From Saprospiraceae bacterium (GTDB lineage: Bacteria > Bacteroidota > Bacteroidia > Chitinophagales > Saprospiraceae), in contig JAKVCU010000002.1 in the NCBI GenBank assembly GCA_022448955.1, positions 39,006 to 103,005 of the forward strand: DNA of 64,000 nt, read 5' to 3'. The position numbers were made by a program, and so were the translations under genes. The notes beneath the pieces are model-generated. The model made no database searches and was not told the DNA's origin. It worked only from the letters and a program-made list of their open reading frames with translations. Of this stretch, positions 1 to 64,000 are shown piece by piece; the first letter of the stretch is position 1; each line of letters starts with the position of its first letter.

Positions 1-2319
1 TTTTCGAAAGAGACCAATCGAATAGAAATGCTGAATGGTTCACAATGGCTTGAGCTAGCAAAAGAAGCATGGACCAACAGCTACAACGATGCTATAACTG
101 ATAATGATCCATCTAATGACGCTACCTATGATATCTCTAATGATTACCAAAAATTCTGGAACGAAATCTTACCAGAAGGGCTAAGCCGAGAGGTTGCCGA
201 AATGACCAATACAGATTGGATCGACGAAACACTCCAAGATGGTTTTTTTCAAGAAATGAACCTTTCCACTTCTGGAGGAAATGAAAAAACACTGTTTTAT
301 ATTGGAGGAACCTATCGAGACGAAAAAGGAATTTTTGTAGGAAATAATTTTAAAAGGTACAATGCGCGAGTTAATCTTGACCATCATCCTACGGAGTACC
401 TATCTATTGGCGCTCGAACAGCCTTTACTGTTACAGATAGTGATATTATTCCAATTTCTTGGGCTGGAGGTCTTGGTACTGCTCAAAGTCAAGCACTTCC
501 TTTTTGGCCAATTTTTAATGAAGATGGCACCTATTTCAATGCTCAATCTGGAAATAATGTGGCAGCTGAGTTAGCCAATACAGAAATGAATCAGAAAGGT
601 ACCTCCATTTTAGGAAATGTATATGCACAGTTGAAATTCTTGAAAAATTTTACACTGCGTTCTGAATTTGGAATCAATAATATTTATAAAAAAGAGTTTT
701 ACTATCGTTCTGCAGTTATAGAACCCGAAGCTATATCCACCTCTGTTTTGTCTGAAAGCCAAAACTGGAATATGAATAATACGCTCTCTTATTCTAATAG
801 CTTTGGGCGCCACTCCATTGATATAGTAGGTGGAATGAACGCAACTAAAAATGACTACTTCCAAAACGTAATCAATGGGGAAACTTTCCCAAACCCTGCA
901 TTAAAAAATCCTGAAAATGCAGCTATTCAGACAGCCTCTGTAAACACTACTCAATTTAGTTTTCTTTCTTTTTTGGGCCGCCTAAACTACCGCTTTGATG
1001 ATAAATACTTGTTAGGTGTCAGTGTTCGGCGTGATGGATCTTCAAGGTTTGGTTCTGGCAATCGATGGGGTACTTTTCCCGCTGTTTCTTTAGGTTGGAT
1101 TATCTCAGAAGAAAACTTCTTAAAAGATGCAAAAGTCCTTAGTTTCTTAAAATTAAGGGCAAGCTATGGGGAAACGGGCAATGCAGAGATTGGTAATTTC
1201 GAATATTTTGGTGCTTTCGTTACCAATAACTATGTAGATCGCCCAGGAATTGTAGTCCAAGAGATTGATAATAATTCGCTGAGCTGGGAAAGTACCAAAC
1301 AGTATGATGTAGGGGTGGATATTGGACTGTGGGGTGGCAGAGTAGAAGCTGGCGTAGATGTCTATCTCAAGCAAACCGACGACTTATTGACTCAAGTTGA
1401 TGTTTCTTCTCTTTCCGGTGTCGAAAGAGTAACTAGTAATATTGGCTCACTCGAAAACAAAGGCTTCGATCTATCCATTACTACACACAATACTAGAGGC
1501 AAGCTAAAATGGGTTTCCAACATAAATCTAGCTTATAATACCAATCAGATAACGGACTTAGGCGGTTTAGACTTTATTCCGGGGCAGCTATTTGGATTAG
1601 GAGCTATTGGCTTAGGACAACCGGTAGGCGCAAGGTATACTGTTCCTTGGGCAGGTATTGCTTCAAGTGATATATCTTTAATTGTAAGCGACCCCGATGA
1701 TCCATCTTTACAAAATGAAATTCAAGTAAAAGGGGGAGACGAGTTATTTATTAATCAATTTGGTGAACTCACTAATATTTATAATCCTAATGACCAAGTT
1801 TTTATTGGAAATCCAACCCCACTTTGGTCAGGAGGCTTCACTAATTCTTTTTCCTATAAAAACTTTGATCTAAGTGTTTTGATCACCTTCGCAACAGGCC
1901 ATGATCTTTCCAATGATGAACGAAGGTTTCAATATGCTCCGTTCGGATTCGGATGGACTATGATGGCAAATGGGATGGAGCGCTGGCAAAACCAAGGTGA
2001 CCTCACTGATATGCATAGAGTAACATGGGCTGCACCCAATAGAAATTATACCTCTAGCAGAGTCATTACGGATGCTGACTTTGCAAGACTTAAAGACCTC
2101 ACTATTGGCTATAGTTTTCCAAAGTCATTATTGCAAAAGTGGAAGCTCCATGACTTTAGGATTTATGCAAAAGGTACTAACCTCGCTACTCTCACTTCCT
2201 ATAACGGTTGGGATCCAGAGTACAACAGAGACGGAGCAGGTAATGTAGGCCAAAGCAAATCATGGCTCCCATCTCCTCAAGCTAGAAGTATCTCTTTTGG
2301 CATAAATATTGGCTTATAG
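1..2319 (+). CDS. SusC/RagA-family TonB-linked outer membrane protein, 5'-truncated by the window edge
   Basis: Frame open from base 1; SusC-like C-terminal barrel (RFDDKYLLGVSVRRDGSSRFG, WGTFPAVSLGWIISEE, DFARLKDLTIGYSFPK); SusD follows directly. Confidence 0.93.
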   Translation, partial: FSKETNRIEMLNGSQWLELAKEAWTNSYNDAITDNDPSNDATYDISNDYQKFWNEILPEGLSREVAEMTNTDWIDETLQDGFFQEMNLSTSGGNEKTLFYIGGTYRDEKGIFVGNNFKRYNARVNLDHHPTEYLSIGARTAFTVTDSDIIPISWAGGLGTAQSQALPFWPIFNEDGTYFNAQSGNNVAAELANTEMNQKGTSILGNVYAQLKFLKNFTLRSEFGINNIYKKEFYYRSAVIEPEAISTSVLSESQNWNMNNTLSYSNSFGRHSIDIVGGMNATKNDYFQNVINGETFPNPALKNPENAAIQTASVNTTQFSFLSFLGRLNYRFDDKYLLGVSVRRDGSSRFGSGNRWGTFPAVSLGWIISEENFLKDAKVLSFLKLRASYGETGNAEIGNFEYFGAFVTNNYVDRPGIVVQEIDNNSLSWESTKQYDVGVDIGLWGGRVEAGVDVYLKQTDDLLTQVDVSSLSGVERVTSNIGSLENKGFDLSITTHNTRGKLKWVSNINLAYNTNQITDLGGLDFIPGQLFGLGAIGLGQPVGARYTVPWAGIASSDISLIVSDPDDPSLQNEIQVKGGDELFINQFGELTNIYNPNDQVFIGNPTPLWSGGFTNSFSYKNFDLSVLITFATGHDLSNDERRFQYAPFGFGWTMMANGMERWQNQGDLTDMHRVTWAAPNRNYTSSRVITDADFARLKDLTIGYSFPKSLLQKWKLHDFRIYAKGTNLATLTSYNGWDPEYNRDGAGNVGQSKSWLPSPQARSISFGINIGL

Positions 2320-2357
2320 CTATTGCAAAATCATAAACACTTGAAAAGAAACATTTT

Positions 2358-3704
2358 ATGGCTAACATTAAATATATACTGGCATTCAACATCATACTTC
2401 TTCTCTCTTCCTGCAGTGACTTCCTCAATCTAGAGCCTGAAACAAGCCTTTCAAGCGCAGTAGCCTTTGATAATATTGAAGGTATTGAAGCAGGAATCAA
2501 TGGCGCCTATTCCATTATTCATTCCGATTGGGTGGAACGACAATATATTTTTGCTGAATGTTTAATGAGTTCCGTAAAACAGGTTAATGCACTCTCTAAT
2601 TCCAATTATACGCAGGCACTTACACATGAAAATTGGTCGGATTTATTCAATATATCAGGCTATTTCTGGCAAATGTCCTATCGTACTATCGATGTTTCAA
2701 ACCAAATTATCCAAGCCATTCCAAATATTAATGCAGATAATGATAAAACAGCAGCTGATAAAGCACGCTTAGAAGGAGAAGCCTATTTTTTGAGGGGTTT
2801 AATGTATTTTGGATTGAATCGCTTTTTCGCCCAACCACAAAATGGTCTTTCTGTACCAATACTGACAACACCTTATCAGCCAGATCAATTTCCTTTCAGA
2901 GCAAGTATAGAGGAGACAAAAGCTCAAGTCATTGCAGATCTAGAACAGGCAGAATCTTTGATGCAGAATATAGAAAGTAATGATGGGAGAGCAACTATAT
3001 GGTCAGTACGAGGAATGCTAGCTCGTGCTTACTTCGAATTTAAAGACTATCAGAAAGCACAAGAATATGCCAACTTAGTGATAGAAAGTGGTCGATTTGC
3101 CCTCAAGGACGGTCAGGTAGGCTCCGCTTACAGTACTGACATCTCCTCTGAAAATATTTTCACCTTTCTCTCTGCAGCAAATGATCGAGCAGCCAATAAC
3201 TTATATGAACGATTTAGTATAAATAATGCAAATGTTCAGCTATCCTTATCTGCTGATTTTTGGAATCAAATAAATCAAGAACCTACTGACTTAAGAATAG
3301 ATGAATTACATACTGATTTAGGTGGTGGAGTAGCTTGCCATAAATATGACGTACGTAATATGAATATCCCATTCCTAAGATTACCAGAAATGTACCTAAT
3401 TCGAGCAGAATCTAAAGCAGAAAATAATGACTTAGATGGGGGATTGGTGGATTTGAATCGTCTTCGCCAAAGAGTAGGCCTGAGCGCTACAGATTACGTA
3501 AACCAATCAGATTTGTTAGAAAAAATATTCCATAACCGCACAGTTGAAATGTCAATGGAAGGCCAAAACTTCCACAACTTAAAACGCTTAGAACAACCAA
3601 TTGGTGGTTATCCTTGGGAAGAAGCCAGATTCAAGTTAGTATTTTTTATCCCATTAAAAGAAATTCAACTCAACCCAAATCTTATCCAAAATGAAATATG
3701 GTAA
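2358..3704 (+). CDS. SusD/RagB-family nutrient-binding outer membrane lipoprotein
   Basis: Lipoprotein signal (LLLSSCSDFLNLEP), RGLMYFGLNRFFAQP, C-terminal RLPEMYLIRAESKAENND; directly after SusC. Confidence 0.95.
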   Translation: MANIKYILAFNIILLLSSCSDFLNLEPETSLSSAVAFDNIEGIEAGINGAYSIIHSDWVERQYIFAECLMSSVKQVNALSNSNYTQALTHENWSDLFNISGYFWQMSYRTIDVSNQIIQAIPNINADNDKTAADKARLEGEAYFLRGLMYFGLNRFFAQPQNGLSVPILTTPYQPDQFPFRASIEETKAQVIADLEQAESLMQNIESNDGRATIWSVRGMLARAYFEFKDYQKAQEYANLVIESGRFALKDGQVGSAYSTDISSENIFTFLSAANDRAANNLYERFSINNANVQLSLSADFWNQINQEPTDLRIDELHTDLGGGVACHKYDVRNMNIPFLRLPEMYLIRAESKAENNDLDGGLVDLNRLRQRVGLSATDYVNQSDLLEKIFHNRTVEMSMEGQNFHNLKRLEQPIGGYPWEEARFKLVFFIPLKEIQLNPNLIQNEIW

Positions 3705-5700
3705 CCTTCCACTCAGTTGGTCATTTTTTGGATATCAAGAAGTTAAAATTATATCCAATAAGATCTATATTCTTATAAATCAGGTAATAGATCGATCATA
3801 TATATTATGCATTTTATTCAGTTTATTCCTGTATAGCTTGACAGCTCAATCGTTTTTCGAAGAGGTCGCTCAACAATCTGGAATAGATTATACTTATTCT
3901 ACCGTTAATTATCTAGGGGGAGGGGCTGCCTTTTTTGATTATGATAATGATGGAGATGAAGATATCTGGGTAGCTGGAGGAGTAAAGCAAGACGTATTCT
4001 TTGAAAACGATGGCAATGGAAATTTTACAGAGATTGGTGCTCAAATAGGATTAGATGCAGCTAATGGCAATGTAACTTCTGGTGTGATAACAGGAGATTT
4101 AGATAATGATGGCTTTCGTGATGTTATGACGATTCCTCACATTGGCCATCATCCTCTATTGTTTAGAAATAACGGAAATGGTACTTTTTCTGAAATATCA
4201 GCAGAAGCAGGTATTGGGTTAGATGAATATAAAGCTCAAAGTCATGCAGCTGCTATGGCAGATGTTAATTTGGATGGCTACCTCGATATTTATTTAGCCA
4301 CCTATATCGATAATATAAACAGTATTTATGACCAATCTGGCGCTGTAGTTGGCTTTGATCATGATTGTTTTAAAGATTTCCTATTTATCAATAATGGTGA
4401 CTGGACCTTCACTGAATCTTCTGCTCAATATGCCATTAACAATGAGGGATGTGCTTTAGCCGTCACTTTTACAGATTATGATGGAGATGCTGATGCTGAT
4501 ATAATGGTGGCCAATGACTTCGGTGAATGGATTATTCCCAATGTTTTGTATCAAAATCAATTCCCAGAAAGTCATTATTCTGATGTAAGCCAAGCCTCTA
4601 ATGCTGATCCAGCTGTTTATGGTATGGGTATTGCTATCGGTGATTATGATCAAGACTTAGATTTAGATTATTACATCACCAATCTAGGTCGCAATGTTTT
4701 GATCGAATATCAAGCCGATGGGATATTCGAAGATAAAACAGATCAAAGAGGAATTGAGGATACCTTTATGAGTGGTGACTCCCTCCTCGCATCCGGATGG
4801 GGAACTGCATTTGTAGATGTAGATAATGACCAAGATTTGGATCTTTTTGTTTGTAATGGTTTCATTCCTTCTGCACTATTTATTGATAATCATGAATACA
4901 ATCAAAATCGTCTTTTTCTAAATGATGGCAATCCACAGGGCCTAGGTTACTCATTTTCTGAAATTGCCTCTGGCTCAGATTTAGCAGATGGTGGAAGAGG
5001 TAGAGGCTACGCCTATTCTGACTACGATAATGATGGAGATTTAGATTTTTTAGTCGTAAACATCAATCACCATACAATGGGTGACCCTATCGAAAAGGTA
5101 CAGCTCTACAGAAATGAACTTGAAAACGATAACAACTGGCTTCAACTTAAACTTGAAGGAACTATAAACAATAAAGATGCCTTTGGCTCTACAGTCAAAA
5201 TTGTAGTCGGTAATCACTCTTGGCTTCATGATTACAATGGTGGGTTTGGATCATTTGCCTCTCAGCATAGTAGTATAGCTCATTTCGGACTAGGCCAAGC
5301 ATCACAAGTAGACAGCCTAGTCATTAGCTGGCCTGGTGGCAATAAGAGCTATCACACCAATATACCTGCAAACCAAAAAGTAAAAATTACTGAAGATGGA
5401 GATCTAACTACCACAAATAACTTATCAAGTAGCCCAACGAATTTTCGGATGGATGTTTATCCTAACCCTTTTTCTGATCAAGTGAAGGTGGCTTTTGACC
5501 TCCAAAAGGGAAGTCAAATAAATATTGCTGTCTTTGATGCATTGGGAAAAAAAGTAGAAACACTGAAAAATGCCTATTTGCATAGGGGAGCCCATTCAAT
5601 TTATTGGACTCCTTCTGTTCAACATAAAACTACTGCTTGGTATGTAGTCGTACTTAAAAGCGAACATTATTTGATATCACAAAGAGTGTTTTATCAATAG
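3691..5700 (+). CDS. FG-GAP/VCBS repeat + ASPIC/UnbV (CRTAC1-like) protein with T9SS C-terminal sorting domain
   Basis: Repeated DxDxDGDxD motifs (FFDYDNDGDEDIWVAGG), ASPIC/UnbV tail (SQHSSIAHFGLGQASQVDSLVISWPGG), C-terminal VYPNPFSDQV; true start may be downstream of 3691. Confidence 0.9.
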   Translation: MKYGNLPLSWSFFGYQEVKIISNKIYILINQVIDRSYILCILFSLFLYSLTAQSFFEEVAQQSGIDYTYSTVNYLGGGAAFFDYDNDGDEDIWVAGGVKQDVFFENDGNGNFTEIGAQIGLDAANGNVTSGVITGDLDNDGFRDVMTIPHIGHHPLLFRNNGNGTFSEISAEAGIGLDEYKAQSHAAAMADVNLDGYLDIYLATYIDNINSIYDQSGAVVGFDHDCFKDFLFINNGDWTFTESSAQYAINNEGCALAVTFTDYDGDADADIMVANDFGEWIIPNVLYQNQFPESHYSDVSQASNADPAVYGMGIAIGDYDQDLDLDYYITNLGRNVLIEYQADGIFEDKTDQRGIEDTFMSGDSLLASGWGTAFVDVDNDQDLDLFVCNGFIPSALFIDNHEYNQNRLFLNDGNPQGLGYSFSEIASGSDLADGGRGRGYAYSDYDNDGDLDFLVVNINHHTMGDPIEKVQLYRNELENDNNWLQLKLEGTINNKDAFGSTVKIVVGNHSWLHDYNGGFGSFASQHSSIAHFGLGQASQVDSLVISWPGGNKSYHTNIPANQKVKITEDGDLTTTNNLSSSPTNFRMDVYPNPFSDQVKVAFDLQKGSQINIAVFDALGKKVETLKNAYLHRGAHSIYWTPSVQHKTTAWYVVVLKSEHYLISQRVFYQ

Positions 5701-5791
5701 ATATATAGTGATTTAAGTTAATGGCCTAAATGTTGCATAAAGCTATTAACTCAAATTTTTCATTTTTAATATTTAAAATACAGATTTCATT

Positions 5792-7012
5792 ATGAAAAAA
5801 TTGTACATACTTCTAATGGCAGTTGTGCTTGCCTTTTCCATCCATGCACAAGATAATACAAGCATTCCTCTGGTAGGAACTTGTCTAAATCCTGATGAAG
5901 GAACTATTGAATTTCTTTTTGATCTAAATGCAAATTGCCCAGAAGCAGATCCGAATGGCGTCTTACCTGGAGTTCAGCAAATGGGGTTTCACTCTGGTGC
6001 CAATGATTGGTCTTCTATCGTGGCTTGGGATGATGCAGCCGCAGTACCAGCAGTCAACAATGGTAACGACACTTTAACTTTGACCATAAATGTCTCCGAT
6101 TATTATGGCGTTGCTTTCGGTGACCTTAGTGATATCAAAATGGTAGTCAATAATGGTTTTGCTGATCCTTCCGACCCTTGGACAGTAGCATTACGCGATT
6201 CTACAGATGGCTCTAGCTTTGGGGATCCTACAGATTGCTCTGATCTCATTATGGTAATTTCTGACACACCAACCTGTAGTGATCTCAATCAAACTTCCAG
6301 TTTGGTATTATGGTCGGATACAGGAGATAGCGAAACTTGTGTAGATCCAGCATCTGGTAAAATTAAAATTGATCTAGATTATGAAATTCGTTGTATAGAA
6401 GCAGATTCTACAGGCGTTTTAGCTGGAGCTCCCTCTTTAGGGTTTCATTCTGGAGCCAATAACTGGTCAACTATAGTTGGTTGGGATGATCCTGGTGCAG
6501 TTGAACTCGTTAATAATGGTAGTGACAACTTTTCTGCTGTCATTGATGTAATGGACTACTACGGTATGCCTTTAGAAGACTTAGAGAACATTAACATGAT
6601 TGCTAACAATGGCCCAAATGATCCTGCAGCAGCATGGGATGTAGCTATTAGAGACCCTAAAGATGGTGGTAGCTTTGGCAACCCAAATCCTTGCTCTGAT
6701 ATTTTCATGCTAGTCAGTGAAGCACCAACATGTGACCTTTCCACTGGTACGAAAGATATTCAATTGCAGCACAGTTTCAAAGTGGCACCGAATCCATTTA
6801 GTAATCGTACTTTCTTAGAATTTGATAATCCTCAGAACCAAACATTTAGCCTAGTCATTACAAATATGTCTGGTCAAATCGTTAGGAGAATGAGTAATAT
6901 CACTGGAGAGCGAGTGTTAGTAGAAAGAGAGGATATGCCAGCAGGCATGTTTGTGGCAAATTTAATTGATGAAGAAGGCAATTTTGCTATTACTAAGTTA
7001 ATCGTAAAATAA
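5792..7012 (+). CDS. Exported T9SS-sorted protein with two tandem ~150-aa domains, possible surface glycan-binding protein
   Basis: Signal peptide; GFHSGAN(D/N)WS(S/T)IV.WDD motif repeated at aa 66 and 218; C-terminal VAPNPFSNRTFLEF sorting domain. Confidence 0.8.
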   Translation: MKKLYILLMAVVLAFSIHAQDNTSIPLVGTCLNPDEGTIEFLFDLNANCPEADPNGVLPGVQQMGFHSGANDWSSIVAWDDAAAVPAVNNGNDTLTLTINVSDYYGVAFGDLSDIKMVVNNGFADPSDPWTVALRDSTDGSSFGDPTDCSDLIMVISDTPTCSDLNQTSSLVLWSDTGDSETCVDPASGKIKIDLDYEIRCIEADSTGVLAGAPSLGFHSGANNWSTIVGWDDPGAVELVNNGSDNFSAVIDVMDYYGMPLEDLENINMIANNGPNDPAAAWDVAIRDPKDGGSFGNPNPCSDIFMLVSEAPTCDLSTGTKDIQLQHSFKVAPNPFSNRTFLEFDNPQNQTFSLVITNMSGQIVRRMSNITGERVLVEREDMPAGMFVANLIDEEGNFAITKLIVK

Positions 7013-7035
7013 ATAACGCTCCTATTTTTTACGGT

Positions 7036-7063
7036 AAAAGCGATACCCAAGCGTATCGCTTTT
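7036..7063 (+). terminator. Hairpin AAAAGCGATAC-N6-GTATCGCTTTT, likely intrinsic terminator
   Basis: 11-bp perfect stem just downstream of the ORF ending at 7012. Confidence 0.6.
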
Positions 7064-7083
7064 GCTCCATAGAAAAACCAATT

Positions 7084-8397
7084 ATGAATAGATATAGCCA
7101 ATCACCTTTTTGTTTTATTATAGTTTTTAGCTTGCTGTTTTTTTCTTGCCAACCGGAAGAGAAAAAGCAAGAAATCTCAAAAATACACGCAGTAATTAAT
7201 GATCAAAAACCTGCTCTTGATTCCTTATTAGATTATTATGTTGATGAAGATTTTTATCCCTTTGTTTATGCTAGATTAGAAAATATCGATGGAAGTCTAC
7301 TTTATGAACATGGCCAACAGAACGCAAACTTATTGCCTAATACCACAATCAATAAAGACACTTGGATCAGAATTTGGTCGATGAGTAAAATTGTGACCAT
7401 CACCTTAGCCCTAGATTTGATTGAAGAGGGATTACTCCATTTTGATGATCCAGTTACCAAATTCATTCCTGAATTTAAGAACCTCCAAGTTGCTCGAGCA
7501 AATGATGGTAGCCCACTTACCAATGTTAATTTATCAACCCTAGAAAACATATGCCCCCTACAACTTGTCCCTAATGATTCTGTAATGACTATCCTTCATC
7601 TTCTAAACCATCAGGCAGGATTTTACTATGCCACTACTGGTTTGGAATGTTTAGATTCCATGCTTGCCGAAAAGAATATCGCTACATCTAAGAATAATCA
7701 GGATTTTATCGACCGATTAGCTAGCCTACCTTTAATTCAGCAGCCTGGTGAAAGCGATTATTATGGCATTAACACCACTGTCTTAGGCTTCGTAGCAGAA
7801 CGGGCCTCCGGTAAAAGTTTAAAACAATTAGTGGATGATAAACTTGGCAAAGGTCTAAAGATAGCAGGTTTACAATATGGAATCCCTGATGGTACTACTT
7901 TAATCCCAAAATTTACAGGTAGGGATTCGATGCTAAGAAAAGCCAAGAGAGGTGAATTGGACATCTTCGGTCCAGATGTTCCCGATTATGATCCTGATCA
8001 TGAATTGTACCTCGGAGGTGAGGGCATGTTAGCTACTGCAGACGGTTATGCCGATTTTGTACGCATGTTAGTCCAACATGGCAGCCTTAATGGCAACCGC
8101 TTTTTAGAAAAAGAGACTGTTGAAGATATCTATGCTCCACATAGTCAACTTGATAACCCATATGGCTATAATGGCTATAACCTTTGGGTTAGTGGTGATT
8201 CAATGCGTTTAAAAGGCCTTGGAGATGCTGGACTATGGCTTGGTGGAGGCTATGAGTGCACTCATTTTTGGGCAGATCCAAAACGTAATTTTGTAGGCGT
8301 TATTATGTCTCAAAATAATCAAGTAAAATCTCCTGGTTATGAAATGAATGATAAATTCAAAGGATTACTTTACAAAGCACTCTTCGAAATAGAATAA
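7084..8397 (+). CDS. Serine hydrolase, beta-lactamase/class C (PBP-like) family, lipoprotein
   Basis: SMSK (SxxK) motif, LLNHQAGF, LGGGYECTHFWADP; lipoprotein signal FSCQPEE. Confidence 0.88.
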   Translation: MNRYSQSPFCFIIVFSLLFFSCQPEEKKQEISKIHAVINDQKPALDSLLDYYVDEDFYPFVYARLENIDGSLLYEHGQQNANLLPNTTINKDTWIRIWSMSKIVTITLALDLIEEGLLHFDDPVTKFIPEFKNLQVARANDGSPLTNVNLSTLENICPLQLVPNDSVMTILHLLNHQAGFYYATTGLECLDSMLAEKNIATSKNNQDFIDRLASLPLIQQPGESDYYGINTTVLGFVAERASGKSLKQLVDDKLGKGLKIAGLQYGIPDGTTLIPKFTGRDSMLRKAKRGELDIFGPDVPDYDPDHELYLGGEGMLATADGYADFVRMLVQHGSLNGNRFLEKETVEDIYAPHSQLDNPYGYNGYNLWVSGDSMRLKGLGDAGLWLGGGYECTHFWADPKRNFVGVIMSQNNQVKSPGYEMNDKFKGLLYKALFEIE

Positions 8398-8431
8398 AAT
8401 GCTTGGTATTGCACTAAATATCTTAGAGTTT

Positions 8432-8460
8432 CTTTGCGCAAGCTTAGAGCCATAAATTTT
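8432..8460 (+). promoter_or_regulatory. Upstream motif shared with 19965-19991 (CTTTGCGCAAGCTTAGAGCCATAAATT)
   Basis: About 23/27 identity to the sequence upstream of the sulfatase at 20026; lies just 5' of the GH43 start. Confidence 0.35.
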
Positions 8461-8465
8461 TCAAT

Positions 8466-10166
8466 ATGAAATACATTCTTTTTTTTATTGTTTTGTTTCC
8501 TACAATTCTTCTTGCGCAGGACTCTAGCTTTTCGAACCCGATTCTGCCTGGAGGCCACCCAGACCCCTCTATTTGCCGAGTAGGTGATGATTATTACATC
8601 GTAAACTCAACATTTGAGTATTTTCCTGCACTACCTATTCACCATTCAAAAGATTTGGTCAACTGGGAGCTAATCGGTTATGGACTACATAGAAAAGAAC
8701 AAGCATCTGGTGTTGTAAATTTAATAGATGTTCAACAAAATGGTGGTATACACGCACCAACAATCAGATATCACGAGGGACTATTTTATATTATTGTCAC
8801 TAATATTTATGGCTCTAAAGTGCCTGGCCTACCTGGCCAGAACGTAAACTTTATCATTACTGCTAAAAACCCTGCAGGCCCATGGTCTGATCCACACGTA
8901 ATTGAAGGGGCTCCAGGAATAGATCCTGATATCTTTTTCGATGATGATGGAAAAGTCTATTTCATAGGTACTCATAAACCAGATGAGCCTAATGAGAATG
9001 GTATTGGAGAAATCTGGGTCCAAGAACTAGATTTGCAAAACTGGAAATTAAAAGGAAAACGTTCTTCTGTTTGGAAAGGTGCCTGTGGTGGTTGCTGTGT
9101 GGAGGGGCCACATATCTACAAGGAAAATGGTTTATACTACCTTCTTATAGCAGAAGGTGGAACGGGCCTAAATCATGCTGTAATGATTGCCGCTAGTCAA
9201 CAAATTAGAGGACCTTATGACCCCAACCCTCGAAACCCAATATTGACTTCACGTCACTTATCTAACAACTACTGGGTCCACAGCACTGGACATGCTGATC
9301 TGGTTGAGTTACCTGATGGCCGCTGGTATATGGTTGCGCTGGGTAAAAGAAGTGATGTAAATGGCTCTACGAATATGGGGAGAGAAACTCACCTGATTCC
9401 AGTAGTTTGGGAACCAGCTATTATCAGATGGCAGCAAGTCAGCGACACTGTTTGGGAACCTGTAGAATATTTATGGCCGGTTTGTGCGCCTGAAACTGGC
9501 AGAGTAGAACGCCATCAAAAACTACCTTTCCCTAATCAACCACAATATAGGAATGATGCTTTTTCGGATAATTTTGACGCTGATCAGTTACAATATGATT
9601 GGAACTTCAGAAGAGTACCTCAGGATAATACCTATTCGCTTACAGCCAAAAAAGGAAATTTGCGCCTTTATTTAAAGCCTCAAGTTCAGGCACTAAGAAC
9701 GCAGTATAGCTTCATTGGCTTTAGACAAAAAGAAAACAACTTTGAATATGCTGCCAAAATGGCCTTCTCACCCAAAACGGAAAAATCAGAGGCTGGAATT
9801 AGTGTCATGCAGCAAGATAATAACTATATCAATTTTACTATAAAAAAGACTGATAATGATATGGTCTTACAGCTAGTAGTAAAAGGTCGAAATGAAGAAA
9901 GTCAAACCATAAAACAGCAACTATTAAAAAAATATAATGGTAATATCATTTTAAAATTAATCTCAAAAAATAAACGCTATCATTATTTATACTCCCTCAA
10001 TGGTGGTGCATCTTTTGAAACATTTCAAGAAACTTCTGATGAGCTCGTTCTCTGTTATGGTTACATCGGAACAAACATTGGAATTTATGCTTCTTCCAAT
10101 GGGAAAACAACAAATGAATATGCGGATTTTGACTGGATCAGCTATAAAGGATTTCCAGATTATTAG
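8466..10166 (+). CDS. Glycoside hydrolase family 43 (beta-xylosidase/arabinofuranosidase-like) with C-terminal beta-sandwich domain
   Basis: NPILPGGHPDPSICRVGDDYYIVNSTFEYFPALPIHHSKDLVNWELIG, IDPDIFFDDDGKVYF, VEGPHIYKENGLYYLL. Confidence 0.95.
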   Translation: MKYILFFIVLFPTILLAQDSSFSNPILPGGHPDPSICRVGDDYYIVNSTFEYFPALPIHHSKDLVNWELIGYGLHRKEQASGVVNLIDVQQNGGIHAPTIRYHEGLFYIIVTNIYGSKVPGLPGQNVNFIITAKNPAGPWSDPHVIEGAPGIDPDIFFDDDGKVYFIGTHKPDEPNENGIGEIWVQELDLQNWKLKGKRSSVWKGACGGCCVEGPHIYKENGLYYLLIAEGGTGLNHAVMIAASQQIRGPYDPNPRNPILTSRHLSNNYWVHSTGHADLVELPDGRWYMVALGKRSDVNGSTNMGRETHLIPVVWEPAIIRWQQVSDTVWEPVEYLWPVCAPETGRVERHQKLPFPNQPQYRNDAFSDNFDADQLQYDWNFRRVPQDNTYSLTAKKGNLRLYLKPQVQALRTQYSFIGFRQKENNFEYAAKMAFSPKTEKSEAGISVMQQDNNYINFTIKKTDNDMVLQLVVKGRNEESQTIKQQLLKKYNGNIILKLISKNKRYHYLYSLNGGASFETFQETSDELVLCYGYIGTNIGIYASSNGKTTNEYADFDWISYKGFPDY

Positions 10167-10210
10167 GGTTTTCAAGATGCTCGTAAAGAAATTAATAATT
10201 TCATATTAAA

Positions 10211-11845
10211 ATGAATAAATCCTTAATTACAGCTTTGTTATTGTGCTTAGGCAATATTTCATTTGCTTGGGAAATAACTTATTTTGCCACAGATGACCAT
10301 CCATACCTACAAGGTGAATATTTGCAAGAGCCTCCTAATATTGTTTTCATCATTGCAGACGACCTCAGCTGGAAACATTTGGGTGCCTATGGATCCGAAG
10401 AATTATTGACTCCAAATATTGATCGACTCGCAAGGGAAGGTGTTACTTTTGAAAATGCCTTTGTTAGTACCCCTTCCTGCAGCCCCTCTAGGGCAGCCAT
10501 ATTAACAGGCCGCAACGGTTTCGAATTAGAGGAAGGCGCTTCTTTATGGGGATATTTACCTGCTAAGTTTCCCACCTATACCTCGCTGTTAGAAGACAAA
10601 GACTATGAAATAGCCTCTACTGGCAAGGCATGGGGCCCTGGCTTGCTAATCGACAGAAAACTGAACCCTGCAGGAAAACCTTATCTGAATATTCGAACAA
10701 ACAAATACGCTTCTTCTTTTGACCAATCTCCTGTTTCAGATATCCATTATTCAGAAAATCTTAGCATTTTCTTAAAACAAATAGATCAGGATCAAGCCTT
10801 CTGCTTCTGGCTAGGCACCTTCGAACCACATCGTGGCTATAAAAAGGGACTAGCTGCAGTTCAAAAATTGGATTGCACAAGAATAAAAGTACCCGAATTT
10901 TTACCAAATGAAGATCAAGTGCGCAGTGATATCTGCGAATATCTTGCTGAAATTCAGCATATTGACCAAACCGTTGGGGAAGTTATAAATGTGCTGCAAG
11001 AGCAGAAGCGAATAGACAATACCATTCTTATCATTACATCTGATAATGGGATGCCCTTCCCGAGGGCAAAGGCAAACCTATATGATTATGGCACCCGCGT
11101 CCCTCTGATTGTTTGGTGGCCTAATCAAATAAAAGGAGGTAGAAGGGTTACGGACATAATTAGCCTTACAGATATTGCCCCCACCCTCTTAGAAATAAGT
11201 GGTACTCCTATACCTGCTGAAATGTCAGGAAAAAGCTTTTTACCCCAGTTAATATCTAAACAATCTGGACAAATTGATCCCAAACGAAATACTGCCTACA
11301 CCTACCGAGAGAGGCATGCTTTCTCTTATTCAAATGGAGGTTCCATTCCCGCCAGAGCCATTAGAACCAATGAGTATTTATTGATTCAAAACTTTAATAC
11401 TGATTCTCTCACAAGAGATATTGATGGTGGGCCAACTAAAGACTTTATGGTTAAAAATAAAATCAAATATGCCGATCTCTTTCAACTTAGCTTTGACAAA
11501 AGACAAGCATTTGAATTGTATGATATCTCGAAGGACAAATTTCAACTGAACAACCTGATTCAAGATCCAAACTATCAAAAAGTTTTTGAAGAATTGAGAA
11601 ATCAGCTTCATACTTATTTAATATCAAGAAAAGATCCGAGACTTATGGCAGAACCTCAGCCCTTCCTGTATAATCCATATTTCGGATTTCTTTTTTCAAA
11701 GGGATTAATCAAATGGGCGCCTGATCAGCAGGGTCAAGATCTAAGCTTTACAGAAAGACGAAACCTATTAAAAAAAGCTTTTTTGATGGTGAATGAAGAA
11801 GATTGGTATAAGGAAATGATAAAAAAACAAAATGGAAAATTATGA
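10211..11845 (+). CDS. Sulfatase (S1 family, Cys-type)
   Basis: PPNIVFIIADDLSWKHLGAYG and SCSPSRAAILTGR (C-x-P-S-R formylglycine motif). Confidence 0.95.
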   Translation: MNKSLITALLLCLGNISFAWEITYFATDDHPYLQGEYLQEPPNIVFIIADDLSWKHLGAYGSEELLTPNIDRLAREGVTFENAFVSTPSCSPSRAAILTGRNGFELEEGASLWGYLPAKFPTYTSLLEDKDYEIASTGKAWGPGLLIDRKLNPAGKPYLNIRTNKYASSFDQSPVSDIHYSENLSIFLKQIDQDQAFCFWLGTFEPHRGYKKGLAAVQKLDCTRIKVPEFLPNEDQVRSDICEYLAEIQHIDQTVGEVINVLQEQKRIDNTILIITSDNGMPFPRAKANLYDYGTRVPLIVWWPNQIKGGRRVTDIISLTDIAPTLLEISGTPIPAEMSGKSFLPQLISKQSGQIDPKRNTAYTYRERHAFSYSNGGSIPARAIRTNEYLLIQNFNTDSLTRDIDGGPTKDFMVKNKIKYADLFQLSFDKRQAFELYDISKDKFQLNNLIQDPNYQKVFEELRNQLHTYLISRKDPRLMAEPQPFLYNPYFGFLFSKGLIKWAPDQQGQDLSFTERRNLLKKAFLMVNEEDWYKEMIKKQNGKL

Positions 11846-13998
11846 AAAAACAAATCATACTTTACTGCCTATCTTATATTTTATTCCTTCCCTTTTTAAA
11901 CGCACAGACAGTTGTTCATCAATTGTCATCTAATGATTTTGTAAAGGAATTTGATATTGCTGGTCCCTTTCATCAAAAAGGTTTGGCAGCGGATCAATGG
12001 ACCGATTTACTTGAAATAGACTTCCTTGAAGAAGAAGGAAGCACCATAGAAAACATATCAGCTTACAATTGGAATGCCATAAAAACCAATGCTAATCATT
12101 TATTAGATTTTAATCAAATACTAAATGATACTGCAGTGGCTGTTGCCTATGCCTCTTTTAATATAGAAGCCAAAGCAGCCACCAATGCTTTATTGCTCAT
12201 TTACGTTCAGGATGGTGCAAAAATTTATGTAAACGATCAATATATATCTACCTATTTTGGTGGTACTTGGGGCCGCCTAGAGCCATTTCAGGTCTATCTT
12301 AAGAAGGGCATCAACTCAGTAGTTATTAAGGTTCCAAACAAAGATTGGGGCTGGATGCTCTCTGTAAAGGTTTTGGAAGAAGAAGTAGGAAAAGCATATC
12401 TTGATAAAGAAAAAGAAAAGATTGAATATTTATCATTTTTAAATAGTGGTTTGAAAGCAACCATGGATCCCGATTTCAATTCGGTCTTTAAGCAGGGTAA
12501 ATTCCCAGAATTAGTGTTTGAAATGCCTGGCTTAGCTCGAAAATACCTTGGCAACTATTCTATGTCTGTTAGGTGGTTTGATCGTGAATGTAAAGAAGTA
12601 AAGTACCCAAAAGAAGCAGGCGCCTACGCTTATTATGCTGAAATTAAAGGATCAAATGGAAGACTCCTCAAGAAATCAAAAACGCTTTATTGCTTGCCTA
12701 ATGATTGGATGGGATGGAACGAACGTTTAAGAGCTGATTTGGAATATATCCCTTTCAATGGAATTCCAAAAAGTATATGGTCAGAACACAAAAAGGCCAT
12801 TGGAGACTTTATTGGATTTGATTTCTTAAAATCTATCCTTTTAGGTGATGATGCAGCTATCTTATTATCCTTCCTAGATGAAGTTCATAATAAAGATTTG
12901 GCACCTGACCCATTTCTCACACCTCTAATTTTAGATGGAAACTACCATGCCAAATTAAAACAAAAAATTCTAAATATCGATGGGAAATACCCCTCTTTAA
13001 AAGCAGCGAAAACACTCAAGTTCTCCACACCAACCTTACATGATCCTCCTGAAAGAGATAGGAAAAAACTAAAAATTCTAACATCAGAATTAGAAGCAGT
13101 AGGTAAAGAGTGGATGGAAAATGGTGGTAGTCCATTTGATATGCTTATTGCTCAAAAGGGAGAAACTGTATTTCATGGAAGCTTTGGAACAGACGGTTAT
13201 GGCTCATTTACTACTGAAACAACTAGCGAGATTGCATCCATTACTAAATTATTCACGGGTATACTTTTTGCTCAATATGTGGAACAAGGAATTATTGGAA
13301 TCGATGACCCTGTCGGAAAATACTTAACAGAATTCCCTCTTACTGGACCCAAAGCATTAACGCTAAGACATTGTTTCACGCATACTAGTGGCTTTTATGG
13401 TCATGGATTATTCGATGGTGTTCATAATACATGGCTCGAAAACTCCTTAGCCGATGTTATCAAAAATGATACCGTAGGAACCAGACATAATTATAATGGA
13501 ATGGGCTATGACTTAGCCGGAAAAGTCATGGAGGTAGTAAGTGGAAAAAGTGTTTTCACCTTATTGCAGGAATATCTTTACGAGCCTCTAGGCATGAAAA
13601 ATACTATCCATGAATGGGACTTAGGATATAGCGTACATAGCACTGCCCATGATTTGGCAAAAGTGGCTCAGTTACTTTTGAACAAAGGTTCTTACGGAAA
13701 CCAACAATTTTTTTCTAAGGAAGTCTATGATCAAATTATTCCTGTGGATTTAAATAGCTTTTACCCAGATATTCACCAAAAATGGGGTATTGGGATAACA
13801 ATGATGAACTGGTGGCTACCAGATGAAAACCGCTTCCTACTCTCTCCTAATATCATTGGCCATGGTTCTGCTACATCATCTGTTTTCTGGGTTATCCCAG
13901 ATTTGGATATGGTCATCACCCAATCTAGAAGACGTGGAAATCGTGATTTTGCTAAATATTTTAAAAAAATGATCAGCATTGTAGAATCACATTTTTGA
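11842..13998 (+). CDS. Serine hydrolase (beta-lactamase family) with long N-terminal region
   Basis: SITKLFTG (SxxK), RHCFTHTSGFYGHG, RHNYNGMGYDLAG; 4-bp ATGA overlap with the preceding sulfatase. Confidence 0.88.
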   Translation: MKKQIILYCLSYILFLPFLNAQTVVHQLSSNDFVKEFDIAGPFHQKGLAADQWTDLLEIDFLEEEGSTIENISAYNWNAIKTNANHLLDFNQILNDTAVAVAYASFNIEAKAATNALLLIYVQDGAKIYVNDQYISTYFGGTWGRLEPFQVYLKKGINSVVIKVPNKDWGWMLSVKVLEEEVGKAYLDKEKEKIEYLSFLNSGLKATMDPDFNSVFKQGKFPELVFEMPGLARKYLGNYSMSVRWFDRECKEVKYPKEAGAYAYYAEIKGSNGRLLKKSKTLYCLPNDWMGWNERLRADLEYIPFNGIPKSIWSEHKKAIGDFIGFDFLKSILLGDDAAILLSFLDEVHNKDLAPDPFLTPLILDGNYHAKLKQKILNIDGKYPSLKAAKTLKFSTPTLHDPPERDRKKLKILTSELEAVGKEWMENGGSPFDMLIAQKGETVFHGSFGTDGYGSFTTETTSEIASITKLFTGILFAQYVEQGIIGIDDPVGKYLTEFPLTGPKALTLRHCFTHTSGFYGHGLFDGVHNTWLENSLADVIKNDTVGTRHNYNGMGYDLAGKVMEVVSGKSVFTLLQEYLYEPLGMKNTIHEWDLGYSVHSTAHDLAKVAQLLLNKGSYGNQQFFSKEVYDQIIPVDLNSFYPDIHQKWGIGITMMNWWLPDENRFLLSPNIIGHGSATSSVFWVIPDLDMVITQSRRRGNRDFAKYFKKMISIVESHF

Positions 13999-14087
13999 TC
14001 GTTTTTCTAAACAATAATAACTATTCAGGACCATGGGCCTGTTGTCAGGATAAGCGTACAATGTCCAAGTTTAAAAAGTGTAAGAGC

Positions 14088-15437
14088 ATGAAGAATTCTC
14101 ATTCATTTCTTGTATTGCCTTTGTTTTATCTTTTGCTTTCATGTAATCCTCTAGAAAAGCAAAATAACCAAGCTTCTCCTAATATTATCCTTATCATGGC
14201 AGATGATTTGGGATATGAAACCATTACCGCTAATGGAGGCAACTCCTACTCTACTCCAGCTATAGATAAGATGGCAGCAAGTGGTATGCGATTCGAACAC
14301 TGCTATGCTCAGCCTCTCTGCACACCAAGTCGAGTGAAGATTATGACTGGTATTTACAACGTAAGAAATTATCAAGAATTTGGCTTACTAGATGATAAAC
14401 AGACTACTTTTGGTCATATTTTTCGTGATGCAGGTTATGCTACCTGCATTGTTGGCAAATGGCAACTAGGGAAAGATTCACTCAGTCCCTATAATGCAGG
14501 CTTCGATGAACATTGCCTGTGGCAACTCAGTGAAGGACGTACAGATGGTACTGCTCGAGACACGCGCTTTTCTGAACCTGTTTTGGAAGTCAATGGTATC
14601 CTAAACACCTATAATCAGAATGAATTTGGCCCTAAGATTGTCAGTGATTATGCGCTTGACTTTATCAAAAGACAGTCCCTCAATAAAAAGCCTTTTTTCC
14701 TTTACTATCCTATGCTTTTAACTCATTGTCCTTTTAGCCCTACACCAGATTCACCAGAGTGGCAGATAGATACCCAAGCAATCATGACCTATAAGGGTAA
14801 AGCTAAATATTTTAAAGATATGATGGCTTATACTGATAAAATAGTCGGATCTATCAACGACCAACTCCAATCTTTAGGAATAGCAGATAATACAATTGTG
14901 ATTTTTACAGCGGATAATGGTACAGATAAACCGATTGTCTCTCAAATGAACAAAAAAGAAGTGGTGGGTGCTAAAGGTAAATCAACTGATGCCGGAACTC
15001 GTGTTCCACTTATTGTAAAATGGGATCAAAATATACAAGCTGAACAAGTAAGTAATAGCCTAATCGATTTAAGTGATATCCTTCCTACTATTTGTGCTGC
15101 TGCAAATATAGAAGTTCCAGAAGTACTCGATATTGATGGATGGAGTTTTTTGCCTGAGCTATTAGGTCAAGAAGGAGAAAAGCGAAAGTGGGTATATAGT
15201 TGGTATTCAAGAAATGGAAAGGAAGAGGAGGCCATTGTTTTTGCTCGCAATCACGATTACAAACTTTATCAATCAGGAGCTTACCACTACCTTCCAAATG
15301 ATTTGTTAGAGGAACACCCTCTTCACTTAGAGCAACTAAACAAGGAAGAGCAACTGACTTATGAGATGCTAGATAAGGTATTGAAGCAATATCAGAAAAG
15401 AAGACTTGAAAACCAGAAAGACATGTCTTTCGAATAA
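14088..15437 (+). CDS. Sulfatase (S1 family, Cys-type), lipoprotein
   Basis: SPNIILIMADDLGYETI and LCTPSRVKIMTG; the listed ORF starts at a TTG at 13995, but the ATG at 14088 precedes a lipoprotein signal MKNSHSFLVLPLFYLLLSC. Confidence 0.92.
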   Translation: MKNSHSFLVLPLFYLLLSCNPLEKQNNQASPNIILIMADDLGYETITANGGNSYSTPAIDKMAASGMRFEHCYAQPLCTPSRVKIMTGIYNVRNYQEFGLLDDKQTTFGHIFRDAGYATCIVGKWQLGKDSLSPYNAGFDEHCLWQLSEGRTDGTARDTRFSEPVLEVNGILNTYNQNEFGPKIVSDYALDFIKRQSLNKKPFFLYYPMLLTHCPFSPTPDSPEWQIDTQAIMTYKGKAKYFKDMMAYTDKIVGSINDQLQSLGIADNTIVIFTADNGTDKPIVSQMNKKEVVGAKGKSTDAGTRVPLIVKWDQNIQAEQVSNSLIDLSDILPTICAAANIEVPEVLDIDGWSFLPELLGQEGEKRKWVYSWYSRNGKEEEAIVFARNHDYKLYQSGAYHYLPNDLLEEHPLHLEQLNKEEQLTYEMLDKVLKQYQKRRLENQKDMSFE

Positions 15438-15458
15438 ATTCGTTCAAATAGGAAGCTT

Positions 15459-18065
15459 ATGTTCAAAACAGCCTACTTACTTTTACTTTTAAATGGTATC
15501 CTATTAAGCTGTACACCAGCTATTGATCAAGCCAAGCTTGAACAAAAAATCGAGAAATACATTCAGATACCCTCTCCAAAATGGGAGGATCAGGTGATCT
15601 ATTTTATCGTAACTGACCGATTTATGGATGGAGATACTACTAATAATGATCAAGGTGTCGGGGAATATAAAAAAGGGGACGAAAGATTTTGGAATGGTGG
15701 CGACCTAAAAGGTATCACCCAAAAAATTGATTATATCAAACAATTGGGTGCTACAGCTATTTGGATTACCCCTCCAGTAGCCAACCAATGGCGAAACCCT
15801 CAAAAAACAGGAACAGGTAATCATGGATATTGGGCCAAAAATTTTGTAGAAGTTGATCGGCATTATGGGTCTTTAGAAGACTATCAAGCGCTATCAGCTA
15901 ATCTTCATAAAAATGAAATGTACCTCATTCAGGATGTTGTAGTCAACCATCTTGGAGATTTTTATACCTATACAGATGAATATGACCCTAGTGATGTAAC
16001 TAAAAATTTCAAATTACATGAAGTCGCACAACCCACACAATTTCCCTTTTATCATAATAATGCGACCAAAGACGAAGATAGAGAAATGGCTATTTACCAT
16101 TTTGCTCCCAGTTTTCATGACCATTCAGACACTGTTAAAAAACGAGCTTACCAATTTGCCGATCTTGATGATTTAAATACTGCTAATCCTTTCGTCAGAA
16201 CTATTCTTCGAAAATCTTATAATTTTTGGTTAGATGAGGTAGGTGTAGATGGCTTTCGTTTTGATACTCCACATATGGTAGAACATGAATTTTGGAATGA
16301 TTTCTTGCATTCAAATGAACCTGAAGCACTAGGTATTATAAACTTTGCTAAAAAACTAGGAAAGGATCATTTCTTAAATTTTGGGGAAACAGCTGTACTA
16401 ACTCAGGCTTATGAAGATCAAGGAAGCAAAGAAGCCGCATCTTATTTGGGATCTAAAGAAAAGCCAGAAATGAATTCTGTACTTAACTTCCCACTCTTTA
16501 ATGCTATACAAGACGTATTCAAAGGGTTAAAATCCACCAATCAACTCAGCTATCGCTTAGAAGCCAACAAACAATATTTTGAATCCCCAGAATACCTCTG
16601 CAACTTTATCGACAATCATGATGGAGCACGTTTTTTGAGTCAATCAGACAGAGCGTCTTTCCGCCAAGCTCTCTTGTTCATTCTAAGTATTCCTGGAATA
16701 CCTGTTATCTATTATGGAACAGAGCAAGAATTGCTCGGAATGCGCCAAACCATGTTTAAAGGAGGCGTAGGTTCACTAGATAAAAATCATTTTGATACAA
16801 AAAGCGAAGCATTTCAATTTGTCCAAAGCCTAATTCAATTAAGAAAAGACAATCCAGCTTTTCGAAGGGGTGATTTAAAGGTATTAAGAGATATTTCTGA
16901 TGGCCCTGGAATCTTTGCCTACCAGATGGCATATCAAGACGAAAATATTATCATTTTATTCAATACTTCTGGAAGTAAACAATTAGCAGATAACTTGCCT
17001 ACCGACTTTGATGCTGGAACCATATTGGAAACAGTTTTTAGTTTATCTAATTCTAAAGAAGAATTCGTAGTAAATGAAAAGGGAAACTTAACAGTCTTCC
17101 TCCCCCCAAAAGCAGGAATGGTACTTCGCCCTACAGAGAGAAAAAATATAAAAATGGCTGCATCTGTACCTATTAAAATCAAGCCCTTGGCCACAAAAGT
17201 ATTTGATGGCGATTATCTCAATATTTCAGGAAGTTCGATCATTAATAAGGAACTTTTCATTTGTGTAGATGGAGACTTGGAGCTTGCCCAAAAGGTAACT
17301 TTTACGACAGCCAAACAATGGTCTGCTAGGCTTCCATTATACAATCTACAAAATGGAAAACATAGAATAACGCTATTTTATTGGCCAACTAGTGATAGTG
17401 ATCCCATACATTCGAGTGCCGTAGAATTTGAACTGGACAATAAGGCTATATTATTAGCTGAATATTATGATGAGCTTGGGGATGACCGTGGGCTAAATAA
17501 TAACATACAATATGCAACACATGAAAGTTTCTCTCACCAAGGAGATATTGAATCCATAAAAATTTACAAAGTAGGAACTAACTTAAAAGTTGATTTGACA
17601 ATGAAGGAGTTAAGTCAAATGTGGCTTCCGCCAAATGGATTTGATCATATTTTGCTCAATATTTATATCGATTTGCCGAATAAGATGGGTATCCAAGATC
17701 TACCTCAGCAAAATTATAAAATACCCGACAATGGCCATTGGGATTATTTGATATCAACTGCAGGCTTTGCAAATGCGATGTATTCCAGTAATAGTGCCAG
17801 TAGCACTGAGGTTGGTGAGCCTGTTGGGCCTACTCCTATTGTAAAAGGAAATTTGCAGAAGCGGACCATTAGCTTTTTAATAGCTTCAAAATCATTGGGA
17901 TCTCCCCAAAATCTAAAGGGAACTAAACTCTATTTGAATACTTGGGATGGAGGTCCTGGTAATCTAAAAAGCATGAACCCCAAGCCAAGTCTTTGGAACC
18001 CAGGTGGAGGTGATCAGTCTGATCCTATTTTTTTTGATGACACCGAGCTGATTATTCTCAACTGA
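15459..18065 (+). CDS. GH13 alpha-amylase-family lipoprotein with glucodextranase-type C-terminal domain
   Basis: VIYFIVTDRFMDGD, DGFRFDTPHMV, NFGETAV, FIDNHD (GH13 regions); C-terminal IKIYKVGTNLKVDLTMKEL...FDHILLNIYID. Confidence 0.93.
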   Translation: MFKTAYLLLLLNGILLSCTPAIDQAKLEQKIEKYIQIPSPKWEDQVIYFIVTDRFMDGDTTNNDQGVGEYKKGDERFWNGGDLKGITQKIDYIKQLGATAIWITPPVANQWRNPQKTGTGNHGYWAKNFVEVDRHYGSLEDYQALSANLHKNEMYLIQDVVVNHLGDFYTYTDEYDPSDVTKNFKLHEVAQPTQFPFYHNNATKDEDREMAIYHFAPSFHDHSDTVKKRAYQFADLDDLNTANPFVRTILRKSYNFWLDEVGVDGFRFDTPHMVEHEFWNDFLHSNEPEALGIINFAKKLGKDHFLNFGETAVLTQAYEDQGSKEAASYLGSKEKPEMNSVLNFPLFNAIQDVFKGLKSTNQLSYRLEANKQYFESPEYLCNFIDNHDGARFLSQSDRASFRQALLFILSIPGIPVIYYGTEQELLGMRQTMFKGGVGSLDKNHFDTKSEAFQFVQSLIQLRKDNPAFRRGDLKVLRDISDGPGIFAYQMAYQDENIIILFNTSGSKQLADNLPTDFDAGTILETVFSLSNSKEEFVVNEKGNLTVFLPPKAGMVLRPTERKNIKMAASVPIKIKPLATKVFDGDYLNISGSSIINKELFICVDGDLELAQKVTFTTAKQWSARLPLYNLQNGKHRITLFYWPTSDSDPIHSSAVEFELDNKAILLAEYYDELGDDRGLNNNIQYATHESFSHQGDIESIKIYKVGTNLKVDLTMKELSQMWLPPNGFDHILLNIYIDLPNKMGIQDLPQQNYKIPDNGHWDYLISTAGFANAMYSSNSASSTEVGEPVGPTPIVKGNLQKRTISFLIASKSLGSPQNLKGTKLYLNTWDGGPGNLKSMNPKPSLWNPGGGDQSDPIFFDDTELIILN

Positions 18066-18172
18066 GTCTATATAGCTTATCATAAAAAAGAAAAGGAAAA
18101 CCACAAAAAAGCAAAAAATATACATCTGCCAATGGATAGAATCTTTTTTAAACTGAACGAATAACTAAAGAA

Positions 18173-19879
18173 ATGAAAAATCTACAGATAGTTTTTGGCA
18201 TCGCCATTTTTTTCTTTTTTTTGTCTTGTCAGCCACAACAAGAAGGAAAGAGAGGTACCCAACAAATGCCAAATATACTTTGGCTTGTAGCAGAGGATAT
18301 GAGTCCCAACATCCCACCATTTGGAGATTCAACTATCCAAACACCAAATCTGAGCAGATTGGCGGCTGAAGGAGTTCGTTACACAAATGTATACTCCGTA
18401 TCAGGGGTTTGTTCCCCTAGTAGAGCAGCCATTACCACTGGTATGTATCCAAATAGTATTGGTGCCCATCATATGAGAACCCTCTATCAACAACCCGCAG
18501 CAAGAGAAAAAGGCTTAATCAACTACGAATGTGTACCACCTGCAGAGGTTAAAATGCTCAGCGAAATCATGCGGCAGAACGCTTATTATTGCACAAATAA
18601 TCGTAAAGAAGATTATCAATTTTTTCCTTCAAAAATGGCATGGGATGAATCTAGCATTTATGCACACTGGCGGAACCGCCCCGAAGGGAAAGCATTCTTT
18701 TCTATCTTCAATTTTGGGGTAACGCATGAATCCAATTTATGGAATCCAGGTTATCGCCACTTTGACCATGATACTTTTCCTCCTCCAAGAGGAAAGAAGA
18801 ATTTTTGGAAAGGTTTTGAAAATGGAGCAAAACCATGGGCCATTTCGGATAGCCTTCAGCTCAATATTCCCCCTTATCTACCTAATAATGACATCGTGAG
18901 AAAGGATGTTCGTCGAATGTATTCAAATATTGCTGAAATGGATAAGCATGTTGGCATGATTCTTAATCAATTAGAAAAAGATGGTTTGCTAGAAAACACC
19001 ATAATAGTATGGTTTACAGATCATGGAGGCCCTTTACCTCGTCAAAAAAGATTATTATATGATGCAGGCATTCATGTGCCTATGATTATTCGATATCCTC
19101 ATCAAAAAGCCGCAGGAACAATAGATAACCAACTGATCAGTTTTATTGACTTTGCTCCAAATCTACTGTCACTAATCCAAGTTAAACCTCCGGATTGGAT
19201 GCAAGGGCGTCCATTTTCCGGCCAGTACAAACCAGACGATTCAAGATCATATATTCATGCTGCTGCTGACCGATTCGATGAAACCTACGATATGATTCGG
19301 GCAGTCAGAGATCATAGGTTTAAATATTTGAAAAACTTCCACGCAGATCAACCTTACTATTTGCCACTCGCTTATCGCGAAAACATGGCTAGTATGCAAG
19401 AATTGTTGCGACTCAGAAAAGAAAATCAGTTGGATAGTCTACAAATGTTATGGTTTAGGGAAACTAAACCTGAAGAAGAACTTTTTGATACAGCTAATGA
19501 CCCTCATGAGTTGCATAATCTAGCTAATGACCCGAATTATACAGCCAAATTAATAGAATTAAGAAAAGAGTGTGAAAGATGGATGAATGAGATTGAAGAT
19601 AAAGGATTTATCAAAGAGATAGATCTAATTGAAACATTTTGGCCAAATAAAATACAGCCAATCACTAGCAACCCAATAATAAAGAAGAAGAAGAACCGTA
19701 TCCATATATCTTGTTTAACAGAAGGCGCCTCTATCGGCTACAAACTGGCCGAAGATGAAAAAGATGGACTAGGATGGCGTATTTATGAGAAGCCTTTAAA
19801 TATGAAGGATAATCAACCATTAAAAGTTATTGCTCATCGACTAGGATATGCTGTGAGCGATACCATATCAATTAATTAA
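18173..19879 (+). CDS. Sulfatase (S1 family, heparan N-sulfatase-like), lipoprotein
   Basis: MPNILWLVAEDMSPNIPPFGD and VCSPSRAAITTGMYPNSIGAHHMRT. Confidence 0.94.
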   Translation: MKNLQIVFGIAIFFFFLSCQPQQEGKRGTQQMPNILWLVAEDMSPNIPPFGDSTIQTPNLSRLAAEGVRYTNVYSVSGVCSPSRAAITTGMYPNSIGAHHMRTLYQQPAAREKGLINYECVPPAEVKMLSEIMRQNAYYCTNNRKEDYQFFPSKMAWDESSIYAHWRNRPEGKAFFSIFNFGVTHESNLWNPGYRHFDHDTFPPPRGKKNFWKGFENGAKPWAISDSLQLNIPPYLPNNDIVRKDVRRMYSNIAEMDKHVGMILNQLEKDGLLENTIIVWFTDHGGPLPRQKRLLYDAGIHVPMIIRYPHQKAAGTIDNQLISFIDFAPNLLSLIQVKPPDWMQGRPFSGQYKPDDSRSYIHAAADRFDETYDMIRAVRDHRFKYLKNFHADQPYYLPLAYRENMASMQELLRLRKENQLDSLQMLWFRETKPEEELFDTANDPHELHNLANDPNYTAKLIELRKECERWMNEIEDKGFIKEIDLIETFWPNKIQPITSNPIIKKKKNRIHISCLTEGASIGYKLAEDEKDGLGWRIYEKPLNMKDNQPLKVIAHRLGYAVSDTISIN

Positions 19880-19964
19880 TCACTTGATGTTTAAGCTATC
19901 AATATAGAACATAAAATTAGCGGATTATTACACTTTGCAAAGTTTCTATTCAAGCGAATTATTG

Positions 19965-19991
19965 CTTTGCACAAGCTCAGACCCATAACTT
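19965..19991 (+). promoter_or_regulatory. Upstream motif shared with 8432-8460 (CTTTGCACAAGCTCAGACCCATAACTT)
   Basis: Pairwise match to the GH43 upstream region. Confidence 0.35.
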
Positions 19992-20025
19992 AACTCTAAG
20001 TTTTTGATTCATAAAGATCAAGATT

Positions 20026-21429
20026 ATGAATATTAAAATTTTCATTTTTTCTATTACCAGTCTATTTCTTTTTTTGCTTTGTAACAAAGAAGAAGAAAAA
20101 GAAAGCTTACCTAATTTCATCATTATTTTTGCAGACGATTTGGGATATGGAGACTTAGGTTGTTTTGGGCATCCTACGATAAAAACACCAAACCTAGATA
20201 GAATGGCCCAGAAAGGGCTAAAAATGACCCAATTCTATGTAGCTGCTTCTATCTGTACACCAAGTCGTGCGGGTCTGCTGACTGGTAAACTACCTATTCG
20301 CAATGGTATGTGCGGAAAAAGAGGAGTTTTGTTCCCTGATTCAGGGGGTGGCTTACAAACATCAGAGACGACTATAGCAAAAGCTTTAAAAAGAAAAAAT
20401 TATCAGACTGCCTGTATCGGTAAATGGCACCTTGGTCATCTAGCAGAATACCTGCCTACCAAACATGGTTTTGACTATTACTTTGGAATACCATATTCGA
20501 ATGACATGTCGCCAGAGCAATCCAACTGGGACTATGCCAAAGAGAATTTTCCACCTACTCCACTTATCGAGAATGATTCCATCATTGAAAGAGAGCCAGA
20601 TCAAAGCCAATTGACCGCTCGATACACAGAAAAAGCGGTTAATTTTATCAAAGATAATAAAGACTACCCTTTCTTTTTGTACATGCCTCATACCTTTCCA
20701 CATATTCCACTCTATATTGATAGTCTTAATGCAGGAAGAAGTAAAAGAGGAATTTACGGAGATGTGGTAGAAGTCTTAGATTCAAGTGTAGGCAAAATAT
20801 TAAATATATTAGAAGAATACCATCTAGAGGAAAATACCTTTGTGCTCTTCACCAGTGACAACGGTCCTTGGGGTTGGGCTGGAATTAATGGTGGCTCTCA
20901 AGGCCTACTAAAGGGAAAAAAAGGAAGCCCTTGGGAAGGTGGGTTTAGAGTTCCTGCTATTGCACATATGCCAAATACTATTCCCGCTAATACTACCTCA
21001 GATGCAATTGTCACAGCCTTGGATATTTTTCCTACACTACTTCATATGGCTGGAATAGATATTTCAGATTTCGAAAAAATCGATGGAAAAGATGTATCCC
21101 GAACATTTACAAAGCAAGAGGAAGTGCAGCAAGAAGTATTTTATTATCGCAATACTGATTTTGTAGCATACAGAAAGGCCGCTTGGAAAATTTTCCTTGA
21201 AGATCCAGACCCTTGGAATGATGAATTTATGGAAAAAGATCTTCCTCTACTCTTTAACCTCAATGAAGATCCTTCTGAACAATTTAATCTAGCTGAACAG
21301 TACCCAAATGTAGTAGCAGAACTCATACAAGCTGCAGCTACACATACAAATACGGTAGAGATCGTACCCTCTCAATTAGACAGCATCTTGATCGATTTAT
21401 TAAACAGTAAACAAACGAAAAATGACTAA
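20026..21429 (+). CDS. Sulfatase (arylsulfatase A-like), lipoprotein
   Basis: LPNFIIIFADDLGYGDLGCFGHPTIKTPNLDRMA; ICTPSRAGLLTGKLPIRNGM; CIGKWHLGH. Confidence 0.95.
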   Translation: MNIKIFIFSITSLFLFLLCNKEEEKESLPNFIIIFADDLGYGDLGCFGHPTIKTPNLDRMAQKGLKMTQFYVAASICTPSRAGLLTGKLPIRNGMCGKRGVLFPDSGGGLQTSETTIAKALKRKNYQTACIGKWHLGHLAEYLPTKHGFDYYFGIPYSNDMSPEQSNWDYAKENFPPTPLIENDSIIEREPDQSQLTARYTEKAVNFIKDNKDYPFFLYMPHTFPHIPLYIDSLNAGRSKRGIYGDVVEVLDSSVGKILNILEEYHLEENTFVLFTSDNGPWGWAGINGGSQGLLKGKKGSPWEGGFRVPAIAHMPNTIPANTTSDAIVTALDIFPTLLHMAGIDISDFEKIDGKDVSRTFTKQEEVQQEVFYYRNTDFVAYRKAAWKIFLEDPDPWNDEFMEKDLPLLFNLNEDPSEQFNLAEQYPNVVAELIQAAATHTNTVEIVPSQLDSILIDLLNSKQTKND

Positions 21430-23062
21430 TCAATTACAAACCCTAGACTGGGTAGTACTTGCACTATACTTCATTGTACTTTTTGCAGTGGCCATTTGGG
21501 TGATTATCCAGAAAAACCGAAACACAGAAGACTATTTCTTAGCTGGGCGAAATGTTGGATGGTTCATTATTGGTGCCTCTATCTTTGCCTCAAATATAGG
21601 TTCTGAACACGTCGTTGGCTTAGCAGGAACAGGCGCAGAATCAGGTATGCCTATGGCACATTATGAACTCCATGCATGGATTGTTCTGCTTCTAGGCTGG
21701 TTGTTTTTACCCTTCTACATGAGAAGTGGGGTATTTACGATGCCTGAATTTTTAGAGAAGAGGTTTGATAGTCGCTCTCGTTGGTTTCTTTCTCTTTTTT
21801 CAATTATTGGTTATGTATTAACCAAAGTTTCTGTCACCATTTATGCCGGAGGTGTGGTCGTCAGTTCATTACTCGGTATGACCTTCATGGAGGGTGCTGT
21901 CATTACCGTTGTCGTTACGGGACTTTATACCGTATTAGGAGGTATGCGTGCTGTGGTCTATACAGAAGCATTACAAACTATCATATTAATTCTTGGCTCT
22001 TTACTTTTGACTTATAAGGGCTTCGAAGCAATTGGTAGCTGGGAAGAATTAAAGGCATTAGCTGGTGCCGAACATTTTAATATGTGGAGGCCTTCAACAG
22101 ATAAAGAGTATCCTTGGACAGGGATGGTTTTTGGAGGCGCCATTGTTGGAATCTGGTATTGGTGTACAGATCAGTATATTGTACAAAGAACCTTAGCCGC
22201 TCATAATATTGAAATTGGAAGAAGAGGAGCTATATTTGGAGCTTATCTAAAAATCTTACCTATCTTCATTTTTCTAATTCCAGGAATTATTGCTTTTGCA
22301 CTAAAACAAAAGGGTGTAATTGACTATGAAAAAAGTGATCAAGTGTTTCCAGTTCTTGTACAGGCTTTGTTACCAAGCGGCATGAAAGGCCTTGTGGCAG
22401 GAGGCTTAATGGCTGCTTTAATGAGTTCTCTGGCATCCGTATTTAATTCAAGTTCTACACTATTCACCATAGATATCTTCAAGAAACTTTACCCAAACAC
22501 ATCGGAAAAACAATTAGTCCGAATTGGCCAAATAGCCACTGCAGTTGTCGTAATTTTAGGAATGGCTTGGATTCCAATTATGGAAAAAATTGGGGGTGGT
22601 ACACTTTACCGATACTTACAAAGTGTACAATCTTATATAGCTCCTCCTATTACAACAGTTTTTTTACTTGGCATACTATGGAAACGAGTAAATGCTAAGG
22701 GAGCAATTGCTACTTTAATATTTGGATTATTATTAGCAGCTGTTAGGATTATTGCTGAGCTTTCGTATCTAGGTCCAGATGGAAATTTAATAGAAGGTGC
22801 CCATGGACCTTTAGCCTCCTTTGCTGCTATTAATTTTGCTCATATGGCCATTTACATGTTCCTTGCATGTATATTTATTTGCACTCTAGTCAGTTTAGCT
22901 ACAGCGCCACCAACAGAATCAAAGCTATTAGGTCTCACTTTTGGAACGCTAAGCACAGAACAAAAAATGGCAGCAAAAAATAGCTATTCAACTTGGGATA
23001 TCGTAGCATCAGTAGCCTTAGTTCTTGTAATCATTGGGATACTCGTTTATTTCCAAGCCTGA
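21422..23062 (+). CDS. Sodium:solute symporter (SSS/SGLT family)
   Basis: AGRNVGWFIIGASIFASNIGSEHVVGLAGTG; multiple TM segments; 8-bp overlap with the upstream sulfatase. Confidence 0.95.
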   Translation: MTNQLQTLDWVVLALYFIVLFAVAIWVIIQKNRNTEDYFLAGRNVGWFIIGASIFASNIGSEHVVGLAGTGAESGMPMAHYELHAWIVLLLGWLFLPFYMRSGVFTMPEFLEKRFDSRSRWFLSLFSIIGYVLTKVSVTIYAGGVVVSSLLGMTFMEGAVITVVVTGLYTVLGGMRAVVYTEALQTIILILGSLLLTYKGFEAIGSWEELKALAGAEHFNMWRPSTDKEYPWTGMVFGGAIVGIWYWCTDQYIVQRTLAAHNIEIGRRGAIFGAYLKILPIFIFLIPGIIAFALKQKGVIDYEKSDQVFPVLVQALLPSGMKGLVAGGLMAALMSSLASVFNSSSTLFTIDIFKKLYPNTSEKQLVRIGQIATAVVVILGMAWIPIMEKIGGGTLYRYLQSVQSYIAPPITTVFLLGILWKRVNAKGAIATLIFGLLLAAVRIIAELSYLGPDGNLIEGAHGPLASFAAINFAHMAIYMFLACIFICTLVSLATAPPTESKLLGLTFGTLSTEQKMAAKNSYSTWDIVASVALVLVIIGILVYFQA

Positions 23063-23076
23063 ATATCTCTTAAGTA

Positions 23077-23118
23077 ATAACAGCTGCCCAGTAAGAATTA
23101 ATAGAAGGCAGCTGTTAT
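23077..23118. terminator. Hairpin ATAACAGCTGCC...GGCAGCTGTTAT between convergent genes
   Basis: 12-bp perfect stem downstream of the symporter; no clear T tract. Confidence 0.4.
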
Positions 23119-23295
23119 CCTATCTAGAGCATAGGTTCGGAATTTATTCATTGCCCCAATTCTGCTACTTATTCGTTAATATTTCGTTCCGCGAATACTA
23201 TACTCATCGAGCTACAGCTAAAATTATCACCTTTGGCCTTATCTAAACGAATGAGGGGCAAAATCAGCTGAAAGAACAAATTTTCCAATATGATA

Positions 23296-26200
23296 TTAGT
23301 TTTTTATGACCTTGAACAAGTGTGGAAACCTATCATTCTCTCCTTGGAAATAAATGAAATATAGGCCATCCATCCATTGAGAGGCATCAATTTTAAATTC
23401 AGCTTTTGATATCCTTGTCGTTTTTGCCTCAATAAGCTGGCCACTTGTGTTAAATACCCGTAAATAATATTCATCAAGAAGAACTTTTTCGGAGATTAAC
23501 CAGAAAACATCCTTCGATATGGTTGGTAATACTTTTAAGTCCGAAGCAGGCCTTAAATTTTCAGCTGCACTTACCAAACACTTTTCACAGCTTTCGAAAC
23601 AAACTGAGTCAAGGACAATAATATTCTCATCCCCCCAAATAGTGACTACTCGATTTGTAAAGATTCCATTAGTAAGCGTACAATCAACATGATCCTGAGG
23701 ATTCAAATTTTCAATCTCTCCTAAAAGAGAAGGTCCTCCATTTATAAATCTATATGCATGGGTTCCTGGCTCTAAAGGTAAATCTACTTGCCAGATACCA
23801 TCTCCATCATTATCAGAAAGGGCAATATTACCACTCCATCCATCAAAATCTGCAACTAGATATACGCCATTTGGATCAACATCTTCATATTCCATATCGA
23901 CTAAGAATGAAACCATGACAGGTCCCGCAATTGGAGTGCATACTAAGTCTGAAGTACATTCTGAAAAGCAGCTTTGAATAAGGGTATCTTGCATGACAGG
24001 CGCTAAGAATCGATCATTAAAGTTAGTTGGATTGGAACAATCTTGTCCAGTAATATTTTCTTTACAATCAAAATCTGGACAATCTCCATTCGTAAAGGTA
24101 TAATAAGAAGAAAAACCAGCTGCTCGCCTAATGCTAATAGAGTAGATCCCATCTCCATCCGGATCCTCCATAGGATAATCACCTGGCGGGCCAAAATGTT
24201 CTCCTCCTGCAAGAAAAACACCTTCAGGAGAAACTTCATAATATTGCATATTTAATTCTATTGAAATATCAACAGAATCAAAATTCATTAAACACTGATC
24301 ATAATCGCAAGAGCTGAAACAAGCTTCGACAATGGTATCTTGCTGCACATTGTCTAGGTACCGATTATAAAAATCATTAGGATCTCCGCAGCTTTGTCCA
24401 ATCAAATTTTCTTTACAGCTAAAATCAGGACAATTCCCATTTGTAAAAGTATAGTGAGTAGAAAATCCTGTAGCTCTTCTAATTGTAATAGAATAGATAC
24501 CATCACCATCTAGATCTTCCAAGGGATAATCGCCTGGAATACCAAAAGTACTACCTCCTGCCAAGTAGATACCCTCCTCAGAAATGCTCTCTAAGGTCAT
24601 ATTTAACTGAAAAGTAATATCGATAGAATCAAAGTCTATTAAACAGTGGTTATAATCACAGCTACCAAAACAAGCCTGGATGATCGTATCTTGCTGAAGG
24701 TTATTTAAAAAACGAAATGAAAAGTTTGTTGAATCAGCACAATCTTGATCGGTTAGATCTTCAGCACAACTAAAATCTTCACAATTGCCATTTGTAAAAA
24801 TGTAGTGCCCAGAAAAATTCCTCGGAAGAAGTGTCTCAAAAATAAAAATACCATCTTGATCGTCATCATTTAAAGGATTTTCTCCTGGTAGTCCAAAGGC
24901 CTCTCCTCCTGCAATAAAAAGACCGCTTTCATCAATGTCAATAGAATCTATATTTAATTGAATACTAACTTTCACAAATGGATTGACTCCTTGTTCAATA
25001 CTATATCGTTGGTCAACTTGAGCACCAATAATGGTTTGTTGATCACCGCCTACCCAGTTGATTTGAATGCTATCTATATAATCGTAGTTAGCTAAGCCAA
25101 AATGGGCAATTAAACTATTTAAAGAAGCATGACTACTAGCTCCTTGTATTTCTCTAGTAAGAACTAAAGTGTCTACAAATACACGGATCTGCGAGCCGAT
25201 GGCATCTCGGTTACAGTCTATTCCTATAAGATGAATTTGTAGCCAATGATAATCATTCTCTAGCTTATTTCTATAAAGACGTACGTGTTCATCTGGTACA
25301 AGGGACTCTTCCATTGGAATAACCAAAATATCAAGATCTCCATCTTGATCATAATCAGAATACGCCAGTCCTCTGCAAGCACTAACATCATAAAACCCCA
25401 ACTCAAGGGATACATCAGTAAAGGTACCATTACCATTATTATGATATACCTTATTAGAATCCAGTTCAGTAGTAGCAATAAAATCAGCTGCGGGGATTCT
25501 TCCATTAGCAATGAAAAGATCCTCATAAAGATCGTTGTCATAATCTATGAAGGCGGTACCCCAGCTCGTTGCTCTAAACGGAAAAGTTCCCCATTCATTT
25601 TCGACATTTGCATATGTCGTAACATCAGCAAATGTATGATTACCATTGTTATTTAATAGTATATTTCTTCCCAAATTACAGATATACATGTCTAGATCTT
25701 CGTCTAAATCATAATCACCAATAGCCACCCCCATACCATAAATTCCAATCCCCGAGTTGTTACTTGATCCTATATTATCGAAATTATTTGTATCTCCTGC
25801 ATTTTGAAAAAAAGCATTTGGAACAATCCATTCTCCAAAATCATTAACCAAGTACAAATCGGTAAACCCATCCCTATTCATATCTGTAGTTGCTACAGCC
25901 AATGAACAGCCAGTATCATTCAGTCCAAACTCTTCAGCACTTTCCGTAAAGGTGCCATCTCCATTATTAAGGTAAAAGAAGTTTTCAAAGCATTCGTGAT
26001 CAAAACCAATCACCTGACCAGCAGCCGTGATAGAACTAAAGATATCGATATAGTTTATGACATAAATATCTAGGTAAGCATCATTATTTATGTCAATAAA
26101 AGCAGCCCCCATCGCCCTTGCGGAAGCCGTAATACCAGCAGCCTCCGAAATATTGGTAAAAGTACCATCTCCATTATTTTTGAATAGCAACTCTGGTTGA

Positions 26201-26574
26201 AAAAAATTTGTAGCTACGCTAAACCAAGTAGATACTAATATATCTCTATAGCCATCATTATCAATATCTCCCACCGTAACGGCTGGTGTAAAGTAATCAG
26301 CTGTAATTTCTAAGCCTGACCCAAAAGTAATATCGGTAAAGGACCCATCTCCATTATTGCGAAAAAGATGATCTAGATCACGACCTCCAACCAAATAAAG
26401 GTCTTCATCTCCATCATTGTCAAAATCAAACCAAGCGCCACCACCACCAAAATCGCCAAAATCATTATACTCCATATCTATACCTGATTCGATCGCTACA
26501 TCTTCTAGTAATTGGGCAGAGATAGAAGAGAACCTGAATAATAGAAACAGGCTAAAAATGATATTGTAATTCAT
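23296..26574 (-). CDS. FG-GAP/ASPIC-UnbV (CRTAC1-like) protein with four tandem C-terminal modules and a T9SS sorting domain
   Basis: N-terminal FG-GAP repeats and ASPIC (NSLIAHFGLANYDYIDSIQINWVGG); four modules with DxDGDGI(Y/F/W) and FTNG.C.DF.C motifs. Confidence 0.92.
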   Translation of the reverse strand: MNYNIIFSLFLLFRFSSISAQLLEDVAIESGIDMEYNDFGDFGGGGAWFDFDNDGDEDLYLVGGRDLDHLFRNNGDGSFTDITFGSGLEITADYFTPAVTVGDIDNDGYRDILVSTWFSVATNFFQPELLFKNNGDGTFTNISEAAGITASARAMGAAFIDINNDAYLDIYVINYIDIFSSITAAGQVIGFDHECFENFFYLNNGDGTFTESAEEFGLNDTGCSLAVATTDMNRDGFTDLYLVNDFGEWIVPNAFFQNAGDTNNFDNIGSSNNSGIGIYGMGVAIGDYDLDEDLDMYICNLGRNILLNNNGNHTFADVTTYANVENEWGTFPFRATSWGTAFIDYDNDLYEDLFIANGRIPAADFIATTELDSNKVYHNNGNGTFTDVSLELGFYDVSACRGLAYSDYDQDGDLDILVIPMEESLVPDEHVRLYRNKLENDYHWLQIHLIGIDCNRDAIGSQIRVFVDTLVLTREIQGASSHASLNSLIAHFGLANYDYIDSIQINWVGGDQQTIIGAQVDQRYSIEQGVNPFVKVSIQLNIDSIDIDESGLFIAGGEAFGLPGENPLNDDDQDGIFIFETLLPRNFSGHYIFTNGNCEDFSCAEDLTDQDCADSTNFSFRFLNNLQQDTIIQACFGSCDYNHCLIDFDSIDITFQLNMTLESISEEGIYLAGGSTFGIPGDYPLEDLDGDGIYSITIRRATGFSTHYTFTNGNCPDFSCKENLIGQSCGDPNDFYNRYLDNVQQDTIVEACFSSCDYDQCLMNFDSVDISIELNMQYYEVSPEGVFLAGGEHFGPPGDYPMEDPDGDGIYSISIRRAAGFSSYYTFTNGDCPDFDCKENITGQDCSNPTNFNDRFLAPVMQDTLIQSCFSECTSDLVCTPIAGPVMVSFLVDMEYEDVDPNGVYLVADFDGWSGNIALSDNDGDGIWQVDLPLEPGTHAYRFINGGPSLLGEIENLNPQDHVDCTLTNGIFTNRVVTIWGDENIIVLDSVCFESCEKCLVSAAENLRPASDLKVLPTISKDVFWLISEKVLLDEYYLRVFNTSGQLIEAKTTRISKAEFKIDASQWMDGLYFIYFQGENDRFPHLFKVIKN

Positions 26575-26930
26575 ATACTAAAATTAGAAAAAACTGCATA
26601 AAAATTGAAACAGCCATCTAGTATTTTGATGAAATCTGAAACACTTCTCTTCACTACTAAATAGTTGCTAGATTGGCTTTTTACAAAACCCTATTCATAA
26701 GGTTACTCAAAGTGCATTTTCTGATGTGAATTTCCCCAGCAAAGATTATCATTAGATCTCCTCATACGAAATAAGAAAACCAATGATTTAAGCCCTAAAT
26801 CTTAGATTATAAGCTATAAAAGCTTACTCATCTGCACCAGCAAAACTATCCATTACCCTCCAGCAATAATAGATTTAAAGCTATCTTCGTTTAAGAATAC
26901 AGTCGATACCTAACCATATAATTTAATAAC

Positions 26931-27629
26931 ATGAGAAAGCTTATTCTAACAATAATAACATGGGGCATTGTCGTTGGGATTTCAGCACAAAATTGTAATC
27001 CATACTTTCCATTTGAAAAGGGGAGGGTACTAAAATATCAACATTTTGATAGTAAGGGAAAACTCATAAATAGTTCTAGGCATACGATTCGTGAAATTAA
27101 CCAATTAGAAACAGCTACTGGACCTTTACTTGGCGCGAATGTGGAGTTGTTTGTCACAGACCAAGAAGGAGATAGTATCTTAACACATGAATACCAAGTG
27201 ATCTGTAAGGATGATGTTCTATTTATGGATGTTATGGATATAATTGGACCTCAACTCACCGTATCCTTTTTGCATATGGACTTAGATATTAAAGGAGATG
27301 CCCTAATTATTCCAAACAAATTAGTAGTGGGAACACAGCTTCCCGATGCACAAACCTTTATTCAGGGCTCTGCCAAAGGTGTAAATGTATTGAGCATGGA
27401 GTTTGTTGTTAAACAGCGAAGAGTAGAAGGAAAAGAACAACTCAAAATTGGTGAAAAAGCATTTGATAGTTTTAGGCTCTCTTACAAAATGGATGTATTG
27501 ATGACAATCAAAAAATCATTTAAAGTGGTGCAGTGGTTTACAAAGGAAAATAATATTGGATTGATTAGAACAGAAATTTATAATCCGTTTCAGAGATTGG
27601 AGGGTTATTCTCAATTAGTCGTAAAATAA
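26931..27629 (+). CDS. Uncharacterised exported protein, TapB/DUF3108-like
   Basis: Signal peptide; NCNPYFPFEKGRVLKYQHFDSKGKL start typical of Bacteroidota TapB-like proteins. Confidence 0.6.
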   Translation: MRKLILTIITWGIVVGISAQNCNPYFPFEKGRVLKYQHFDSKGKLINSSRHTIREINQLETATGPLLGANVELFVTDQEGDSILTHEYQVICKDDVLFMDVMDIIGPQLTVSFLHMDLDIKGDALIIPNKLVVGTQLPDAQTFIQGSAKGVNVLSMEFVVKQRRVEGKEQLKIGEKAFDSFRLSYKMDVLMTIKKSFKVVQWFTKENNIGLIRTEIYNPFQRLEGYSQLVVK

Positions 27630-27630
27630 A

Positions 27631-27655
27631 AAAACCTTGCCAAAAGCAAGGTTTT
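27631..27655 (+). terminator. Intrinsic terminator AAAACCTTGC-CAAAA-GCAAGGTTTT
   Basis: 10-bp perfect stem directly after the stop codon at 27629. Confidence 0.8.
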
Positions 27656-28137
27656 AAAACTCTCTCCTAAAAACCCAAATAGATATAATACTCATTATAA
27701 ATATTCATTCGATATCAAAACGCTATTTCTTTAACCAAAAAGAAAGTTCTGCGTTTCATTATGAATGCAAAATCTTATTTTAAGCTCATATTCTAAAATT
27801 ATTGTCATCTACCAAGGCACTCTCACACCTCTACAACACCACTACTAGTCAATATAAAAAACTGCTAATCAGATTATTAAAAAATAAGAAAAGTGCCAAA
27901 TTCTCACCCTTTTATTGTTCAAAACAGAACTTATTGTACGCTTAACAATATCTATTTTCCATATTTTTAATGGCTTTTTTCAATAAAAGTGAAATAAATG
28001 AGAGCCAATCACAACTCATTTATTACTCAAATAATAGGATAAGTCCATTAGTAAGATATATGATGATACTAGTCAAATAAAATTCGCTATTTCTATTCGA
28101 GTACCTTATATTATATCTGGATATAAAGCTAGCTTTT

Positions 28138-28848
28138 ATGAAAATAGTTGAATCAACCGACTTTTACCTGAGGGTCGTGATGTTTGATTTTAAACATCCA
28201 GATAAAAACATCAAACTATCATTTAGAATATTGCCTATGTTCCATATTGGTACAAAAAAGTACTACAATAGTGTGATGGAAAAACTGAGTGAATGTGATG
28301 AAATTTTATATGAAGGATTTAACTTTAAGAAGATTAGATTCCAAAGCCAACAATTTAAAAGAATTGCAAAAAAGTTAAATCTTACCACTCAAATGGAAAG
28401 GGTAAATTTAAAAAAGCTAAACAAAACTTTAACCCATTCAGACCTGACTACACAACAAGCAAATAGCCTTTGGAAGAATTTAAGTATAAATGAAAAATTT
28501 AAATTTCTCATCCATGACCCTATAAAACTACATTACTTTTCTTACAGTTTAAACAGAAAAAAGCTCGCCAAAAACTTTACTACAGCAGCCAAAGAACAAA
28601 TGCTTGCCTACGGACCTAGATTTGACGAAGAAGGAACAGCTGAAAACCTAATAATGAATGAAAGGGAAAAAATCTTGCTTCAAATCCTTGGAAGCAGATT
28701 CCATAGGCAAAAGTGTTTCGATAAAAAAATTGGAATTATTTATGGTGCTGGTCATATGAAGAGGATAGTGCGATATATCATTGACCAACTTGGATATATT
28801 TCAAAACATGCTGAGTTTTTAGAAGTCTATCCTATTTTAGAGTCTTAG
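28138..28848 (+). CDS. TraB/GumN-like protein (tentative)
   Basis: HIGTKKYYNSVMEKLSECDEILYEG and C-terminal IGIIYGAGHMKRIV resemble TraB/GumN motifs. Confidence 0.5.
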   Translation: MKIVESTDFYLRVVMFDFKHPDKNIKLSFRILPMFHIGTKKYYNSVMEKLSECDEILYEGFNFKKIRFQSQQFKRIAKKLNLTTQMERVNLKKLNKTLTHSDLTTQQANSLWKNLSINEKFKFLIHDPIKLHYFSYSLNRKKLAKNFTTAAKEQMLAYGPRFDEEGTAENLIMNEREKILLQILGSRFHRQKCFDKKIGIIYGAGHMKRIVRYIIDQLGYISKHAEFLEVYPILES

Positions 28849-28880
28849 GGATGCTGTGTAAACATCCAAATAATCGAGGT

Positions 28881-29240
28881 ATGCAAAATATAAAAGGTGA
28901 TTTGATTGAACTAGCTTTAGTAGGAGAATTTGATGTTATCGTTCATGGCTGTAATTACTTTTGTACCATGGGAGCAAGCATTGCCAAACAATAAAATCCA
29001 CATTTCCAGAAGCTTAGCAAGCTGATTTACAAACGGAGAAAGGAAACCAATCTAAGTTGGGCGATATTAGCTGGACAGAGGTTGAAACCCCTAAAGGCGA
29101 ATTAATCATCGTCAATGGGTAAACCCAATTTCATTGGAAAGGAAGTAGCCGAAAAGTGGACTACGAGGCAGTAAGAGCTATCTTCCAAAGAATAAAACAG
29201 CAATTTTCTGGTTTGAGGATAGCTTATCCTGCAACTAAAT
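28881..29240 (+). pseudogene. Decayed macro-domain (ADP-ribose-binding) gene
   Basis: MQNIKGDLIELALVGEFDVIVHGCNYFCTMGASIAKQ, then after a frameshift TIKSTFPEA*QADLQTEKGNQSKLGDISWTEVETPKGELIIVNG*TQFHWKGSSRKVDYEAVRAIFQRIKQQFSGLRIAYPA; one frameshift and two in-frame stops. Confidence 0.85.
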
Positions 29241-29369
29241 ATTCACCTCTATTTCTCTATCAGAAACCTGATTTTACAAAAAATCTATGATCAAATAATT
29301 AGGTTGGCCTTGTGCAAACAGTTGGTAAATAGCTTATTTTTAAAGAATCTCGCTTTCATATAAATCAAA

Positions 29370-29603
29370 TACACTGTAATCTAAATTACCTCGTATTTTG
29401 AAGGCGTCTTTTTACTCAGTTCTGCCAGTAGGCAGGCAGGGCGTCAGCTTAAAATAGTAAGTAACTGACGATAGGAAAGTGACGCATGGTTTTTGAAGGG
29501 ACGTTAAAGCCTGTCTTGCCTATGACTGACAGCTTCTAGCCTAACTACTTAAGCTAAGCAAAAAAGCTGGATCAAAATTCCAATAAACTTAAATTACAGT
29601 GTA
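29370..29603. repeat. Nested inverted-repeat element containing copy A (29442-29503) of a dispersed palindromic repeat
   Basis: Outer inverted repeat TACACTGTAATCTAAATT / AACTTAAATTACAGTGTA; inner arms CTGCCAGTAGGCAGGCAGG / CCTGTCTTGCCTATGACTGACAG; core matches the reverse complement of 32037-32097. Confidence 0.65.
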
Positions 29604-29624
29604 CTAAAACGAACAGATTAAGCT

Positions 29625-30419
29625 ATGAAAAAATGGAGTCTCTTCTTATTCATCGTATTCTTTTGCCTAAAAATATCGCTTGGTTGCTCTTGTTATAGAA
29701 ATTACTACTGTGAATTTATCAAGTCTGAATTTACGTTTGCTGCTTTTCAAGCGAAGGTAGTTGATACCGTGACTTATAATGACTATAACTTAGCTATCTA
29801 CCTAGAAATTATGGATACACATAAAGATTTGGTAGGTATGACTGACACCATAAAGCTTTATGGAAGTACGGTAGAAGCCGCTTGTGCCATTCATTTTTTA
29901 GAGCGATTTAGACTTGGTGATACCGTAATGATGGCTATGGCGAATGAATTCGAATCAGGCTTCTCGATCACTAATCCTGACTCTCTAAGCGAATCCTATT
30001 TTGAATATTATCCTCATTTATGTCAGTTTGTAGGGCTCCGAGTCCACAATAACATTATACATGGAAGCATTCATGAAGGAGTCTGGGAATATCCATTTCC
30101 GCATTTTAAGGAAAGTCTATCCAATTGTAATTATTCAGATGAAGTTCTTCAGGAGTACAAATGTAATCATAGTACGTTTACAGTATTTCCCAATCCCACT
30201 ATAGGTAACTTTGCATTTTTAAAAACAGAGAATATGCGTTATAGGGCGAATAGCATTCGCGTTTTTAGTGCTGATGGTAGATTAGTGTATCAAGCCGAAA
30301 ATTTTGAAGGGAGGTGGTCAGAGCCAATAAAATTAGAAAACTTGCCTATAGGTTTAAGCATTATTGAGATTACCTGCCTGCAGCGAGTACATTATTTGAA
30401 AGTGATCGTTCCCCAATAA
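29625..30419 (+). CDS. Exported protein of unknown function with T9SS C-terminal sorting domain
   Basis: Signal peptide; VFPNPTIGNFAFLKTENM...IRVFSADGRLVY...HYLKVIVPQ C-terminus. Confidence 0.7.
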   Translation: MKKWSLFLFIVFFCLKISLGCSCYRNYYCEFIKSEFTFAAFQAKVVDTVTYNDYNLAIYLEIMDTHKDLVGMTDTIKLYGSTVEAACAIHFLERFRLGDTVMMAMANEFESGFSITNPDSLSESYFEYYPHLCQFVGLRVHNNIIHGSIHEGVWEYPFPHFKESLSNCNYSDEVLQEYKCNHSTFTVFPNPTIGNFAFLKTENMRYRANSIRVFSADGRLVYQAENFEGRWSEPIKLENLPIGLSIIEITCLQRVHYLKVIVPQ

Positions 30420-30548
30420 GTACAAAAGCTAATTTGGAAGTAATGGTAAACATCTTAGTATTTTGCAAAAAATTACTTTTCTGCTTTGCTTAATGATTTT
30501 TTTCTTTGTTTTGCAGTGTAGAAGTTTAGCAAAGCAAATTCCATCATC

Positions 30549-31907
30549 ATGGCACTTTCGAATGCATTTAAGGAACAAATGAAAACCATCTTGGGAGAGG
30601 AATCAGATCTATTTTTTCAAACAGTAGCTGAAAACCAACCTCCGACTAGTATTAGGTGGAATCCTTCCAAAGCTTTTTCCTTGCCAGAAAATAATGATAC
30701 AGTAAAATGGAATAATGATGGAGTATATTTAGAAGAACGTCCAACATTTACGCTTGATCCACTTTTTCATGGTGGAGCATACTATGTTCAGGAAGCCTCC
30801 TCCATGTTTTTGGCGTATGCCTTACGGCAAATAAATAAGCTTTCTGAGCCGCAAAAAGTATTGGATTTGTGTGCAGCACCAGGCGGGAAAAGTACTTTAC
30901 TTTCTAGTCTTTTGCCTACAGACAGTCTTCTTTTAAGTAATGAGGTGATACAGTCTCGTTTTCAAATCTTAAAAGAGAATATGACTAAATGGGGTGCTAT
31001 AAATAGTTGTTTGAGTAGACATGATAGCAAGGATTTTAAGGAGTTGACTGATTTTTTTGATCTGATCATTGTAGATGCACCTTGCTCAGGAGAAGGTTTG
31101 TTTCGAAAAGATCCGAAAGCTAGCGATGAATGGTCTCCAGAAAATGTACAGCTTTGTACAGGCAGACAAAAGAGAATTTTGGCGGAAGCCGTAAAAATGT
31201 TACAAGTAGGTGGAACGCTCATCTATTGTACCTGTACCTTTAATCATAAAGAAAATGAAGATAATGCAGCATGGCTGATGAATGAATTTGGCCTAGAGCA
31301 TGTTTCTTTGGAAATTCCTTCAGATTGGCCTATCGAAAAAAGAAGACAAGGCTACCAATTCTACCCCCACAGAGTAAAAGGAGAAGGATTTTATATTGCT
31401 TGCCTCCAAAAACCAGGTGCTCCTACCCCAGCTACCAAAAAGAAAAAGCATCAAAAAACTAGTGCTCTAAATCTTCTTTCAAAAAAACAAGTCGCTACTC
31501 TTCAAAATTGGGTTGAATCTGATCAAGCATTGAGCTTTTCAATAGATCAGAAGTTTCGAGTGTATGCTTTTTACAAAACACATAAAGAGTGGATTGAAAA
31601 GCTATCAACTAGCCTCTACCACTTTGTTCCAGGCCTACATATTGGCGATTTAAAGAATAATAAATTTATTCCTGCACATGGCCTAGCCATGAGTCAAATC
31701 GCCCATCCAGATATTCCTAAAGTGGTTATGGAAAAGCAACAAGCGCTTCATTATTTAAAAAAAGAAGTACCTACAATTAATATCATACCTAGAGACTGGG
31801 CTATTGTACAATATGAAGGAATCAACTTGGGCTGGATAAAGGGTCTAAAAAATCGCTACAACAATTATTATCCCAAAGAGTGGCGCATAAGAATGCGTAT
31901 AACATAA
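30549..31907 (+). CDS. RsmB/RsmF-type NOL1/NOP2/Sun rRNA (cytosine-5) methyltransferase
   Basis: VLDLCAAPGGKSTLL, VDAPCSGEGLFRKDP, LIYCTCTFNHKENE. Confidence 0.93.
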   Translation: MALSNAFKEQMKTILGEESDLFFQTVAENQPPTSIRWNPSKAFSLPENNDTVKWNNDGVYLEERPTFTLDPLFHGGAYYVQEASSMFLAYALRQINKLSEPQKVLDLCAAPGGKSTLLSSLLPTDSLLLSNEVIQSRFQILKENMTKWGAINSCLSRHDSKDFKELTDFFDLIIVDAPCSGEGLFRKDPKASDEWSPENVQLCTGRQKRILAEAVKMLQVGGTLIYCTCTFNHKENEDNAAWLMNEFGLEHVSLEIPSDWPIEKRRQGYQFYPHRVKGEGFYIACLQKPGAPTPATKKKKHQKTSALNLLSKKQVATLQNWVESDQALSFSIDQKFRVYAFYKTHKEWIEKLSTSLYHFVPGLHIGDLKNNKFIPAHGLAMSQIAHPDIPKVVMEKQQALHYLKKEVPTINIIPRDWAIVQYEGINLGWIKGLKNRYNNYYPKEWRIRMRIT

Positions 31908-31910
31908 AAA

Positions 31911-31941
31911 AGTTGTTCCACCACATTTGTGAGGAACAACT
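31911..31941 (-). terminator. Hairpin AGTTGTTCC...GGAACAACT followed by a T run on the minus strand
   Basis: 9-bp stem; minus-strand reading gives ...AACTTTTTTAT. Confidence 0.5.
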
Positions 31942-32003
31942 CCATCAGTTTACCAGCGAGAGCACATTATATATAGTTATATAAAAGTATCAACCTAAAT
32001 CGT

Positions 32004-32131
32004 TAGGCTAGAAAATTGGTATAATAAATTCTTTTAGTCAGCTCAAAAATCGTGCGTAACTTTCCTATCGTCAGTTACTTACTACTTTTGAGCTGACGAA
32101 TTTATTATACAAGCAATTTTGACTAGCCGCT
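32004..32131. repeat. Copy B of the dispersed palindromic repeat: ~128-bp MITE-like inverted-repeat element (core 32037-32097)
   Basis: GTCAGCTCAAAA...TTTTGAGCTGAC core, GTATAATAAATTC/GAATTTATTATAC outer arms, GGCTAG/CTAGCC ends; flanked by direct repeats TAAATCGT (31996-32003 and 32132-32139). Confidence 0.7.
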
Positions 32132-32173
32132 TAAATCGTCTGGCATTAAGCCAAATATGTGATATTTATATCT

Positions 32174-32851
32174 TTATAACTTAGCGATATCTCGAACCAA
32201 AATCTTTCCTCTATTGAAATAGATCAAATCTGACTTCTTCAATTCATTTAGTACCAGAGTGACCGTTTGACGAGAAGTACAAGTGATATTTGCGATGTCC
32301 TGATGAGTTAAAGAGTGTTTTAACAACATTTCATAGCCCACACGACGTCCACGAGAAGCAACAGAATCCTTAATGAATTCGATGATACGAGTTCGTGCAT
32401 CTTTAAAAATTAAAGATTCTAACTTATTTTCCGCACGCATTAATCGGCTTCCAAAGAGATTCATCACGCTACTGCATAACTCAAAGTTATTGCGCATCAT
32501 CTTTTTAAAATCACTCACTTTTAACGAATACAAATGAACATCTTCCTTTAAAGCTTGCGCAAAATCTTGACGATTTCTTTCGCCAATCAATCCTAGTTCG
32601 CCAAACATAGCTAATGGATGAATGAGTGACTTAATCACTTCTTTACCATCTGAGCTGTGCGTACCAATTTTGATCGTACCTTTTGCCAAAAAATAAATCA
32701 TATCGGAGGGATCTTCAGGAAGGTAGATAAAGCTATACTTTGATTTTACTTTATAATCCATTAAGCTACCTAATTCGATACGCTCCTCAGGAGATAGTGC
32801 ACTAAATAAAGGGAATTGTGTTAAGAAGGACATTTTTGCTTCGTTATTCAT
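32174..32851 (-). CDS. Crp/Fnr-family transcriptional regulator
   Basis: cNMP-binding-like domain and HTH (LTHQDIANITCTSRQTVTLVLNELKK). Confidence 0.93.
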   Translation of the reverse strand: MNNEAKMSFLTQFPLFSALSPEERIELGSLMDYKVKSKYSFIYLPEDPSDMIYFLAKGTIKIGTHSSDGKEVIKSLIHPLAMFGELGLIGERNRQDFAQALKEDVHLYSLKVSDFKKMMRNNFELCSSVMNLFGSRLMRAENKLESLIFKDARTRIIEFIKDSVASRGRRVGYEMLLKHSLTHQDIANITCTSRQTVTLVLNELKKSDLIYFNRGKILVRDIAKL

Positions 32852-33327
32852 AATCTCACTTTTTCAATTTTGGAAGAAGTTCCATGCAATTAAATTCGCA
32901 ATTGTACTTAGATAGACACGGATTATTCCTCCCCCCCCTACGCTTCACCTAATTTTTTTTATTTTTTTTTAAAAAAAGCAAGATTTTTTTCTGGAGCTAT
33001 CATAAGACAGGGGGTATTAACTTAGAGATATGGTATGAATATCTAGAAGAGTTCTTTGAGTTGAAAATACCGATAGTTCGCTAAGTAGTAATTATAGTGA
33101 GTGCTAAAAAATCTTGCCCAAACTAGGCTAAGGAGGGCTTTTATAGAAATTGTTAAAAAGTTCCAGTCAAGGATATAAGCCGGAGCGGGTATATGGCCTT
33201 TATAAGGTCATCTTATCAATCAGACTTTTGAAGGAAAGCCAATATCTAATTAGTATTTAGTAGAATAAGCTGCGCTGAATAATTGCCAGTATTGATCCCA
33301 GATGACACTCATTTTCCAAAAAAAAGA

Positions 33328-34269
33328 CTAATTAATCACTAGTGTAGAATCTGTAGATTGGTTGTATCCAGCAAAAACACCTTTACCGTTCTCTACATTG
33401 CTATCAATAAATACAGGAGGAGAGAAAGGATCATTTCCACTCGTTTGTTGACGACTTACGCTATTATAATAGTGGTAATAATGTTCTGAAACATTACGCA
33501 ATTGAGCAACCATTGGTCCTAGCAACTGCGCCTCAGAGTCAATACTAATGGAAATATTGAATGAAGCAGTAATTAGATCTCCATTAAATTCGGTATCCTC
33601 AAATAGAACACCGCCAAGAAAGTACGCAATAAATGTATTCTTATTATTTTGTGGGCTAAATGATACAGGCTCCAGAGAAGAGCTGATAATAATAGTATCC
33701 CCTTCCAAAACAGTAAATGAAAATACTTTTTGTAAGAAGTTAAGATGATAATAATTCACCATATCGGCTGGATCCTCAAACTGCAACTGCACATTATACG
33801 AGTAAGTCATATCATTCTGTGCATCGCTATTGACGGTCAAATCTACATTTGAGACAAATAATTGACTAATTTCAACAGGATATGGAACATGACTCTGAGC
33901 CATTATCGGATCGAAGCCAGGAGCTGAAGCTTTCAAAATATAAGTTTCTCCTTCCTGTGGCTTAAACTGATTACTTACATATTTCGGTGGTAGACGATTA
34001 GTTTGTGGAATAAAAGTCAAAGTTTCCAGCAGTTCGTCTTCTTGAAAAACCTCTACTGTTGCATCATCGACAAACTTAATTGCTGGGGATTCTAAAATAT
34101 TTTGAGTTTCCGTTACGGTTACCAATACGTTTTGACCTGCTGTAAAATCACTGCTTATAACTAATTGTGGAGAAGGATTTCCTAGAGACAATTCAACTGG
34201 ACGTTCACAAGTAGCTCCCATAAATAATAAGCTGGAGATAATGATTAATCCAATTATACTGGTACGCAT
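33328..34269 (-). CDS. DUF4249-like lipoprotein
   Basis: Lipoprotein signal, VISSDFTAGQNVLVTVTETQNILESPAIKFVDDATVEVFQE; follows a TonB receptor. Confidence 0.8.
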   Translation of the reverse strand: MRTSIIGLIIISSLLFMGATCERPVELSLGNPSPQLVISSDFTAGQNVLVTVTETQNILESPAIKFVDDATVEVFQEDELLETLTFIPQTNRLPPKYVSNQFKPQEGETYILKASAPGFDPIMAQSHVPYPVEISQLFVSNVDLTVNSDAQNDMTYSYNVQLQFEDPADMVNYYHLNFLQKVFSFTVLEGDTIIISSSLEPVSFSPQNNKNTFIAYFLGGVLFEDTEFNGDLITASFNISISIDSEAQLLGPMVAQLRNVSEHYYHYYNSVSRQQTSGNDPFSPPVFIDSNVENGKGVFAGYNQSTDSTLVIN

Positions 34270-34338
34270 ATCCTATTTAATTATTCGTCAAGTGAAAATA
34301 GAAATTTAAGTTTGGTCTATTATTTTACAAATATACAA

Positions 34339-37017
34339 TTAAAATTTTATTGTGTAATTAATCGAAGGTAAAAAAGGTAACATGGGTATTTCAACAAATT
34401 CCGTTTGTGTTTCGAAGTCACCATCAAAAAGCACGATAGATTCGCGAAGTTTGTAATAAAGTGGATTCCTCCGATTATATACATTGTACACTCCAAACTT
34501 GAACATATGCTGTACATTATCAGGGTCGCCAAAATATAAGTTAGCGCTTATGTCTAAGCGGTGCAAATTGGGTAATCTAAATTGATTTTTAGCTCCGAAG
34601 TCTTTGTTTAGAGTTGCAATACCAGTAATGGGATTAACAGTTATGAAGCGAATAGGGGCAGCACTAAAGGCAGTTCCAGTACCGAACAGCCAATTGGCGG
34701 TAAGCTGAAAGTTATTACCAATTCTTTGACTTAAAGCGATCTTAAAATCATGCCTACGGTCATAAGTAAAAGGATAAGTCCGTCCTAAATTAATCTTTTC
34801 AAAAGTCCGATTAGTATAAGAAAGGCCATAAGATACCCATCCCGTCATGCTACCTTTGGTTTTCTTAAACATTAACTCTAGCCCATAGGCTGTTCCATTT
34901 CCAACAGTGATATTATCTTCCCAATTATTATTGATATTTGCCCCTTCAGTATAATTAATGAGCTTATCCATAGCCTTATAGTAAAGCTCTCCACTGATTT
35001 CACCAATATTTTTTAATCGTTTATCTACACCTGCAACTATTTGCCAAGAAGTTTGTGGCTCAACATTTTTTGTGGAGGAGACCCATAAATCGGAGGGTAA
35101 TCCAAATCCAGATTGAGATAGTAAATGTAGATATTGTACCATACGGCTGCACGCTGCCTTAAAAACAAGGTCTTTTCTAGCTGTCCAGTTTATTGCAAAT
35201 CGAGGTTGCAAATAACCATAATTAATATTATCTAAGCGTAAATTAGATAACCGCAAACCGATATTAGCTCTAATATGCTTGCTAATTTCTACCTCATCTT
35301 CTAAATAGAAATTGTACTCTGTTGATCCAATAGGATCATTAAAAATAGTATCTCTTACTTGAAACTCATCAGTAGTTCCGTTAAAGAATAGAGCCCCGGG
35401 AATAAATTCACGTCTCGTCAATCCAAATCCTAGTCGAACATAGTGCTTACTATTAGGAACAAAATCAAAATCAACCTTTCCTCCAATATCCTCAATACTA
35501 GAATTAAATCGGCCAACGTTAATCACATTAAAAATGTTAATCAAATCCTCTGAAACAATACGATCTAAATTATCTTCATTGCGATAGTCGATATCAACAC
35601 TTAGTTTGCTGTAAGTCAGCGTCACATTACTAAATAACTTTTCGCTGATGATGTGATTCCAACGTAAAGAAGAAACCGTATTCCCCCAATCAAAACGGTC
35701 ATTATAACTTTGCCGGCTAAGAAAACGAGAGGTTCCTCCAGAACTATTAGGTACTTCTAATTCGAAAAATGTACGACCATTATCATCGAAAAAGTCTTTA
35801 CCCGAATAAAGACTAAGATAAACTTTATCTCTATTGGAGAATTTATAATTCACCTTTGCATTAATATCATAGAAGTAGTAATTCGTTTGCCCAATTTGAT
35901 CATTGTTCTCCTTTTTCCAATCAGCTGAAATACTTGGTAAATACCAATCAATAAATGATCTACGAGCAGAGATGAAATAGGACGCCTTATCTTTTACCAA
36001 AGGCCCCTCTAGAGTCAAGCGCCCTGTCATTAAACCAATATCTGCTTGCCCTTTAAATTTTTTGAGATTACCTTCTTTCATTCTGATATCCAGAACAGAG
36101 GAAAGACGTCCTCCATATCTTGCTGGAAACCCTCCTTTCACTAATTTTGCTGAGCGTATAGCATTGGTATTAAAAACCGAAAACATACCTGCAGCGTGGA
36201 ATACATTGTAAATCGGTACTCCATCAATCAGCACTAAGTTTTGATCAGCACTCCCTCCTCTAACAAAAATACCTCCTACTCCATCAGCGCCTGTTTGAAC
36301 ACCTGGCAGTAAGTGAGCAACTCTCAATAAATCAGGCTCTCCTCCCAAACTTGGCAACTGGTCTGCAGCTTCTCGCTGAATATCTACAGTGCTAATGTCA
36401 TTCGCTTGATTCTCGAGTAGAGAATCTTTGGGTACAACTACCACTTGAGGTAAATCTAGAGAAGGGAATAGTTCTATATTCCTAATAAAGTTATTTTCAA
36501 GCTGAATAGCTATGGTTTGCGTTTCATGGCCTACGTAAGAATAAATCAAGTTAAAGTTACCTGCCCTCAAGGTAAGGCTATAGAATCCATATTCGTTTGA
36601 AATTGCTCCTTTTCCACTCAAAGGATGATAAATATTAGCTCCTTGTAAAGGTTCTCCAGACTCTTGATCGCTTATAAATCCACTTATGGTAAAGGATCTG
36701 GGAGATATGCTAATCTCTCTTCCTACTAGTAGAATTTGACGGCCGTTAACTTTATAGGTCAATGGTAAATCATCAAATAAAAGATCTAAAATGGTTTTTA
36801 ACTTGACCGCTTTTAGCTGAAGAGTGTATTTTTTTTCAGGAATGATACTTGACTGGAAAGACAAAGGAACGTCATAATCTTGCATTAATAAAAATAAACA
36901 ATCCTTTAGTGTTTTATCTTCGACCTCTATATCACAGAGCTGTTCTAAAGGAGACTGTGCCTTTAGAAAACTACATAATGAGCAAAATAAACATATGAGT
37001 GTAAGACGTTGAACCAT
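34339..37017 (-). CDS. TonB-dependent receptor with STN and carboxypeptidase-like regulatory domains
   Basis: STN-like N-terminus, ISGFISDQESGEPLQGANIYHP, plug GGIFVRGGSADQNLVLIDGVPIYN. Confidence 0.93.
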   Translation of the reverse strand: MVQRLTLICLFCSLCSFLKAQSPLEQLCDIEVEDKTLKDCLFLLMQDYDVPLSFQSSIIPEKKYTLQLKAVKLKTILDLLFDDLPLTYKVNGRQILLVGREISISPRSFTISGFISDQESGEPLQGANIYHPLSGKGAISNEYGFYSLTLRAGNFNLIYSYVGHETQTIAIQLENNFIRNIELFPSLDLPQVVVVPKDSLLENQANDISTVDIQREAADQLPSLGGEPDLLRVAHLLPGVQTGADGVGGIFVRGGSADQNLVLIDGVPIYNVFHAAGMFSVFNTNAIRSAKLVKGGFPARYGGRLSSVLDIRMKEGNLKKFKGQADIGLMTGRLTLEGPLVKDKASYFISARRSFIDWYLPSISADWKKENNDQIGQTNYYFYDINAKVNYKFSNRDKVYLSLYSGKDFFDDNGRTFFELEVPNSSGGTSRFLSRQSYNDRFDWGNTVSSLRWNHIISEKLFSNVTLTYSKLSVDIDYRNEDNLDRIVSEDLINIFNVINVGRFNSSIEDIGGKVDFDFVPNSKHYVRLGFGLTRREFIPGALFFNGTTDEFQVRDTIFNDPIGSTEYNFYLEDEVEISKHIRANIGLRLSNLRLDNINYGYLQPRFAINWTARKDLVFKAACSRMVQYLHLLSQSGFGLPSDLWVSSTKNVEPQTSWQIVAGVDKRLKNIGEISGELYYKAMDKLINYTEGANINNNWEDNITVGNGTAYGLELMFKKTKGSMTGWVSYGLSYTNRTFEKINLGRTYPFTYDRRHDFKIALSQRIGNNFQLTANWLFGTGTAFSAAPIRFITVNPITGIATLNKDFGAKNQFRLPNLHRLDISANLYFGDPDNVQHMFKFGVYNVYNRRNPLYYKLRESIVLFDGDFETQTEFVEIPMLPFLPSINYTIKF

Positions 37018-37316
37018 TGCTTCTGAACTAAAATGGTACTGCCTTACAAGATAAGGGAAAAACTCTATAAAGGAAGTCCGTTAACAACAAATTGAAGAAA
37101 AGTTGCGAGCACGACTAAGTTTTAAGAGTATATTTAAGTATTGGTAAAAGGAGAACCAATGGTTTGAAACTACCTACTGGTAAAGGTAAAATTTTGCTAA
37201 GGCTTCGTGGTGGAGCTTAGCGAGCAAAGTGACTGATCCAATCGGACGCAATAGTCCTCAAAGCTTTGGTTTTCAGACAGTAGAGAATTTAAACATGCTC
37301 TAATTATTAAAAAGAC

Positions 37317-38306
37317 CTAATAACATTGTCCACCAACAACAATGTATTTACCAGCGTTATTCTTTTTGAATTGGATTGCATTAGTCATTGTCCAATCATC
37401 AAGGATGGCCTCTAATTGCTTTTCTTTAATATCTATGTTTAAGCTAAACTTACAATCCAGAATATTTAATTGGCTTGCATCTATCTGAACATCATAGGAG
37501 CGTTCCAAATCTTGGAGAATTGACCTAAAGCTTTGATCTATAAAGATGAGTTTATTGGAATGCCATGCTTGTGCATTAGAGGTTTTATCTTTTCTGTTTA
37601 CTTCTCCTGTTTTTGTATGGAGGGTAGCCCTTTGCTGCTGTGTTAATACCTCTACCATAGACCCATCCTTCGCTTCAAATTTGACTTTACCCTCAACTAC
37701 TTCTACTTCCGTAAAATCTTCTTGTGGGTAGGCCCGAACATTAAATGCTGTTCCTAGAACGACTACTTTCGTAAAATCACTTTCAATAATAAAAGGATGT
37801 TCCTTATCTTTTGCTACCTCAAAGTATGCTTCACCACTTAAAAATACCTTTCGTTCATCCTGGTCGGAAAACGACGCTAAATATTGGAAGCTTGAGTTTT
37901 CATTTAAAACAACAGTAGTACCATCTTCCAAATGAACAGTTCGTTGCTCATTATCCAAAGTCTGAATATTCATCCATGCCACTGTTTCAGATTCGCCAAA
38001 AGGCTGGATAAAGATATACGCCACTATAAGTACAGCAACAGCTGCTGCTATTCGCAATAGATTAGGGAATAAGGGTTTGACAATTGCTTCGGATGGTTTA
38101 GCCTCCATTTTCGTTTGGAACCTTGACCATGCCGCATCTATATCTGGCTCAAATCCACCAGAATATTGCTTGCTCCAATGAAAGACTTTGGCCTCTTCAC
38201 GGGCCTCTTTCTCTAAATGCAATTGATCAAGCTTCGCTTGCTCAGCAGCTTTTAAATTACCTTTTTCCTTTTTCAATAATAATGCTATGTGACGTTTCTT
38301 CTTCAT
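37317..38306 (-). CDS. FecR-family anti-sigma factor
   Basis: VHLEDGTTVVLNENSSFQY, VFLSGEAYFEVAKDKEHPFII, VLGTAFNVRAY; start placed at MKKKRH rather than the upstream TTG of the listed ORF. Confidence 0.93.
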   Translation of the reverse strand: MKKKRHIALLLKKEKGNLKAAEQAKLDQLHLEKEAREEAKVFHWSKQYSGGFEPDIDAAWSRFQTKMEAKPSEAIVKPLFPNLLRIAAAVAVLIVAYIFIQPFGESETVAWMNIQTLDNEQRTVHLEDGTTVVLNENSSFQYLASFSDQDERKVFLSGEAYFEVAKDKEHPFIIESDFTKVVVLGTAFNVRAYPQEDFTEVEVVEGKVKFEAKDGSMVEVLTQQQRATLHTKTGEVNRKDKTSNAQAWHSNKLIFIDQSFRSILQDLERSYDVQIDASQLNILDCKFSLNIDIKEKQLEAILDDWTMTNAIQFKKNNAGKYIVVGGQCY

Positions 38307-38383
38307 ATTTTCTAGTATCCAATTAATAGACACCAATTTGGGGTATCCCCCCTATTCATTTTATTTTTTTTTTGCCTAGTTAT

Positions 38384-38929
38384 TTAAAGATGATTCTTCA
38401 GCTTGATTCTCAGCACCTTTAGTGCCTTGGATATTTGATTTTCCACTGTTTTGATGGAGATATTCAATTTATCCGCAATCTCTTGATATGACATTTCTTC
38501 AAAACGGCTTAAGGCAAAAACAATTCTGCAGCGTTCTGGAAGACTATCAATAGCAGCATTTATCATTTGCTCCATTTCCTTAGCCTCTACTTGCTGCTGT
38601 GCCTTTGGTGCAGAACTATAAGCAAGATCAATTTTTTCTTCTTCGTCGAATTTTATTTTTTGATCTCGGATATAATTAAGTGTACGATTGATAGCTGCTC
38701 TTTTGAGATAAGCGCTTATAGTCGTAGAAATTTTGAGTCTGTCCTTTCGTCGCCAGACTTCATAAAAGACCTCTTGCGCTATGTCTTCAACTAAAACTTT
38801 GTCGGGTAAGACTTTAAAAATCACATTACAGATAAATCCATAATAGTTACCAAAAAGTAACTTCATGGCTTGATCACCATCTGTTTTAAACAAATGTAGT
38901 AATTCTTGGTCTGTAATTTTGTGCTGCAA
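38384..38929 (-). CDS. RNA polymerase ECF sigma factor
   Basis: VEDIAQEVFYEVWRR, LPERCRIVFALSRFEEMSYQEIADKLNISIKTVENQISKAL. Confidence 0.95.
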   Translation of the reverse strand: MQHKITDQELLHLFKTDGDQAMKLLFGNYYGFICNVIFKVLPDKVLVEDIAQEVFYEVWRRKDRLKISTTISAYLKRAAINRTLNYIRDQKIKFDEEEKIDLAYSSAPKAQQQVEAKEMEQMINAAIDSLPERCRIVFALSRFEEMSYQEIADKLNISIKTVENQISKALKVLRIKLKNHL

Positions 38930-39271
38930 CTGGCTGAAAGCTAAGTTTTGTCAATAGCTGACATAATTTATGGATCTTTTGAAGTTTTATTTTTCTGTTA
39001 GACCCAAATGTAAACTCCCCAAATTTAGTATTTCCATTTCAAATGTGAAGGCTTTAAAAAATTTTTTTTTATACATTCGACGACAGTCCAATTTTCATGC
39101 GCTATCTTTTGAATAAATCAAAAGAATAAGATACCTTAACGGACTAAAATCAAACAGCGTGCTCAAACACCTTCAATTTTCCTAGTTTTTAGCGTATGAT
39201 ATTATTTGATTGGATTCCTGTCATTGACAGGTATTTTTGTTTGAGACACTACTATAATTAACATAATTTGT

Positions 39272-40807
39272 ATGATGAAAAAGTTACTTGCAGTATTTCT
39301 TAGCTTAACATTTACTCCTTTATTTTTATTCTCCCAAAACGGTATAGACGAAGCGATCAACAGTGTTTTTGAACCTGTCACCAAGGCGATTGAATCCGTA
39401 GTATTCTTCTCTTTTACTATTGGTGGTTTCACGATTCCATTCGTATTGATATGGTTGATTGTTGGTGCAATCATCTTTACAGTCTACATGAAATTTGTCA
39501 ATGTTACAGCCTTCAAGCATGCCATAGATGTAGTTAGAGGAAAGTATGATGACCCTAATGATACAGGAGAGGTATCCCACTTCCAAGCATTGACGGCAGC
39601 CTTATCTGGCACAGTTGGAGTAGGTAATATTGCTGGTGTAGCTATTGCCGTTTCTTTAGGTGGCCCAGGGGCTACATTCTGGATGATCATTGCTGGCCTA
39701 TTTGGAATGTCTTCCAAATTTGTAGAGTGCTCTCTTGGTGTGATGTACCGCAATATTAATGATGATGGTTCTGTTTCAGGTGGACCAATGTATTATTTAG
39801 ATAAGGGTCTTGCTGAAAAAGGATTAGGAGGGCTAGGGAAAGTACTAGCTGTATTATTCGCCATTGCTTGTATTGGTGGGTCTTTTGGTGGTGGCAATAT
39901 GGTTCAAATTAATCAGGCTACCCAGCAGTTTATTGATATCACAGGTGGTGATACTGGATTTATGGCTGGTAAAGGCTGGTTATTTGGTTTAATAATGGCT
40001 GCTATAGTTGCATTAATTATCATTGGTGGTATCAAATCTATCGCGAAAGTTACAGATAAAGTTGTTCCATTCATGGTAGGTATCTACATTCTGGGTGCCT
40101 TATTGGTATTGGGCTACCATGTAGCTGATATTCCAGCTGCTTTTGGTTTAATCTTTTCTGGAGCATTTTCTGCAGAAGCAATGTATGGTGGTTTTGTTGG
40201 TGTTTTGATTCAAGGCTTCCGCCGTGCAGCTTTCTCTAATGAGGCTGGTATTGGTTCTGCATCTATTGCACACTCTGCTGTAAAAACAGATGAGCCTATT
40301 TCGGAGGGTATTGTAGCATTATTAGAGCCTTTCATTGATACAGTGATCATTTGTACAATGACAGCACTTGTGATTATCATCACCAACTACGGAGGGCAAG
40401 GAGCTGAATTCGCTTTACAAAATGGAGAGAAACTTGGTGGAATTACCTTAACATCTTCAGCATTTGAATCTGTACTTAGCTGGTTCCCAGCTGTATTGTC
40501 CTTTGCTGTTATCTTATTTGCTTTATCCACGATGATTTCTTGGTCTTACTATGGATTAAAAGCTTGGACTTACTTATTTGGTGAAAGCCGTGCTGCAGAT
40601 ATTTCTTATAAAATTGTTTTCTGTTTCTTCGTTGTAGTAGGTGCTTCCATGAGCTTAGGTTCTGTATTTGCATTTGGTGATGCGATGATCTTTGCGATGT
40701 GTTTCCCCAACGTTCTTGGTTTGTACTTCTTACTTCCAAATGTTAGAGATGCTTACACAGAATATATGCGAAAGATAAAGAGTGGTGAGATTGCGAAGAC
40801 AAGCTAA
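39272..40807 (+). CDS. Alanine/glycine:cation (Na+) symporter, AGCS family
   Basis: [57 protein letters not shown]. Confidence 0.95.
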
Positions 40808-40846
40808 TCCCTTTACCTTTTATTTATACATTGAAATATGAGTCAG

Positions 40847-40877
40847 CCCGAATTTTCGACTAAGTCGAAAATTCGGG
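40847..40877 (+). terminator. Intrinsic terminator CCCGAATTTTCGAC-TAA-GTCGAAAATTCGGG-TTTCTTT
   Basis: 14-bp perfect stem downstream of the AGCS gene. Confidence 0.85.
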
Positions 40878-41064
40878 TTTCTTTATTCAGAAAACTCCCC
40901 TCTTATTGTAAATACTTGTTTTCAGTCCTTTCATCTTTTCCCTTTTTTCTTGGTAAAAAACGAAGCCAAAATACAGTCTGCCTGCGGCTGAGAGTCAAGA
41001 CGGTATGATTTTTGCCTAAATAGCCATCGCCTCCGCTTTATCATAGCTCGATTTTGATACTATT

Positions 41065-42423
41065 CTAATTGCAACCTAAATCGTTTTTTGAGGCGTCATC
41101 ATTATTGGGAAAGCAATTGCCCGTTGGTAAAACACTTGGCTCATAGCGCTCTAAGTTGGGATCACGAAGACCATGCTCTAAAAAAGCGGTCAAGTTATCG
41201 ATTTCACGCTCTGTTAATTTTAGCGGTACAAAGCCATCCGCTAGTTGAGTAGCTGGTACATCGAAGTTCTCTTGTGCTGCATTATTTTTGTATACCACTA
41301 CATCTTTTATGGATCGGAAACTACTCCCGTGTCCATAAAATGGTGAATCCGCTAAATTATACAATTGAGGAACTTTAAATTTATATAAATCTTCTTGCTC
41401 ACCAGTAAAACTAAAGCGGCCTTTATTGGCAGGAGCGTCATCTGGTGCCATAAATGTTTGTTCTGGCAAATCAGATAAATCATTCATACCAATGGCATGA
41501 AACTCCATACTGGCAAGGTTAGGTCCAGAGTGGCAAGAAACGCAATTTGCTTTACCAAAGAATACGATTGCGCCAGCCTTTTCTGCATCTGTCATAGCTA
41601 ACTGATTACCTTTTAACCATTTTTGGAAAGGTGCTTCATTCGAAAGAACAGTACGCTCATAAGCTGCGATAGCTAAGCCAGCACGCTCCAAATCATAGCG
41701 TTGTTCTTCTGGAAGATCAGGATAGGCTGCATCAAAATAGGGTGCATATCCAGTATTTTGAACTACTTCCGGTGTAGAGACCATACGGTGAACACCCATT
41801 CCTGCTATTGCTTGTGTTTCTGTTCCTTCATATCCTAAGTTATTCGTTTCAATCGGGGTACCCTCTGTCCATGCATAATCTGTGCCCGAATTGATGCCTG
41901 ACGCACCAAACTGCCCATTCCATAATAATGCTTCTTGGTAAGCGACATTAAGTATAGAGGGTGATTTAATAGGTTGTGCATCAACGCTTATTTCATCGTA
42001 ATCAACATGAATAATTCTACCTTCTCCATTCATTCCAAAGCCCATACCTCCCTCACCTAGCCCTTGGAAACGACCTGCTTGGAAGCCTGCACTAGCAAAA
42101 TGGCAGCTGGCACAAGAGTAAGTTTGAGCACCAACTTCCTTCATTGGCTCAAGACCAATCCCAGTTTCATGATAAAGAAATTTACCCAATTCCACTTTAG
42201 CAGTGGTTATTGGATTTTTAGGGTCTTGTGGAATGCTGTTGTAATCGTCACTATCAGGAAGTATGAAGAAGCTCATACCTTGATTTCCAGCCACCTCATT
42301 TAAAATATCATTTAGTTCATCGTCTAACTCTAATGAATAAGACTTTTCATTTTTATGACATGAAATAAAAAGCATTGAAAGAGCGAAGGCGAATATGTAG
42401 TTTATAGTGTTCATTGTTTTCAA
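41065..42423 (-). CDS. Di-haem cytochrome c peroxidase family protein
   Basis: Two CxxCH motifs (CASCH, CVSCH), VELGKFLYHE, FKVPQLYNLADSPFYGHGSSF, lipoprotein signal. Confidence 0.9.
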   Translation of the reverse strand: MKTMNTINYIFAFALSMLFISCHKNEKSYSLELDDELNDILNEVAGNQGMSFFILPDSDDYNSIPQDPKNPITTAKVELGKFLYHETGIGLEPMKEVGAQTYSCASCHFASAGFQAGRFQGLGEGGMGFGMNGEGRIIHVDYDEISVDAQPIKSPSILNVAYQEALLWNGQFGASGINSGTDYAWTEGTPIETNNLGYEGTETQAIAGMGVHRMVSTPEVVQNTGYAPYFDAAYPDLPEEQRYDLERAGLAIAAYERTVLSNEAPFQKWLKGNQLAMTDAEKAGAIVFFGKANCVSCHSGPNLASMEFHAIGMNDLSDLPEQTFMAPDDAPANKGRFSFTGEQEDLYKFKVPQLYNLADSPFYGHGSSFRSIKDVVVYKNNAAQENFDVPATQLADGFVPLKLTEREIDNLTAFLEHGLRDPNLERYEPSVLPTGNCFPNNDDASKNDLGCN

Positions 42424-42812
42424 TTTAGGTAGTAATAAAATAAGTCAACAAAACATTTTTACAGATGTAATACATCTTTTACGACTGATGAACAACTAGT
42501 TTGTCATTCATCGAAAATGAAAGAGCATCAATTTATAATACTTCGTAACTTTTTGATTTTGAAACTATTGTTTTTTAAATTCTTCAATCTGTATTTGATA
42601 TAAAATGGAGATCATCTAACTACAGACTATTTTGATTTAATCAATCATTCATTGCTTCAAAACAACGCATAACTTTAATCACAAAATATTTGATGTGAGA
42701 AGTTTCAATATTGTAATAATGCATTTTTATTACGCCAAATAAGGGTGATCGAACTAACAGGAAGTCCAGAGCGTCAATTTGGTGAAATATTTGGAAAAAT
42801 GAATTCCCATAG

Positions 42813-42873
42813 TTTAGCTCAAAAAAAATCAGTAACATATTTATCGTCAGTTACTTACAACTTTTGAGCTGAC
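42813..42873. repeat. Copy C of the dispersed palindromic repeat
   Basis: TTAGCTCAAAA...TATCGTCAGTTACTTACAACTTTTGAGCTGAC, closely matching copy B in the same orientation. Confidence 0.65.
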
Positions 42874-43127
42874 CAATTAATTGCGCAAGTAATTTTACTT
42901 ATTACTTATTCATATGATTCAAAGTTAAAGAGAAGTAGAAAGTCAAGGTTCGCTTATTGTTCCAAATAAGTGGATTATTGTTTCGAAAGAGATAATTTAT
43001 CGAAAGATTGTCTTTCTGAAGAATTTTACAATAAACAAGCAAATTGGCAAAGCAATGATATAAATGATATTTTAAGCTCTCTGAAGCTTAGTTCATCAGG
43101 TTTTAAGGATTAGCGACTACCCATTTT

Positions 43128-43164
43128 GATTGCTCCTTTATGAGCAAAGGCGGCAATCTTTTTT
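43128..43164 (+). terminator. Plus-strand intrinsic-terminator-like hairpin without an obvious upstream gene
   Basis: GATTGC.CCTTT...AAAGG..GCAATC followed by TTTTTT. Confidence 0.55.
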
Positions 43165-43191
43165 ACTAGTCGTATGGGTGAAAGGATTGCT

Positions 43192-43752
43192 TTAGATTCT
43201 TTCAGCGCTTTCTAAAATATAATTCAAGTAGTATAGATCTGAATCATTTAAACGAAACTTACCCTTAAACTGGACGACTTCGTCTGTTTCCAAACGCAGG
43301 GGATCCGTCAGTTTAACATCCATCACTGTTTCTGGGCCAGCCCCACCGCAAAAAAAGCAACTACTGAAAGGGTTTGCAGAAAGGACTAATATGCTTTGTT
43401 CGCCTGTTTCCTCGACCGGTATAATATATCCTTGAATAATTACTTTTTGGCCATCGATAGCTATGAGGGTAGAATCAAACTCAGGGTAAGGAATATAATT
43501 TTGAACATCTTCATTATAAACGGAATTAAACTTCACTTTGCTTAACATGCGCCAGTCTAACAAAATAGCATCATCTACAAAAGAATATTGGCTACTATCA
43601 AATGGAGTACTATCATTTAGGCTTGATTGCTCTACTAATACTTTTTCCGTAGAGTCTGCGCTGAGGATATTGGAATCTGAAGAAGATTCATTGACATTTG
43701 GTTGGCAAGCGATAAAAGGAAGAAAGGCTAAAAGTAGAAGATAATTTCTCAT
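43192..43752 (-). CDS. Conserved lipoprotein, DUF3299-like
   Basis: Lipoprotein signal FIACQP; VIIQGYIIPVEETGEQSILVLSANPFSSCFFCGGAGPETVMDV. Confidence 0.65.
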   Translation of the reverse strand: MRNYLLLLAFLPFIACQPNVNESSSDSNILSADSTEKVLVEQSSLNDSTPFDSSQYSFVDDAILLDWRMLSKVKFNSVYNEDVQNYIPYPEFDSTLIAIDGQKVIIQGYIIPVEETGEQSILVLSANPFSSCFFCGGAGPETVMDVKLTDPLRLETDEVVQFKGKFRLNDSDLYYLNYILESAERI

Positions 43753-43766
43753 GAGGCAAAAATAAG

Positions 43767-43798
43767 AAAAGGGAAATAACTTTTGCCATTTCCCTTTT
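43767..43798 (-). terminator. Hairpin AAAAGGGAAAT...ATTTCCCTTTT after rplT
   Basis: 11-bp stem with flanking A/T tracts just 3' of rplT. Confidence 0.75.
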
Positions 43799-43815
43799 TA
43801 TAAAGTAAAACAAGT

Positions 43816-44163
43816 TTACTTACTTACCGACTTAATTACTGCTTTGAATGTCTCTGGATGATTCATTGCTAGATCAGCTAATACTTTTCTATTTAACTCG
43901 ATATCTGCTTGGCTCAAGGCATGCATTAGACGAGAGTAGGTAGTACCATTGATTCTTGCTGCAGCGTTAATTCTTGCGATCCATAAACGGCGGAAAGCAC
44001 GCTTTTTATTTTTACGATCGCGGTAAGCATATTGCAAACCTTTTTCAACAGCATTTTTAGCTACTGTCCAAACGTTACTACGAGCTCCGAAGTAACCTCT
44101 TGACATTTTCAAGATTTTTTTACGTCTTTTTCTTGAAGCGACGTGATTTACCGAACGTGGCAT
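43816..44163 (-). CDS. rplT: 50S ribosomal protein L20
   Basis: [51 protein letters not shown]; start trimmed from the listed ORF to MPRS. Confidence 0.98.
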
Positions 44164-44251
44164 ACTAATTAATTTTTTAGTACAGCATAGAGGTTCATTC
44201 ATTCATTTTGAACACTTCCTTACCTATGCTCTCGTTAAAAAACAGAAAATT

Positions 44252-44449
44252 CTATCTAAGACCTAATAAACGTTTGATACGCTTTTCGTCAGCCTGGCTT
44301 ACTAGAGCAGCATCACGAAGGCGTAATTTAGCTTTCTTACCTTTATTTCTCATCATGTGAGAAGTAAAAGCTTGAAAACGTTTAACTTTTCCTGATCCAG
44401 TGAGTTTGAAACGTTTCTTGGCACTGGAATGCGTCTTCACTTTTGGCAT
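44252..44449 (-). CDS. rpmI: 50S ribosomal protein L35
   Basis: [36 protein letters not shown]. Confidence 0.98.
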
Positions 44450-44545
44450 CCTAAATAATTTTTAATCATACTTCTACAATACAAAAAGAATTTATTTTCT
44501 TTTTGCGGACTGCAAATGTAGGCAATTTTACAGGAAAATCAAACT

Positions 44546-45133
44546 TTATTTTTTCTTTACTTTTTTAGGTGATACAACCACAATCATCCTTCTACCCTCC
44601 ATTTTTGGAAGAGCTTCAGCGGCGCCAAAATCTTCTAATTCTTTTAAGAAACGTAGCAACAATAATTCGCCTCTGTCTTTAAAGACAATAGTACGCCCTC
44701 TAAAGTGTACATAAGCTTTAACTTTTGCTCCTTCTTCCAAGAATTTCTTGGCATGACGTAATTTGAATTCGAAATCGTGATCATCCGTATTAGGACCAAA
44801 GCGGATTTCTTTAATGACCGTTTTAGCCGCTTTTGCTTTGATCTCTTTTTCCTTTTTCTTTCGGTCGTATAGGAATTTGTTGTAGTCAATAATTCGAACA
44901 ACCGGCGGTTTAGCCTTTGGTGAAATTTCGACTAAATCCAGCTCCATTCTACTAGCCCAATCTCTAGCTCTTCTGGTAGGATAGATACCTGATTCAATTT
45001 TTTGACCGAGGATTTCGCTCAATTTCTCTAAGTTATCCCCAACCAAGCGAACTTCGGGAATTCTAATTTGCTCGTTTACTCTGAACTGAGGTTTTTGTTC
45101 TCTTTGAAAATTTCTTCTTGTTCTCTTTGCCAA
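44546..45133 (-). CDS. infC: Translation initiation factor IF-3
   Basis: [52 protein letters not shown]; begins at TTG. Confidence 0.97.
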
Positions 45134-45267
45134 ATGATGTTATTTTAATTTACGATAAACTAATCCAATTCTAACAATTCGAAAATTGCAAAAAAAGTTC
45201 GATAAAGCCAATCTTTTATAGATTATTTACATGTTCTGCCCATAAATTCGTGCAATATTGAATATGA

Positions 45268-45303
45268 GAAAGCCATAAAGAAGTGAACTTCTCTATGGCT
45301 TTC
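45268..45303 (-). terminator. Hairpin GAAAGCCATA...TATGGCTTTC downstream of clpC
   Basis: 10-bp outer stem plus inner pairing, just 3' of clpC. Confidence 0.6.
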
Positions 45304-45322
45304 AAGTATTCTAATAGGCAAT

Positions 45323-47872
45323 TTATTCAACGTCAGACTCCACTTCTTTCTTCAGTGTAATCTTCAGTTTAGATTCTTCTACTTCAAGAATTGCTTCAAA
45401 AACACTTCCTTCTGCAGGCCTTTCATTCAAGATAAATTCTGCTAATGGATCTTCAATGTATTTCTGAATTGCTCTGTGCAATGGACGTGCACCGAATTGT
45501 GGATCAAATCCTTTTTCAGCGACAAATTTCTTGGCCTCTTCTGAGAGCGTCAATTTGTAGCCCATACCATCCAAACGCTTGTGCAAGTCTTTCAGCGTAA
45601 TATCAATAATTTGGAAGATATGTTCTTGATCAAGGCTATTGAAAATTACCACATCATCAATACGATTTAAGAATTCGGGCGAGAAGGTACGTTTCAAGGC
45701 ATTTTGAATTACTCCTTTGCTGTGGTCTTCTGCTGATTCTTGACGAGCTTTGGTAGAAAAACCAACCCCTTGTCCGAAATCCTTTAATTGACGAACACCG
45801 ATATTTGAAGTCATAATGATCAAACAGTTCTTGAAGTCTACTTTACGACCAAGCCCATCTGTTAACTGACCATCATCTAATACTTGTAATAAGATGTTGT
45901 AGACATCTGGGTGTGCCTTTTCAATTTCATCTAGAAGAATAACAGAATAAGGCTTACGACGCACTCGTTCTGTCAATTGGCCACCTTCCTCGTAGCCTAC
46001 ATAACCTGGAGGCGCACCAATTAGACGGCTCACAGAGAATTTCTCCATATACTCACTCATATCGATACGGATCAGGGCATCTTCTGAATCAAAGATATAC
46101 CTTGCTAAAGCTTTAGCTAACTCTGTTTTACCCACACCTGTAGGTCCTAAAAATATGAAGGAACCAATTGGTTTACTTGGATCTTTCAAACCAACACGAT
46201 TACGCTGGATCGCCTTTGTAATTTTCAGCAAGGCTTCGTCTTGTCCAATAATTGCACCTTTTAAATCAGTGTGCATTTTCACCAATTTCTTACTTTCACT
46301 TTGTGCTACTTTACTCACAGGAATGCCAGTCATCATAGATACAACCTCAGCGATATCCTCTTCGTTTACGGGATAGCGTTTAGTTTTAGATTCCTCTTCC
46401 CATTGTACTTTAGCAAATTCAAGTTGGCGAACCAATTTGGATTCCTTATCACGTAAGTCTGCTGCTTTTTCGTATTGTTGACCTTTTACAGCTTGATTTT
46501 TCTGTTCTTTGAGCTCTTCAATCTTTTTTTCTAGATCTTCAATATGCTCTGGAACGTGTATATTTTTGAGGTGTACGCGTGCACCGACTTCATCTAGCAC
46601 ATCGATTGCTTTGTCTGGAAGAAACCGATCACTAATATAGCGATCACTCAATTTCACACAAGCCTTAATCGCATCATCTGAATAGTTCACATTGTGAAAC
46701 TCTTCGTATTTTGGCTTGATGTTTTCAAGGATATTTACGGCCTCTTCAGGGCTTGGTGGATCTACCATTACTTTTTGAAAACGTCGATCTAAAGCTCCGT
46801 CTTTTTCGATATGCTGGCGATATTCATCCAAGGTAGATGCGCCGATACATTGTAATTCACCTCTTGCTAAAGCAGGCTTGAAGATGTTAGACGCATCTAA
46901 AGATCCTGTCGCACCACCTGCACCGACAATAGTATGGATCTCATCGATGAAAAGGATCACATCGCGAGATTTTTCCAATTCGTTCATGATTGCTTTCATG
47001 CGCTCTTCGAACTGTCCACGATACTTAGTACCTGCAACAAGAGCAGCGAGGTCTAGCATTACGATGCGTTTGTTAAAAAGCGTACGAGAAACCTTACGTT
47101 GAATAATACGAAGTGCTAGGCCTTCTACGATGGCAGTTTTTCCGACACCTGGTTCACCGATCAGAATTGGATTATTTTTTTTACGTCGGCTTAAAATTTG
47201 AGAGACACGTTCAATTTCGTTCTCTCGACCGATTATAGGATCTAACTTACCCTCTTCTGCTAATTTTGTGATATCTCTTCCAAAGTTGTCCAATACAGGC
47301 GTACGAGATTTTGTGTTACCCTTCCGCTGCTGATATCTACCTTGGCTTTCTTCCTCTTCGAATTGCTCTTCCTGCTCCGATGGTGCTTGCGCAAATGGTT
47401 GATCAGTGCTACCACTGAAATCTTGCTCTTGACGCACGTACTCTAACTCAGCCTTGTAGATATCATAATCAACATCAAACTGGGATAGTACTTTTGAAGC
47501 AGGATTGTCCTGATGCTTTAAGATAGAAAGTAAAAGATGCTCAGGGCTTATCTCATCACTTTTTAAAATCTTTGCTTCAAGGAATGTAACTTTTAAGACC
47601 TTCTCCGCCTGCTTGTTTAGTGGTAAATTACCTACATTGAGCGTAGTGCTAGAAGAGGGCAGCCTTTGGGCTGTATCTTCGACAGATTGACGCAATTCGC
47701 TTGCGTTAACATCCAAAGAATCGAGAACCCGCATAGCTAATGATTTCTTTTCGGCCATTATTCCTAGAAGTAAATGCTCGGTGCCTATAAAATCGTGTCC
47801 AAGACGAATGGCTTCCTCCCTACTTCTAGAAATAACTTTTTTAACCTTTGGAGAAAATTTTCTATTATTCAT
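45323..47872 (-). CDS. clpC: ATP-dependent Clp protease ATP-binding subunit ClpC
   Basis: ClpN repeats, [15 protein letters not shown] and [15 protein letters not shown] Walker motifs, UvrB/C-like linker. Confidence 0.95.
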
Positions 47873-48378
47873 ATTATTAAGAATTCTTCAAATCCATTGA
47901 ACTGAATAGGGCGCAAAACAATAATAACATTAATTATTTAACATTACAACACAAGCCTATCCAGAGTTTAATTTTTTAATTTGTTTTAACTATTTAATCA
48001 AAAATGATGCCGCATTTTAAAAACGACTTAATTTTTTAGTAAAATTTAGGTTAAAATTTGATGTGTTAGGTATAAAATAAAGCTGAGGTTGAGGGCAAAA
48101 CTAAAATAAGTCAGTTTTTTTCAGTTTTATTGTTTTTGACAATTGCAATAAAATTACCAATTTAACATTTATCTGATCTATTCACTCTTTATACAACGCA
48201 AAAGGATGTAAAGGAGTTTAATTTGATGGCATTATTTATTGTAAGCCTTAATATTTAGGCTTTAACCGACAAAATTTAGCCCTTAGAATAGCAATAATCA
48301 AAAATTTGTCAACTATTATGTTTAATCATTGATAATTGATACTTTTGCAACATTCTGAAAAATTAATGGAATAGCTGT

Positions 48379-48765
48379 ATGAAATATACGATTGATAAGC
48401 AAGAGAAATATGCTGTATTTCAATTAGAAGAACCCAACTTAAATTCTTTGGTTGCACCTAATCTAAAGTCAGAATTTGTAATTCTGGCCAATGAAGGAAT
48501 CAGCAATATGATTTTTGACCTTTCGTCAGTTGAGTTTGTCGATTCTTCAGGTTTAAGTGCCATTCTGACAGCCAACCGCCTTTGGAAAAGTATCGGCAAT
48601 TTTATTTTAACTGGAATTGAGCATCCAAGTGTAAAGAGGTTGATCGAAATTTCCAGACTGGATACTGTTTTGACCATCATCCCTACGGTTGCAGAATCTA
48701 TTGAATACGTATTCATGGATGAAATAGAAAAAGAACTAAATGATGATAGTGGTGATTTAGCCTAA
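48379..48765 (+). CDS. STAS-domain anti-sigma factor antagonist
   Basis: MIFDLSSVEFVDSSGLSAILTANRLWK. Confidence 0.88.
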   Translation: MKYTIDKQEKYAVFQLEEPNLNSLVAPNLKSEFVILANEGISNMIFDLSSVEFVDSSGLSAILTANRLWKSIGNFILTGIEHPSVKRLIEISRLDTVLTIIPTVAESIEYVFMDEIEKELNDDSGDLA

Positions 48766-48786
48766 TCATTAAAACAACTTACATCT

Positions 48787-48819
48787 AAAGGCAGGAAAAG
48801 ATTATCTTTTTCTGCCTTT
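48787..48819 (+). terminator. Hairpin AAAGGCAGGAAAAGAT...ATCTTTTTCTGCCTTT
   Basis: Long stem with one mismatch/wobble, followed by a T-rich tract. Confidence 0.7.
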
Positions 48820-48838
48820 ACTTTTTAACATATGAAAA

Positions 48839-49774
48839 ATGGCTGTTTTCCAACTCACTATTTTAGGTATAAATTCAGCTGTTCCTGCTCATGGCAGGCA
48901 TCCTACTGCCCAAATTTTTCAGGTGGGTGAGCAATTAATTATGATTGATTGTGGAGAAGGTGCACAAGCCCAAATTCAAAAGTATCACATCCGAAAAAGC
49001 AAAATCAGTCATATTCTTATTAGCCATTTGCATGGTGATCACATCTTTGGTCTTATTGGCCTATTAAGCTCTTATAATTTAGAAGGAAGAAAACAAGACC
49101 TAGATATTTATGGCCCAGAAGGCCTAGAAGAAATTATTCGGATTCAATTACAGTATAATGGCGGTGATTTTTGCTACCCTGTGCGTTTTCATATTCTAGA
49201 CACGGGACGAAACTATACCCTATTTGAAAATAAAAAATTTAGTATTCAAACCATTCCTTTAGATCATAGGATTCCAACAGCAGGTTTTTTAATAAAAGAA
49301 AAAAGATTGCCTAGAAATATGATCAAAGAAAAATTAGTTGAATTCGACATTCCGTATCAAATTATTCCTAGTATAAAAGCAGGTGAAGATTATAAAACAC
49401 CTAATGGAAAGATAATTGCAAATGATAAGCTTACTATAGCACCTCCGAAACCGAGAGTCTACGCCTATTGCTCTGATACAAGATATACAGAGCGCATTAT
49501 TCCAATAATTAAAGGAGCTGATTTATTGTACCATGAAAGTACTTACTGCGAGGACTACAAAGAGCAAGCGGTCATTTCGATGCATTCTACTGCCATCGAA
49601 GCGGCAAAAATGGCAAAAAAAGCTCAAGTAGGACAGCTTATTTTGGGACATTACTCATCACGTTACAAAACAACAGAACAATTCGAGATAGAAGCCCAAT
49701 CTGTTTTTCCTAATAGTATTGCAGGAATGGAGGGAGGCACATATGAAGTGCCTCGATTGCGCTCAGAAAATTGA
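48839..49774 (+). CDS. rnz: Ribonuclease Z
   Basis: IDCGEGAQAQIQKYHIRKSKISHILISHLHGDHIFGLIGLL; HEST and GHYSSRY motifs. Confidence 0.95.
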   Translation: MAVFQLTILGINSAVPAHGRHPTAQIFQVGEQLIMIDCGEGAQAQIQKYHIRKSKISHILISHLHGDHIFGLIGLLSSYNLEGRKQDLDIYGPEGLEEIIRIQLQYNGGDFCYPVRFHILDTGRNYTLFENKKFSIQTIPLDHRIPTAGFLIKEKRLPRNMIKEKLVEFDIPYQIIPSIKAGEDYKTPNGKIIANDKLTIAPPKPRVYAYCSDTRYTERIIPIIKGADLLYHESTYCEDYKEQAVISMHSTAIEAAKMAKKAQVGQLILGHYSSRYKTTEQFEIEAQSVFPNSIAGMEGGTYEVPRLRSEN

Positions 49775-50446
49775 TTAGCTCAACTTTGCTATATCTCTAA
49801 TTAAAATACTTCTGCGATTGAAGTAAATTAAATTACTTTTCCTTAGGTCATTTAATACTGATGTAACCGTTTGGCGTGATGTACCAGTAATATTGGCAAT
49901 ATCCTGCTGAGTGAGGCAATGCTTGATGAGCATTTCATACCCAATCTTTTTTCCTTGTTGCTCGGCAGAACTTTTTAAGAAATCAATAATTCGTTCTCTC
50001 GCGTCTTTAAAAATTAAAGACTCTAACCTTTCTTCCGCCCTGCGCAAGCGCGTTCCAACTGTTTTTAAAAGACGCATTGAGAGCAGATGGTTCATTTCCA
50101 TCAGTTTAAAGAACTGTGTGGTTTGTATAGAGCAAATGCGCACATCATCCGTCATGGAAACCGCAAAATCATTGCGTGTCGTCTCTCCTACCAAGCTTAG
50201 CTCTCCAAACATAGCCATTGGGTGTAAAACGTGCTTGATGACTTCTCGCCCGTCATCAGAGTGCGTACCAATTTTGATAATTCCTTTGACTAGGAAAAAG
50301 ATTTGGTCAGACTTTTCTGCCTCTCTGTAAATATATTCATGCTTCGGCAAGACCTTATCCTTGATGATACTGGACAAATGCAACCAGTCCCTTTCTTGCA
50401 AATCTTGAAAAATTGGTAAATTCTTTAAAAATTTAATTGGATTCAT
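49775..50446 (-). CDS. Crp/Fnr-family transcriptional regulator
   Basis: Close relative of 32174-32851; HTH LTQQDIANITGTSRQTVTSVLNDLRK; start placed at MNPIKFL within the listed ORF. Confidence 0.92.
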   Translation of the reverse strand: MNPIKFLKNLPIFQDLQERDWLHLSSIIKDKVLPKHEYIYREAEKSDQIFFLVKGIIKIGTHSDDGREVIKHVLHPMAMFGELSLVGETTRNDFAVSMTDDVRICSIQTTQFFKLMEMNHLLSMRLLKTVGTRLRRAEERLESLIFKDARERIIDFLKSSAEQQGKKIGYEMLIKHCLTQQDIANITGTSRQTVTSVLNDLRKSNLIYFNRRSILIRDIAKLS

Positions 50447-50612
50447 AACGACACTTTTTTGAGCGCTAGAGATTTTTTTACGATACAAAAGTGCACGTTA
50501 CTCTTTACAAAAAAAAGAACATAATAGCCTATTTGTTCTTCACTTCATTTAAAAATCAAACTACAAATAACTCATAATCAATATATTAATTCATTGCAAT
50601 TAAAAATTTTGT

Positions 50613-51045
50613 TCAAAAGTACATCAAATCATCCATGACAATGCTTTGTACTTTGTAGTTAAAAGTGTCTTTAATACTTTCCACTATTTGGAAACAAAAG
50701 CTTTGAAAACCTTGGCGTCTGATTAAATTAGTCGATAAGCTCCATCTCCAATCATTAGCCAAAATCCTACCTTTAAAAATAGGAAGACTCAAATCCTGAA
50801 TGCTCCCTTTGATTAAAATTTAGACATTCTCTCCACCTAATCTGTACATATAAACCTTTGAGAGCTTCACCAATTATAGCCCATAGCAGAATAAGATCAA
50901 AGTCTACAATTTGAGATTGTACTCGATTAATTGCCATACCATGTTGGATATCTATTGATCGGCTATGTTAGTGAAAGGGTAGTTCTGAGATAAGAGTAGT
51001 TCTTCTATTTGGACCATACCGAGTTTAGTTGAATATACTGCAATT
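50613..51045 (-). pseudogene. Decayed gene of unknown family in the crp-dinB gap
   Basis: Two overlapping stop-free blocks with protein-like composition, in different frames: HSRSIDIQHGMAINRVQSQIVDFDLILLWAIIGEALKGLYVQIRWRECLNFNQREHSGFESSYF* and ILIKGSIQDLSLPIFKGRILANDWRWSLSTNLIRRQGFQSFCFQIVESIKDTFNYKVQSIVMDDLMYF*. Confidence 0.5.
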
Positions 51046-51166
51046 TAAGTAGGATCAAAACCCTCGGAGCTGCCTTTACAATGGATAGGTCATTAAGTAG
51101 TAACGGAAAGTTTAAATTGTTGCTCAGACTTTTATCATTCTCTTTAAAAAAGTACTTTTACAAAGT

Positions 51167-52243
51167 ATGGGAGAACGTAAAATCATTCATATAGACATGG
51201 ATGCCTTTTATGCTTCTGTGGAACAACGTGATCATCCAGAGCTTAGAGGCAAGCCCGTAGCCGTGGGAGGCTCAAGTAGGCGAGGTGTTGTAGCCTCGGC
51301 TAGCTATGAAGCTCGCCAATTTGGCGTACGTTCAGCTATGCCTAGTATTACAGCAAAGCGACTTTGTCCTGATTTAATTTTTGTAAAATCACGTTTTGAA
51401 GTTTACCGGAAGGTCAGCCGACAAATTAGAGCTATTTTTTTCGAATATACTGATTTGGTTGAGCCTCTTTCTCTTGACGAAGCTTACCTTGATGTCAGCC
51501 ATCCCAAAAAAGGACCTCTTTCAGCTACTTTAATTGCAGAGGACATTCGGAAAAAGATTTTTGAATATACACAGTTAACGGCCTCTGCCGGAGTTTCTTT
51601 TAATAAATTTTTGGCAAAAGTTGCTTCTGATATAAACAAGCCAAATGGTATAAAAGTAATTTTGCCCCATGAGGCAGGAGCTTTTCTAGAAGCCTTAGCT
51701 ATTCAAAAATTTCATGGTATTGGAAAAGTTACTGCTGCAAAAATGCACCGTATGGGCATATACACAGGTAAGGACTTGAAGTCCTACACCGAAATCGAAC
51801 TAGTACAACACTTTGGGAAAGTAGGAAGGCACTACTACCGTATCATAAGAGCAGAAGATCATCGCCCTGTCAATCCAAACCGTATCAGAAAATCAATAGG
51901 TGCAGAAAGGACTTATTCAGAAGATCTGGCAGATATCCCTGCTATGAAAGAAAAACTTAGCCACTTATCTAGTGTTGTGCATGAGTATATGAAAAAAGCT
52001 GATAATTTTGGACGAACTCTAACAGTAAAAATTAAATCTTCTGACTTTAAGATTATTACTAGAAGCAGGACCTTTCATAGCGAGCTTCGCAAGCTAGAAG
52101 ATCTTATTCAAATCAGCCATGAGATTTTGGAAAATACTAAAGAAGAGATAAAAAAGGTAAGGCTTTTAGGTATTTCCATTTCTAATCTAGAAAAAGAAAG
52201 TCAGACAGAAGGTATCCAGCTAGAATTTGACTTCGAGAAATGA
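51167..52243 (+). CDS. dinB: DNA polymerase IV (Y-family)
   Basis: IIHIDMDAFYASVEQRDHPELRGKPVAVGG; EPLSLDEAYLDVS. Confidence 0.96.
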   Translation: MGERKIIHIDMDAFYASVEQRDHPELRGKPVAVGGSSRRGVVASASYEARQFGVRSAMPSITAKRLCPDLIFVKSRFEVYRKVSRQIRAIFFEYTDLVEPLSLDEAYLDVSHPKKGPLSATLIAEDIRKKIFEYTQLTASAGVSFNKFLAKVASDINKPNGIKVILPHEAGAFLEALAIQKFHGIGKVTAAKMHRMGIYTGKDLKSYTEIELVQHFGKVGRHYYRIIRAEDHRPVNPNRIRKSIGAERTYSEDLADIPAMKEKLSHLSSVVHEYMKKADNFGRTLTVKIKSSDFKIITRSRTFHSELRKLEDLIQISHEILENTKEEIKKVRLLGISISNLEKESQTEGIQLEFDFEK

Positions 52244-52259
52244 ATTCAAAAAAAAATAT

Positions 52260-52952
52260 ATGAAGCTAATCATTTTTGATATTGATGGTACCTTAGTTTA
52301 TTCCGACAAAAAAGACAGTCAATGTTTTGCGGATACTTATCAGGAAGTTTATCAAGTTCCCTTTCCAAGCATTGATTGGTCAACTTACCCACATGTAGTT
52401 GATGATGTTATTTTTAAAGAGGTCATACAAAACCATTTCAGCCGTATTCCTGACCAACAGGAAATAGATAACTTTCAAAGTCTTTTTGCCCAAAAGATTC
52501 AGGAAAAAAGGTACCGACAACCCCATGATTTTTTGGAAGTACCTGGCGCTAAGCAGATGATTGATCATTTGTTGAAACACCCTAATTTTGTAGTTGGTAT
52601 TGGAACTGGAGGATGGTTACAACCTGCAAAGATTAAGCTTAGACATGTAGGTATACCCGAACAAAAGTTGATCTTAAGTGCTGCTGATCAGCAAGTATCT
52701 AGAGAAGGTATTTTGCAATATGCGATTGATCAGGCACAGCAGGCGTATGAACAGTTTGAGCAGATCGTTTATATAGGTGATGCACTGTGGGATGTCAGAA
52801 CAACTAGAAATATGCAATTGGACTTTATTGGCATCAGACGCAGGAATGATGTGGCATTTTTACAAAACGCTGGAGCAACGCAAGTGTTCGCCAATTATTT
52901 GCAACCGAATCAATTCCTAAAAGCTATCGATCAAGCACAGCCTCCTTTGTAA
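52260..52952 (+). CDS. HAD-superfamily hydrolase
   Basis: MKLIIFDIDGTLVYSD...VVGIGTGGW...IVYIGDALWDVRT; start moved from 52227 to MKLI. Confidence 0.9.
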   Translation: MKLIIFDIDGTLVYSDKKDSQCFADTYQEVYQVPFPSIDWSTYPHVVDDVIFKEVIQNHFSRIPDQQEIDNFQSLFAQKIQEKRYRQPHDFLEVPGAKQMIDHLLKHPNFVVGIGTGGWLQPAKIKLRHVGIPEQKLILSAADQQVSREGILQYAIDQAQQAYEQFEQIVYIGDALWDVRTTRNMQLDFIGIRRRNDVAFLQNAGATQVFANYLQPNQFLKAIDQAQPPL

Positions 52953-53155
52953 TTTTTTTTATTTCCGGGAACTATCTTGATATATAAGCTGTTATAGCAG
53001 TATCTTACGAATGAGAAAGAAAAAAAACTAAATTATTTTCCATCTCATTTGCAAAATATAAATAAGCCTTTTATATTTGCATCGCCTTTGCAAGAAGGGG
53101 CAATCAAAAAGAAAAAATGAAAGTTTCAAGCTAACATTTTTCTGGTAAAAAATAG

Positions 53156-53228
53156 GATTCCGTAGCTCAGCTGGTAGAGCACTTGACTTTTAATCAAGGG
53201 GTCCTGGGTTCGAACCCCAGCGGAATCA
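53156..53228 (+). tRNA. tRNA-Lys (anticodon TTT)
   Basis: GATTCCG...CGGAATC acceptor stem, anticodon arm CTTGA-CTTTTAA-TCAAG, T arm CTGGGTTCGAACCCCAG. Confidence 0.98.
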
Positions 53229-53240
53229 CTACCATTTAAA

Positions 53241-53272
53241 AGCCTGTTCACCTTCGTGGATGGGCTTTTTTT
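53241..53272 (+). terminator. Intrinsic terminator after tRNA-Lys
   Basis: AGCCTGTTCAC-CTTC-GTGGATGGGCT (11 pairs including wobbles) followed by TTTTTT. Confidence 0.8.
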
Positions 53273-53445
53273 ATCTCCTGAAATCTGCAGCCTATATTTA
53301 GTCCTCCCATAGCTCTACTCTTTATTCATCAAGACATTATTTTAATTTCATTAAATTGTAATCTTTCGGAAAATCCAACTGATCATACCCCTAATCAGCC
53401 AAGTTTCAATGTAGTCCATTAAAAACGCCATTCAAATATCCTAGT

Positions 53446-54357
53446 ATGAAATACTTAAACCCGCTTTATATTTTCATCATAGGCTGTCTAATTCTGTTAT
53501 TCAGTCAATCATTCCACCAATTATTTGCCATTAATGGTATTATACAATTGTTGTTGTTCGCTTTAGTGGTATGTTGGCCTATTTGGAAAACTGGTAGACT
53601 ATCTTATGTGGATATTGGCTGGCCTTGGGGCCTTTTTTGTATTGGACTAATAACATGTTTATTTGGTGGAGGATATGTTTGGAGAGTAGGTGTAGTAGGC
53701 TGTATATATATGTTTATTGGTTTACGAATGGGGATAGGTGCCTTACAATTATGGTGGAAAGGGTATATGAAAAAAGAATTTCCTAGATACCAATATCAGC
53801 GTCGTCGTTGGGAGCGAGCGGGTAAAACGAATATTACTTTAGCAATGCAAGTCGATGCCTTAGCTCAGGGGATAGCAAATGCTTCCTTTTTGGCTTTTCC
53901 AGCATTTATTATTGGTTCGAATCCAAGTCCTCATTTTTCTGGGTTTGAAATTATTGGTCTTATCCTTTGGATGTTGGCATTTCTAATGGAAACCATAGCG
54001 GATGCGCAAAAATTAAAATTCCTTCGTAAAATGTCTGCCTTAGGCAAAAAGAATAAAGTGTGTGATGTAGGTTTATGGCAATACTCTAGGCATCCTAATT
54101 ATTTTGCAGAGTGGATGGTTTGGAATGCTTTAGTTATTGCAGCTATCCCATCGTGGATGGCATTGTATTCAGAAGAACATTTAGTCATTTGGATATTGTT
54201 AGGATTAGGTCTTTTATTCGTTTCTAGAATTATGTATTTATCCTTGGTTTATTTGACAGGAGCAGTACCATCAGAGTATTACTCCTTAAGGAAAAGGCCC
54301 GATTATGAAGCCTATACCAAACGAGTGAATATGTTTTTTCCGGGTAGGCCTAAATAA
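53446..54357 (+). CDS. DUF1295 / steroid 5-alpha-reductase-like membrane protein
   Basis: CDVGLWQYSRHPNYFAEWMVWNALVIAA; multiple TM segments. Confidence 0.88.
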   Translation: MKYLNPLYIFIIGCLILLFSQSFHQLFAINGIIQLLLFALVVCWPIWKTGRLSYVDIGWPWGLFCIGLITCLFGGGYVWRVGVVGCIYMFIGLRMGIGALQLWWKGYMKKEFPRYQYQRRRWERAGKTNITLAMQVDALAQGIANASFLAFPAFIIGSNPSPHFSGFEIIGLILWMLAFLMETIADAQKLKFLRKMSALGKKNKVCDVGLWQYSRHPNYFAEWMVWNALVIAAIPSWMALYSEEHLVIWILLGLGLLFVSRIMYLSLVYLTGAVPSEYYSLRKRPDYEAYTKRVNMFFPGRPK

Positions 54358-54476
54358 GTCCTTTTTCTAGATGCCAAGCGTAGAATGTTCAACTCAATTA
54401 CATATCTCCTATAGAGAATCTTAACTCTTATGAAAACTATATAACCACCTTTTAGTATTTCTAAGAATGAAGTTGT

Positions 54477-54635
54477 TTAAGAATGATTTCTGATTAGGAT
54501 GAGCGAAAAAGCTAGATGATGTAAACTCATCCATGTTTGAGTCTTCGTTTCGAACCTGATGAGGAGCGCTTTAAAAGCATCCATCCATGCATTTTCTTTA
54601 CAAAGCAAATCATCCAAAAGAGGTTGATTATCCAT
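54477..54635 (-). pseudogene. Probable IS5-like DDE transposase C-terminal remnant
   Basis: MDNQPLLDDLLCKENAWMDAFKALLIRFETKTQTWMSLHHLAFSLILIRNHS resembles the WxxxFRxLxxRYE...LxxLA...LLR tail of IS5-family transposases. Confidence 0.45.
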
Positions 54636-54913
54636 GTTTTTTTTGACAACATCACACTATATAAAACACTCGTTTTCAAATAGATAAAATTCGAAAACTA
54701 CCATTAATATTTCGATCCTTTCAAGCGATAAATATTGCCAAATAAATAAATCAATTGCCTATGATTTTACAAAACAGCCGATTTTAGTCTCTTTAATGAT
54801 TAAACCTTAGCAATTTTTATGACTCTATAGTTCAGATAATAAATCCTGTAACATTTGATTAGATCAACAAATTAGATTTATTTATTATAACGCTACACTA
54901 TCAAAAGCTACTA

Positions 54914-56221
54914 ATGATGAATTTTATTGAAACATCTGTTTTTTTAATTTTATTTTCACTGCTTGGATTATCAAGTATTGCTCAAATCAATACAGAGTTT
55001 ACTCCAATTCCTGCAAGTTTTGGTATTAATAGTGCGAATCCTATTTATGCTTTAGATATCAACTATGACGATATTGATTTTGAAAAGCAGGTATTTCATA
55101 TATTCTTACCTGATACTGTTGGTAATTACCCATTAGTTGTATTTATACATGGAGGTGGATTTGTTGGTGGTTCGCCTGATGGTGCCATTACTGATCCTGC
55201 AAAGCGTGCAGATATTAAATACTTTCTGGAAAGAGGTTTTGCTTATGCAAGTTTTGGCTATCGACTGATAGAAACTACCCAAGCTGATCCAGATGGCGTA
55301 ATCAAGTCGCTAAACGATTCAAAACGCGCCCTTCAATTCGTTCGTCATTATGCTGAAGACTTATATATCAATCCTGAAAAAATCGCATTAGTGGGTAGTT
55401 CGGCAGGTGCTGGAACAAGTCTGTGGCTAGGTATACGTGATGATATGGCTGAACCAGATGCCGATGATCCCGTTTTGCATGAATCAACAAGGGTTTGTGC
55501 AGTGGTTTTAAATGGGAGTCAAGCCACTTACGATTTATACAAATGGGAATCACAGGTCTATAATAACTTTGATGGAAATGGAACTACCTATACTTTAGAT
55601 AGTCTTGAAAATCTTTTAGGCTATGACAGATTTTCCAACTTTTATGGTGGTGTTGATTCTCTAGGACAAATATTTACTGACCCTGCACTGATTCAATATA
55701 GAGAGGATGTAGATATGTTATTTCACATGTCAGCAGATGATGCGCCAATCTATATACGAAGTACTTCTTTGGCCATTCATCCTAATCAAAACATCTTTCA
55801 TCATGCTTTCCATGGGCGAGAAATTTATGAAACAGCCCTAGCGGCAAATGTTTCGGAAGTTAAAGCTGAGATACCTTACCTTTCGGTAAATACAACAGCG
55901 GGAGAAAGTAGAAATGAGTTTCTAGAAAGGCATTTGAACGAATGTACTCTATCTACATCAACCACTGAAAACATTGCCGATTCAAAAGAACTAAACATCT
56001 ATCCAAATCCAGCTAATACGCATATACAAATTGATTTACAAGAAGGGCAAATCAATGAAATAGAAATATTTTCTATAACTGGACAGTTAATGAATCGAAT
56101 AAATAATATAAAGTCAAATACTGCCGAAATCCCAGTTTCAAATTTACCGCTTGGAACTTATATGGTTAGAGTTACTACCGAGAATGGATTAAAAATTAGT
56201 AAAATAATTATCGTACAATAG
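54914..56221 (+). CDS. Secreted alpha/beta hydrolase (esterase) with T9SS C-terminal sorting domain
   Basis: PLVVFIHGGGFVGGSPDG, IALVGSSAGAGTSLWLG, C-terminal IYPNPANTHIQIDL. Confidence 0.9.
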   Translation: MMNFIETSVFLILFSLLGLSSIAQINTEFTPIPASFGINSANPIYALDINYDDIDFEKQVFHIFLPDTVGNYPLVVFIHGGGFVGGSPDGAITDPAKRADIKYFLERGFAYASFGYRLIETTQADPDGVIKSLNDSKRALQFVRHYAEDLYINPEKIALVGSSAGAGTSLWLGIRDDMAEPDADDPVLHESTRVCAVVLNGSQATYDLYKWESQVYNNFDGNGTTYTLDSLENLLGYDRFSNFYGGVDSLGQIFTDPALIQYREDVDMLFHMSADDAPIYIRSTSLAIHPNQNIFHHAFHGREIYETALAANVSEVKAEIPYLSVNTTAGESRNEFLERHLNECTLSTSTTENIADSKELNIYPNPANTHIQIDLQEGQINEIEIFSITGQLMNRINNIKSNTAEIPVSNLPLGTYMVRVTTENGLKISKIIIVQ

Positions 56222-56234
56222 TACTATAGTGATG

Positions 56235-56264
56235 GATTCAGTTGATTTCGAGATTAGCTGAATC
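56235..56264. terminator. Hairpin GATTCAGTT...AGCTGAATC between convergent genes
   Basis: 9-bp stem with one wobble between converging ORFs. Confidence 0.55.
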
Positions 56265-56273
56265 AATCTTATT

Positions 56274-57044
56274 CTAAAATTTTGTTCTACTATATTCTGC
56301 CTCGAATAAACTTTCCTGTCCTTGATAAAATTCATCTTCATTTACCTTGTACCAGTTTGCATTAGTATCATGCTTATAAGCTGGCGTAAATACATCAACT
56401 AATTGGGTAAATTCATTAGGCATAACGGAATGAATATTGCCATCATGTGCGTGAAGAGCGCTTACATTACCCGCTTTTACAATTTCATTGCTAACTTCTC
56501 GAAGCACACATTTTTTTATTATTGAAGTCTGCCCACCTTTGACGACTTCTCTAGAAGATGGCAATTGCTCTTCTATTGTATAATTCTTAGTCAAAATGCT
56601 TCCAGAAACTACATTTAGAACGCCTGTCATTTCGGGATGATCATGATGAGGGATATACTCGCCTTTTTCAAATTGAAATAAAGAAACCTGAAAATCTACT
56701 TCATAATGCAAACTTGCAGACTCAAACCAATTTGGCCGTCTATTTTCGTAGGCTTCCATTTCTCTTTTAATGTTTTCAAAAGCGGGAAAATCACATTGTA
56801 ACAGTAACTGTTTTACTTGATTGGTATATTTCTTTTCATCCCAAGGCAATTGGTATTGACTCTTAGCTAATTGGGTTAACCGCTCTAAAAATGCATCCCA
56901 ATTCAGTTGGGTATCCGCATTCCATCTTCCTAAATGACCATTTGCTTTTTGAGCATAAGAAGATATAGTATTAAGCTGTAAAGCTATACTGGCAAAGCCT
57001 AAAGCACTCAACTTGATAAATTCCCTGCGTTTAAAATCATTCAT
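56274..57044 (-). CDS. Cupin thiol dioxygenase, PCO/ADO-like, with export signal
   Basis: YIPHHDHPEMTGVLNVVSGSILTKNYTIEE...NVSALHAHDGNIHSV...QLVDVFTPAY; N-terminal FKRREFIKLSALGFASIALQ. Confidence 0.72.
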   Translation of the reverse strand: MNDFKRREFIKLSALGFASIALQLNTISSYAQKANGHLGRWNADTQLNWDAFLERLTQLAKSQYQLPWDEKKYTNQVKQLLLQCDFPAFENIKREMEAYENRRPNWFESASLHYEVDFQVSLFQFEKGEYIPHHDHPEMTGVLNVVSGSILTKNYTIEEQLPSSREVVKGGQTSIIKKCVLREVSNEIVKAGNVSALHAHDGNIHSVMPNEFTQLVDVFTPAYKHDTNANWYKVNEDEFYQGQESLFEAEYSRTKF

Positions 57045-57106
57045 GATTCATCCTTGGTTTTTAGCTTAAAAAATGGACAATATAGCTTTGTTCCCAAAAT
57101 CGACTT

Positions 57107-57138
57107 ATTGAGGTGATAAGAAAAAATATCACCTCAAT
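57107..57138 (-). terminator. Hairpin ATTGAGGTGATA...TATCACCTCAAT downstream of phoX-like gene
   Basis: 12-bp perfect stem. Confidence 0.6.
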
Positions 57139-57158
57139 ATTTGGGATCGTCTAAACTT

Positions 57159-58838
57159 CTATTGTAAAAGATGAAGTTGATTCATTTTTTCAATTAGATC
57201 ACCTTTAATGGCCACTACTGCAGGCTTTGGAATATTATCTCTATCGAAAGGCCACTTACTGCTTGGATTTTTTTTATCTTCCGTTTGCTCACCTGGATGT
57301 TGAACACTTAAAAAGAGAGTTTTCCCATCCGGAGAAAACCAAGGCCCTGTAAGCTCAGCATCTCTTGGAGCTGTCGCAACGCGAATCACTTTCCCTTCAT
57401 CTTTTCCATACCGAGGAATCACAAATAAACTATTATTCTTGAATGGCATATACGGACGACCAGGCTTATTCATCATACTACCTGACATATCTGTAGTGAT
57501 CCAGAGATTGCCTGCTAAGTCAAATGCTAAATTATCAGGGCATGAAAATCCGTTCTCTTCACCACCTGCTTTATACGTAGAAGCTTTGAAGGTTAAAGCA
57601 TCAAAAGCGCCATCGGTTTCTTCGACTTTTAGGATAGAACCGTGATAGTCTTTCTTAGTCACATTGTTGGTCAATGAAACGAGAATATGCCCAGTAATTG
57701 GATCAATTTCAATATCTTCTGGGCGGTTTAGTTCTGTTGCACCTAATAACTTGGCTGCTTCTCTCACTCGAATTAAGACCTCTGTTTGATCTTTAAATTT
57801 ATTTTTTAGCACCGGTTGATTTTCCCAATCTAGCGCGAGCCATTTACCATTGTCTATATCCGCTACATAAAGTGTTCCTTCCTTCAATGAACCTGGCTTG
57901 GAAGAAATGAATTTATATAGGTGCTCATTAACTTTATCATCTCCAGTGTAAGCGACTACTCTCTTATCTTCTAACTCATATAAAGTACAGCACTCATGTG
58001 CAAATCGGCCTAGCGCCACATGTTTTTGAGCAGAACCGTCCTTGGGATCGATTTCTACTACCCAGCCGTAATGTTCTGGTGGATGATTATGGACTTTTTC
58101 CCATCCATAGCTACTTGAAATATGCTTAGGTACATCATTTTCATCATACTCAGTTTCTCCATAAAAACTGTCATAGTTCTCCTCACAAGTGAGGAAAGTC
58201 TTCCAGGGAGTAATTCCCCCTGAGCAGTTACTATGTGTCCCAATAACAGTTGTTTTTCCTTTAATAGGGGTATCCCAATTTAATTTTATTGGCGTCTTTG
58301 CAGTAATCCTTCTATTAAATGGATCATTTTTTACAATTTTCCATTTGCCCTCTTCTTCTCTAATTCTTACAATTGTTCCACCAACATTATACATTTCTTT
58401 GTCTATCTGAGCAGTGGTACGGGGCTCTTTATATTCTCTACTTGAAAAACCAGAAACAAATAATGGATCAATATATTCATGATTTACCCACAATAATCCA
58501 TCCTTCGGATTATTGTCATCAAGTGGAATAAAACAGGTAAAATCGTTATTAAACCCAAAAGTATCCTTCCTACTTATTTTATCTCCCCACTTAATGATAG
58601 TATGATAATCTAAACCTTCTGCCAACAACAAATCGTCCTTATCAGAAGGAGGCATTGCAGTTATGGCTAAGTTTTTTAACTTTTCAAGTCTTTCCTTTGG
58701 AGAAAGAACTGGGGTAATTGGCGTGGCCATACTGCCACAGCTAGTTAGAAAAGGAGGAATAAGCATAGTTCCCAAACTAGCCTTACCTAAAAAAGAAATA
58801 AATTCTTTTCGATTATAATTTTTTTTATTGGTATCCAT
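57159..58838 (-). CDS. PhoX-family (DUF839) phosphatase, Tat-like signal
   Basis: NRKEFISFLGKASLGTMLIPPFLTSCGS; GTHSNCSGGITPWKTFLTCEEN; HECCTLYELEDKRVVAYTGDD. Confidence 0.92.
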   Translation of the reverse strand: MDTNKKNYNRKEFISFLGKASLGTMLIPPFLTSCGSMATPITPVLSPKERLEKLKNLAITAMPPSDKDDLLLAEGLDYHTIIKWGDKISRKDTFGFNNDFTCFIPLDDNNPKDGLLWVNHEYIDPLFVSGFSSREYKEPRTTAQIDKEMYNVGGTIVRIREEEGKWKIVKNDPFNRRITAKTPIKLNWDTPIKGKTTVIGTHSNCSGGITPWKTFLTCEENYDSFYGETEYDENDVPKHISSSYGWEKVHNHPPEHYGWVVEIDPKDGSAQKHVALGRFAHECCTLYELEDKRVVAYTGDDKVNEHLYKFISSKPGSLKEGTLYVADIDNGKWLALDWENQPVLKNKFKDQTEVLIRVREAAKLLGATELNRPEDIEIDPITGHILVSLTNNVTKKDYHGSILKVEETDGAFDALTFKASTYKAGGEENGFSCPDNLAFDLAGNLWITTDMSGSMMNKPGRPYMPFKNNSLFVIPRYGKDEGKVIRVATAPRDAELTGPWFSPDGKTLFLSVQHPGEQTEDKKNPSSKWPFDRDNIPKPAVVAIKGDLIEKMNQLHLLQ

Positions 58839-59092
58839 CTAGTGCTTTTATTTTTGATAATGTTAAGTAGTTAGGCTAGAAAATCCAATCTGTAACAAAC
58901 ATCAAATTATGGTCTTGTCTTTGTAATTTAAGGCTTATCGATCTTTTCCAGTTGTTTTTTCATTAATCAATAAGCAATAGCATTAATGCTTATCATACCA
59001 AGCATTAAAATGTTTAACAATTTAGATGAACGCCTTATTAAAAAATAGAATTGATTCTGTTCTGTACCTTTTGAAACTTTACACAACGGAAA

Positions 59093-60304
59093 TTACAAAT
59101 ACCTCTTAATCACATTCTTACCCAGCTGATGCATATGTACCTCATCTGGGCCATCGGCGAGGCGTAGGGTACGTGCACCGGCCCAATAGCTCGCTAGTGG
59201 TGTATCGTTGCTGACACCCAGTCCACCGTGAACTTGGATGGCACGATCGATCACCTTTAATGCCATATTAGGTGCAACAATTTTGATCATGGCAATTAAA
59301 TCTTTGGCAGCTTTGTTGCCTAAGCGATCCATTTTATCAGCTGTAGAAAGTGTTAGCAGACGTGCCTGCTCTATTTCACAACGAGACATGGCAACATCCT
59401 GACGGATGCTAGAAAAGTCTTTTAGGCTGCGGCCAAATGCAGTTCTGGAAGCAGCTCTACGGCACATCAGTTCTAAAGAACGTTCTGCCATTCCAATCAA
59501 ACGCATGCAGTGATGGATACGACCTGGCCCTAGGCGTCCCTGTGCAATTTCAAATCCTCTTCCCTCTCCTAGTATCAAGTTTTCTTTTGGAACTCTTACA
59601 TTATTTAACTTCACTTCTGCATGGCCTTCTGGCGAATCGATATAACCAAAAACGGGTAGTGGACGAACCACTTCTACCCCTGGCGTATCCATAGGCACTA
59701 AAATCATACTTTGTTGTTGATGGCGGGGTGCATCTGGGTCTGTTTTCCCCATTACAATGGCGATCTTGCAATTTGGATACATGGCTCCTGAAGACCACCA
59801 CTTATGACCATTGATAACATATTCATCCCCTTCTCTTTTGATGGAAGTTTGGATATTGGTTGCATCTGAAGAAGCGACATCTGGCTCTGTCATCAAAAAT
59901 GCAGAGCGGATATCTCCGTTCATCAATGGTTTTAGCCATTGTTCTTGTTGAGCTGGAGTACCATATTTAGCCAATACTTCCATATTCCCCGTATCTGGGG
60001 CACTACAGTTAAATATTTCAGAAGCCCAACGTACCCGGCCCATTAGCTCAGCTAATGGCGCATATTCTAAATTCGTCAAACCAGGGCTTAAATCGCCATA
60101 ACCTTTAGGTAAGAATAAATTCCAGAGTCCTTCTTCTTTTGCTTTTTCTTTTAAGGCTTCTATTCCCGGCCACACCGTCCAATTATTTTTAGGATCTAGG
60201 TTGAATTCAGCCACTTCTTTTTCTACTGGATAGATATGATCCTCCATGAAGGCCTGAACGCGTGCTCTTAGCTCTTTTACTTTATCAGAATACTCAAAGT
60301 TCAT
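59093..60304 (-). CDS. Acyl-CoA dehydrogenase
   Basis: [52 protein letters not shown]. Confidence 0.95.
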
Positions 60305-60318
60305 AGGTTAGGGTTTAA

Positions 60319-61095
60319 TTATCCTGCAATCAAATATCCACCATCGGCAGTATATACACCACCGGTCATATAGGCACCAGCATCGGATGCTAACAGTACG
60401 ACTAGACCTGCCATTTCATCTGGCATACCGATACGACCAGAAGGAATATTATTTTCTAAATGTTTTAGAAGGCCTTCATTCTGCCATAAGGCAGAACTGA
60501 GTTTTGTTTTGATCAAACCAGGGCAAAGTACGTTTGAACGAATGCCATATTTACCCCATTCTTTGGCTTGATTTTTTGAAAGCATTAGGATAGCGGCTTT
60601 ACTCACACTATATAGTCCTAATCCCATTCCAGGATGCATACCTTCTACTGAACTGACATTAATGATACTTCCTCCCCCCCTTTCTTTCATAGAAGGCAAT
60701 GCTAAATTGGATAAAGCCCAAGGAGCTTTTACATTGACATCCATCAATTTATCAAAAACGATATCATCTGCTTGTTCTATTGGACCAAAAACGGGATTGA
60801 TAGCTGCATTGTTCACTAATATATCTACGCCACCATAGTGTTCGATGGTCTTTTTCACTAATGCTTCTCTTTGTTCTGCTTTTCCTACGTGGCAAGCAAT
60901 ACCTACGGCTTCTAAACCATCTTTTTTAAACTGCTCTACTACTTCATCTACTGATTCTTGCTTCCGGCTACTAATGACCACTTTTGCACCGTGCTCTGCT
61001 AGTCCTCTGGCAATCGCTTCGCCAATGCCTTTACTTGATCCAGTAACGATAGCTACTTTACCTTTTAACTGGAATAATTTCTTTATTCTATCCAT
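60319..61095 (-). CDS. Short-chain dehydrogenase/reductase
   Basis: GKVAIVTGSSKGIGEAIARGLAEHGAKV; NNAAINP; YSVSKAAIL. Confidence 0.95.
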   Translation of the reverse strand: MDRIKKLFQLKGKVAIVTGSSKGIGEAIARGLAEHGAKVVISSRKQESVDEVVEQFKKDGLEAVGIACHVGKAEQREALVKKTIEHYGGVDILVNNAAINPVFGPIEQADDIVFDKLMDVNVKAPWALSNLALPSMKERGGGSIINVSSVEGMHPGMGLGLYSVSKAAILMLSKNQAKEWGKYGIRSNVLCPGLIKTKLSSALWQNEGLLKHLENNIPSGRIGMPDEMAGLVVLLASDAGAYMTGGVYTADGGYLIAG

Positions 61096-61126
61096 ACAAT
61101 TTGGTTTGAAATATCTCCTAAAAATA

Positions 61127-61156
61127 AAGACTTCTGAAGTAATCTCCAGAAGTCTT
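61127..61156 (-). terminator. Hairpin AAGACTTCTG...CAGAAGTCTT
   Basis: 10-bp perfect stem followed by a T-rich tract on the minus strand, after the 61179-62993 ORF. Confidence 0.7.
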
Positions 61157-61178
61157 ATTATTTATCTTGTTTTTATTT

Positions 61179-62993
61179 TTATGCAAATACTTCTTCCTCA
61201 TTTGGGATAGTCAAAACATCCTGATCTTTCAGGATTTCTGCTAGGGAAGAGGTTCTTGATAATTCGTATTTGAAGTAGAACTTCATGGTGTGAATCTTGG
61301 CGTTGTAGAATTCTTCGCTGTAATCCATATTAGCGGTAACTAAAGCATGCTTAGAATGTGTTGCCATCTGTAACCACAACCAAGAGATCACCACTTTACT
61401 AAAGAATTCCATGAAGATCGTTGCGTCTGCGATATAACGCTCGTAATCTCCTTTCATAGCGAACTGACTAAGGTGCCCCAGAACATCTTGTGTAAGTTGT
61501 AATTTTGCGCCAAGCTTAGCAGCATAAGGCTTCAAGTCATCATAAGTACTAGCGTCCTTCATCGTTTCCTTCATTTCATTCGCTAAGAGCATGAGTGCTT
61601 TACCCCCTTTCATTGCCACTTTACGACCTAATAAGTCCAAGGATTGAATACCTGTCGTACCTTCATAAATAGAGAAAATACGAATATCTCTATAGTACTG
61701 TTGTAAAATATACTCCGAACAGAAACCATATCCACCTAGCACTTGTAGACCATTATTGATCGAACGCATACCATCTTCAGATGGGTAGGTTTTACAAATT
61801 GGGGTAAGTAATTCTAGTAACAAGTAATACTTTTCTTTTTCTTCTGGATCTGTAACAGTCTGGTATAAGTCTGCATAAATAGAAGTTAATGTTACGAGAC
61901 TAAGCGAACCTTCAGAAATGGCTTTCTGTAGGAGCAACATTCTACGAACATCAGGATGATTGATAATCAATGTTTGTTCTTGATTAACATCCTTTGTTCC
62001 TTTTGCCGAAAGGCGACGCCCTTGGGGTCTTTCCTTTGCGTACTCTAAAGAAGCATAATAAGCAGCTGTACATATACCGGCACCGCCTCGTCCTACTGCG
62101 ATACGAGCACCATTCATCATCAAAAACATATACTTTAAGCCCTGATTAGGCTCTCCTACTAACCAACCTTGGCAATCATCTTGCTCACCAAAGATCAGAT
62201 GTGTTGTACAATACCCTTTTTGTCCCATTTTCTGGAAATCACCAGCTGTAATTACATCATTTGAAGTAAGGCTTGCGTCATCCTGTATTTTATTTTTAGG
62301 AACAACAAATAAAGAAATACCTTTTGTTCCAGCAGGAGCGCCATCAATTCTTGCAAGCACAAGGTGCACGACATTATCTACATATTCATGATCGCCGCCT
62401 GAAATAAATATTTTTTGCCCTTTAATTTTGTAAGAACCATCATCACTAGGCGTTGCACTTGTTGTTATATCAGACAGCGAGCTACCTGCTTGTGGCTCAG
62501 TTAAGCACATCGTACCTGCCCAATCACCTGTAAGCATCTTTGGTGTATACTTCGCTTTTAACTCTTCACTTCCAAACTCAACAATTAGTTCGGCAGCGCC
62601 CTGAGTCAGGCCTAAATAACCAGGCAAGTGATTATTAGCTGCATCCATAATGTAGTAAGCAGCCGTCATCGCTGTCAAGGGCATTTGCAAGCCGCCATCC
62701 TCAAAAGAGAAACAAGCTGAAATCAATCCTAATTCTCCACCTTCTTTCATTACTGTTTCTACGACAGGAGGTACTATAATCTTTCCATCTTCAAAACGAG
62801 CGGCATGTTTGTCCATGTCTTGGAAAGTAGGATACAATTTTTGGTCAGAAAAATCTTTTACTGAAGTTAAGAACATATCAACCGCTTCGCGATCATAGTC
62901 CGCAAAGTGTTCTTGATTAAGCACATCTTCAAATCCATGGATATCGTATAATAAATACTTCAACGAATCCATATCCACATATTGATTGGCCAT
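61179..62993 (-). CDS. Acyl-CoA dehydrogenase (long, ~600-aa type)
   Basis: GTMCLTEPQAGSSLSDITTSATPSDDGSYKIKGQKIFISGGDHEY; QVLGGYGFCSEY; IYEGTTGIQSLDLLGRK. Confidence 0.95.
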   Translation of the reverse strand: MANQYVDMDSLKYLLYDIHGFEDVLNQEHFADYDREAVDMFLTSVKDFSDQKLYPTFQDMDKHAARFEDGKIIVPPVVETVMKEGGELGLISACFSFEDGGLQMPLTAMTAAYYIMDAANNHLPGYLGLTQGAAELIVEFGSEELKAKYTPKMLTGDWAGTMCLTEPQAGSSLSDITTSATPSDDGSYKIKGQKIFISGGDHEYVDNVVHLVLARIDGAPAGTKGISLFVVPKNKIQDDASLTSNDVITAGDFQKMGQKGYCTTHLIFGEQDDCQGWLVGEPNQGLKYMFLMMNGARIAVGRGGAGICTAAYYASLEYAKERPQGRRLSAKGTKDVNQEQTLIINHPDVRRMLLLQKAISEGSLSLVTLTSIYADLYQTVTDPEEKEKYYLLLELLTPICKTYPSEDGMRSINNGLQVLGGYGFCSEYILQQYYRDIRIFSIYEGTTGIQSLDLLGRKVAMKGGKALMLLANEMKETMKDASTYDDLKPYAAKLGAKLQLTQDVLGHLSQFAMKGDYERYIADATIFMEFFSKVVISWLWLQMATHSKHALVTANMDYSEEFYNAKIHTMKFYFKYELSRTSSLAEILKDQDVLTIPNEEEVFA

Positions 62994-63146
62994 TTTATGA
63001 TCTGTTTAGTTAATATTTTAATTACTTAAACCAAAGAAAAAGATATATTGCCAAATCTCCATTAAACGAGTTTAAGAAAATGGATTGGTTAATAGTTGTT
63101 GAATAGTTAGCCAAAACGAACAACAGGCCACTGACCACCCAAATAT

Positions 63147-63716
63147 CTACCTCGACAATCGACGACGAATTTTGGAGAGACCAACAGGCGTAACACCAAG
63201 GTAAGAAGCAATCAAGTATTGCGGGATGACTTGAGTAAGTTTTGGGCGCTTGTCTATAAAACGCAGATAGCGCTCCTCAGCCGAAAGATTAGTCACACGC
63301 CCTACCCTCTTTGCCAATTTAAGGAACTCATCTTGTACAAATAACCGACCAAAGCGCTCTAATTCGTGATGCTTGCGAAAGCATTCCTCTATATCCTTTT
63401 TTGAAATGGCATACAACTTAGAGTTTTCTAAAGCTTTAATGTAGCAATTGGACGGTTTTTCTTCCACATAATTGGGTAAATCAGTAAATAAATCACCATT
63501 TGTAAAAAACTCCAATACTTGCTCGTGGCCTTCCTTCAAGGTATAATAAGACAAACAGCCTTCATTCAAAAAGAAAAAATGTCGAATATACTGCCCCTCT
63601 TTTAACAAAAAATCACCCTTTCGCAGTTTGACTTCTTTATAAAACTGCAAAAAGAAAGATATAACTTCTTCAGAGATAGGAGCAAAAGAGGCTAGTTTTC
63701 TTTTTAATGTTTGCAT
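63147..63716 (-). CDS. Crp/Fnr-family transcriptional regulator (cNMP-binding, short)
   Basis: KGDFLLKEGQYIRHFFFLNEGCLSYYTLKEGHEQVLEFF; VIPQYLIASYLGVTPVGLSKIRRRL. Confidence 0.9.
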   Translation of the reverse strand: MQTLKRKLASFAPISEEVISFFLQFYKEVKLRKGDFLLKEGQYIRHFFFLNEGCLSYYTLKEGHEQVLEFFTNGDLFTDLPNYVEEKPSNCYIKALENSKLYAISKKDIEECFRKHHELERFGRLFVQDEFLKLAKRVGRVTNLSAEERYLRFIDKRPKLTQVIPQYLIASYLGVTPVGLSKIRRRLSR

Positions 63717-64000
63717 ATCTAAGTTATTGGGCTAAGTTGTCTTAACTCATTTTTACGCCTGCACAAATAAATAAAAACGCTTTGACTCTGCCTTAAAGGT
63801 ACGTATTTGTCTGAATTATTCCATTATTGAAAAGGACTGAAAAGATATGAATGCTCCATAATTAACTCTTTTTTCTTCTTATCCTCAATGTCCATGATAT
63901 TGAATTATATAATTTAAATCCATTTAAGCAGGTAACCATATTAAACTTTGTAATTGAAAAATAAATATCATTGATAATCAATTATTTAAAATTTTTTATT

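Follow-up and report, generated by a model that had tools for sequence, protein, structure and literature searches.

The 23-kb gene cluster at the start of the Saprospiraceae DNA analysed here (64,000 nucleotides, hereafter called the window) is a polysaccharide utilisation locus (PUL), and to judge from its genes it probably imports and dismantles a sulfated and esterified sugar polymer. Clusters of this type are not entirely new, as earlier work on bacteria from the North Sea had caught a glimpse of them. Krueger et al. (2019) described PULs with GH13, often with GH43_12 and sometimes with sulfatases, which were partly found in Cyclobacteriaceae and whose substrate was left open (PMC6794258). 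With moderate confidence, we regard the window locus as a complete SusCD-type PUL for a sulfated, ester-substituted heteroglycan with alpha-linked glucose and with a substituent that is a pentose or resembles one. The locus would represent a variant, in Saprospiraceae, of the PUL type with GH13, GH43_12 and sulfatases that Krueger et al. (2019) described. All 13 genes listed in a preliminary description of this DNA were recovered at the same positions by ORF reading, and Pfam backed the domain calls made there for SusD, FG-GAP/ASPIC, both beta-lactamase-fold hydrolases, GH43, the four sulfatases, GH13 and SSS:

1..2319, + strand, susC (TonB-dependent transporter), 3' part; the gene begins before the window (ortholog in the related genome G091)
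2358..3704, + strand, susD, lipoprotein (PF14322 and PF07980)
3691..5700, + strand, FG-GAP/ASPIC (CRTAC-type) protein with T9SS sorting tail (PF13517, PF07593, PF18962)
5792..7012, + strand, dup, duplicated-domain T9SS-sorted protein (sequence; neighbours in relatives)
7084..8397, + strand, SH1, beta-lactamase-fold serine hydrolase, lipoprotein (PF00144; SMSK motif)
8466..10166, + strand, GH43 with GH43_C2 domain, xylosidase/arabinofuranosidase type (Pfam; solved relatives)
10211..11845, + strand, Sul1, sulfatase (Pfam)
11842..13998, + strand, SH2, 718 aa, weakly GH2_N-like N-terminal part and C-terminal PF00144 (Pfam)
14088..15437, + strand, Sul2, sulfatase, lipoprotein (Pfam)
15459..18065, + strand, GH13, alpha-amylase-type lipoprotein with Glucodextran_C module (Pfam, clade, active-site motifs)
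18173..19879, + strand, Sul3, S1_8-type sulfatase (2-O-sulfatase family), lipoprotein (closest chain S1_8A)
20026..21429, + strand, Sul4, arylsulfatase-A-like sulfatase, lipoprotein (Pfam)
21422..23062, + strand, SSS sodium:solute symporter, end of the locus (PF00474)

The intergenic gaps range from -14 to +146 nt. The first 858 nt of susC, whose start is at contig position 38148, lie outside the window; a sensor kinase is found further upstream, across a gap of 1.47 kb. The expectation that upstream genes might complete the locus was not borne out, since the upstream contig contains no further PUL enzyme and nothing of the locus but this 5' end of susC. In the genomes G091, G101 and G073, FecI/FecR precedes susC, and no remnant of it is present 5' of the window's susC. 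At the 3' end, the locus stops at position 23062 and the following gene is convergent. As in a Bacteroidota PUL, adjacent susC and susD genes are accompanied by at least two degradative CAZymes (GH43 and GH13), to which four sulfatases are added, and the earlier assignment to a PUL therefore stands. The truncated SusC frame gave no Pfam match; the SusC ortholog of G091 (84% identity) likewise stands before susD. For the susD product, the closest solved relatives are SusD-like proteins whose names indicate no substrate. Among the best NCBIfam models for the symporter were TIGR00813 and PRK10484.

The FG-GAP/ASPIC gene, which precedes dup in the relatives read, encodes a probable surface glycan-binding protein. 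The dup gene adjoins a GH13 gene in L061 and L070, and its homolog in L073 bears four CBM48-type modules. This link of dup to GH13 and CBM48 suggests that part of the substrate is an alpha-glucan, and the dup product is likewise a probable surface glycan-binding protein, in this case connected with alpha-glucans. A structure model of dup built from a three-sequence alignment was too poor for a fold search (mean pLDDT 46.5).

The GH13 enzyme has an intact catalytic triad (D269/E310/D388). Its nearest solved relative is the protein of the PDB entries 43wj/9x8f (500 bits over 603 residues), and the entry 9x81 matches its C-terminal part. By comparison with the loci, the 43wj/9x8f sequence was assigned to Vibrio; a literature search for the publications behind these entries yielded nothing relevant. 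The catalytic triad is common to the Vibrio alpha-amylase and the window GH13, whereas the conserved regions differ: the clade of the window enzyme carries NQWR instead of NQWW and DTPHMVEH instead of DTVKFVEH. The clade has an Arg at a position that is aromatic in 51 relatives. For GH43, the nearest solved relatives are BoGH43B (5joz) and the beta-xylosidase 5z5d; the scores of 325 bits to BoGH43B and 246 bits to 7jvh, which is named GH43_12, refer to solved structures and not to subfamily models.

The CxPSR-x4-TG form of the CxPxR motif is intact in all four sulfatases. As the genome contains 21 sulfatase matches, the presence of four of them inside 11 kb is far from chance. Sul2 likely starts at about 14088 and not at the TTG at 13995, and it is the variable sulfatase of the set, G091 having a different sulfatase at that place. 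The S1 subfamily assignment proposed earlier as a check succeeded for Sul3 and for none of the other three: in addition to the CxPxR motif, Sul3 scores 195-269 bits to S1_8A/B/C (268.6 bits to S1_8A, 9bb9), whereas the best non-S1_8 chain reaches 103 bits. Members of S1_8 attack 2-O-sulfate or N-sulfate groups, and one of them is a xylose-2-sulfate 2-O-sulfatase (PMC12549532). Among the lambda-carrageenan S1_8 sulfatases, Sul3 is closest to S1_8A, a galactose-2-sulfate 2-O-sulfatase (PMC12549532). However, unlike the lambda-carrageenan system, the window locus is devoid of GH150, GH110 and GH2 enzymes and is thus not a carrageenan PUL; an ulvan PUL was rejected as well, the locus being without lyases.

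The likeness of GH43 to beta-xylosidases and the xylose-2-sulfate 2-O-sulfatase among the S1_8 members would also fit a sulfated, acetylated xylan or another xylose-rich polymer, with GH43 as beta-xylosidase, Sul3 as xylose-2-sulfate sulfatase and GH13 acting only on contaminating starch or short side chains. Indeed, PULs for sulfated xylan or xylose-rich polymers with GH10, GH3, GH43 and sulfatases have been described (PMC6794258, PMC6298971), of which the window locus shares GH43 and sulfatases, and the G091 locus additionally has a GH10 gene upstream and a GH3 gene beyond Sul4. However, Pfam detected neither a xylanase of GH10 or GH30 nor GH3 among the 13 window genes, while the locus contains a GH13 by which it departs from the sulfated xylan PULs. 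Moreover, the planktonic and gammaproteobacterial loci described below have also retained a GH13 and dup is tied to GH13 and CBM48, so that we consider a xylose-rich substrate unlikely.

Like the PULs of Krueger et al. (2019), the window locus combines GH13, GH43 and sulfatases beside SusCD, and the type was reported in Cyclobacteriaceae, in which the same enzymes were found here. In the complex alpha-glucan PUL type several GH13 genes are usual and GH65 is frequent although optional; a further criterion of the type is that SusC/SusD sequences cluster with those of alpha-glucan PULs (PMC6794258). The window locus has one GH13, and GH65, common in the type of Krueger et al. (2019), is absent among its 13 genes according to Pfam. 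It also differs in its Saprospiraceae host, its SusCD pair and the added FG-GAP/ASPIC and dup genes, and it contains two SxxK hydrolases in place of BD-FAE/SASA. The statement of the preliminary description that the substrate falls outside the standard archetypes was partly wrong, because the combination of GH13, often GH43_12 and sometimes sulfatases had been reported (PMC6794258).

The enzyme set is conserved beyond the window. Synteny is near-complete in G091 (GH43 78%, Sul1 70%, Sul3 74%, Sul4 74%, SH1 72%, SH2 64% and GH13 66% identity). Planktonic Cyclobacteriaceae/Flammeovirgaceae share GH43 (59-66%), Sul3 (64-66%), Sul4 (61-71%), Sul1 (43-44%) and GH13 (about 50%), and the adjacent SusC/D are unrelated to the window pair (36%/26-28% identity). 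A gammaproteobacterial contig (G408:C122) carries GH43 (58%), Sul1 (55%), Sul4 (63%), Sul3 (59%) and SH1 (60%) with no SusC/D beside the set. Its GH13 (38%) lies outside the Bacteroidota clade and may have been recruited independently. The GH43 ortholog occurs in 8/8 Cyclobacteriaceae/Flammeovirgaceae genomes of the GH13 clade, which are mutually related and were picked via GH13 and hence are not independent draws, and in 0/394 other sampled Bacteroidota (E<=1e-180). Judged by the sequence comparisons, the enzymes form a real module, as the set recurs in another family and another phylum. Some genomes count against the favoured reading: the GH43 ortholog stands beside another SusC/D without sulfatases in G048 and G147 and alone in G063, and in G101 and G045 the GH13 is present but a close GH43 is lacking.

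Two independent neighbours could also share the region, namely an alpha-glucan system (SusCD, FG-GAP/ASPIC, dup and GH13) and a decoration-scavenging set (GH43, sulfatases and serine hydrolases) that serves several glycans. This would agree with the swapped Sul2 in G091 and with the presence of dup with GH13 and no visible GH43 in L061 and L070, or with GH43 and no visible GH13 in L038 and L071, all on contigs that end early. However, GH43, Sul1, Sul3, Sul4 and GH13 remain together in Cyclobacteriaceae, where the SusCD is a different one, and also on a single gammaproteobacterial contig, which makes such a division quite improbable.

The suggestion that the two SxxK proteins (SMSK in SH1, SITK in SH2) could be glycan esterases has gained support. 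Some orthologs of Sul1 carry a fused esterase domain, which is BD-FAE in G091 and PF00756 in L061, L063 and L082. SH1 and SH2 are both absent from seven planktonic genomes examined, and in such a locus (read in L082) BD-FAE, SASA and GDSL genes are present. SH1 and SH2 are therefore most likely glycan esterases, as far as fusions and gene neighbourhoods can tell. SH2 carries YNG where YxN is usual, which makes its chemistry uncertain, and its structure model from a three-sequence alignment (mean pLDDT 42.0) was too poor for a fold search. It might be argued that SH1 and SH2 are cell-wall or beta-lactam enzymes that reside in the locus by chance, since 29 PF00144 matches in the genome make two of them near a PUL not striking alone, and beta-lactamases and D-Ala carboxypeptidases account for several of the weak NCBIfam matches. 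However, SH1 (47-72% identity) accompanies the same partner enzymes in genomes of Saprospiraceae, Cyclobacteriaceae and Gammaproteobacteria, its nearest solved relatives are the carboxylesterases 4ivi and Est-Y29, and loci without SH1/SH2 hold other esterases. We thus regard chance residence as very unlikely.

For the favoured heteroglycan PUL, the following order of events can be proposed. The FG-GAP/ASPIC and dup proteins would keep the glycan bound to the cell surface, where the GH13 lipoprotein would cut internally in alpha-glucan stretches, and the oligosaccharides would be imported via SusC/SusD. SH1 and SH2 would take off acyl esters and Sul1-4 the sulfates, with Sul3 acting at O-2. GH43 would then remove the uncovered pentose, and the SSS carrier would take up monosaccharides. 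A bolder and tentative proposal is that GH43, Sul1, Sul3, Sul4, SH1 and a GH13 constitute one horizontally transferred pathway that a gammaproteobacterium has in common with Saprospiraceae and with planktonic Cyclobacteriaceae, the latter lacking SH1. Its target might be an abundant, chemically undescribed marine heteroglycan that contains alpha-glucan and bears sulfate as well as acyl groups. In that case, SH1 and SH2 would be the first members of new carbohydrate esterase families with a beta-lactamase fold, and the Arg that replaces the aromatic residue in the GH13 clade would mark an amylase that has adapted to a sulfated substrate. A literature search found no paper using the phrase "sulfated alpha-glucan".

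The core set (GH43, Sul1, Sul3, Sul4, SH1 and GH13) shows which enzymes to express together. It also suggests that the substrate of the GH13/GH43_12/sulfatase PUL is both sulfated and esterified, in which case polymers de-esterified by alkali treatment would be ill suited for testing. Since most of the enzymes recur jointly in ocean bacteria, in another family and another phylum, the target polymer is probably common. Moreover, a genome of the UBA4465 clade (L083) holds this enzyme set, and high SusC expression has been reported for this clade in a North Sea bloom (PMC10877868). The polymer may thus be of importance for the turnover of carbon in the sea.

The locus is real and functional-looking, is not confined to one genome, and is, provisionally, a new variant of a PUL type reported earlier, the substrate of which was left unsettled. 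All 13 genes listed in the preliminary description were found on one strand, with intergenic gaps of -14 to +146 nt, in a genome of 6.4 Mb and 230 contigs. Domain searches assigned PF14322 and PF07980 to the susD product, a T9SS tail to both the FG-GAP/ASPIC protein and the duplicated-domain protein (dup), PF00144 to two serine hydrolases (SH1 and SH2) and PF00884 to four sulfatases (Sul1 to Sul4), all of which retain an intact CxPSR motif. The GH43 and GH13 enzymes additionally contain GH43_C2 and Glucodextran_C domains, respectively, and the symporter gene encodes an SSS domain. It had been proposed that genes upstream of the window might complete the locus. However, susC starts only 858 nt outside the window, and the farther upstream 1.47 kb, which lacks a sizeable ORF, is followed by a sensor kinase gene; therefore, no additional enzyme completes the locus. 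The sensor-kinase-like protein has 1002 aa (L009:12670-15678, 1.47 kb ahead of susC), whereas relatives carry FecI/FecR-type genes at this site, of which no remnant was found upstream of the window's susC.

Among the Saprospiraceae, the genome G091 possesses a nearly whole locus. The identities to the window are 84% for SusC, 70% for SusD, 59% for the FG-GAP/ASPIC protein, 72% for SH1, 64% for SH2, 78% for GH43, 66% for GH13, 70% for Sul1 and 74% for both Sul3 and Sul4. This relative has two copies of dup, a different type of sulfatase at the Sul2 position and FecI/FecR-type genes upstream of susC. The susC-susD-ASPIC-dup core is also present in G073, G065 and G101 and, within the limits of their contigs, in G164, G095 and G045. 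Downstream of the core, the relatives have either GH43, SH1 or both, or else GH13; in G045 and G065, GH13 comes directly after dup. The dup homolog of G292 contains four CBM48-type modules.

Scanning a GH13 alignment against 84,980 species uncovered Cyclobacteriaceae/Flammeovirgaceae genomes, including seven that appear to be planktonic. All seven group Sul1 (43-44%), GH13 (about 50%) and Sul4 (61-71%). Sul3 (64-66%) was seen in six of them, and the contig of the seventh stops before it. Where visible, the SusC/SusD pair shares just 36%/26-28% identity with that of the window. A GH43 ortholog (59-66%) is present in these seven genomes and in G398 (Cyclobacteriaceae), and it shares a contig with GH13 in six of these eight. 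By contrast, the search of 394 other sampled Bacteroidota genomes detected no GH43 ortholog at E<=1e-180. A single contig of a gammaproteobacterial MAG (G408:C122) carries MFS-GH43 (58%)-Sul1 (55%)-Sul4 (63%)-Sul3 (59%), a TonB receptor, more sulfatases, GH13 (38%), SH1 (60%), a cyclomaltodextrinase-type GH13 and a tannase/feruloyl esterase. In the second gammaproteobacterial case (G409), GH43 (54%), SH1 (49%) and GH13 (38%) share one contig. Because the identities between phyla are near 60%, these comparisons suggest that a working enzyme set may have been transferred horizontally. On the G408 contig (L117), a second GH13-sulfatase pair is accompanied by a LacI-like regulator and the ATPase of an ABC transporter; L119 and L135 hold GH13-sulfatase loci of a similar kind, hinting at sulfated malto-oligosaccharides. 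GH13 homologs of similar length occur without nearby sulfatases in Ardenticatenaceae, Brevinematales and Spirochaetes MAGs (L131, L085, L086, L128). In the UBA4465 locus L083 (FRAM18_bin121 MAG, 9968-18486), the GH13, Sul4 and susC genes are fragmented into multiple frames, suggestive of either decay or an assembly error. For UBA4465, high SusC expression has been reported during a bloom (PMC10877868).

The combination had been regarded as lying outside known PUL archetypes, but a type with similar enzymes had already been reported. Complex alpha-glucan PULs combine multiple GH13 with, in many cases, GH65 and GH43_12 and, in some cases, sulfatases (Krueger et al. 2019, PMC6794258). They were found in Cyclobacteriaceae, NS5, Formosa and another genus, and their substrate was left unclear (PMC6794258). 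The planktonic Cyclobacteriaceae loci probably represent this type. The window locus has enzymes in common with it but differs in the transporter pair, the surface proteins, the esterase type and the lack of GH65, and its membership is provisional. Its predicted substrate is best described as sulfated and acylated, with alpha-glucose and pentose.

The nearest CHARACTERISED relatives were sought for GH43, Sul1 to Sul4, GH13, SH1 and SH2. GH43 is closest to BoGH43B (325 bits), an arabinofuranosidase belonging to a xyloglucan PUL (PMC4967831), and to beta-xylosidases. Sul3 matches S1_8A/B/C with 269 to 195 bits (next best match, 103 bits). Members of S1_8 from the lambda-carrageenan pathway act as 2-O-sulfatases; a xylose-2-sulfate enzyme and an N-sulfoglucosamine enzyme belong to the same family (PMC12549532). 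Sul4 is of the mammalian arylsulfatase A/steryl sulfatase type, and Sul1 and Sul2 have no close match among solved enzymes. SH1 resembles carboxylesterases such as 4ivi and Est-Y29, and SH2 gave weak matches only. The nearest solved relative of GH13 is an alpha-amylase from Vibrio (PDB 43wj). FastTree places the window GH13 with ten Bacteroidota orthologs in one clade (support 1.0). All 11 carry the conserved region II sequence DTPHMVEH or DTPMMVEH, and all have an Arg (NQWR) at a position occupied by Trp or Tyr in 51 other homologs (NQWW). That this Arg might contact sulfate is only a guess because the 11 enzymes share one ancestor and the GH13 of the similar gammaproteobacterial locus has Trp.

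Esterases recur in these loci. Sul1 orthologs carry an N-terminally fused BD-FAE domain in G091 and a C-terminally fused PF00756 esterase in L061, L063 and L082. SH1 and SH2 are both missing from all seven planktonic genomes; BD-FAE, SASA and GDSL genes lie inside the planktonic locus (domains read in L082, the gene order of which is repeated in L078 and L081). In G398, SH1, SH2, SASA and a sulfatase are consecutive. The simplest reading is that de-esterification would be required and that SH1 and SH2 would provide it in the window locus, a reading by gene association in a genome with 29 PF00144 matches.

Two further genes of the window should also be mentioned:
23296-26574, minus strand, convergent to the locus: second FG-GAP/ASPIC protein, which ends in a T9SS tail and matches AMPK1_CBM (glycogen-binding) weakly; it may therefore be a further alpha-glucan surface protein.
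34339-37017, minus strand: TonB-dependent receptor in which an unusual FecR_C match at the N-terminus precedes the carboxypeptidase-like domains.
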